The translations under genes and the position numbers were made by a program. A DNA stretch of 41,119 bases from Nitzschia sp. DOCU1 (Eukaryota; Bacillariophyta; Bacillariophyceae; Bacillariales; Bacillariaceae): the NCBI GenBank assembly GCA_951394045.1, contig CATOAN010000050.1, positions 1 to 41,119 of the forward strand, read 5' to 3'. Below, piece after piece: positions 1-41,119 of the stretch; the stretch's first letter is position 1, and each line of letters starts with the position of its first letter. The notes under the pieces were generated by a model. The model searched no databases. It was not told the DNA's origin and saw only the letters and a list, made by a program, of their open reading frames with translations.

Positions 1-252
1 TGACTTATTCAATCGCGAGCGGTTCGCCTTGGGCGCCCCCATCCCCACCCTTCCGGCGCGCCTACTCGCAATTAATTGACTTAAATACATTAAATACAAT
101 AAAAAAAATAATTGAAAATAATTTGAAGCAATTAAATTAATTCAACAAAGCAGAAAATGGGTCCAACGCGTCAGCACACAAGCCATGTACATGAAGTAAA
201 TAAACGCACTCAACAGTTTCCCTTGAACCGCGCGCGTGTCCTCCGCGCAAGC

Positions 253-259
253 AAAAAAA
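253..259 (-). terminator. Oligo-T run downstream of the A pseudo-tRNA (type example)
   Basis: Seven T on the minus strand about 62 nt past the 3' end of the A pseudo-tRNA, preceded by a T4 (265-268). Its length varies between copies from 6 to 8, as expected for a homopolymer. A strong Pol III stop by sequence, although the linked pseudo-tRNA lacks a B box. Confidence 0.5.
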
Positions 260-320
260 CTAACAAAACAAACAACACGAACACAACCAAAGGAACCAAG
301 ATCCCCCAGGGCAATAGCAC

Positions 321-393
321 TTCCGCCGCCGTCTCTCGAGCCCGGGACGCTCGGGTGAGAGCCGAGTATCCTAACCAACTAGACTATAGCGGA
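321..393 (-). pseudogene. tRNA-Glu pseudogene A1 (type copy)
   Basis: The minus strand gives a 73-nt tRNA-Glu-like sequence with intact acceptor 5' strand, D arm (GTCT / GGAT, loop with GG), A box (TAGTCTAGTTGG) and anticodon arm CTCGG-CTCTCAC-CCGAG with anticodon CUC. The T arm is broken: against the B copies it has T54C, T60A, C61G and C62A, so G53-C61 and G52-C62 are lost and the B-box core GGTTCGA becomes GGCTCGA with a wrong tail. A46 is T and T66 is C, which leaves A7-C66 unpaired. The same set of changes is in all 33 A copies, so it arose before amplification. Without a B box TFIIIC binding and tRNA transcription should be poor. A T7 run lies about 62 nt downstream. It could still be transcribed if an external B box substitutes. 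Confidence 0.85.
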
Positions 394-696
394 ATTTGCG
401 CTTGGAAAAGGCCTTGCATCCCAAGCAATCCAGCGCCGAGCGCCCCGAGCGTGCAGAGGTCCGTCGCTGGAGTGCATGGCAGCTTGTGCCGAACAGTGAT
501 GTCGTGTGCGTCGGGGGTGATTCTTTTCTGGACCCCCAGACGAATTCCATGAATTGAACTTGTTGCTTTGTGCTCCGCAAAGTGTGCACTACTGTCTGGG
601 AACCTCTAAGAATAATCGATTTAATCTGGTTAAGTTATTTAATTGCGAGCGGCTCGCTTGGGGCGCCCCTCCCCTCCCTTCCGGCACGCCTACTCA

Positions 697-768
697 CAAT
701 TAATTGAATTAAATAAATTGAATGAATTAATGGAAAATAAGTTAAATGCATCAAATTAATTCAATAAA
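697..768. other. AT-rich spacer block (type example)
   Basis: About 70 bp that is largely A/T with repeated aattaatt and attgaat motifs, flanked by GC-rich DNA. Monomer A has its own version at about 69-146. No gene. It could be a nucleosome-poor or matrix-attachment type segment, but the sequence alone does not show this. Confidence 0.5.
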
Positions 769-826
769 CCAGAAGACGGTCTAATACGTCGGCACATAAC
801 TCATTCAGCGTTTTCCCTTGAACCGC

Positions 827-843
827 GCGCGTGTCCTCCGCGC
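827..843. other. CG-rich 5-bp hairpin with 7-nt loop (type example)
   Basis: Stem gcgcg (827-831) with cgcgc (839-843) around loop tgtcctc. The same hairpin is at 232-248 in monomer A, so it predates the A/B split. The A9, A10, A25 and last partial A copies have a loop T to G change that leaves the stem intact. Function unknown; it lies just beyond the terminator T-runs. Confidence 0.4.
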
Positions 844-891
844 AAGCAGAAACAACAAACAAGGGCAGCAATACACCAAACAAAATAAAAC

Positions 892-896
892 AAAAA
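892..896 (-). terminator. Pol III oligo-T terminator of the B tRNA (type example)
   Basis: Five T on the minus strand, 38-42 nt past the tRNA 3' end, followed by two T4 runs (887-890, 882-885). T4-T5 on the non-template strand is the standard Pol III stop. The trailer is longer than typical but there is no earlier T4. The block recurs downstream of each B copy with few changes. Confidence 0.6.
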
Positions 897-933
897 CTAA
901 CAAAGGAAGCAAGGTCCCCAATTGCAGCAGCGC

Positions 934-1006
934 TTCCGCCACCGGGACTCGAACCCGGGTCGCTCGGGTGAGAGTCGAGTATCCTAACCAGCTAGACTAT
1001 AGCGGA
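934..1006 (-). tRNA. tRNA-Glu(CUC) B1 (type description)
   Basis: Minus-strand cloverleaf: acceptor TCCGCTA / TGGCGGA (T6-G67 wobble), D stem GTCT / GGAT with loop AGCTGGTTA, anticodon arm CTCGG-CTCTCAC-CCGAG (anticodon CUC, reads GAG), 4-nt variable loop CGAC, T arm CCGGG-TTCGAGT-CCCGG, discriminator A. No intron and no encoded CCA, as in eukaryotic nuclear genes. The A box (TAGTCTAGCTGG) and B box (GGTTCGAGTCC) are good. U11-A24, U13-G22, A46 and missing 47 match the glutamate identity set known from E. coli. CAA lies at -5 to -3. This copy departs from consensus by G31A, leaving an A31-C39 mismatch at the top of the anticodon stem, a change shared with B20 and B21. T5 terminator at 892-896. 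Confidence 0.88.
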
Positions 1007-1558
1007 ATTTGCGCTTGGACAAACTTTGCGTCCCAAGCAATCCAGCGCCGAGCGCGCCGAGCGCGCCGAGGTCCGTCGCTGGAATGCATGGCAACTTGTG
1101 CCGAAACAATGTGTTCGTGTGTGTCGGGGGTAATTGTTTTTTTGGAACCCCAGAAGAATTCCATATTTTGAACTTTTTGTTTTGTGTTCAGCAAAGTGTG
1201 CTTTACAACCTCCAATAACCATCGAATTAATCTGGTTGACTTATTCAATCGCGAGCGGTTCGCCTTGGGCGCCCCCATCCCCACCCTTCCGGCGCGCCTA
1301 CTCGCAATTAATTGACTTAAATAAATTAAATACAATAAAAAATAATAATTGAAAAGAATTTGAAGCAATTAAATTAATTCAGCAAAGCAGAAAATGGGTC
1401 CAACGCGTCAGCACACAAGCCATGTACATGAAGTAAATAAACGCACTCAGCAGTTTCCCCTTGAACCGCGCGCGTGTCCTCCGCGCAAGCAAAAAAACTA
1501 ACAAAACAAACAACACGAACACAACCAAAGGAACCAAGATCCCCCAGGGCAATAGCAC
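1007..1558. other. Spacer between B tRNA and next A pseudo-tRNA (type example, units 1-2)
   Basis: About 550 bp without a gene. It holds the 5' flank of the B tRNA with CAA at -5 to -3, the 9-bp repeat, a plus-strand T7 run (1136-1142) present in B but not A, the unit boundary at 1237, a C-tract, an AT-rich block, and the terminator-like A-rich block of the next A monomer. No protein gene or further RNA gene recognised; the same holds in the other units. Confidence 0.85.
1045..1071. repeat. Three copies of a 9-bp repeat in monomer B (type example)
   Basis: gcgccgagc, gcgccgagc, gcgccgagg in direct tandem, 39 bp upstream of the B tRNA 5' end. Monomer A has a decayed version (433-459). Nearly invariant in number across units except unit 33. 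Confidence 0.85.
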
Positions 1559-1631
1559 TTCCGCCGCCGTCTCTCGAGCCCGGGACGCTCGGGTGAGAGC
1601 CGAGTATCCTAACCAACTAGACTATAGCGGA
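1559..1631 (-). pseudogene. tRNA-Glu pseudogene A2
   Basis: Identical over 73 nt to the copy at 321-393. The downstream spacer has one extra C in the run near 1457-1460. Confidence 0.85.
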
Positions 1632-2171
1632 ATTTGCGCTTGGAAAAGGCCTTGCATCCCAAGCAATCCAGCGCCGAGCGCCCCGAGCGTGCAGAGGTCC
1701 GTCGCTGGAGTGCATGGCAGCTTGTGCCGAACAGTGATGTCGTGTGTGTCGGGGGGGATTCTTTTCTGGACCCCCAGACGAATTCCATGAATTGAACTTG
1801 TTGCTTTGTGCTCCGCAAAGTGTGCACTACTGTCTGGGAACCTCCAAGAATAATCGATTTAATCTGGTTAAGTTATTTAATTGCGAGCGGCTCGCTTGGG
1901 GCGCCCCTCCCCTCCCTTCCGGCACGCCTACTCACAATTAATTGAATTAAATAAATTGAATGAATTAATGGAAAATAAGTTAAATGCATCAAATTAATTC
2001 AATAAACCAGAAGACGGTCTAATACGTCGGCACATAACTCATTCAGCGTTTTCCCTTGAACCGCGCGCGTGTCCTCCGCGCAAGCAGAAACAACAAACAA
2101 GGGCAGCAATACACCAAACAAAATAAAACAAAAACTAACAAAGGAAGCAAGGTCCCCAATTGCAGCAGCGC

Positions 2172-2244
2172 TTCCGCCACCGGGACTCGAACCTGGGTCG
2201 CTCGGGTGAGAGCCGAGTATCCTAACCAGCTAGACTATAGCGGA
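2172..2244 (-). tRNA. tRNA-Glu(CUC) B2
   Basis: One change from consensus: G51A, giving an A51-C63 mismatch in the T stem (a CpG to TpG change on the plus strand). Shared with B9 and B31. May weaken the T arm. Confidence 0.85.
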
Positions 2245-2795
2245 ATTTGCGCTTGGACAAACTTTGCGTCCCAAGCAATCCAGCGCCGAGCGCGCCGAGC
2301 GCGCCGAGGTCCGTCGCTGGAATGCATGGCAACTTGTGCCGAAACAATGTGTTCGTGTGTGTCGGGGGTAATTGTTTTTTTGGAACCCCAGAAGAATTCC
2401 ATATTTTGAACTTTTTGTTTTGTGTTAAGCAAAGTGTGCTTTACAACCTCCAATAACCATCGAATTAATCTGGTTGACTTATTCAATCGCGAGCGGTTCG
2501 CCTTGGGCGCCCCCATCCCCACCCTTCCGGCGCGCCTACTCGCAATTAATTGACTTAAATAAATTAAATACAATAAAAAATAATAATTGAAAAGAATTTG
2601 AAGCAATTAAATTAATTCAGCAAAGCAGAAAATGGGTCCAACGCGTCAGCACACAAGCCATGTACATGAAGTAAATAAACGCACTCAACAGTTTCCCTTG
2701 AACCGCGCGCGTGTCCTCCGCGCAAGCAAAAAAACTAACAAAACAAACAACACGAACACAACCAAAGGAACCAAGATCCCCCAGGGCAATAGCAC

Positions 2796-2868
2796 TTCCG
2801 CCGCCGTCTCTCGAGCCCGGGACGCTCGGGTGAGAGCCGAGTATCCTAACCAACTAGACTATAGCGGA
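2796..2868 (-). pseudogene. tRNA-Glu pseudogene A3
   Basis: No change in the 73 nt. Its upstream third 9-mer reads gcgcagagg, partly B-like. Confidence 0.85.
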
Positions 2869-3408
2869 ATTTGCGCTTGGAAAAGGCCTTGCATCCCAAG
2901 CAATCCAGCGCCGAGCGCCCCGAGCGCGCAGAGGTCCGTCGCTGGAGTGCATGACAGCTTGTGCCGAACAGTGATGTCGTGTGCGTCGGGGGTGATTCTT
3001 TTCTGGACCCCCAGACGAATTCCATGAATTGAACTTGTTGCTTTGTGCTCCGCAAAGTGTGCACTACTGTCTGGGAACCTCCAAGAATAATCGATTTAAG
3101 CTGGTTAAGTTATTTAATTGCGAGCGGCTCGCTTGGGGCGCCCCTCCCCTCCCTTCCGGCACGCCTACTCACAATTAATTGAATTAAATAAATTGAATGA
3201 ATTAATGGAAAATAAGTTAAATGCGTCAAATTAATTCAATAAACCAGAAGACGGTCTAATACGTCGGCACATAACTCATTCAGCGTTTTCCCTTGAACCG
3301 CGCGCGTGTCCTCCGCGCAAGCAGAAACAACAACCAAGGGCAGCAATACACCAAACAAAATAAAACAAAAACTAACAAAGGAAGCAAGGTCCCCAATTGC
3401 AGCAGCGC

Positions 3409-3481
3409 TTCCGCCACCGGGACTCGAACCCGGGTCGCTCGGGTGAAAGCCGAGTATCCTAACCAGCTAGACTATAGCGGA
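3409..3481 (-). tRNA. tRNA-Glu(UUC) B3, anticodon variant
   Basis: One change from consensus: C34T in the anticodon, so the loop is CTTTCAC and the anticodon is UUC (reads GAA, still glutamate). All stems, the A box and the B box are intact, so this is a plausible working isoacceptor. The same change occurs in B13. Confidence 0.9.
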
Positions 3482-4032
3482 ATTTGCGCTTGGACAAACT
3501 TTGCGTCCCAAGCAATCCAGCGCCGAGCGCGCCGAGCGCGCCGAGGTCCGTCGCTGGAATGCATGGCAACTTGTGCCGAAACAATGTGTTCGTGTGTGTC
3601 GGGGGTAATTGTTTTTTTGGAACCCCAGAAGAATTCCATATTTTGAACTTTTTGCTTTGTGTTCAGCAAAGTGTGCTTTACAACCTCCAATAACCATCGA
3701 ATTAATCTGGTTGACTTATTCAATCGCGAGCGGTTCGCCTTGGGCGCCCCCATCCCCACCCTTCCGGCGCGCCTACTCGCAATTAATTGACTTAAATAAA
3801 TTAAATACAATAAAAAATAATAATTCAAAAACAAATGAAGCAATTAAATTAATGCAACAAAGCAGAAAATGGGTCCAACGCGTCAGCACACAAGCCATGT
3901 ACATGAAGTAAATAAACGCACTCAACAGTTTCCCTTGAACCGCGCGCGTGTCCTCCGCGCAAGCAAAAAAACTAACAAAACAAACAACACGAACACAACC
4001 AAAGGAACCAAGATCCCCCAGGGCAATAGCAC

Positions 4033-4105
4033 TTCCGCCGCCGTCTCTCGAGCCCGGGACGCTCGGGTGTGAGCCGAGTATCCTAACCAACTAGACTATA
4101 GCGGA
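4033..4105 (-). pseudogene. tRNA-Glu pseudogene A4 with anticodon CAC
   Basis: The usual A-type T-arm defects plus T35A, making the anticodon CAC (valine-type). One of only four A copies with any change. Confidence 0.83.
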
Positions 4106-4645
4106 ATTTGCGCTTGGAAAAGGCCTTGCATCCCAAGCAATCCAGCGCCGAGCGCCCCGAGCGTGCAGAGGTCCGTCGCTGGAGTGCATGGCAGCTTGTG
4201 CCGAACAGTGATGTCGTGTGTGTCGGGGGTGATTCTTTTCTGGACCCCCGGACGAATTCCATGAATTGAACTTGTTGCGCTGTGCTCCGCAAAGTGTGCA
4301 CTACTGTCTGGGAACCTCCAAGAATAATCGATTTAATCTGGTTAAGCTATTTAATTGCGAGCGGCTCGCTTGGGGCGCCCCTCCCCTCCCTTCCGGCACG
4401 CCTACTCACAATTAATTGAATTAAATAAATTGAATGAATTAATGGAAAATAAGTTAAATGCATCAAATTAATTCAATAAACCAGAAGACGGTCTAATACG
4501 TCGGCACATAACTCATTCAGCGGTTTCCCTTGAACCGCGCGCGTGTCCTCCGCGCAAGCAGAAACAACAAACAAGGGCAACAATACACCAAACAAAATAA
4601 AACAAAAAATAACAAAGGAAGCAAGGTCCCCAATTGCAGCAGCGC

Positions 4646-4718
4646 TTCCGCCACCGGGACTCGAACCCGGGTCGCTCGGGTGAGAGCCGAGTATCCTAAC
4701 CAGCTGGACCATAGCGGA
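4646..4718 (-). tRNA. tRNA-Glu(CUC) B4
   Basis: Two changes: A9G and T13C. The A box becomes TGGTCCAGCTGG, close to the eukaryotic consensus, and 13-22 becomes a Watson-Crick pair. The U13-G22 identity pair known from E. coli GluRS is lost. Fold otherwise intact. Confidence 0.9.
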
Positions 4719-5269
4719 ATTTGCGCTTGGACAAACTTTGCGTCCCAAGCAATCCAGCGCCGAGCGCGCCGAGCGCGCCGAGGTCCGTCGCTGGAATGCA
4801 TGGCAACTTGTGCCGAAACAATGTGTTCGTGTGTGTCGGGGGTAATTGTTTTTTTGGAACCCCAGAAGAATTCCATATTTTGAACTTTTTGCTTTGTGTT
4901 CAGCAAAGTGTGCTTTACAACCTCCAATAACCATCGAATTAATCTGGTTGACTTATTCAATCGCGAGCGGTTCGCCTTGGGCGCCCCCATCCCCACCCTT
5001 CCGGCGCGCCTACTCGCAATTAATTGACTTAAATACATTAAATACAATAAAAAATAATAATTGAACAGAATTTGAAGCAATTAAATTAATTCAACAAAGC
5101 AGAAAATGGGTCCAACGCGTCAGCACACAAGCCATGTACATAAAGTAAATAAACGCACTCAACAGTTTCCCTTGAACCGCGCGCGTGTCCTCCGCGCAGG
5201 CAAAGCAACTAACAAAACAAACAACACGAACGCAACCAAAGGAACCAAGATCCCCCAGGGCAATAGCAC

Positions 5270-5342
5270 TTCCGCCGCCGTCTCTCGAGCCCGGGACGCT
5301 CGGGTGAGAGCCGAGTATCCTAACCAACTGGACTATAGCGGA
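5270..5342 (-). pseudogene. tRNA-Glu pseudogene A5
   Basis: T13C in the D stem, the same base change as in B4, B8 and B33, on top of the A-type T-arm defects. Confidence 0.84.
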
Positions 5343-5882
5343 ATTTGCGCTTGGAAAAGGCCTTGCATCCCAAGCAATCCAGCGCCGAGCGCCCCGAGCG
5401 TGCAGAGGTCCGTCGCTGGAGTGCATGGCAGCTTGTGCCGAACAGTGATGTCGTGTGCGTCGGGGGTGATTCTTTTCTGGACCCCCAGACGAATTCCATG
5501 AATTGAACTTGTTGCTTTGTGCTCCGCAAAGTGTGCACTACTGTCTGGGAACCTCCAAGAATAATCGATTTAATCTGGTTAAGTTATTTAATTGCGAGCG
5601 GCTCGCTTGGGGCGCCCCTCCCCTCCCTTCCGGCACGCCTACTCACAATTAATTGAATTAAATGAATTGAATGAATTAATGGAAAATAAGTTAAATGCAT
5701 CAAATTAATTCAATAAACCAGAAGACGGTCTAATACGTCGGCACATAACTCATTCAGCGTTTTCCCTTGAACCGCGCGCGTGTCCTCCGCGCAAGCAGAA
5801 ACAACAAACAAGGGCAGCAATACACCAAACAAAATACAACAAAAACTAACAAAGGAAGCAAGGTCCCCAATTGCAGCAGCGC

Positions 5883-5955
5883 TTCCGCCACCGGGACTCG
5901 AACCCGGGTCGCTCAGGTGAGAGCCGAGTATCCTAACCAGCTAGACTATAGCGGA
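5883..5955 (-). tRNA. tRNA-Glu(CUC) B5
   Basis: One change: C40T, making a G30-T40 wobble in the anticodon stem. The neighbour B6 shares it, so the two are recent relatives. Confidence 0.9.
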
Positions 5956-6506
5956 ATTTGCGCTTGGACAAACTTTGCGTCCCAGGCAATCCAGCGCCGA
6001 GCGCGCCGAGCGCGCCGAGGTCCGTCGCTGGAATGCATGGCAACTTGTGCCGAAACAATGTGTTCGTGTGTGTCGGGGGTAATTGTTTTTTTGGAACCCC
6101 GGAAGAATTCCATATTTTGAACTTTTTGTTTTGTGTTCAGAAAAGTGTGCTTTACAACCTCCAATAACCACCGAATTAATCTGGTTGACTTATTCAATCG
6201 CGAGCGGTTCGCCTTGGGCGCCCCCATCCCCACCCTTCCGGCGCGCCTACTCGCAATTAATTGACTTAAATAAATTAAATACAATAAAAAATAATAATTG
6301 AAAAGAATTTGAAGCAATTAAATTAATTCAGCAAAGCAGAAAATGGGTCCAACGCGTCAGCACACAAGCCATGTACATGAAGTAAATAAACGCACTCAAC
6401 AGTTTCCCTTGAACCGCGCGCGTGTCCTCCGCGCAAGCAAAAAAACTAACAAAACAAACAACACGAACACAACCAAAGGAACCAAGATCCCCCAGGGCAA
6501 TCGCAC

Positions 6507-6579
6507 TTCCGCCGCCGTCTCTCGAGCCCGGGACGCTCGGGTGAGAGCCGAGTATCCTAACCAACTAGACTATAGCGGA
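6507..6579 (-). pseudogene. tRNA-Glu pseudogene A6
   Basis: No change in the 73 nt. Just downstream it has aatcgcac instead of aatagcac, shared with A12, A16 and A17. Confidence 0.85.
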
Positions 6580-7119
6580 ATTTGCGCTTGGAAAAGGCCT
6601 TGCATCCCAAGCAATCCAGCGCCGAGCGCCCCGAGCGTGCAGAGGTCCGTCGCTGGAGTGCATGGCAGCTTGTGCCGAACAGTGATGTCGTGTGTGTCGG
6701 GGGTGATTCTTTTCTGGACCCCCAGACGAATTCCATGAATTGAACTTGTTGCTTTGTGCTCCGCAAAGTGTGCACTACTGTCTGGGAACCTCCAAGAATA
6801 ATCGATTTAATCTGGTTAAGTTATTTAATTGCGAGCGGCTCGCTTGGGGCGCCCCTCCCCTCCCTTCCGGCACGCCTACTCACAATTAATTGAATTAAAT
6901 AAGTTGAATGAATTAATGGAAAATAAGTTAAATGCATCAAATTAATTCAATAAACCAGAAGACGGTCTAATACGTCGGCACATAACTCATTCAGCGTTTT
7001 CCCTTGAACCGCGCGCGTGTCCTCCGCGCAAGCAGAAACAACAAACAAGGGCAGCAATACACCAAACAAAATAAAACAAAAACTAACAAAGGAAGCAAGG
7101 TCCCCAATTGCAGCAGCGC

Positions 7120-7186
7120 TTCCGCCACCGGGACTCGAACCCGGGTCGCTCAGGTGATGTATCCTAACCAGCTAGACTATAGCGGA
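7120..7186 (-). pseudogene. tRNA-Glu pseudogene B6, anticodon arm deleted
   Basis: Only 67 nt. A net 6-nt loss removes most of the 5' anticodon stem and the first anticodon base, so no anticodon arm can form. A and B boxes remain, so it may still be transcribed. It also has C40T as in B5, showing that the deletion arose on a B5-like copy. Confidence 0.9.
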
Positions 7187-7737
7187 ATTTGCGCTTGGAC
7201 AAACTTTGCGTCCCAAGCAATCCAGCGCCGAGCGCGCCGAGCGCGCCGAGGTCCGTCGCTGGAATGCATGGCAACTTGTGCCGAAACAATGTGTTCGTGT
7301 GTGTCGGGGGTAATTGTTTTTTTGGAACCCCGGAAGAATTCCATATTTTGAACTTTTTGTTTTGTGTTCAGCAAAGTGTGCTTTACAACCTCCAATAACC
7401 ATCGAATTAATCTGGTTGACTTATTCAATCGCGAGCGGTTCGCCTTGGGCGCCCCCATCCCCACCCTTCCGGCGCGCCTACTCGCAATTAATTGACTTAA
7501 ATAAATTAAATACAATAAAAAATAATAATTGAAAAGAATTTGAAGCAATTAAATTAATTCAACAAAGCAGAAAATGGGTCCAACGCGTCAGCACACAAGC
7601 CATGTACATGAAGTAAATAAACGCACTCAACAGTTTCCCTTGAACCGCGCGCGTGTCCTCCGCGCAAGCAAAAAAACTAACAAAACAAACAACACGAACA
7701 CAACCAAATGAACCAAGATCCCCCAGGGCAATAGCAC

Positions 7738-7810
7738 TTCCGCCGCCGTCTCTCGAGCCCGGGACGCTCGGGTGAGAGCCGAGTATCCTAACCAACTAGA
7801 CTATAGCGGA
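7738..7810 (-). pseudogene. tRNA-Glu pseudogene A7
   Basis: No change in the 73 nt. One substitution immediately upstream (ggaagttgcg), and aaatgaacc downstream as in A23 and A32. Confidence 0.85.
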
Positions 7811-8350
7811 AGTTGCGCTTGGAAAAGGCCTTGCATCCCAAGCAATCCAGCGCCGAGCGCCCCGAGCGTGCAGAGGTCCGTCGCTGGAGTGCATGGCAGC
7901 TTGTGCCGAACAGTGATGTCGTGTGTTTCGGGGGTGATTCTTTTCTGGACCCCCAGACGAATTCCATGAATTGAACTTGTTGCTTTGTGCTCCGCAAAGT
8001 GTGCACTACTGTCTGGGAACCTCCAAGAATAATCGATTTAATCTGGTTAAGTTATTTAATTGCGAGCGGCTCGCTTGGGGCGCCCCTCCCCTCCCTTCCG
8101 GCACGCCTACTCACAATTAATTGAATCAAATAAATTGAATGAATTAATGGAAAATAAGTTAAATGCATCAAATTAATTCAATAAACCAGAAGACGGTCTA
8201 ATACGTCGGCACATAACTCATTCAGCGTTTTCCCTTGAACCGCGCGCGTGTCCTCCGCGCAAGCAGAAACAACAAACAAGGGCAGCAATACACCAAACAA
8301 AATAAAACAAAAACTAACAAAGGAAGCAAGGTCCACAATTGCAGCAGCGC

Positions 8351-8423
8351 TTCCGCCACCGGGACTCGAACCCGGGTCGCTCGGGTGAGAGCCGAGTATC
8401 CTAACCAGCTAGCCTATAGCGGA
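8351..8423 (-). tRNA. tRNA-Glu(CUC) B7, D-stem mismatch
   Basis: One change, a transversion T11G. It breaks the 11-24 pair in the D stem, which in E. coli is a glutamate identity pair, and alters the A box. Confidence 0.82.
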
Positions 8424-8974
8424 ATTTGCGCTTGGACAAACTTTGCGTCCCAAGCAATCCAGCGCCGAGCGCGCCGAGCGCGCCGAGGTCCGTCGCTGGA
8501 ATGCATGGCAACTTGTGCCGAAACAATGTGTTCGTGTGTGTCGGGGGTAATTGTTTTTTTGGAACCCCAGAAGAATTCCATATTTTGAACTTTTTGTTTT
8601 GTGTTCAGCAAAGTGTGCTTTACAACCTCCAATAACCATCGAATTAATCTGGTTGACTTATTCAATCGCGAGCGGTTCGCCTTGGGCGCCCCCATCCCCA
8701 CCCTTCCGGCGCGCCTACTCGCAATTAATTGACTTAAATAAATTAAATACAATAAAAAATAATAATTGAAAAGAATTTGAAGCAATTAAATTAATTCAAC
8801 AAAGCAGAAAATGGGTCCAACGCGTCAGCACACAAGCCATGTACATGAAGTAAATAAACGCACTCAACAGTTTCCCTTGAACCGCGCGCGTGTCCTCCGC
8901 GCAAGCAAAAAAACTAACAAAACAAACAACACGAACACAACCAAAGGAACCAAGATCCCCCAGGGCAATAGCAC

Positions 8975-9047
8975 TTCCGCCGCCGTCTCTCGAGCCCGGG
9001 ACGCTCGGGTGAGAGCCGAGTATCCTAACCAACTAGACTATAGCGGA
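8975..9047 (-). pseudogene. tRNA-Glu pseudogene A8
   Basis: No change in the 73 nt or near flanks. Confidence 0.85.
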
Positions 9048-9587
9048 ATTTGCGCTTGGAAAAGGCCTTGCATCCCAAGCAATCCAGCGCCGAGCGCCCC
9101 GAGCGTGCAGAGGTCCGTCGCTGGAGTGCATGGCAGCTTGTGCCGAACAGTGATGTCGTGTGCGTCGGGGGTGATTCTTTTCTGGACCCCCAGACGAATT
9201 CCATGAATTGAACTTGTTGCTTTGTGCTCCGCAAAGTGTGCACTACTGTCTGGGAACCTCCAAGAATAATCGATTTAATCTGGTTAAGTTATTTAATTGC
9301 GAGCGGCTCGCTTGGGGCGCCCCTCCCCTCCCTTCCGGCACGCCTACTCACAATTAATTGAATTAAATAAATTGAATGAATTAATGGAAAATAAGTTAAA
9401 TGCATCAAATTAATTCAATAAACCAGAAGACGGTCTAATACGTCGGCACATAACTCATTCAGCGTTTTCCCTTGAACCGCGCGCGTGTCCTCCGCGCAAG
9501 CAGAAACAACAAACAAGGGCAGCAATACACCAAACAAAATAAAACAAAAACTAACAAAGGAAGCAAGGTCCCCAATTGCAGCAGCGC

Positions 9588-9660
9588 TTCCGCCACCGGG
9601 ACTCGAACCCGGGTCGCTCGGGTGAGAGCCGAGTATCCTAACCAGCTGGACTATAGCGGA
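9588..9660 (-). tRNA. tRNA-Glu(CUC) B8
   Basis: One change: T13C, converting the 13-22 wobble to C-G. All stems are paired; one of the best folding copies. Confidence 0.92.
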
Positions 9661-10210
9661 ATTTGCGCTTGGACAAACTTTGCGTCCCAAGCAATCCAGC
9701 GCCGAGCGCGCCGAGCGCGCCGAGGTCCGTCGCTGGAATGCATGGCAACTTGTGCCGAAACAATGTGTTCGTGTGTGTCGGGGGTAATTGTTTTTTTGGA
9801 ACCCCAGAAGAATTCCATATTTTGAACTTTTTGTTTTGTGTTCAGCAAAGTGTGCTTTACAACCTCCAATAACCATCGAATTAATCTGGTTGACTTATTC
9901 AATCGCGAGCGGTTCGCCTTGGGCGCCCCCATCCCCACCCTTCCGGCGCGCCTACTCGCAATTAATTGACTTAAATAAATTAAATACAATAAACAATAAT
10001 AATTGAAAAGAATTTGAAGCAATTAAATTAATTCAACAAAGCAGAAAATGGGTCCAACGCGTCAGCACACAAGCCATGTACATGAAGTAAATAAACGCAC
10101 TCAACAGTTTCCCTTGAACCGCGCGCGTGTCCGCCGCGCAAGCAAAAAAACAACAAAACAAACAACACGAACACAACCAAAGGAACCAAGATCCCCCAGG
10201 GCAATAGCAC

Positions 10211-10283
10211 TTCCGCCGCCGTCTCTCGAGCCCGGGACGCTCGGGTGAGAGCCGAGTATCCTAACCAACTAGACTATAGCGGA
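10211..10283 (-). pseudogene. tRNA-Glu pseudogene A9
   Basis: No change in the 73 nt. The upstream flank reads ccttgcgtccc, which is B-like at the gcg. The downstream A-rich block has lost one base. Confidence 0.85.
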
Positions 10284-10823
10284 ATTTGCGCTTGGAAAAG
10301 GCCTTGCGTCCCAAGCAATCCAGCGCCGAGCGCCCCGAGCGTGCAGAGGTCCGTCGCTGGAGTGCATGGCAGCTTGTGCCGAACAGTGATGTCGTGTGTG
10401 TCGGGGGTGATTCTTTTCTGGACCCCCAGACGAATTCCATGCATTGAACTTGTTGCTTTGTGCTCCGCAAAGTGTGCACTACTGTCTGGGAACCTCCAAG
10501 AATAATCGATTTAATCTGGTTAAGTTATTTAATTGCGAGCGGCTCGCTTGGGGCGCCCCTCCCCTCCCTTCCGGCACGCCTACTCACAATTAATTGAATT
10601 AAATAAATTGAATGAATTAATGGAAAATAAATTAAATGCATCAAATTAATTCAATCAACCAGAAGACGGTCTAATACGTCGGCACATAACTCATTCAGCG
10701 TTTTCCCTTGAACCGCGCGCGTGTCCTCCGCGCAAGCAGAAACAACAAACAAGGGCAGCAATACACCAAGCAAAATAAAACAAAAACTAACAAAGGAAGC
10801 AAGGTCCCCAATTGCAGCAGCGC

Positions 10824-10896
10824 TTCCGCCACCGGGACTCGAACCTGGGTCGCTCGGGTGAGAGCCGAGTATCCTAACCAGCTAGACTATAGCGGA
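10824..10896 (-). tRNA. tRNA-Glu(CUC) B9
   Basis: G51A with an A51-C63 mismatch, as in B2 and B31. The upstream flank has cttgtac instead of cttggac, shared with B27. Confidence 0.85.
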
Positions 10897-11447
10897 ATTT
10901 GCGCTTGTACAAACTTTGCGTCCCAAGCAATCCAGCGCCGAGCGCGCCGAGCGCGCCGAGGTCCGTCGCTGGAATGCATGGCAACTTGTGCCGAAACAAT
11001 GTGTTCGTGTGTGTCGGGGGTAATTGTTTTTTTGGAACCCCAGAAGAATTCCATATTTTGAACTTTTTGTTTTGTGTTCAGCAAAGTGTGCTTTACAACC
11101 TCCAATAACCATCGAATTAATCGGGTTGACTTATTCAATCGCGAGCGGTTCGCCTTGGGCGCCCCCATCCCCACCCTTCCGGCGCGCCTACTCGCAATTA
11201 ATTGACTTAAATAAATTAAATACAATAAAAAATAATAATTGAAAAGAATTTGAAGCACTTAAATTAATTCAACAAAGCAGAAAATGGGTCCAACGCGTCA
11301 GCACACAAGCCATGTACATGAAGTAAATAAACGCACTCAACAGTTTCCCTTGAACCGCGCGCGTGTCCGCCGCGCAAGCAAAAAAACTAACAAAACAAAC
11401 AACACGAACACAACCAAAGGAACCAAGATCCCCCAGGGCAATAGCAC

Positions 11448-11520
11448 TTCCGCCGCCGTCTCTCGAGCCCGGGACGCTCGGGTGAGAGCCGAGTATCCTA
11501 ACCAACTAGACTATAGCGGA
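11448..11520 (-). pseudogene. tRNA-Glu pseudogene A10
   Basis: No change in the 73 nt. The downstream hairpin loop has T to G, as in A9 and A25. Confidence 0.85.
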
Positions 11521-12060
11521 ATTTGCGCTTGGAAAAGGCCTTGCATCCCAAGCAATCCAGCGCCGAGCGCCCCGAGCGTGCAGAGGTCCGTCGCTGGAGT
11601 GCATGGCAGCTTGTGCCGAACAATGATGTCGTGTGTGTCGGGGGTGATTCTTTTCTGGACCCCCAGACGAATTCCATGAATTGAACTTGTTGCTTTGTGC
11701 TCCGCAAAGTGTGCACTACTGTCTGGGAACCTCCAAGAATAATCGATTTAATCTGGTTAAGTTATTTAATTGCGAGCGGCTCGCTTGGGGCGCCCCTCCC
11801 CTCCCTTCCGGCACGCCTACTCACAATTAATTGAATTAAATAAATTGAATGAATTAATGGAAAATAAGTTAAATGCATCAAATTAATTCAATAAACCAGA
11901 AGACGGTCTAATACGTCGGCACATAACTCATTCAGCGTTTTCCCTTGAACCGCGCGCGTGTCCTCCGCGCAAGCAGAAACAACAAACAAGGGCAGCAATA
12001 CACCAAACAAAATAAAACAAAAACTAACAAAGGAAGCAAGGTCCCCAATTGCAGCAGCGC

Positions 12061-12133
12061 TTCCGCCACCGGGACTCGAACCCGGGTCGCTCGGGTGAGA
12101 GCCGAGTATCCTAACCAGCTAGACTATAGCGGA
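12061..12133 (-). tRNA. tRNA-Glu(CUC) B10, the only exact consensus copy
   Basis: No difference from the B consensus in 73 nt, the only such copy of 33. All four stems pair, both internal promoter boxes are intact and the anticodon is CUC. One base is missing in the 5' flank (cttgacaa instead of cttggacaa), upstream of the CAA. Best candidate in the window for a fully working tRNA-Glu gene. Confidence 0.95.
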
Positions 12134-12684
12134 ATTTGCGCTTGACAAACTTTGCGTCCCAAGCAATCCAGCGCCGAGCGCGCCGAGCGCGCCGAGGTCC
12201 GTCGCTGGAATGCATGGCAACTTGTGCCGAAACAATGTGTTCGTGTGTGTCGGGGGTAATTGTTTTTTTGGAACCCCAGAAGAATTCCATATTTTGAACT
12301 TTTTGTTTTGTGTTCAGCAAAGTGTGCTTTACAACCTCCAATAACCATCGAATTAATCTGGTTGACTTATTCAATCGCGAGCGGTTCGCCTTGGGCGCCC
12401 CCATCCCCACCCTTCCGGCGCGCCTACTCGCAATTAATTGACTTAAATAAATTAAATACAATAAAAAATAATAATTGAAAAGAATTTGAAGCAATTAAAT
12501 TAATTCAACAAAGCAGAAAATGGGTCCAACGCGTCAGCACACAAGCCATGTACATGAAGTAAATAAACGCACTCAACAGTTTCCCTTCAACCGCGCGCGT
12601 GTCCTCCGCGCAAGCAAAAAAAACTAACAAAACACACAACACGAACACAACCAAAGGAACCAAGATCCCCCAGGGCAATAGCAC

Positions 12685-12757
12685 TTCCGCCGCCGTCTCT
12701 CGAGCCCGGGACGCTCGGGTGAGAGCCGAGTATCCTAACCAACTAGACTATAGCGGA
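12685..12757 (-). pseudogene. tRNA-Glu pseudogene A11
   Basis: No change in the 73 nt. Downstream, the minus-strand GGTTCAA is changed to GGTTGAA, and the oligo-T run is 8 long. Confidence 0.85.
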
Positions 12758-13297
12758 ATTTGCGCTTGGAAAAGGCCTTGCATCCCAAGCAATCCAGCGC
12801 CGAGCGCCCCGAGCGTGCAGAGGTCCGTCGCTGGAGTGCATGGCAGCTTGTGCCGAACAGTGATGTCGTGTGTGTCGGGGGTGATTCTTTTCTGGACCCC
12901 CAGACGAATTCCATGAATTGAACTTGTTGCTTTGTGCTCCGCAAAGTGTGCACTACTGTCTGGGAACCTCCAAGAATAATCGATTTAATCTGGTTAAGTT
13001 ATTTAATGGCGAGCGGCTCGCTTGGGGCGCCCCTCCCCTCCCTTCCGGCACGCCTACTCACAATTACTTGAATTAAATAAATTGAATGAATTAATGGAAA
13101 ATAAGTTAAATGCATCAAATTAATTCAATAAACCAGAAGACGGTCTAATACGTCGGCACATAACACATTCAGCGTTTTCCCTTGAACCGCGCGCGTGTCC
13201 TCCGCGCAAGCAGAAACAACAAACAAGGGCAGCAATACACCAAACAAAATAAAACAAAAACTAACAAAGGAAGCAAGGTCCCCAATTGCAGCAGCGC

Positions 13298-13370
13298 TTC
13301 CAAAACCGGGACTCGAACCCGGGTCGCTCGGGTGAGAGCCGAGTATCCTAACCAGCTAGACTATAGCGGA
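13298..13370 (-). tRNA. tRNA-Glu B11, acceptor stem broken
   Basis: Three adjacent changes at 67-69 (GGC to TTT on the tRNA strand) destroy acceptor pairs 5-68 and 6-67 and leave only a wobble at 4-69. The rest, including promoter boxes and the CUC anticodon, is consensus. Probably transcribed but not matured or charged normally; could equally be called a pseudogene. Confidence 0.7.
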
Positions 13371-13921
13371 ATTTGCGCTTGGACAAACTTTGCGTCCCAA
13401 GCAATCCAGCGCCGAGCGCGCCGAGCGCGCCGAGGTCCGTCGCTGGAATGCATGGCAACTTGTGCCGAAACAATGTGTTCGTGTGTGTCGGGGGTAATTG
13501 TTTTTTTGGAACCCCAGAAGAACTCCATATTTTGAACTTTTTGTTTTGTGTTCAGCAAAGTGTGCTTTACAACCTCCAATAACCATCGAATTAATCTGGT
13601 TGACTTATTCAATCGCGAGCGGTTCGCCTTGGGCGCCCCCATCCCCACCCTTCCGGCGCGCCTACTCGCAATTAATTGACTTAAATAAATTAAATACAAT
13701 AAAAAATAATAATTGAAAAGAATTTGAAGCAATTAAATTAATTCAACAAAGCAGAAAATGGGTCCAACGCGTCAGCACACAAGCCATGTACATGAAGTAA
13801 ATACACGCACTCAACAGTTTCCCTTGAACCGCGCGCGTGTCCTCCGCGCAAGCAAAAAAACTAACAAAACAAACAACACGAACACAACCAAAGGAACCAA
13901 GATCCCCCAGGGCAATCGCAC

Positions 13922-13994
13922 TTCCGCCGCCGTCTCTCGAGCCCGGGACGCTCGGGTGAGAGCCGAGTATCCTAACCAACTAGACTATAGCGGA
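13922..13994 (-). pseudogene. tRNA-Glu pseudogene A12
   Basis: No change in the 73 nt; downstream aatcgcac variant. Confidence 0.85.
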
Positions 13995-14534
13995 ATTTGC
14001 GCTTGGAAAAGGCCTTGCATCCCAAGCAATCCAGCGCCGAGCGCCCCGAGCGTGCAGAGGTCCGTCGCTGGAGTGCATGGCAGCTTGTGCCGAACAGTGA
14101 TGTCGTGTGTGTCGGGGGTGATTCTTTTCTGGACCCCCAGACGAATTCCATGAATTGAACTTGTTGCTGTGTGCTCCGCAAAGTGTGCACTACTGTCTGG
14201 GAACCTCCAAGAATAATCGATTTAATCTGGTTAAGTTATTTAATTGCGAGCGGCTCGCTTGGGGCGCCCCTCCCCTCCCTTCCGGCACGCCTACTCACAA
14301 TTAATTGAATTAAATAAATTGAATGAATTAATGGAAAATAAGTTAAATGCATCAAATTAATTCAATAAACCAGAAGACGGTCTAATACGTCGGCACATAA
14401 CTCATTCAGCGTTTTCCCTTGAACCGCGCGCGTGTCCTCCGCGCAAGCAGAAACAACAAACAAGGGCAGCAATACACCAAACAAAATAAAACAAAAACTA
14501 ACAAAGGAAGCAAGGTCCCCAATTGCAGCAACGC

Positions 14535-14607
14535 TTCCGGCACCGGGACTCGAACCCGGGTCGCTCGGGTGAGAGCCGAGTATCCTAACCAGCTAGACTA
14601 TAGCGGA
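14535..14607 (-). tRNA. tRNA-Glu(CUC) B12, acceptor mismatch
   Basis: G68C gives a C5-C68 mismatch in the acceptor stem; also found in B29. The trailer just downstream has gcagcaacgc, a G to A change on the plus strand. Confidence 0.82.
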
Positions 14608-15158
14608 ATTTGCGCTTGGACAAACTTTGCGTCCCAAGCAATCCAGCGCCGAGCGCGCCGAGCGCGCCGAGGTCCGTCGCTGGAATGCATGGCAACCTGT
14701 GCCGAAACAATGTGTTCGTGTGTGTCGGGGGTAATTGTTTTTTTGGAACCCCAGAAGAACTCCATATTTTGAACTTTTTGTTTTGTGTTCAGCAAAGTGT
14801 GCTTTACAACCTCCAATAACCATCGAATTAATCTGGTTGACTTATTCAATCGCGAGCGGTTCGCCTTGGGCGCCCCCATCCCCACCCTTCCGGCGCGCCT
14901 ACTCGCAATTAATTGACTTAAATAAATTAAATACAATAAAAAATAATAATTGAAAAGAATTTGAAGCAATTAAATTAATTCAACAAAGCAGAAAATGGGT
15001 CCAACGCGTCAGCACACAAGCCATGTACATGAAGTAAATAAACGCACTCAACAGTTTCCCTTGAACCGCGCGCGTGTCCTCCGCGCAAGCAAAAAAACTA
15101 ACAAAACAAACAACACGAACACAACCAAAGGAACCAAGATCCCCCAGGGCAATAGCAC

Positions 15159-15231
15159 TTCCGCCGCCGTCTCTCGAGCCCGGGACGCTCGGGTGAGAGC
15201 CGAGTATCCTAACCAACTAGACTATAGCGGA
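15159..15231 (-). pseudogene. tRNA-Glu pseudogene A13
   Basis: No change in the 73 nt. Confidence 0.85.
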
Positions 15232-15771
15232 ATTTGCGCTTGGAAAAGGCCTTGCATCCCAAGCAATCCAGCGCCGAGCGCCCCGAGCGTGCAGAGGTCC
15301 GTCGCTGGAGTGCATGGCAGCTTGTGCCGAACAGTGATTTCGTGTGTGTCGGGGGTGATTCTTTTCTGGACCCCCAGACGAATTCCATGAATTGAACTTG
15401 TTGCTTTGTGCTCCGCAAAGTGTGCACTACTGTCTGGGAACCTCCAAGAATAATCGATTTAATCTGGTTAAGTTATTTAATTGCGAGCGGCTCGCTTGGG
15501 GCGCCCCTCCCCTCCCTTCCGGCACGCCTACTCACAATTAATTGAATTAAATAAATTGAATGAATTAATGGAAAATAAGTTAAATGCATCAAATTAATTC
15601 AATAAACCAGAAGACGGTCTAATACGTCGGCACATAACTCATTCAGCGTTTTCCCTTGAACCGCGCGCGTGTCCTCCGCGCAAGCAGAAACAACAAACAA
15701 GGGCAGCACTACACCAAACAAAATAAAACAAAAACTAACAAAGGAAGCAAGGTCCCCAATTGCAGCAGCGC

Positions 15772-15844
15772 TTCCGCCACCGGGACTCGAACCCGGGTCG
15801 CTCGGGTGAAAGCCGAGTATCCTAGCCAGCTAGACTATAGCGGA
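15772..15844 (-). tRNA. tRNA-Glu(UUC) B13, anticodon variant
   Basis: C34T gives anticodon UUC, and T20C lies in the D loop. All stems remain paired, and both promoter boxes are good. Second UUC copy; its flanks do not share B3-specific variants, so it may be independent or moved by a short conversion tract. Confidence 0.9.
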
Positions 15845-16395
15845 ATTTGCGCTTGGACAAACTTTGCGTCCCAAGCAATCCAGCGCCGAGCGCGCCGAGC
15901 GCGCCGAGGTCCGTCGCTGGAATGCATGGCAACTTGTGCCGAAACAATGTGTTCGTGTGTGTCGGGGGTAATTGTTTTTTTGGAACCCCAGAAGAATTCC
16001 ATATTTTGAACTTTTTGTTTTGTGTTCAGCAAAGTGTGCTTTACAACCTCCAATAACCATCGAATTAATCGGGTTGACTTATTCAATCGCGAGCGGTTCG
16101 CCTTGGGCGCCCCCATCCCCACCCTTCCGGCGCGCCTACTCGCAATTAATTGACTTAAATAAATTAAATACAATAAAAAATAATAATTGAAAAGAATTTG
16201 AAGCAATTAAATTAATTCAACAAAGCAGAAAATGGGTCCAACGCGTCAGCACACAAGCCATGTACATGAAGTAAATAAACGCACTCAACAGTTTCCCTTC
16301 AACCGCGCGCGTGTCCTCCGCGCAAGCAAAAAAACTAATAAAACAAACAACACGAACACAACCAAAGGAACCAAGATCCCCCAGGGCAATAGCAC

Positions 16396-16468
16396 TTCCG
16401 CCGCCGTCTCTCGAGCCCGGGACGCTCGGGTGAGAGCCGAGTATCCTAACCAACTAGACTATAGCGGA
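16396..16468 (-). pseudogene. tRNA-Glu pseudogene A14
   Basis: No change in the 73 nt. The downstream GGTTCAA is GGTTGAA, as in A11. Confidence 0.85.
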
Positions 16469-17008
16469 ATTTGCGCTTGGAAAAGGCCTTGCATCCCAAG
16501 CAATCCAGCGCCGAGCGCCCCGAGCGTGCAGAGGTCCGTCGCTGGAGTGCATGGCAGCTTGTGCCGAACAGTGATGTCGTGTGTGTCGGGGGTGATTCTT
16601 TTCTGGACCCCCAGACGAATTCCATGAATTGAACTTGTTGCTCTGTGCTCCGCAAAGTGTGCGCTACTGTCTGGGAACCTCCAAGAATAATCGATTTAAT
16701 CTGGTTAAGTTATTTAATTGCGAGCGGCTCGCTTGGGGCGCCCCTCCCCTCCCTTCCGGCACGCCTACTCACAATTAATTGAATTAAATAAATTGAATGA
16801 ATTAATGGAAAATAAGTTAAATGCATCAAATTAATTCAATAAACCAGAAGACGGTCTAATACGTCGGCACATAACTCATTCAGCGTTTTCCCTTGAACCG
16901 CGCGCGTGTCCTCCGCGCAAGCAGAAACAACAAACAAGGGCAGCAATACACCAAACAAAATAAAACAAAAACTAACAAAGGAAGCAAGGTCCCCAATTGC
17001 AGCAGCGC

Positions 17009-17081
17009 TTCCGCCACCGGGACTCGAACCCGGGTTGCTCGGGTGAGAGCCGAGTATCCTAACCAGCTAGACTATAGCGGA
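17009..17081 (-). tRNA. tRNA-Glu(CUC) B14
   Basis: G45A in the variable loop (CpG to TpG on the plus strand); all stems intact. Upstream ttccagatttt variant is shared with adjacent B15. Confidence 0.92.
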
Positions 17082-17632
17082 ATTTGCGCTTGGACAAACT
17101 TTGCGTCCCAAGCAATCCAGCGCCGAGCGCGCCGAGCGCGCCGAGGTCCGTCGCTGGAATGCATGGCAACTTGTGCCGAAACAATGTGTTCGTGTGTGTC
17201 GGGGGTAATTGTTTTTTTGGAACCCCAGAAGAATTCCAGATTTTGAACTTTTTGTTTTGTGTTCAGCAAAGTGTGCTTTACAACCTCCAATAACCATCGA
17301 ATTAATCTGGTTGACTTATTCAATCGCGAGCGGTTCGCCTTGGGCGCCCCCATCCCCACCCTTCCGGCGCGCCTACTCGCAATTAATTGACTTAAATAAA
17401 TTAAATACAATAAAAAATAATAATTGAAAAGAATTTGAAGCGATTAAATTAATTCAACAAAGCAGAAAATGGGTCCAACGCGTCAGCACACAAGCCATGT
17501 ACATGAAGTAAATAAACGCACTCAACAGTTTCCCTTGAACCGCGCGCGTGTCCTCCGCGCAAGCAAAAAAACTAACAAAACAAGCAACACGAACACAACC
17601 AAAGGAACCAAGATCCCCCAGGGCAATAGCAC

Positions 17633-17705
17633 TTCCGCCGCCGTCTCTCGAGCCCGGGACGCTCGGGTGAGAGCCGAGTATCCTAACCAACTAGACTATA
17701 GCGGA
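17633..17705 (-). pseudogene. tRNA-Glu pseudogene A15
   Basis: No change in the 73 nt. Confidence 0.85.
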
Positions 17706-18245
17706 ATTTGCGCTTGGAAAAGGCCTTGCATCCCAAGCAATCCAGCGCCGAGCGCCCCGAGCGTGCAGAGGTCCGTCGCTGGAGTGCATGGCAGCTTGTG
17801 CCGAACAGTGATGTCGTGTGTGTCGGGGGTGATTCTTTTCTGGACCCCCAGACGAATTCCATGAGTTGAACTTGTTGCTTTGTGCTCCGCAAAGTGTGCA
17901 CTACTGTCTGGGAACCTCCAAGAATAATCGATTTAATCTGGTTAAGTTATTTAATTGCGAGCGGCTCGCTTGGGGCGCCCCTCCCCTCCCTTCCGGCACG
18001 CCTACTCACAATTAATTGAATTAAATAAATTGAATGAATTAATGGAAAATAAGTTAAATGCATCAAATTAATTCAATAAACCAGAAGACGGTCTAATACG
18101 TCGGCACATAACTTATTCAGCGTTTTCCCTTGAACCGCGCGCGTGTCCTCCGCGCAGGCAGAAACAACAAACAAGGGCAGCAATACACCAAACAAAATAA
18201 AACAAAAACTAACAAAGGAAGCAAGGTCCCCAATTGCAGCAGCGC

Positions 18246-18318
18246 TTCCACCACCGGGACTCGAACCCGGGTCGCTCGGGTGAGAGCCGAGTATCCTAAC
18301 CAGCTAGACTATAGCGGA
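18246..18318 (-). tRNA. tRNA-Glu(CUC) B15
   Basis: C69T makes a G4-T69 wobble in the acceptor stem; still pairs. CpG-type transition. Confidence 0.9.
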
Positions 18319-18869
18319 ATTTGCGCTTGGACAAACTTTGCGTCCCAAGCAATCCAGCGCCGAGCGCGCCGAGCGCGCCGAGGTCCGTCGCTGGAATGCA
18401 TGGCAACTTGTGCCGAAACAATGTGTTCGTGTGTGTCGGGGGTAATTGTTTTTTTGGAACCCCAGAAGAATTCCAGATTTTGAACTTTTTGTTTTGTGTT
18501 CAGCAAAGTGTGCTTTACAACCTCCAATAACCATCGAATTAATCTGGTTGACTTATTCAATCGCGAGCGGTTCGCCTTGGGCGCCCCCATCCCCACCCTT
18601 CCGGCGCGCCTACTCGCAATTAATTGACTTAAATAAATTAAATACAATAAAAAATAATAATTGAAAAGAATTTGAAGCGATTAAATTAATTCAACAAAGC
18701 AGAAAATGGGTCCAACGCGTCAGCACACAGGCCATGTACATGAAGTAAATAAACGCACTCAACAGTTTCCCTTGAACCGCGCGCGTGTCCTCCGCGCAAG
18801 CAAAAAAACTAACAAAACAAACAACACGAACACAACCAAAGGAACCAAGATCCCCCAGGGCAATCGCAC

Positions 18870-18942
18870 TTCCGCCGCCGTCTCTCGAGCCCGGGACGCT
18901 CGGGTGAGAGCCGAGTATCCTAACCAACTAGACTATAGCGGA
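18870..18942 (-). pseudogene. tRNA-Glu pseudogene A16
   Basis: No change in the 73 nt; downstream aatcgcac variant. Confidence 0.85.
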
Positions 18943-19482
18943 ATTTGCGCTTGGAAAAGGCCTTGCATCCCAAGCAATCCAGCGCCGAGCGCCCCGAGCG
19001 TGCAGAGGTCCGTCGCTGGAGTGCATGGCAGCTTGTGCCGAACAGTGATGTCGTGTGTGTCGGGGGTGATTCTTTTCTGGACCCCCAGACGAATTCCATG
19101 AATTGAACTTGTTGCTTTGTGCTCCGCAAAGTGTGCACTACTGTCTGGGAACCTCCAAGAATAATCGATTTAATCTGGCTAAGTTATTTAATTGCGAGCG
19201 GCTCGCTTGGGGCGCCCCTCCCCTCCCTTCCGGCACGCCTACTCACAATTAATTGAATTAAATAAATTGAATGAATTAATGGAAAATAAGTTAAATGCAT
19301 CAAATTAATTCAATAAACCAGAAGACGGTCTAATACGTCGGCACATAACTCATTCAGCGTTTTCCCTTGAACCGCGCGCGTGTCCTCCGCGCAGGCAGAA
19401 ACAACAAACAGGGGCAGCAATACACCAAACAAAATAAAACAAAAACTAACAAAGGAAGCAAGGTCCCCAATTGCAGCAGCGC

Positions 19483-19555
19483 TTCCGCCACCGGGACTCG
19501 AACCCGGGACGCTCGGGTGAGAGCCGAGTATCCTAACCAGCTAGACTATAGCGGA
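19483..19555 (-). tRNA. tRNA-Glu(CUC) B16 with A-type base at 46
   Basis: A46T, which is the A-monomer base at that site (cccgggacgc on the plus strand). It could be a short conversion tract from an A copy. A46 is part of the augmented D-helix identity of E. coli tRNA-Glu, so charging could be affected. The stems are intact. Confidence 0.88.
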
Positions 19556-20105
19556 ATTTGCGCTTGGACAAACTTTGCGTCCCAAGCAATCCAGCGCCGA
19601 GCGCGCCGAGCGCGCCGAGGTCCGTCGCTGGAATGCATGGCAACTTCTGCCGAAACAATGTGTTCGTGTGTGTCGGGGGTAATTGTTTTTTCGGAACCCC
19701 AGAAGAATTCCATATTTTGAACTTTTTGTTTTGTGTTCAGCAAAGTGTGCTTTACAACCTCCAATAACCATCGAATTAATCTGGTTGACTTATTCAATCG
19801 CGAGCGGTTCGCCTTGGGCGCCCCCATCCCCACCCTTCCGGCGCGCCTACTCGCAATTAATTGACTTAAATAAATTAAATACAATAAAAATAATAATTGA
19901 AAAGAAGTTGAAGCAATTAAATTAATTCAACAAAGCAGAAAATGGGTCCAACGCGTCAGCACACAAGCCATGTGCATGAAGTAAATAAACGCACTCAACA
20001 GTTTCCCTTGAACCGCGCGCGTGTCCTCCGCGCAAGCAAAAAAACTAACAAAACAAACAACACGAACACAACCAAAGGAACCAAGATCCCCCAGGGCAAT
20101 CGCAC

Positions 20106-20178
20106 TTCCGCCGCCGTCTCTCGAGCCCGGGACGCTCGGGTGAGAGCCGAGTATCCTAACCAACTAGACTATAGCGGA
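20106..20178 (-). pseudogene. tRNA-Glu pseudogene A17
   Basis: No change in the 73 nt; downstream aatcgcac variant, as in adjacent A16. Confidence 0.85.
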
Positions 20179-20718
20179 ATTTGCGCTTGGAAAAGGCCTT
20201 GCATCCCAAGCAATCCAGCGCCGAGCGCCCCGAGCGTGCAGAGGTCCGTCGCTGGAGTGCATGGCAGCTTGTGCCGAACAGTGATGTCGTGTGCGTCGGG
20301 GGTGATTCTTTTCTGGACCCCCAGACGAATTCCATGAATTGAACTTGTTGCTTTGTGCTCCGCAAAGTGTGCACTACTGTCTGGGAACCTCCAAGAATAA
20401 TCGATTTAATCTGGTTAAGTTATTTAATTGCGAGCGGCTCGCTTGGGGCGCCCCTCCCCTCCCTTCCGGCACGCCTACTCACAATTAATTGAATTAAATA
20501 AATTGAATGAATTAATGGAAAATAAGTTAAATGCATCAAATTAATTCAATAAACCAGAAGACGGTCTAATACGTCGGCACATAACTCATTCAGCGTTTTC
20601 CCTTGAACCGCGCGCGTGTCCTCCGCGCAAGCAGAAACAACAAACAGGGGCAGCAATACACCAAACAAAATAAAACAAAAACTAACAAAGGAAGCAAGGT
20701 CCCCAATTGCAGCGGCGC

Positions 20719-20791
20719 TTCCGCCACCGGGACTCGAATCCGGGTCGCTCGGGTGAGAGCCGAGTATCCTAACCAGCTAGACTATAGCGGA
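20719..20791 (-). tRNA. tRNA-Glu(CUC) B17, B-box G53 changed
   Basis: G53A loses the near-universal G53-C61 pair and changes the B box to GATTCGA. Shared with B27 and B33. The 5' flank is also altered (ttacgc). Likely weak in transcription and fold. Confidence 0.8.
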
Positions 20792-21342
20792 ATTTACGCT
20801 TGGACAAACTTTGCGTCCCAAGCAATCCAGCGCCGAGCGCGCCGAGCGCGCCGAGGTCCGTCGCTGGAATGCATGGCAACTTGTGCCGAAACAATGTGTT
20901 CGTGTGTGTCGGGGGTAATTGTTTTTTCGGAACCCCAGAAGAATTCCATATTTTGAACTTTTTGTTTTGTGTTCAGCAAAGTGTGCTTTACAACCTCCAA
21001 TAACCATCGAATTAATCTGGTTGACTTATTCAATCGCGAGCGGTTCGCCTTGGGTGCCCCCATCCCCACCCTTCCGGCGCGCCTACTCGCAATTAATTGA
21101 CTTAAATCAATTAAATACAATAAAAAATAATAATTGAAAAGAATTTGAAGAAATTAAATTAATTCAACAAAGCAGAAAATGGGTCCAACGCGTCAGCACA
21201 CAAGCCATGTACATGAAGTAAATAAACGCACTCAACAGTTTCCCTTGAACCGCGCGCGTGTCCTCCGCGCAAGCAAAAAAACTAACAAAACAAACAGCAC
21301 GAACACAACCAAAGGAACCAAGATCCCCCAGGGCAATAGCAC

Positions 21343-21415
21343 TTCCGCCGCCGTCTCTCGAGCCCGGGACGCTCGGGTGAGAGCCGAGTATCCTAACCAA
21401 CTAGACTATAGCGGA
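21343..21415 (-). pseudogene. tRNA-Glu pseudogene A18
   Basis: No change in the 73 nt. Confidence 0.85.
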
Positions 21416-21955
21416 ATTTGCGCTTGGAAAAGGCCTTGCATCCCAAGCAATCCAGCGCCGAGCGCCCCGAGCGTGCAGAGGTCCGTCGCTGGAGTGCATG
21501 GCAGCTTGTGCCGAACAGTGATGTCGTGTGCGTCGGGGGTGATTCTTTTCTGGACCCCCAGACGAATTCCATGAATTGAACTTGTTGCTTTGTGCTCCGC
21601 AAAGTGTGCACTACTGTCTGGGAACCTCCAAGAATAATCGAGTTAATCTGGTTAAGTTATTTAATTGCGAGCGGCTCGCTTGGGCCGCCCCTCCCCTCCC
21701 TTCCGGCACGCCTACTCACAATTAATTGAATTAAATAAATTGACTGAATTAATGGAAAATAAGTTAAATGCATCAAATTAATTCAATAAACCAGAAGACG
21801 GTCTAATACGTCGGCACATAACTCATTCAGCGTTTTCCCTTGAACCGCGCGCGTGTCCTCCGCGCAGGCAGAAACAACAAACAAGGGCAGCAATACACCA
21901 AACAAAATAAAACAAAAACTAACAAAGGAAGCAAGGTCCCCAATTGCAGCAGCGC

Positions 21956-22028
21956 TTCTGCCACCGGGACTCGAACCCGGGTCGCTCGGGTGAGAGCCGA
22001 GTATCCTAACCAGCTAGACTATAGCGGA
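21956..22028 (-). tRNA. tRNA-Glu(CUC) B18, acceptor mismatch
   Basis: G70A gives a C3-A70 mismatch in the acceptor stem, next to the end recognised for 3' processing and charging. CpG to TpG change on the plus strand. Confidence 0.82.
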
Positions 22029-22579
22029 ATTTGCGCTTGGACAAACTTTGCGTCCCAAGCAATCCAGCGCCGAGCGCGCCGAGCGCGCCGAGGTCCGTCG
22101 CTGGAATGCATGGCAACTTGTGCCGAAACAATGTGTTCGTGTGTGTCGGGGGTAATTGTTTTTTTGGAACCCCAGAAGAATTCCATATTTTGAACTTTTT
22201 GTTTTGTGTTCAGCAAAGTGTGCTTTACAACCTCCAATAACCATCGAATTAATCTGGTTGACTTATTCAATCGCGAGCGGTTCGCCTTGGGTGCCCCCAT
22301 CCCCACCCTTCCGGCGCGCCTACTCGCAATTAATTGACTTAAATAAATTAAATACAATAAAAAATAATAATTGAAAAGAATTTGAAGCACTTAAATTAAT
22401 TCAACAAAGCAGAAAATGGGTCCAACGCGTCAGCACACAAGCCATGTACATGAAGTAAATAAACGCACTCAGCAGTTTCCCTTGAACCGCGCGCGTGTCC
22501 TCCGCGCAGGCAAAACAACTAACAAAACAAACAACACGAACACAAACAAAGGAACCAAGATCCCCCAGGGCAATAGCAC

Positions 22580-22652
22580 TTCCGCCGCCGTCTCTCGAGC
22601 CCGGGACGCTCGGGTGAGAGCCGAGTATCCTAACCAACTAGACTATAGCGGA
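22580..22652 (-). pseudogene. tRNA-Glu pseudogene A19
   Basis: No change in the 73 nt. One extra G in the upstream spacer near 22786 (ttttgctgg). Confidence 0.85.
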
Positions 22653-23193
22653 ATTTGCGCTTGGAAAAGGCCTTGCATCCCAAGCAATCCAGCGCCGAGC
22701 GCCCCGAGCGTGCAGAGGTCCGTCGCTGGAGTGCATGGCAGCTTGTGCCGAACAGTGATGTCGTGTGCGTCGGGGGTGATTCTTTTGCTGGACCCCCAGA
22801 CGAATTCCATGAATTGAACTTGTTGCTTTGTGCTCCGCAAAGTGTGCACTACTGTCTGGGAACCTCCAAGAATAATCGATTTAATCTGGTTAAGTTATTT
22901 AATTGCGAGCGGCTCGCTTGGGGCGCCCCTCCCCTCCCTTCCGGCACGCCTACTCACAATTAATTGAATTAGATAAATTGAATGAATTGATGGAAAATAA
23001 GTTAAATGCATCAAATTAATTCAATAAACCAGAAGACGGTCTAATACGTCGGCACATAACTCATTCAGCGTTTTCCCTTGAACCGCGCGCGTGTCCTCCG
23101 CGCAAGCAGAAACAACAAACAAGGGCAGCAATACACCAAACAAAATAAAACAAAAACTAACAAAGGAAGCAAGGTCCCCAATTGCAGCAGCGC

Positions 23194-23266
23194 TTCCGCC
23201 ACCGGGACTCGAACCCGGGTCGCTCGGGTGAGGGCCGAGTATCCTAACCAGCTAGACTATAGCGGA
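23194..23266 (-). tRNA. tRNA-Glu(CUC) B19 with U33 changed to C
   Basis: T33C in the anticodon loop (CCCTCAC). U33 makes the U-turn and is almost universal in elongator tRNAs, so decoding should be impaired although the stems are perfect. Confidence 0.85.
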
Positions 23267-23818
23267 ATTTGCGCTTGGACAAACTTTGCGTCCCAAGCAA
23301 TCCAGCGCCGAGCGCGCCGAGCGCGCCGAGGTCCGTCGCTGGAATGCATGGCAACTTGTGCCGAAACAATGTGTTCGTGTGTGTCGGGGGGTAATTGTTT
23401 TTTTGGAACCCCAGAAGAATTCCATATTTTGAACTTTTTGTTTTGTGTTCAGCAAAGTGTGCTTTACAACCTCCAGTAACCATCGAATTAATCTGGTTGA
23501 CTTATTCAATCGCGAGCGGTTCGCCTTGGGCGCCCCCATCCCCACCCTTCCGGCGCGCCTACTCGCAATTAATTGACTTAAATACATTAAATACAATAAA
23601 ACATAATAATTGAAAAGAATTTGAAGCAATTAAATTAATTCAACAAAGCAGAAAATGGGTCCAACGCGTCAGCACACAAGCCATGTACATGAAGTAAATA
23701 AACGCACTCAACAGTTTCCCTTGAACCGCGCGCGTGTCCTCCGCGCAAGCAAAAAAACTAACAAAACAAACAACACGAACACAACCAAAGGAACCAAGAT
23801 CCCCCAGGGCAATAGCAC

Positions 23819-23891
23819 TTCCGCCGCCGTCTCTCGAGCCCGGGACGCTCGGGTGAGAGCCGAGTATCCTAACCAACTAGACTATAGCGGA
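23819..23891 (-). pseudogene. tRNA-Glu pseudogene A20
   Basis: No change in the 73 nt. Confidence 0.85.
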
Positions 23892-24431
23892 ATTTGCGCT
23901 TGGAAAAGGCCTTGCATCCCAAGCAATCCAGCGCCGAGCGCCCCGAGCGTGCAGAGGTCCGTCGCTGGAGTGCATGGCAGCTTGTGCCGAACAGTGATGT
24001 CGTGTGTGTCGGGGGTGATTCTTTTCTGGACCCCCAGACGAATTCCATGAATTGAACTTGTTGCTTTGTGCTCCGCAAAGTGTGCACTACTGTCTGGGAA
24101 CCTCCAAGAATAATCGATTTAATCTGGTTAAGTTATTTAATTGCGAGCGGCTCGCTTGGGGCGCCCCTCCCCTCCCTTCCGGCACGCCTACTCACAATTA
24201 ATTGAATTAAATAAATTGACTGAATTAATGGAAAATAAGTTAAATGCATCAAATTAATTCAATAAACCAGAAGACGGTCTAATACGTCGGCACGCAACTC
24301 ATTCAGCGTTTTCCCTTGAACCGCGCGCGTGTCCTCCGCGCAGGCAGAAACAACAAACAAGGGCAGCAATACACCAAACAAAATAAAACAAAAACTAACA
24401 AAGGAAGCAAGGTCCCCAATTGCAGCAGCGC

Positions 24432-24504
24432 TTCCGCCACCGGGACTCGAACCCGGGTCGCTCGGGTGAGAGTCGAGTATCCTAACCAGCTAGACTATAG
24501 CGGA
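24432..24504 (-). tRNA. tRNA-Glu(CUC) B20
   Basis: G31A with an A31-C39 mismatch, same as B1 and the neighbour B21. Confidence 0.85.
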
Positions 24505-25055
24505 ATTTGCGCTTGGACAAACTTTGCGTCCCAAGCAATCCAGCGCCGAGCGCGCCGAGCGCGCCGAGGTCCGTCGCTGGAATGCATGGCAACTTGTGCC
24601 GAAACAATGTGTTCGTGTGTGTCGGGGGTAATTGTTTTTTTGGAACCCCAGAAGAATTCCATATTTTGAACTTTTTGTTTTGTGTTCAGCAAAGTGTGCT
24701 TTACAACCTCCAATAACCATCGAATTAATCTGGTTGACTTATTCAATCGCGAGCGGTTCGCCTTGGGCGCCCCCATCCCCACCCTTCCGGCGCGCCTACT
24801 CGCAATTAATTGACTTAAATAAATTAAATACAATAAAAAATAATAATTGAAAAGAATTTGAAGCAATTCAATTAATTCAACAAAGCAGAAAATGGGTCCA
24901 ACGCGTCAGCACACAAGCCATGTACATGAAGTAAATAAACGCACTCAACAGTTTCCCTTGAACCGCGCGCGTGTCCTCCGCGCAAGCAAAAAAACTAACA
25001 AAACAAACAACACGAACACAACCAAAGGAACCAAGATCCCCCAGGGCAATAGCAC

Positions 25056-25128
25056 TTCCGCCGCCGTCTCTCGAGCCCGGGACGCTCGGGTGAGAGCCGA
25101 GTATCCTAACCAACTAGACTATAGCGGA
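25056..25128 (-). pseudogene. tRNA-Glu pseudogene A21
   Basis: No change in the 73 nt. Confidence 0.85.
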
Positions 25129-25668
25129 ATTTGCGCTTGGAAAAGGCCTTGCATCCCAAGCAATCCAGCGCCGAGCGCCCCGAGCGTGCAGAGGTCCGTC
25201 GCTGGAGTGCATGGCAGCTTGTGCCGAACAGTGATGTCGTGTGCGTCGGGGGTGATTCTTTTCTGGACCCCCAGACGAATTCCATGAATTGAACTTGTTG
25301 CTTTGTGCTCCGCAAAGTGTGCACTACTGCCTGGGAACCTCCAAGAATAATCGATTTAATCTGGTTAAGTTATTTAATTGCGAGCGGCTCGCTTGGGGCG
25401 CCCCTCCCCTCCCTTCCGGCACGCCTACTCACAATTAATTGAATTAAATAAATTGACTGAATTAATGGAAAATAAGTTAAATGCATCAAATTAATTCAAT
25501 AAACCAGAAGACGGTCTAATACGTCGGCACATAACTCATTCAGCGTTTTCCCTTGAACCGCGCGCGTGTCCTCCGCGCAAGCAGAAACAACAAACAAGGG
25601 CAGCAATACACCAAACAAAATAAAACAAAAACTAACAAAGGAAGCAAGGTCCCCAATTGCAGCAGCGC

Positions 25669-25741
25669 TTCCGCCACCGGGACTCGAACCCGGGTCGCTC
25701 GGGTGAGAGTCGAGTATCCTAACCAGCTAGACTATAGCGGA
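25669..25741 (-). tRNA. tRNA-Glu(CUC) B21
   Basis: G31A as in B20, one unit away, suggesting duplication of the unit or local conversion. Confidence 0.85.
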
Positions 25742-26290
25742 ATTTGCGCTTGGACAAACTTTGCGTCCCAAGCAATCCAGCGCCGAGCGCGCCGAGCGCG
25801 CCGAGGTCCGTCGCTGGAATGCGTGGCAACTTGTGCCGAAACAATGTGTTCGTGTGTGTCGGGGGTAATTGTTTTTTTGGAACCCCAGAAGAATTCCATA
25901 TTTTGAACTTGTTGTTTTGTGTTCAGCAAAGTGTGCTTTACAACCTCCAATAACCATCGAATTAATCTGGTTGACTGATTCAATCGCGAGCGGTTCGCCT
26001 TGGGCGCCCCCATCCCCACCCTTCCGGCGCGCCTACTCGCAATGAATTGACTTAAATAAATTAAATACAATAAAATATAATAATTGAAAAAATTGAAGCA
26101 ATTCAATTAATTCAACAAAGCAGAAAATGGGTCCAACGCGTCAGCACACAAGCCATGTACATGAAGTAAATAAACGCACTCAACAGTTTCCCTTGAACCG
26201 CGCGCGTGTCCTCCGCGCAAGCAAAAAAACTAACAAAACAAACAACACGAACACAACCAAAGGAACCAAGATCCCCCAGGGCAATAGCAC

Positions 26291-26363
26291 TTCCGCCGCC
26301 GTCTCTCGAGCCCGGGACGCTCGGGTGAGAGCCGAGTATCCTAACCAACTAGACTATAGCGGA
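26291..26363 (-). pseudogene. tRNA-Glu pseudogene A22
   Basis: No change in the 73 nt. The upstream spacer has a one-base loss (gaccccag) and a one-base gain (tctggggaac). Confidence 0.85.
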
Positions 26364-26904
26364 ATTTGCGCTTGGAAAAGGCCTTGCATCCCAAGCAATC
26401 CAGCGCCGAGCGCCCCGAGCGTGCAGAGGTCCGTCGCTGGAGTGCATGGCAGCTTGTGCCGAACAGTGATGTCGTGTGTGTCGGGGGTGGTTCTTTTCTG
26501 GACCCCAGACGAATTCCATGAATTGAACTTGTTGCCTTGTGCTCCGCAAAGTGTGCACTACTGTCTGGGGAACCTCCAAGAATAATCGATTTAATCTGGT
26601 TAAGTTATTTAATTGCGAGCGGCTCGCTTGGGGCGCCCCTCCCCTCCCTTCCGGCACGCCTACTCACAATTAATTGAATTAAATAAATTGAATGCATTAA
26701 TGGAAAATAAATTAAATGCATCAAATTAATTCAATAAACCAGAAGACGGTCTAATACGACGGCACATAACTCATTCAGCGGTTTCCCTTGAACCGCGCGC
26801 GTGTCCTCCGCGCAAGCAGAAACAACAAACAAGGGCAGCAATACACCAAACAAAATAAAACAAAAAACTAACAAAGGAAGCAAGGTCCCCAATTGCAGCA
26901 GCGC

Positions 26905-26977
26905 TTCCGCCACCGGGACTTGAACCCGGGTCGCTCGGGTGAGAGCCGAGTATCCTAACCAGCTAGACTATAGCGGA
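26905..26977 (-). tRNA. tRNA-Glu(CUC) B22
   Basis: G57A in the T loop, a permitted purine change, so the B box is GGTTCAA. All stems intact. The second upstream 9-mer is gccccgagc, which is the A-type base. Confidence 0.92.
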
Positions 26978-27530
26978 ATTTGCGCTTGGACAAACTTTGC
27001 GTCCCAAGCAATCCAGCGCCGAGCGCCCCGAGCGCGCCGAGGTCCGTCGCTGGAATGCATGGCAACTTGTGCCGAAACAATGTGTTCGTGTGTGTCGGGG
27101 GGTAATTGTTTTTTTGGAACCCCAGAAGAATTCCATATTTTGAACTTTTTGTTTTGTGTTCAGCAAAGTGTGCTTTACAACCTCCAATAACCATCGAATT
27201 AATCTGGTTGACTTATTCAATCGCGAGCGGTTCGCCTTGGGCGCCCCCATCCCCACCCTTCCGGCGCGCCTACTCGCAATTAATTGACTTAAATAAATTA
27301 AATACAATAAAAAATAATAATTGAAAAGAATTTGAAGCAATTAAATTAATTCAACAAAGCAGAAAATGGGTCCAACGCGTCAGCACACAAGCCATGTACA
27401 TGAAGTAAATAAACGCACTCAACAGTTTCCCTTGAACCGCGCGCGTGTCCTCCGCGCAAGCAAAAAAAACTAACAAAACAAACAACACGAACACAACCAA
27501 ATGAACCAAGATCCCCCAGGGCAATAGCAC

Positions 27531-27603
27531 TTCCGCCGCCGTCTCTCGAGCCCGGGACGCTCGGGTGAGAGCCGAGTATCCTAACCAACTAGACTATAGC
27601 GGA
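27531..27603 (-). pseudogene. tRNA-Glu pseudogene A23
   Basis: No change in the 73 nt. Oligo-T run of 8 downstream and aaatgaacc variant. Confidence 0.85.
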
Positions 27604-28143
27604 ATTTGCGCTTGGAAAAGGCCTTGCATCCCAATCAATCCAGCGCCGAGCGCCCCGAGCGTGCAGAGGTCCGTCGCTGGAGTGCATGGCAGCTTGTGCC
27701 GAACAGTGATGTCGTGTGTGTCGGGGGTGATTCTTTTCTGGACCCCCAGACGAATTCCATGAATTGAACTTGTTGCTTTGTGCTCCGCAAAGTGTGCACT
27801 ACTGTCTGGGAACCTCCAAGAATAATCGATTTAATCTGGTTAAGTTCTTTAATTGCGAGCGGCTCGCTTGGGGCGCCCCTCCCCTCCCTTCCGGCACGCC
27901 TACTCACAATTAATTGAATTAAATAAATTGAATGAATTAATGGAAAATAAGTTAAATGCATCAAATTAATTCAATAAACCCGAAGACGGTCTAATACGTC
28001 GGCACATAACTCATTCAGCGTTTTCCCTTGAACCGCGCGCGTGTCCTCCGCGCAAGCAGAAACAACAAACAAGGGCAGCAATACACCAAACAAAATAAAA
28101 CAAAAACTAACAAAGGAAGCAAGGTCCCCAATTGCAGCAGCGC

Positions 28144-28216
28144 TTCCGCCACCGGGACTCGAACCCGGGTCGCTCGGATGAGAGCCGAGTATCCTAACCA
28201 GCTAGACTATAGCGGA
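28144..28216 (-). tRNA. tRNA-Glu(CUC) B23
   Basis: C38T in the anticodon loop, shared with adjacent B24; the stems are intact. The 5' flank carries several changes (tacacttgggc), the most altered leader of the B set. Confidence 0.9.
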
Positions 28217-28768
28217 ATTTACACTTGGGCAAACTTTGCGTCCCAAGCAATCCAGCGCCGAGCGCGCCGAGCGCGCCGAGGTCCGTCGCTGGAATGCATG
28301 GCAACTTGTGCCGAAACAATGTGTTCGTGTGTGTCGGGGGTAATTGTTTTTTTGGAACCCCAGAAGAATTCCATATTTTGAACTTTTTGTTTTGTGTTCA
28401 GCAAAGTGTGCTTTACAACCTCCAATAACCATCGAATTAATCTGGTTGACTTATTCAATCGCGAGCGGTTCGCCTTGGGCGCCCCCATCCCCACCCTTCC
28501 GGCGCGCCTACTCGCAATTAATTGACTTAAATCAATTAAATACAATAAAAAATAATAATTGAAAAGAATTTGAAGCAATTAAATTAATTCAACAAAGCAG
28601 AAAATGGGTCCAACGCGTCAGCACACAAGCCATGTACATGAAGTAAATAAACGCACTCAACAGTTTCCCTTGAACCGCGCGCGTGTCCTCCGCGCAAGCA
28701 AAAAAAACTAACAAAACAAACAACACGAACACAACCAAAGGAACCAAGATCCCCCAGGGCAATAGCAC

Positions 28769-28841
28769 TTCCGCCGCCGTCTCTCGAGCCCGGGACGCTC
28801 GGGTGAGAGCCGAGTATCCTAACCAACTAGACTATAGCGGA
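28769..28841 (-). pseudogene. tRNA-Glu pseudogene A24
   Basis: No change in the 73 nt. Oligo-T run of 8 downstream. Confidence 0.85.
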
Positions 28842-29381
28842 ATTTGCGCTTGGAAAAGGCCTTGCATCCCAAGCAATCCAGCGCCGAGCGCCCCGAGCGT
28901 GCAGAGGTCCGTCGCTGGAGTGCATGGCAGCTTGTGCCGAACAGTGATGTCGTGTGTGTCGGGGGTGATTCTTTTCTGGACCCCCAGACGAATTCCATGA
29001 ATTGAACTTGTTGCTTTGTGCTCCGCAAAGTGTGCACTACTGTCTGGGAACCTCCAAGAATAATCGATTTAATCTGGTTAAGTTATTTAATTGCGAGCGG
29101 CTCGCTTGGGGCGCCCCTCCCCTCCCTTCCGGCACGCCTACTCACAATTAATTGAATTAAATAAATTGAATGAATTGATGGAAAATAAGTTAAATGCATC
29201 AAATTAATTCAATAAACCAGAAGACGGTCTAATACGTCGGCACATAACTCATTCAGCGTTTTCCCTTGAACCGCGCGCGTGTCCTCCGCGCAAGCAGAAA
29301 CAACAAACAAGGGCAGCAATACACCAAACAAAATAAAACAAAAACTAACAAAGGAAGCAAGGTCCCCAATTGCAGCAGCGC

Positions 29382-29454
29382 TTCCGCCACCGGGACTCGA
29401 ACCCGGGTCGCTCGGATGAGAGCCGAGTATCCTAACCAGCTAGACTATAGCGGA
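29382..29454 (-). tRNA. tRNA-Glu(CUC) B24
   Basis: C38T as in B23 but with a normal 5' flank. Confidence 0.91.
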
Positions 29455-30005
29455 ATTTGCGCTTGGACAAACTTTGCGTCCCAAGCAATCCAGCGCCGAG
29501 CGCGCCGAGCGCGCCGAGGTCCGTCGCTGGAATGCATGGCAACTTGTGCCGAAACAATGTGTTCGCGTGTGTCGGGGGTAATTGTTTTTTTGGAACCCCA
29601 GAAGAATTCCATATTTTGAACTTTTTGTTTTGTGTTCAGCAAAGTGTGCTTTACAACCTCCAATAACCATCGAATTAATCTGGTTGACTTATTCAATCGC
29701 GAGCGGTTCGCCTTGGGCGCCCCCATCCCCACCCTTCCGGCGCGCCTACTCGCAATTAATTGACTTAAATAAATTAAATACAATAAAAAATAATAATTGA
29801 AAAGAATTTGAAGCAATTAAATTAATTCAACAAAGCAGAAAATGGGTCCAACGCGTCAGCACACAAGCCATGTACATGAAGTAAATGAACGCACTCAACA
29901 GTTTCCCTTGAACCGCGCGCGTGTCCGCCGCGCAAGCAAAAAAACTAACAAAACAAACAACACGAACACAACCAAAGGAACCAAGATCCCCCAGGGCAAT
30001 AGCAC

Positions 30006-30078
30006 TTCCGCCGCCGTCTCTCGAGCCCGGGACGCTCGGGTGAGAGCCGAGTATCCTAACCAACTAGACTATAGCGGA
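30006..30078 (-). pseudogene. tRNA-Glu pseudogene A25
   Basis: No change in the 73 nt. Hairpin loop T to G downstream. Confidence 0.85.
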
Positions 30079-30618
30079 ATTTGCGCTTGGAAAAGGCCTT
30101 GCATCCCAAGCAATCCAGCGCCGAGCGCCCCGAGCGTGCAGAGGTCCGTCGCTGGAGTGCATGGCAGATTGTGCCGAACAGTGATGTCGTGTGTGTCGGG
30201 GGTGATTCTTTTCTGGACCCCCAGACGAATTCCATGAATTGAACTTGTTGCTTTGTGCTCCGCAAAGTGTGCACTACTGTCTGGGAACCTCCAAGAATAA
30301 TCGATTTAATCTGGTTAAGTTATTTAATTGCGAGCGGCTCGCTTGGGGCGCCCCTCCCCTCCCTTCCGGCACGCCTACTCACAATTAATTGAATTAAATA
30401 AATTGAATGAATTAATGGAAAATAAGTTAAATGCATCAAATTAATTCAATAAACCAGAAGACGGTCTAATACGTCGGCACATAACTCATTCAGCGTTTTC
30501 CCTTGAACCGCGCGCGTGTCCTCCGCGCAAGCAGAAACAACAAACAAGGGCAGCAATACACCAAACAAAATAAAACAAAAACTAACAAAGGAAGCAAGGT
30601 CCCCAATTGCAGCAGCGC

Positions 30619-30691
30619 TTCCGCCACCGGGACTCGAACCCAGGTCGCTCGGGTGAGAGCCGAGTATCCTAACCAGCTAGACTATAGCGGA
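30619..30691 (-). tRNA. tRNA-Glu(CUC) B25
   Basis: C50T makes a T50-G64 wobble in the T stem; still pairs. The plus-strand T run upstream is 8 long, not 7. Confidence 0.9.
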
Positions 30692-31243
30692 ATTTGCGCT
30701 TGGACAAACTTTGCGTCCCAAGCAATCCAGCGCCGAGCGCGCCGAGCGCGCCGAGGTCCGTCGCTGGAATGCATGGCAACTTGTGCCGAAACAATGTGTT
30801 CGTGTGTGTCGGGGGTAATTGTTTTTTTTGGAACCCCAGAAGAATTCCATATTTTGAACTTTTTGTTTTGTGTTCAGCAAAGTGTGCTTTACAACCTCCA
30901 ATACCATCGAATTAATCTGGTTGACTTATTCAATCGCGAGCGGTTCGCCTTGGGCGCCCCCCATCCCCACCCTTCCGGCGCGCCTGCTCGCAATTAATTG
31001 ACTTAAATAAATTAAATACAATAAAAAATAATAATTGAAAAGACTTTGAAGCAATTAAATTAATTCAACAAAGCAGAAAATGGGTCCAACGCGTCAGCAC
31101 ACAAGCCATGTACATGAAGTAAATAAACGCACTCAGCAGTTTCCCTTGAACCGCGCGCGTGTCCTCCGCGCAAGCAAAAAAACTAACAAAACAAACAACA
31201 CGAACACAGCCAAAGGAACCAAGATCCCCCAGGGCAATAGCAC

Positions 31244-31316
31244 TTCCGCCGCCGTCTCTCGAGCCCGGGACGCTCGGGTGAGAGCCGAGTATCCTAACCA
31301 ACTAGACTATAGCGGA
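31244..31316 (-). pseudogene. tRNA-Glu pseudogene A26
   Basis: No change in the 73 nt. The upstream spacer has a small deletion near 31474 (catgtaact). Confidence 0.85.
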
Positions 31317-31852
31317 ATTTGCGCTTGGAAAAGGCCTTGCATCCCAAGCAATCCAGCGCCGAGCGCCCCGAGCGTGCAGAGGTCCGTCGCTGGAGTGCAT
31401 GGCAGCTTGTGCCGAACAGTGATGTCGTGTGCGTCGGGGGTGATTCTTTTCTGGACCCCCAGACGAATTCCATGTAACTTGTTGCTTTGTGCTCCGCAAA
31501 GTGTGCACTACTGTCTGGGAACCTCCAAGAATAATCGATTTAATCTGGTTAAGTTATTTAATTGCGAGCGGCTCGCTTGGGGCGCCCCTCCCCTCCCTTC
31601 CGGCACGCCTACTCACAATTAATTGAATTAAATAAATTGAATGAATTAATGGAAAATAAGTTAAATGCATCAAATTAATTCAATAAACCAGAAGACGGTC
31701 TAATACGTCGGCACATAACTCATTCAGCGTTTTCCCTTGAACCGCGCGCGTGTCCTCCGCGCAAGCAGAAACAACAAACAAGGGCAGCAATACACCAAAC
31801 AAAATAAAACAAAAACTAACAAAGGAAGCAAGGTCCCCAATTGCAGCAGCGC

Positions 31853-31925
31853 TTCCGCCACTGGGACTCGAACCCGGGTCGCTCGGGTGAGAGCCGAGTA
31901 TCCTAACCAGCTAGACTATAGCGGA
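31853..31925 (-). tRNA. tRNA-Glu(CUC) B26, T-stem mismatch
   Basis: G64A gives a C50-A64 mismatch. The leader reads cttggaaaaaac, which mixes the A-type ggaaaa with B sequence. Confidence 0.84.
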
Positions 31926-32477
31926 ATTTGCGCTTGGAAAAAACTTTGCGTCCCAAGCAATCCAGCGCCGAGCGCGCCGAGCGCGCCGAGGTCCGTCGCT
32001 GGAATGCATGGCAACTTGTGCCGAAACAATGTGTTCGTGTGTGTCGGGGGTAATTGTTTTTTTGGAACCCCAGAAGAATTCCATATTTTGAACTTTTTGT
32101 TTTGTGTTCAGCAAAGTGTGCTTTGCAACCTCCAATAACCATCGAATTAATCTGGTTGACCTATTCAATCGCGAGCGGTTCGCCTTGGGCGCCCCCATCC
32201 CCACCCTTCCGGCGCGCCTACTCGCAATTAATTGACTTAAATAAATTAAATACAATAAAAAATAATAATTGAAAAGAATTTGAAGCAATTAAATTAATTC
32301 AACAAAGCAGAAAATGGGTCCAACGCGTCAGCACACAAGCCATGTACATGAAGTAAATAAACGCACTCAACAGTTTCCCTTGAACCGCGCGCGTGTCCTC
32401 CGCGCAAGCAAAAAAACTAACAAAACAAACAACACGAACACAACCAAAGGAACCAAGATCCCCCAGGGCAATAGCAC

Positions 32478-32550
32478 TTCCGCCGCCGTCTCTCGAGCCC
32501 GGGACGCTCGGGTGAGAGCCGAGTATCCTAACCAACTAGACTATAGCGGA
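32478..32550 (-). pseudogene. tRNA-Glu pseudogene A27
   Basis: No change in the 73 nt. The leader reads ggctttgcgtcc, which is the B-type version, a probable conversion patch. Confidence 0.85.
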
Positions 32551-33090
32551 ATTTGCGCTTGGAAAAGGCTTTGCGTCCCAAGCAATCCAGCGCCGAGCGC
32601 CCCGAGCGTGCAGAGGTCCGTCGCTGGAGTGCATGGCAGCTTGTGCCGAACAGTGATGTCGTGTGCGTCGGGGGTGATTCTTTTCTGGACCCCCAGACGA
32701 ATTCCATGAATTGAACTTGTTGCTCTGTGCTCCGCAAAGTGTGCACTACTGTCTGGGAACCTCCAAGAATAATCGATTTAATCTGGTTAAGTTATTTAAT
32801 TGCGAGCGGCTCGCTTGGTGCGCCCCTCCCCTCCCTTCCGGCACGCCTACTCACAATTAATTGAATTAAATAAATTGAATGAATTAATGGAAAATAAGTT
32901 AAATGCATCAAATTAATTCAATAAACCAGAAGACGGTCTAATACGTCGGCACATAACTCATTCAGCGTTTTCCCTTGAACCGCGCGCGTGTCCTCCGCGC
33001 AAGCAGAAACAACAAACAAGGGCAGCAATACACCAAACAAAATAAAACAAAAGCTAACAAAGGAAGCAAGGTCCCCAATTGCAGCAGCGC

Positions 33091-33163
33091 TTCCGCCACC
33101 GGGACTCGAATCCGGGTCGCTCGGGTGAGAGCCGAGTATCCTAACCAGCTAGACTATAGCGGA
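33091..33163 (-). tRNA. tRNA-Glu(CUC) B27, B-box G53 changed
   Basis: G53A as in B17 and B33. Leader cttgtac as in B9. Confidence 0.8.
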
Positions 33164-33712
33164 ATTTGCGCTTGTACAAACTTTGCGTCCCAAGCAATCC
33201 AGCGCCGAGCGCGCCGAGCGCGCCGAGGTCCGTCGCTGGAATGCATGGCAACTTGTGCCGAAACAATGTGTTCGTGTGTGTCGGGGGTAATTGTTTTTTT
33301 GGAACCCCAGAAGAATTCCATATTTTGAACTTTTTGTTTTGTGTTCAGCAAAGTGTGCTTTACAACCTCCAATAACCATCGAATTAATCTGGTTGACTTA
33401 TTCAATCGCGAGCGGTTCGCCTTGGGCGCCCCCATCCCCACCCTTCCGGCGCGCCTACTCGCAATTAATTGACTTAAATAAATTAAATACAATAAAAATA
33501 ATAATTGAAAAGAATTTGAAGCAATTAAATTAATTCAACAAAGCAGAAAATGTGTCCAACGCGTCAGCACACAAGCCATGTACATGAAGTAAATAAACGC
33601 ACTCAACAGTTTCCCTTGAACCGCGCGCGTGTCCTCCGCGCAAGCAAAAAACTAACAAAACAAACAACACGAACACAACCAAAGGAACCAAGATCCCCCA
33701 GGGCAATAGCAC

Positions 33713-33785
33713 TTCCGCCGCCGTTTCTCGAGCCCGGGACGCTCGGGTGAGAGCCGAGTATCCTAACCAACTAGACTATAGCGGA
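33713..33785 (-). pseudogene. tRNA-Glu pseudogene A28
   Basis: One change, G61A, inside the already broken T arm. The downstream oligo-T run is 6 long. Confidence 0.84.
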
Positions 33786-34325
33786 ATTTGCGCTTGGAAA
33801 AGGCCTTGCATCCCAAGCAATCCAGCGCCGAGCGCCCCGAGCGTGCAGAGGTCCGTCGCTGGAGTGCATGGCAGCTTGTGCCGAACAGTGATGTCGTGTG
33901 TGTCGGGGGTGATTCTTTTCTGGACCCCCAGACGAATTCCATGAATTGAACTTGTTGCTTTGTGCTCCGCAAAGTGTGCACTACTGTCTGGGAACCTCCA
34001 AGAATAATCGATTTAATCTGGTTAAGTTATTTAATTGCGAGCGGCTCGCTTGGGGCGCCCCTCCCCTCCCTTCCGGCACGCCTACTCACAATTAATTGAA
34101 TTAAATAAATTGAATGAATTAATGGAAAATAAGTTAAATGCATCAAATTAATTCAATAAACCAGAAGACGGTCTAATACGTCGGCACATAACTCATTCAG
34201 CGTTTTCCCTTGAACCGCGCGCGTGTCCTCCGCGCAAGCAGAAACAACAAACAAGGGCAGCAATACACCAAACAAAATAAAACAAAAACTAACAAAGGAA
34301 GCAAGGTCCCCAATTGCAGCAGCGC

Positions 34326-34398
34326 TTCCGCCACCGGGACTCGAACCCGGGTCGCTCGGGTAAGAGCCGAGTATCCTAACCAGCTAGACTATAGCGGA
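34326..34398 (-). tRNA. tRNA B28: tRNA-Glu body with lysine anticodon CUU
   Basis: A single change, C36T, makes the loop CTCTTAC and the anticodon CUU, which reads AAG (lysine). Every stem and both promoter boxes are consensus, so it should be transcribed and fold normally. An automated caller may name it tRNA-Lys(CTT); the body is tRNA-Glu (U11-A24, U13-G22, A46, no 47). Whether it would be charged with Glu, Lys or nothing cannot be read from the sequence; U35 is unchanged. Confidence 0.88.
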
Positions 34399-34950
34399 AT
34401 TTGCGCTTGGACAAACTTTGCGTCCCAAGCAATCCAGCGCCGAGCGCGCCGAGCGCGCCGAGGTCCGTCGCTGGAATGCATGGCAACTTGTGCCGAAACA
34501 ATGTGTTCGTGTGTGTCGGGGGTAATTGTTTTTTTTGGAACCCCAGAAGAATTCCATATTTTGAACTTTTTGTTTTGTGTTCAGCAAAGTGTGCTTTACA
34601 ACCTCCAATAACCATCGAATTGATCTGGTTGACTTATTCAATCGCGAGCGGTTCGCCTTGGGCGCCCCCATCCCCACCCTTCCGGCGCGCCTACTCGCAA
34701 TTAATTGACTTAAATAAATTAAATACAATAAAAAATAATAATTGAAAAGAATTTGAAGCAATTAAATTAATTCAACAAAGCAGAAAATGGGTCCAACGCG
34801 TCAGCACACAAGCCATGTACATGAAGTAAATAAACGCACTCAACAGTTTCCCTTGAACCGCGCGCGTGTCCTCCGCGCAAGCAAAAAAACTAACAAAACA
34901 AACAACACGAACACAACCAAAGGAACCAAGATCCCCCAGGGCAATAGCAC

Positions 34951-35023
34951 TTCCGCCGCCGTCTCTCGAGCCCGGGACGCTCGGGTGAGAGCCGAGTATC
35001 CTAACCAACTAGACTATAGCGGA
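34951..35023 (-). pseudogene. tRNA-Glu pseudogene A29
   Basis: No change in the 73 nt. Confidence 0.85.
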
Positions 35024-35563
35024 ATTTGCGCTTGGAAAAGGCCTTGCATCCCAAGCAATCCAGCGCCGAGCGCCCCGAGCGTGCAGAGGTCCGTCGCTGG
35101 AGTGCATGGCAGCTTGTGCCGAACAGTGATGTCGTGTGTGTCGGGGGTGATTCTTTTCTGGACCCCCAGACGAATTCCATGAATTGAACTTGTTGCTTTG
35201 TGCTCCGCAAAGTGTGCACTACTGTCTGGGAACCTCCAAGAATAATCGATTTAATCTGGTTAAGTTATTTAATTGCGAGCGGCTCGCTTGGGGCGCCCCT
35301 CCCCTCCCTTCCGGCACGCCTACTCACAATTAATTGAATTAAATAAATTGAATGAATTCATGGAAAATAAGTTAAATGCATCAACTTAATTCAATAAACC
35401 AGAAGACGGTCTAATACGTCGGCACATAACTCATTCAGCGTTTTCCCTTGAACCGCGCGCGTGTCCTCCGCGCAAGCAGAAACAACAAACAAGGGCAGCA
35501 ATACACCAAACAAAATAAAACAAAAACTAACAAAGGAAGCAAGGTCCCCAATTGCAGCAGCGC

Positions 35564-35636
35564 TTCCGGCACCGGGACTCGAACCCGGGTCGCTCGGGTG
35601 AGAGCTGAGTATCCTAACCAGCTAGACTATAGCGGA
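35564..35636 (-). tRNA. tRNA-Glu(CUC) B29, two stem mismatches
   Basis: G68C (C5-C68 in the acceptor, as in B12) and G30A (A30-C40 in the anticodon stem). Probably poorly folded. Confidence 0.78.
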
Positions 35637-36186
35637 ATTTGCGCTTGGACAAACTTTGCGTCCCAAGCAATCCAGCGCCGAGCGCGCCGAGCGCGCCGAG
35701 GTCCGTCGCTGGAATGCATGGCAACTTGTGCCGAAACAATGTGTTCGTGTGTGTCGGGGGTAATTGTTTTTTTGGAACCCCAGAAGAATTCCATATTTTG
35801 AACTTTTTGTTTTGTGTTCAGCAAAGTGTGCTTTACAACCTCCAATAACCATCGAATTAATCTGGTTGACTTATTCAATCGCGAGCGGTTCGCCTTGGGC
35901 GCCCCCATCCCCACCCTTCCGGCGCGCCTACTCGCAATTAATTGACTTAAATAAATTAAATACAATAAAAAAAATAATTGAAAAGAATTTGAAGCAATTA
36001 AATTAATTCAACAAAGCAGAAAATGGGTCCAACGCGTCAGCACACAAGCCATGTACATGAAGTAAATAAACGCACTCAACAGTTTCCCTTGAACCGCGCG
36101 CGTGTCCTCCGCGCACGCAAAAAAACTAACAAAACAAACAACACGAACACAACCAAAGGAACCAAGATCCCCCAGGGCAATAGCAC

Positions 36187-36259
36187 TTCCGCCGCCGTCT
36201 CTCGAGCCCGGGACGCTCGGGTGAGAGCCGAGTATCCTAACCAACTAGACTATAGCGGA
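36187..36259 (-). pseudogene. tRNA-Glu pseudogene A30
   Basis: No change in the 73 nt. Confidence 0.85.
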
Positions 36260-36801
36260 ATTTGCGCTTGGAAAAGGCCTTGCATCCCAAGCAATCCAGC
36301 GCCGAGCGCCCCGAGCGTGCAGAGGTCCGTCGCTGGAGTGCATGGCAGCTTGTGCCGAACAGTGATGTCGTGTGCGTCGGGGGTGATTCTTTTCTGGACC
36401 CCCAGACGAATTCCATGAATTGAACTTGTTGCTTTGTGCTCCGCAAAGTGTGCACTACTGCCTGGGAACCTCCAAGAATAATCGATTTAATCTGGTTAAG
36501 TTATTTAATTGCGAGCGGCTCGCTTGGGGCGCCCCTCCCCTCCCTTCCGGCACGCCTACTCACAATTAATTGAATTAAATAAATTGAATGAATTAATGGA
36601 AAATAAGTTAAATGCATCAAATTAATTCAATAAACCAGAAGACGGTCTAATACGTCGGCACATAACTCATTCAGCGTTTTCCCTTGAACCGCGCGCGTGT
36701 CCTCCGCGCAAGCAGAAACAACAAACAAGGGCAGCAATACACCAAACAAAATAAAACAAAAAACTAACAAAGGAAGCAAGGTCCCCCAATTGCAGCAGCG
36801 C

Positions 36802-36874
36802 TTCCGCCATCGGGACTCGAACCCGGGTCGCTCGGGTGAGAGCCGAGTATCCTAACCAGCTAGACTATAGCGGA
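36802..36874 (-). tRNA. tRNA-Glu(CUC) B30, T-stem mismatch
   Basis: G65A gives a C49-A65 mismatch at the base of the T stem. One extra C just downstream (gtcccccaatt), also in B32. Confidence 0.84.
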
Positions 36875-37424
36875 ATTTGCGCTTGGACAAACTTTGCGTC
36901 CCAAGCAATCCAGCGCCGAGCGCGCCGAGCGCGCCGAGGTCCGTCGCTGGAATGCATGGCAACTTGTGCCGAAACAATGTGTTCGTGTGTGTCGGGGGTA
37001 ATTGTTTTTTTGGAACCCCAGAAGAATTCCATATTTTGAACTTTTTGTTTTGTGTTCAGAAACGTGTGCTTTACAACCTCCAGTAACCATCGAATTAATC
37101 TGGTTGACTTATTCAATCGCGAGCGGTTCGCCTTGGGCGCCCCCATCCCCACCCTTCCGGCGCGCCTACTCGCAATTAATTGACTTAAATAAATTAAATA
37201 CAATAAGAAATAATAATTGAAAAGAATTTGAAGCAATTAAATTAATTCAACAAAGCAGAAAATGGGTCCAACGCGTCAGCACACAAGCCATGTACATGAA
37301 GTAAATAAACGCACTCAGCAGTTTCCCTTGAACCGCGCGCGTGTCCTCCGCGCAAGCAAAAAACTAACAAAACAAACAACACGAACACAACCAAAGGAAC
37401 CAAGATCCCCCAGGGCAATAGCAC

Positions 37425-37497
37425 TTCCGCCGCCGTCTCTCGAGCCCGGGACGCTCGGGTGAGAGCCGAGTATCCTAACCAACTAGACTATAGCGGA
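37425..37497 (-). pseudogene. tRNA-Glu pseudogene A31
   Basis: No change in the 73 nt. The downstream oligo-T run is 6 long. Confidence 0.85.
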
Positions 37498-38037
37498 ATT
37501 TGCGCTTGGAAAAGGCCTTGCATCCCAAGCAATCCAGCGCCGAGCGCCCCGAGCGTGCAGAGGTCCGTCGCTGGAGTGCATGGCAGCTTGTGCCGAACAG
37601 TGATGTCGTGTGTGTCGGGGGTGATTCTTTTCTGGACCCCCAGACGAATTCCATGAATTGAACTTGTTGCTTTGTGCTCCGCAAAGTGTGCACTACTGTC
37701 TGGGAACCTCCAAGAATAATCGATTTAATCTGGTTAAGTTATTTAATTGCGAGCGGCTCGCTTGGGGCGCCCCTCCCCTCCCTTCCGGCACGCCTACTCA
37801 CAATTAATTGAATTAAATAAATTGAATGAATTAATGGAAAATAAGTTAAATGCATCAAATTAATTCAATAAACCAGAAGACGGTCTAATACGTCGGCACA
37901 TAACTCATTCAGCGTTTTCCCTTGAACCGCGCGCGTGTCCTCCGCGCAAGCAGAAACAACAAACAAGGGCAGCAATACACCAAACAAAATAAAACAAAAA
38001 CTAACAAAGGAAGCAGGGTCCCCAATTGCAGCAGCGC

Positions 38038-38110
38038 TTCCGCCACCGGGACTCGAACCTGGGTCGCTCGGGTGAGAGCCGAGTATCCTAACCAGCTAGA
38101 CTATAGCGGA
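38038..38110 (-). tRNA. tRNA-Glu(CUC) B31
   Basis: G51A with an A51-C63 mismatch, as in B2 and B9. Confidence 0.85.
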
Positions 38111-38661
38111 ATTTGCGCTTGGACAAACTTTGCGTCCCAAGCAATCCAGCGCCGAGCGCGCCGAGCGCGCCGAGGTCCGTCGCTGGAATGCATGGCAACT
38201 TGTGCCGAAACAATGTGTTCGTGTGTGTCGGGGGTAATTGTTTTTTTGGAACCCCAGAAGAATTCCATATTTTGAACTTTTTGTTTTGTGTTCAGCAAAG
38301 TGTGCTTTACAACCTCCAATAACCATCGAATTAATCTGGTTGACTTATTCAATCGCGAGCGGTTCGCCTTGGGCGCCCCCATCCCCACCCTTCCGGCGCG
38401 CCTACTCGCAATTAATTGACTTAAATAAATTAAATACAATAAAAAATAATAATTGAAAAGAATTTGAAGCAATTAAATTAATTCAACAAAGCAGAAAATG
38501 GGTCCAACGCGTCAGCACACAAGCCATGTACATGAAGTAAATAAACGCACTCAACAGTTTCCCTTGAACCGCGCGCGTGTCCTCCGCGCAAGCAAAAAAA
38601 CTAACAAAACAAACAACACGAACACAACCAAATGAACCAAGATCCCCCAGGGCAATAGCAC

Positions 38662-38734
38662 TTCCGCCGCCGTCTCTCGAGCCCGGGACGCTCGGGTGAG
38701 AGCCGAGTATCCTAACCAACTAGACTATAGCGGA
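38662..38734 (-). pseudogene. tRNA-Glu pseudogene A32
   Basis: No change in the 73 nt. The upstream spacer has one extra TG in a short GT run (near 38845-38852), and downstream is the aaatgaacc variant. Confidence 0.85.
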
Positions 38735-39277
38735 ATTTGCGCTTGGAAAAGGCCTTGCATCCCAAGCAATCCAGCGCCGAGCGCCCCGAGCGTGCAGAGG
38801 TCCGTCGCTGGAGTGCATGGCAGCTTGTGCCGAACAGTGATGTCGTGTGTGTGTCGGGGGTGATTCTTTTCTGGACCCCCAGACGAATTCCATGAATTGA
38901 ACTTGTTGCTTTGTGCTCCGCAAAGTGTGCACTACTGTCTGGGAACCTCCAAGAATAATCGATTTAATCTGGTTAAGTTATTTAATTGCGAGCGGCTCGC
39001 TTGGGGCGCCCCTCCCCTCCCTTCCGGCACGCCTACTCACAATTAATTGAATTAAATAAATTGAATGAATTAATGGAAAATAAGTTAAATGCAACAAATT
39101 AATTCAATAAACCAGAAGACGGTCTAATACGTCGGCACATAACTCATTCAGCGTTTTCCCTTGAACCGCGCGCGTGTCCTCCGCGCAAGCAGAAACAACA
39201 AACAAGGGCAGCAATACACCAAACAAAATAAAACAAAAACTAACAAAGGAAGCAAGGTCCCCCAATTGCAGCAGCGC

Positions 39278-39350
39278 TTCCGCCACCGGGACTCGAACCC
39301 GGGTCGCTCGGGTGAGAGCCAAGTATCCTAACCAGCTAGACTATAGCGGA
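39278..39350 (-). tRNA. tRNA-Glu(CUC) B32
   Basis: C29T makes a T29-G41 wobble; all stems still pair. The plus-strand T run upstream is 6 long. Confidence 0.9.
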
Positions 39351-39900
39351 ATTTGCGCTTGGACAAACTTTGCGTCCCAAGCAATCCAGCGCCGAGCGCG
39401 CCGAGCGCGCCGAGGTCCGTCGCTGGAATGCATGGCAACTTGTGCCGAAACAATGTGTTCGTGTGTGTCGGGGGTAATTGTTTTTTGGAACCCCAGAAGA
39501 ATTCCATATTTTGAACTTTTTGTTTTGTGTTCAGCAAAGTGTGCTTTACAACCTCCAATAACCATCGAATTAATCTGGTTGACTTATTCAATCGCGAGCG
39601 GTTCGCCTTGGGCGCCCCCATCCCCACCCTTCCGGCGCGCCTACTCGCAATTAATTGACTTAAATAAATTAAATACAATAAAAAATAATAATTGAAAAGA
39701 ATTTGAAGCAATTAAATTAATTCAACAAAGCAGAAAATGGGTCCAACGCGTCAGCACACAAGCCATGTACATGAAGTAAATAAACGCACTCAACAGTTTC
39801 CCTTGAACCGCGCGCGTGTCCTCCGCGCAAGCAAAAACACTAACAAAACAAACAACACGAACACAACCAAAGGAACCAAGATCCCCCAGGGCAATAGCAC

Positions 39901-39973
39901 TTCCGCCGCCGTCTCTCGAGCCCGGGACGCTCGGGTGAGAGCCGAGTATCCTAACCAACTCGACTATAGCGGA
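39901..39973 (-). pseudogene. tRNA-Glu pseudogene A33
   Basis: One change, T13G in the D stem, beside the A-type T-arm defects. Confidence 0.84.
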
Positions 39974-40513
39974 ATTTGCGCTTGGAAAAGGCCTTGCATC
40001 CCAAGCAATCCAGCGCCGAGCGCCCCGAGCGTGCAGAGGTCCGTCGCTGGAGTGCATGGCAGCTTGTGCCGAACAGTGATGTCGTGTGCGTCGGGGGTGA
40101 TTCTTTTCTGGACCCCCAGACGAATTCCATGAATTGAACTTGTTGCGTTGTGCTCCGCAAAGTGTGCACTACTGTCTGGGAACCTCCAAGAATAATCGAT
40201 TTAATCTGGTTAAGGTATTTAATTGCGAGCGGCTCGCTTGGGGCGCCCCTCCCCTCCCTTCCGGCACGCCTACTCACAATTAATTGAATTAAATAAATTG
40301 AATGAATTAATGGAAAATAAGTTAAATGCATCAAATTAATTCAATAAACCAGAAGACGGTCTAATACGTCGGCACATAACTCATTCAGCGTTTTCCTTGA
40401 ACCGCGCGCGTGTCCCTCCGCGCAAGCAGAAACAACAAACAAGGGCAGCAATACACCAAACAAAATAAAACAAAAACTAACAAAGGAAGCAAGGTCCCCA
40501 ATTGCAGCAGCGC

Positions 40514-40586
40514 TTCCGCCACCGGGACTCGAATCCGGGTCGCTCGGGTGAGAGCCGAGTATCCTAACCAGCTGGACTATAGCGGA
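40514..40586 (-). tRNA. tRNA-Glu(CUC) B33, B-box G53 changed
   Basis: G53A (lost G53-C61, B box altered) and T13C. Lies beside the expanded 9-bp repeat. Confidence 0.8.
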
Positions 40587-40624
40587 ATTTGCGCTTGGAC
40601 AAACTTTGCGTCCCAAGCAATCCA

Positions 40625-40660
40625 GCGCCGAGCGCGCCGAGCGCGCCGAGCGCGCCGAGG
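40625..40660. repeat. Expanded 9-bp repeat (four copies) in unit 33
   Basis: One additional exact gcgccgagc compared with the three copies in the other B monomers. It accounts for the unusual 1246-bp length of this unit. Typical replication slippage product. Confidence 0.9.
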
Positions 40661-40825
40661 TCCGTCGCTGGAATGCATGGCAACTTGTGCCGAAACAATG
40701 TGTTCGTGTGTGTCGGGGGTAATTGTTTTTTTGGAACCCCAGAAGAATTCCATATTTTGAACTTTTTGTTTTGTGTTCAGCAAAGTGTGCTTTACAACCT
40801 CCAATAACCATCGAATTAATCTGGT

Positions 40826-41119
40826 TGACTTATTCAATCGCGAGCGGTTCGCCTTGGGCGCCCCCATCCCCACCCTTCCGGCGCGCCTACTCGCAATTAA
40901 TTGAGTTAATAAATTAAATACAATAAAAAATGATAATTGCAAAGAATTTGAAGCAATTAAATTAATTCAACAAAGCAGAAAATGGGTCCAACGCGTCAGC
41001 ACACAAGCCATGTACATGAAGTAAATAAACGCACTCAACAGTTTCCCTTGAACCGCGCGCGTGTCCGCCGCGCAAGCAAAAAAAACTAACAAAACAAACA
41101 ACACGAACACAACCAAAGG
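40826..41119. repeat. Partial 34th unit (start of monomer A)
   Basis: Matches the first 294 bp or so of monomer A. It stops before the pseudo-tRNA, so the array continues to the right. It has slightly more changes than usual in the AT-rich block (gagttaataaatt, gcaaagaat). Confidence 0.95.

Follow-up and report, generated by a model that had tools for sequence, protein, structure and literature searches.

Why should almost every gene in a long tandem array of tRNA genes differ from the consensus by a single base, when the broken copies that alternate with them hardly differ at all? The question is raised by a contig that consists entirely of one array. The window analysed here (the whole contig, 41,119 bp) holds 33 dimer units of ~1237 bp, in each of which a tRNA-Glu(CUC), called B, is paired with a broken tRNA-Glu, called A; both contig ends lie within a unit, and there are at least 33 tandem units (Table 1). 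By their cloverleaf and the CTC anticodon of most copies, the B bodies belong to the tRNA-Glu(CUC) isoacceptor. Rfam RF00005 (gathering score 29) lists 32 of the 33 B bodies above threshold, at 49.5–63.6 bits, and 32 of the 33 A bodies at 30.8–33.2 bits, the absent copies being the deletion-bearing B copy and the A copy at 39901. ARAGORN called 32 genes, all of them B copies (29 Glu CTC, two Glu TTC and one CTT read as Lys), and none of the 33 A bodies in the window. Searches of the 52-Mb assembly, one of which pointed to 14 places outside the array, 7 of them fetched, found no tRNA-Glu(CUC) outside the array and one gene for tRNA-Glu(UUC) elsewhere; a Glu-like anticodon arm pattern occurred at 4 places in the assembly, against 14 for the reversed control, and a pattern scan of viral contigs gave no match. 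The other nuclear tRNA genes found in the assembly do not lie in such arrays. The array is assigned to the nuclear genome of a diatom-like alga, a placement that relies on plastid gene content and on plastid DnaB, which is 76% identical to that of Kryptoperidinium foliaceum, a dinoflagellate carrying a diatom endosymbiont, and 75% to that of Nitzschia anatoliensis; these were the two eukaryotes among the named matches of a listing of at least 120 rows, mostly unnamed, one of which is labelled a cyanobacterial MAG. Comparison of cytochrome b6 with solved structures did not help to place the organism.

Table 1. Array, B bodies and A bodies in the window; changes in B bodies are scored against the consensus B sequence.
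Feature	Positions	Strand	Description
Array	1..41119	.	tandem A+B dimer units, ~1237 bp each, spanning entire contig; both ends inside a unit
B body U01	934..1006	-	G31A
B body U02	2172..2244	-	G51A
B body U03	3409..3481	-	C34T, anticodon to TTC
B body U04	4646..4718	-	A9G, T13C
B body U05	5883..5955	-	C40T
B body U06	7120..7186	-	C40T, net 6-nt deletion through anticodon
B body U07	8351..8423	-	T11G
B body U08	9588..9660	-	T13C
B body U09	10824..10896	-	G51A
B body U10	12061..12133	-	sole consensus-identical copy
B body U11	13298..13370	-	run G67T G68T C69T
B body U12	14535..14607	-	G68C
B body U13	15772..15844	-	T20C, C34T
B body U14	17009..17081	-	G45A
B body U15	18246..18318	-	C69T
B body U16	19483..19555	-	A46T
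B body U17	20719..20791	-	G53A
B body U18	21956..22028	-	G70A
B body U19	23194..23266	-	T33C
B body U20	24432..24504	-	G31A
B body U21	25669..25741	-	G31A
B body U22	26905..26977	-	G57A
B body U23	28144..28216	-	C38T
B body U24	29382..29454	-	C38T
B body U25	30619..30691	-	C50T
B body U26	31853..31925	-	G64A
B body U27	33091..33163	-	G53A
B body U28	34326..34398	-	C36T, anticodon to CTT
B body U29	35564..35636	-	G30A, G68C
B body U30	36802..36874	-	G65A
B body U31	38038..38110	-	G51A
B body U32	39278..39350	-	C29T
B body U33	40514..40586	-	T13C, G53A
33 A bodies	321..39973	-	broken tRNA-Glu, anticodon CTC, 73 nt each; Rfam consensus form 32.0 bits vs consensus B 62.0
A bodies 1–11, first bases	321, 1559, 2796, 4033, 5270, 6507, 7738, 8975, 10211, 11448, 12685	-	
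A bodies 12–22, first bases	13922, 15159, 16396, 17633, 18870, 20106, 21343, 22580, 23819, 25056, 26291	-	
A bodies 23–33, first bases	27531, 28769, 30006, 31244, 32478, 33713, 34951, 36187, 37425, 38662, 39901	-	

The earlier note on this DNA had counted 38 substitutions and one deletion in B, with 32 of 33 copies differing, 26 carrying exactly one substitution and only U10 carrying none, and a recount returned the same figures: over 73 nt × 33, the aligned B bodies hold 39 substitutions, one of which (in U06) is the same event as the deletion, distributed as none in one copy, one in 26, two in five and three in one (the run in U11). The four substitutions reported among the A bodies (73 nt × 33) were likewise found again, with no indel, and the excess on the mature sequence of the apparently active class stands (39 in B vs 4 in A; Fisher P = 2.7e-8). 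Spacer rates would give 11.4 changes, against which B shows an excess (P = 1.3e-10) and A a deficit (P = 0.011). The description of the A pseudogenes as almost invariant holds for the number of changes, but their G/C sites change at a rate near that of the spacer (1/1485 vs 45/16698, P = 0.18); they lie near the background level of the array, and a special constraint on them was set aside on the same comparison.

The B hits are also under-dispersed, as had been claimed. The exact probability of at most one empty copy is 2.7e-7 for 39 substitutions in 33 copies, 2.9e-8 with the three-base run taken as one event (37 events) and 9.3e-8 with one copy dropped from each hit-sharing adjacent pair (33 events, 30 copies), a range of 3e-7 to 3e-8, and the variance/mean of hits per copy is 0.15–0.24. 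Spacer substitutions, divided as a control into five successive bins of 37 (185 of 200, the last 15 left over), gave a variance/mean of 0.77–1.83 with 9–16 empty units and are thus Poisson-like or over-dispersed. If every copy is given one hit and a background taken from the A bodies, 0.9, 28.5 and 3.4 copies are expected to have zero, one and two events, where 1, 27 and 5 were seen; this model reaches a log-likelihood of −18.9 vs −36.2 for Poisson. Neutral decay of redundant copies, under-dispersed by chance and involving neither selection nor special mutation, would suit the random severity of the hits described below, but both the rate and the dispersion exclude it unless the data are in error, and it is highly improbable.

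An artefact of assembly, base-calling or polishing would be conceivable in a contig made up of near-identical repeats with both ends inside the array, and the spacer spectrum is odd (A>C and T>G are frequent). Such errors, however, would neither single out B nor fall one per copy, and polishing seems an unlikely source of them, given that in the same contig the A bodies, equal in length and like in composition, are almost clean (4 differences, 0 indels in 33 × 73 bases). Neighbouring units, moreover, have spacer variants and some body hits in common, as in real tandem exchange: 9 of 27 spacer doubletons lie in neighbouring units vs 1.6 expected (P = 1.9e-5), and three adjacent unit pairs have a B-body hit in common. 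An artefact is accordingly considered improbable.

The excess in B is confined to G/C-to-A/T changes, which account for 28 of the 39 substitutions and exceed the spacer rate 8.4-fold (P = 4e-14), with virtually no strand bias (15 G>A and 11 C>T, read on the coding strand); at A/T sites B does not depart from the spacer rate. The 200 spacer substitutions include 149 A/T-to-G/C vs 38 G/C-to-A/T, and spacer singletons fall mostly at A/T sites (79, with 28 at G/C sites), so B hits and spacer variants do not have a common mutation supply. Along the gene, no G/C site is changed in the first 28 nt of B (0/30; run P = 0.004), and the G/C-to-A/T rate per G/C site and copy is 0.0265 over the body's final 45 nt vs 0.0045 in the 40-bp trailer; in the 40-bp leader it is 0.0091. 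The proposed confinement to the body is not absolute: the 13 bp directly upstream of the gene (unit positions 838–850) contain seven substitutions in five copies, each of which already has a body hit.

In severity the hits resemble chance. Pairs are broken by 19 of the 39 substitutions; by a strict list of functional sites 18 of 33 are damaging vs 17.7 expected (20.2 if the null is restricted to the last 45 nt), and the cloverleaf ddG is 1.63 vs 1.47 for random changes (P = 0.26). By a wide list, compiled after the hits were known, only-non-functional hits occur in 2 of 29 independent hit copies vs 5.3 expected (P = 0.078). T11, T13, A46 and the anticodon may be GluRS identity sites, by analogy with the E. 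coli enzyme, but this reading is weakened by changes at T13 in two A copies, which suggest that the three changes at T13 among the B copies might mark a hot spot. G45A, C38T and C34T look mild. Three further candidates were rejected: the idea that a hit copy escapes further hits because it is no longer transcribed, since 25 of the 32 hit copies have hits solely outside the A and B boxes and keep both intact; purifying selection shaping B, because damaging hits are not underrepresented and hardly any copy is left unmutated; and reverse-transcribed tRNA as a donor, because the hits presumably do not coincide with known modified tRNA bases.

The reading tentatively preferred, at somewhat less than an even chance, is that selection after amplification attenuated each surplus B copy once and left one consensus copy. 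A dimer unit in which A was already broken would have been amplified, surplus tRNA-Glu(CUC) would be mildly costly, and mutations lowering or altering a still-intact B copy would be favoured; once hit, a copy would be free of that pressure and drift at the array background like the dead A copies. The changes may come from a mutation supply skewed towards G/C-to-A/T, which transcription of B perhaps increases, and the one remaining consensus copy would match the single tRNA-Glu(UUC) gene elsewhere. Attenuation is favoured by the strong under-dispersion beside a Poisson-like internal control, by the likelihood of the one-hit-plus-background model, by the finding that the halt in hits is not due to lost transcription, by the drop in rate in the trailer, by the assembly searches (no second tRNA-Glu(CUC), one tRNA-Glu(UUC)) and, with a list drawn up post hoc, by the shortage of copies with non-functional hits only. 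It is disfavoured by the random damage under the strict list, by the absence of G/C-site hits from the first 28 nt, a stretch whose A box and two stems matter, by a spectrum that departs from that of the spacer, by leader substitutions in copies already hit, by the possible T13 hot spot and by the mild changes; deletion of copies by unequal exchange would also seem an easier dosage reduction. Selection for one hit per copy gives the best fit to the counts, but the argument that confinement favours selection proved insufficient alone: damage is not enriched, G/C-site changes are missing from the first 28 nt, and the excess is G/C-to-A/T only beside spacer variants that mostly run the other way, a contrast that suggests a mutational contribution of local origin.

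Pol III transcription of B could raise G/C-to-A/T changes in the body and near the start, with A, lacking a working B box and hence untranscribed, staying at the background rate. Such transcription-associated mutation, which we regard as unlikely, agrees with the limitation of the excess to the copies whose B box is intact, with the spectrum, with the raised leader and with the random severity. It predicts, however, independent hits with Poisson or over-dispersed counts, whereas the counts seen are not independent; the rate is low in the transcribed trailer, G/C hits are missing from the first 28 nt, strand bias is virtually absent, and a comparable spread is not seen in the dispersed nuclear 5S genes, which Pol III transcribes too (identical bit score in 7/8, a comparison confounded by purifying selection). 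It may explain which class is affected but not, by itself, the even spread of one per copy.

That spread would follow if a G/C-to-A/T process sensed sequence and limited itself, attacking only copies that equal the tRNA in its last 45 nt and ceasing once a mismatch has arisen; candidate agents are methylation or deamination guided by RNA or homology, or a sequence that is the target of a nuclease or integrase. The process would also yield the spectrum and the random severity, would keep G/C-site hits within that 45-nt stretch and would leave A immune, as six of the seven differences between consensus A and B lie there. We nevertheless consider it quite unlikely: no enzyme or guide was identified, the hits extend across 41 nt, a span in which recognition could survive a single mismatch, and CpG enrichment is weak (13/25 events at 16/45 sites, P = 0.096). 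RIP-like action, moreover, should hit the spacers, whose CpGs show 3 G/C-to-A/T changes (131 sites × 33). Both RIP-type mutation of repeats (G/C-to-A/T 38/200 in the spacer, 1 in the A bodies) and CpG methylation decay, given the same weak enrichment and spared spacer CpGs, were rejected. There seems little chance that the cell itself detects identical tRNA-Glu(CUC) genes in excess and alters each exactly once by a G/C-to-A/T process that demands a perfect match along those 45 nt and that its own product switches off, so that redundant tRNA genes would be inactivated by single hits, with A immune through its mismatches.

Tandem tRNA clusters with damaged copies are already known; rare, by contrast, is a quantitative pattern so close to one change in every copy, which distinguishes "hit once, then ignored" from ordinary mutation and of which no description appeared among the literature matches listed, mostly papers outside subscription. 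If selection is responsible, the array is a natural experiment on the cost of extra tRNA genes and the effect of one change; if a mutator is, it would represent a new way of taming gene repeats.

Entamoeba is another protist that keeps tRNA genes in tandem arrays, but its arrays are of 25 types and carry short tandem repeats in their spacers, where one array type is found here (PMC2652664). The human 1q23.3 repeat also consists of tandem tRNA units in variable copy number; its units measure 7.3 kb, hold five tRNA genes each and have been proposed to act as a boundary, and the passages compared do not show the one-hit pattern (PMC4041453). Also similar is the Arabidopsis tRNA-Ser/Tyr (SYY) cluster, a largely silent tandem cluster with a paired repeat, major copies, minor variants and tRNA-like pseudogenes, which differs in having dispersed intact genes besides, whereas no tRNA-Glu(CUC) was found outside the present array (PMC12308677). 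The tRNA-Cys cluster on Arabidopsis thaliana chromosome 5 has tandem units with one tRNA each, some copies of which are silent, and resembles the present array in its well-conserved pseudogene beside the tandem units and in its many copies with mispairs in the acceptor, T and anticodon stems; it has few units, of 0.4 kb, its pseudogene precedes the cluster where A alternates with B, and the sections compared give no count of hits per copy (PMC10701932). With 33 units, pair-breaking changes making up 19/39 of the substitutions and A as the conserved broken copy, the array belongs with clusters of this tRNA-Cys type.

Both tRNA classes of the array lie on the minus strand. B folds into a full cloverleaf with anticodon CTC (62.0 bits for the consensus copy, Rfam); A (32.0 bits, Rfam) retains the 5′ part and anticodon arm; the seven positions that set it apart from B lie mostly in the T arm, and T-stem pairs and the B box are disrupted. 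ARAGORN called 32 B copies as tRNA and no A copy in the whole window. A 9-bp repeat, GCGCCGAGC, precedes most B genes. The assembly (52.08 Mb, 63 contigs) includes the window as the whole of contig C61 (41,119 bp), composed of 33 head-to-tail dimer units of 1231–1240 bp; a unit is interrupted at either contig end, so either the array extends further than the contig or its flanking sequence is absent. C1 starts with CCCTAA telomere repeats, and C62, which carries many tRNA genes, is probably the mitochondrion. C63 (125,321 bp) is the plastid contig; reading frames in its first 10 kb are presumably dnaB, rpl1, petB, petD, and chlI, and petB was confirmed as cytochrome b6 by comparison with solved structures. 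This gene content, together with the matches of the DnaB protein, suggests a diatom.

Nearly every B copy has changed once from the majority sequence of its class (the one-hit rule). Recounting gave 1, 26, 5, and 1 B copies with 0, 1, 2, and 3 substitutions, and 29 and 4 A copies with 0 and 1, in agreement with the earlier note (26 B copies with exactly one substitution, one with none; four substitutions in 33 A bodies). With a three-base run in the acceptor stem (G67T G68T C69T) scored as a single event, 1, 27, and 5 B copies carry 0, 1, and 2 events. The under-dispersion claimed in that note is borne out by exact occupancy tests (P = 2.7e-7, 2.9e-8, or 9.3e-8, depending on handling of the three-base run and of hits common to adjacent copies); it holds for G/C-site events alone (P = 1.4e-6; 1.3e-5 with adjacent sharers dropped) and is not seen in five spacer bins of 37 substitutions (variance/mean 1.21, 0.77, 1.10, 1.21, and 1.83). 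A model that gives almost every copy one hit and adds a low Poisson background fits best at 0.15 background hits per copy (log-likelihood −18.8; −18.9 with background fixed from A bodies; Poisson, −36.2).

The hits are distinct in spectrum and location. G/C-to-A/T changes per G/C site and copy reach 0.0189 in B, 0.0023 in the spacer, and 0.0007 in A (B vs. spacer: odds ratio 8.4, P = 4e-14); at A/T sites B does not differ from the spacer (9/924 vs. 155/19305, P = 0.57). All 30 G/C-site changes in B fall within the last 45 nt (32 G/C sites) and none within the first 28 nt (13 G/C sites), a run of unhit sites with P = 0.004 for 25 independent events. In 40-bp flanks the G/C-to-A/T rate is 0.0091 for the B leader and 0.0045 for the B trailer (A: 0.0030 and 0.0058). 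Transcription-associated mutation of B would explain the affected class, the spectrum, and the leader, but gives no account of the dispersion, the trailer, or the cold start. Elevated mutation of tRNA genes is reported chiefly by Thornlow and others (2018). Spacer variants are A/T-to-G/C in 149 of 200; A>C plus T>G make up 62 of the 200 minor variants, an odd spectrum across the window, and the minor variants are dense in an A/T-rich stretch. The B leader adjoining the gene has seven substitutions, three in unit 23. T13 of the tRNA, altered in three copies of B and two of A, is a possible class-independent hot spot.

Selection on tRNA function would account for the empty zero class, for the low rate in the trailer, and for the absence of further change once a copy has been hit outside the promoter boxes. 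Among 39 B substitutions, 19 break pairs, six turn G-C into G-U, three turn the T-G pair 13-22 into C-G, and 11 are unpaired; the anticodon becomes TTC in two copies and CTT in one. On a strict list, 18 of the 33 independent substitutions count as damaging, against an expectation of 17.7 when identical base changes are scattered randomly; on a wider list of functional sites, compiled after the hits were seen and taking in E. coli identity sites, two of the 29 independent copies carry no hit at a functional site (5.3 expected, P = 0.078). Enrichment for damage is thus weak at most, and there is clearly no depletion. Three features are left unexplained by selection: the coldness of the first 28 nt, a severity of hits no different from random, and a spectrum of their own. 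Selection is proposed tentatively as what produced the one-hit rule, at somewhat below an even chance. A self-limiting process that senses sequence, with a hypothetical agent, would fit most features.

Of 27 spacer doubletons, nine are common to adjacent units (1.6 expected), as are two of the five in B bodies, and a third adjacent pair has in common a B hit also present in one distant copy; this argues for exchange between neighbours and suggests that B hits are about as old as spacer variants, with no last-minute burst. One region of the unit stands out for variants common to adjacent units, far commoner there than in the rest, which points to local exchange between neighbours.

The D-arm-to-anticodon motif (≤3 mismatches) occurs at 65 places assembly-wide, all in C61; the absent 66th is the B copy with a deletion. 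Neither the tRNA DNA (best 40 of 66 candidates) nor the spacer (best 40 of 67) matched outside C61. The B-box pattern occurs at 14 places outside C61, and ARAGORN on seven of these gave two Asp, one Val, one Glu(UUC), and three without a tRNA; these motif, DNA, and B-box searches, with seven of 14 places typed, found no tRNA-Glu(CUC) outside the array. The Glu(UUC) gene has itself as sole strong match, the next two being B copies at 77%. Both Glu codons are used (184 GAG, 303 GAA), as counted over 26 mechanically derived reading frames of ≥200 codons at 16 loci, some of these frames possibly spurious.

Positions of features in the window, the dimer unit, and other contigs of the assembly
Feature	Position	Remark
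B copy with three-base run	13298-13370	
GCGCCGAGC	1045-1070 and equivalents	2.9 copies
GCGCCGAGC, last unit	40625-40659	3.9 copies
tRNA position 13	unit positions 211 (A), 824 (B)	
B leader adjoining gene	unit positions 838-850	
Region of frequent sharing	unit positions 970-1212	
A/T-rich stretch	unit positions 1151-1200	
tRNA-Glu(UUC) gene	C1:1668053-1668125	via B-box pattern and ARAGORN
Nuclear 5S rRNA genes, eight	C2, C4, C5, C13, C16	dispersed, not arrayed

Among the best 47 of 2488 candidates, at least eight nuclear 5S genes exceed 100 bits, seven of eight with the same score, so Pol III genes of this genome are not generally scarred. Selection and transcription-associated mutation combined may be the most likely picture: mutation supply would be raised at B, and selection would be sensitive only to whether a copy is still intact. 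The nearest among the published cases compared is the Arabidopsis tRNA-Cys cluster, in which many repeats have stem mispairs and a conserved pseudogene lies adjacent (PMC10701932).
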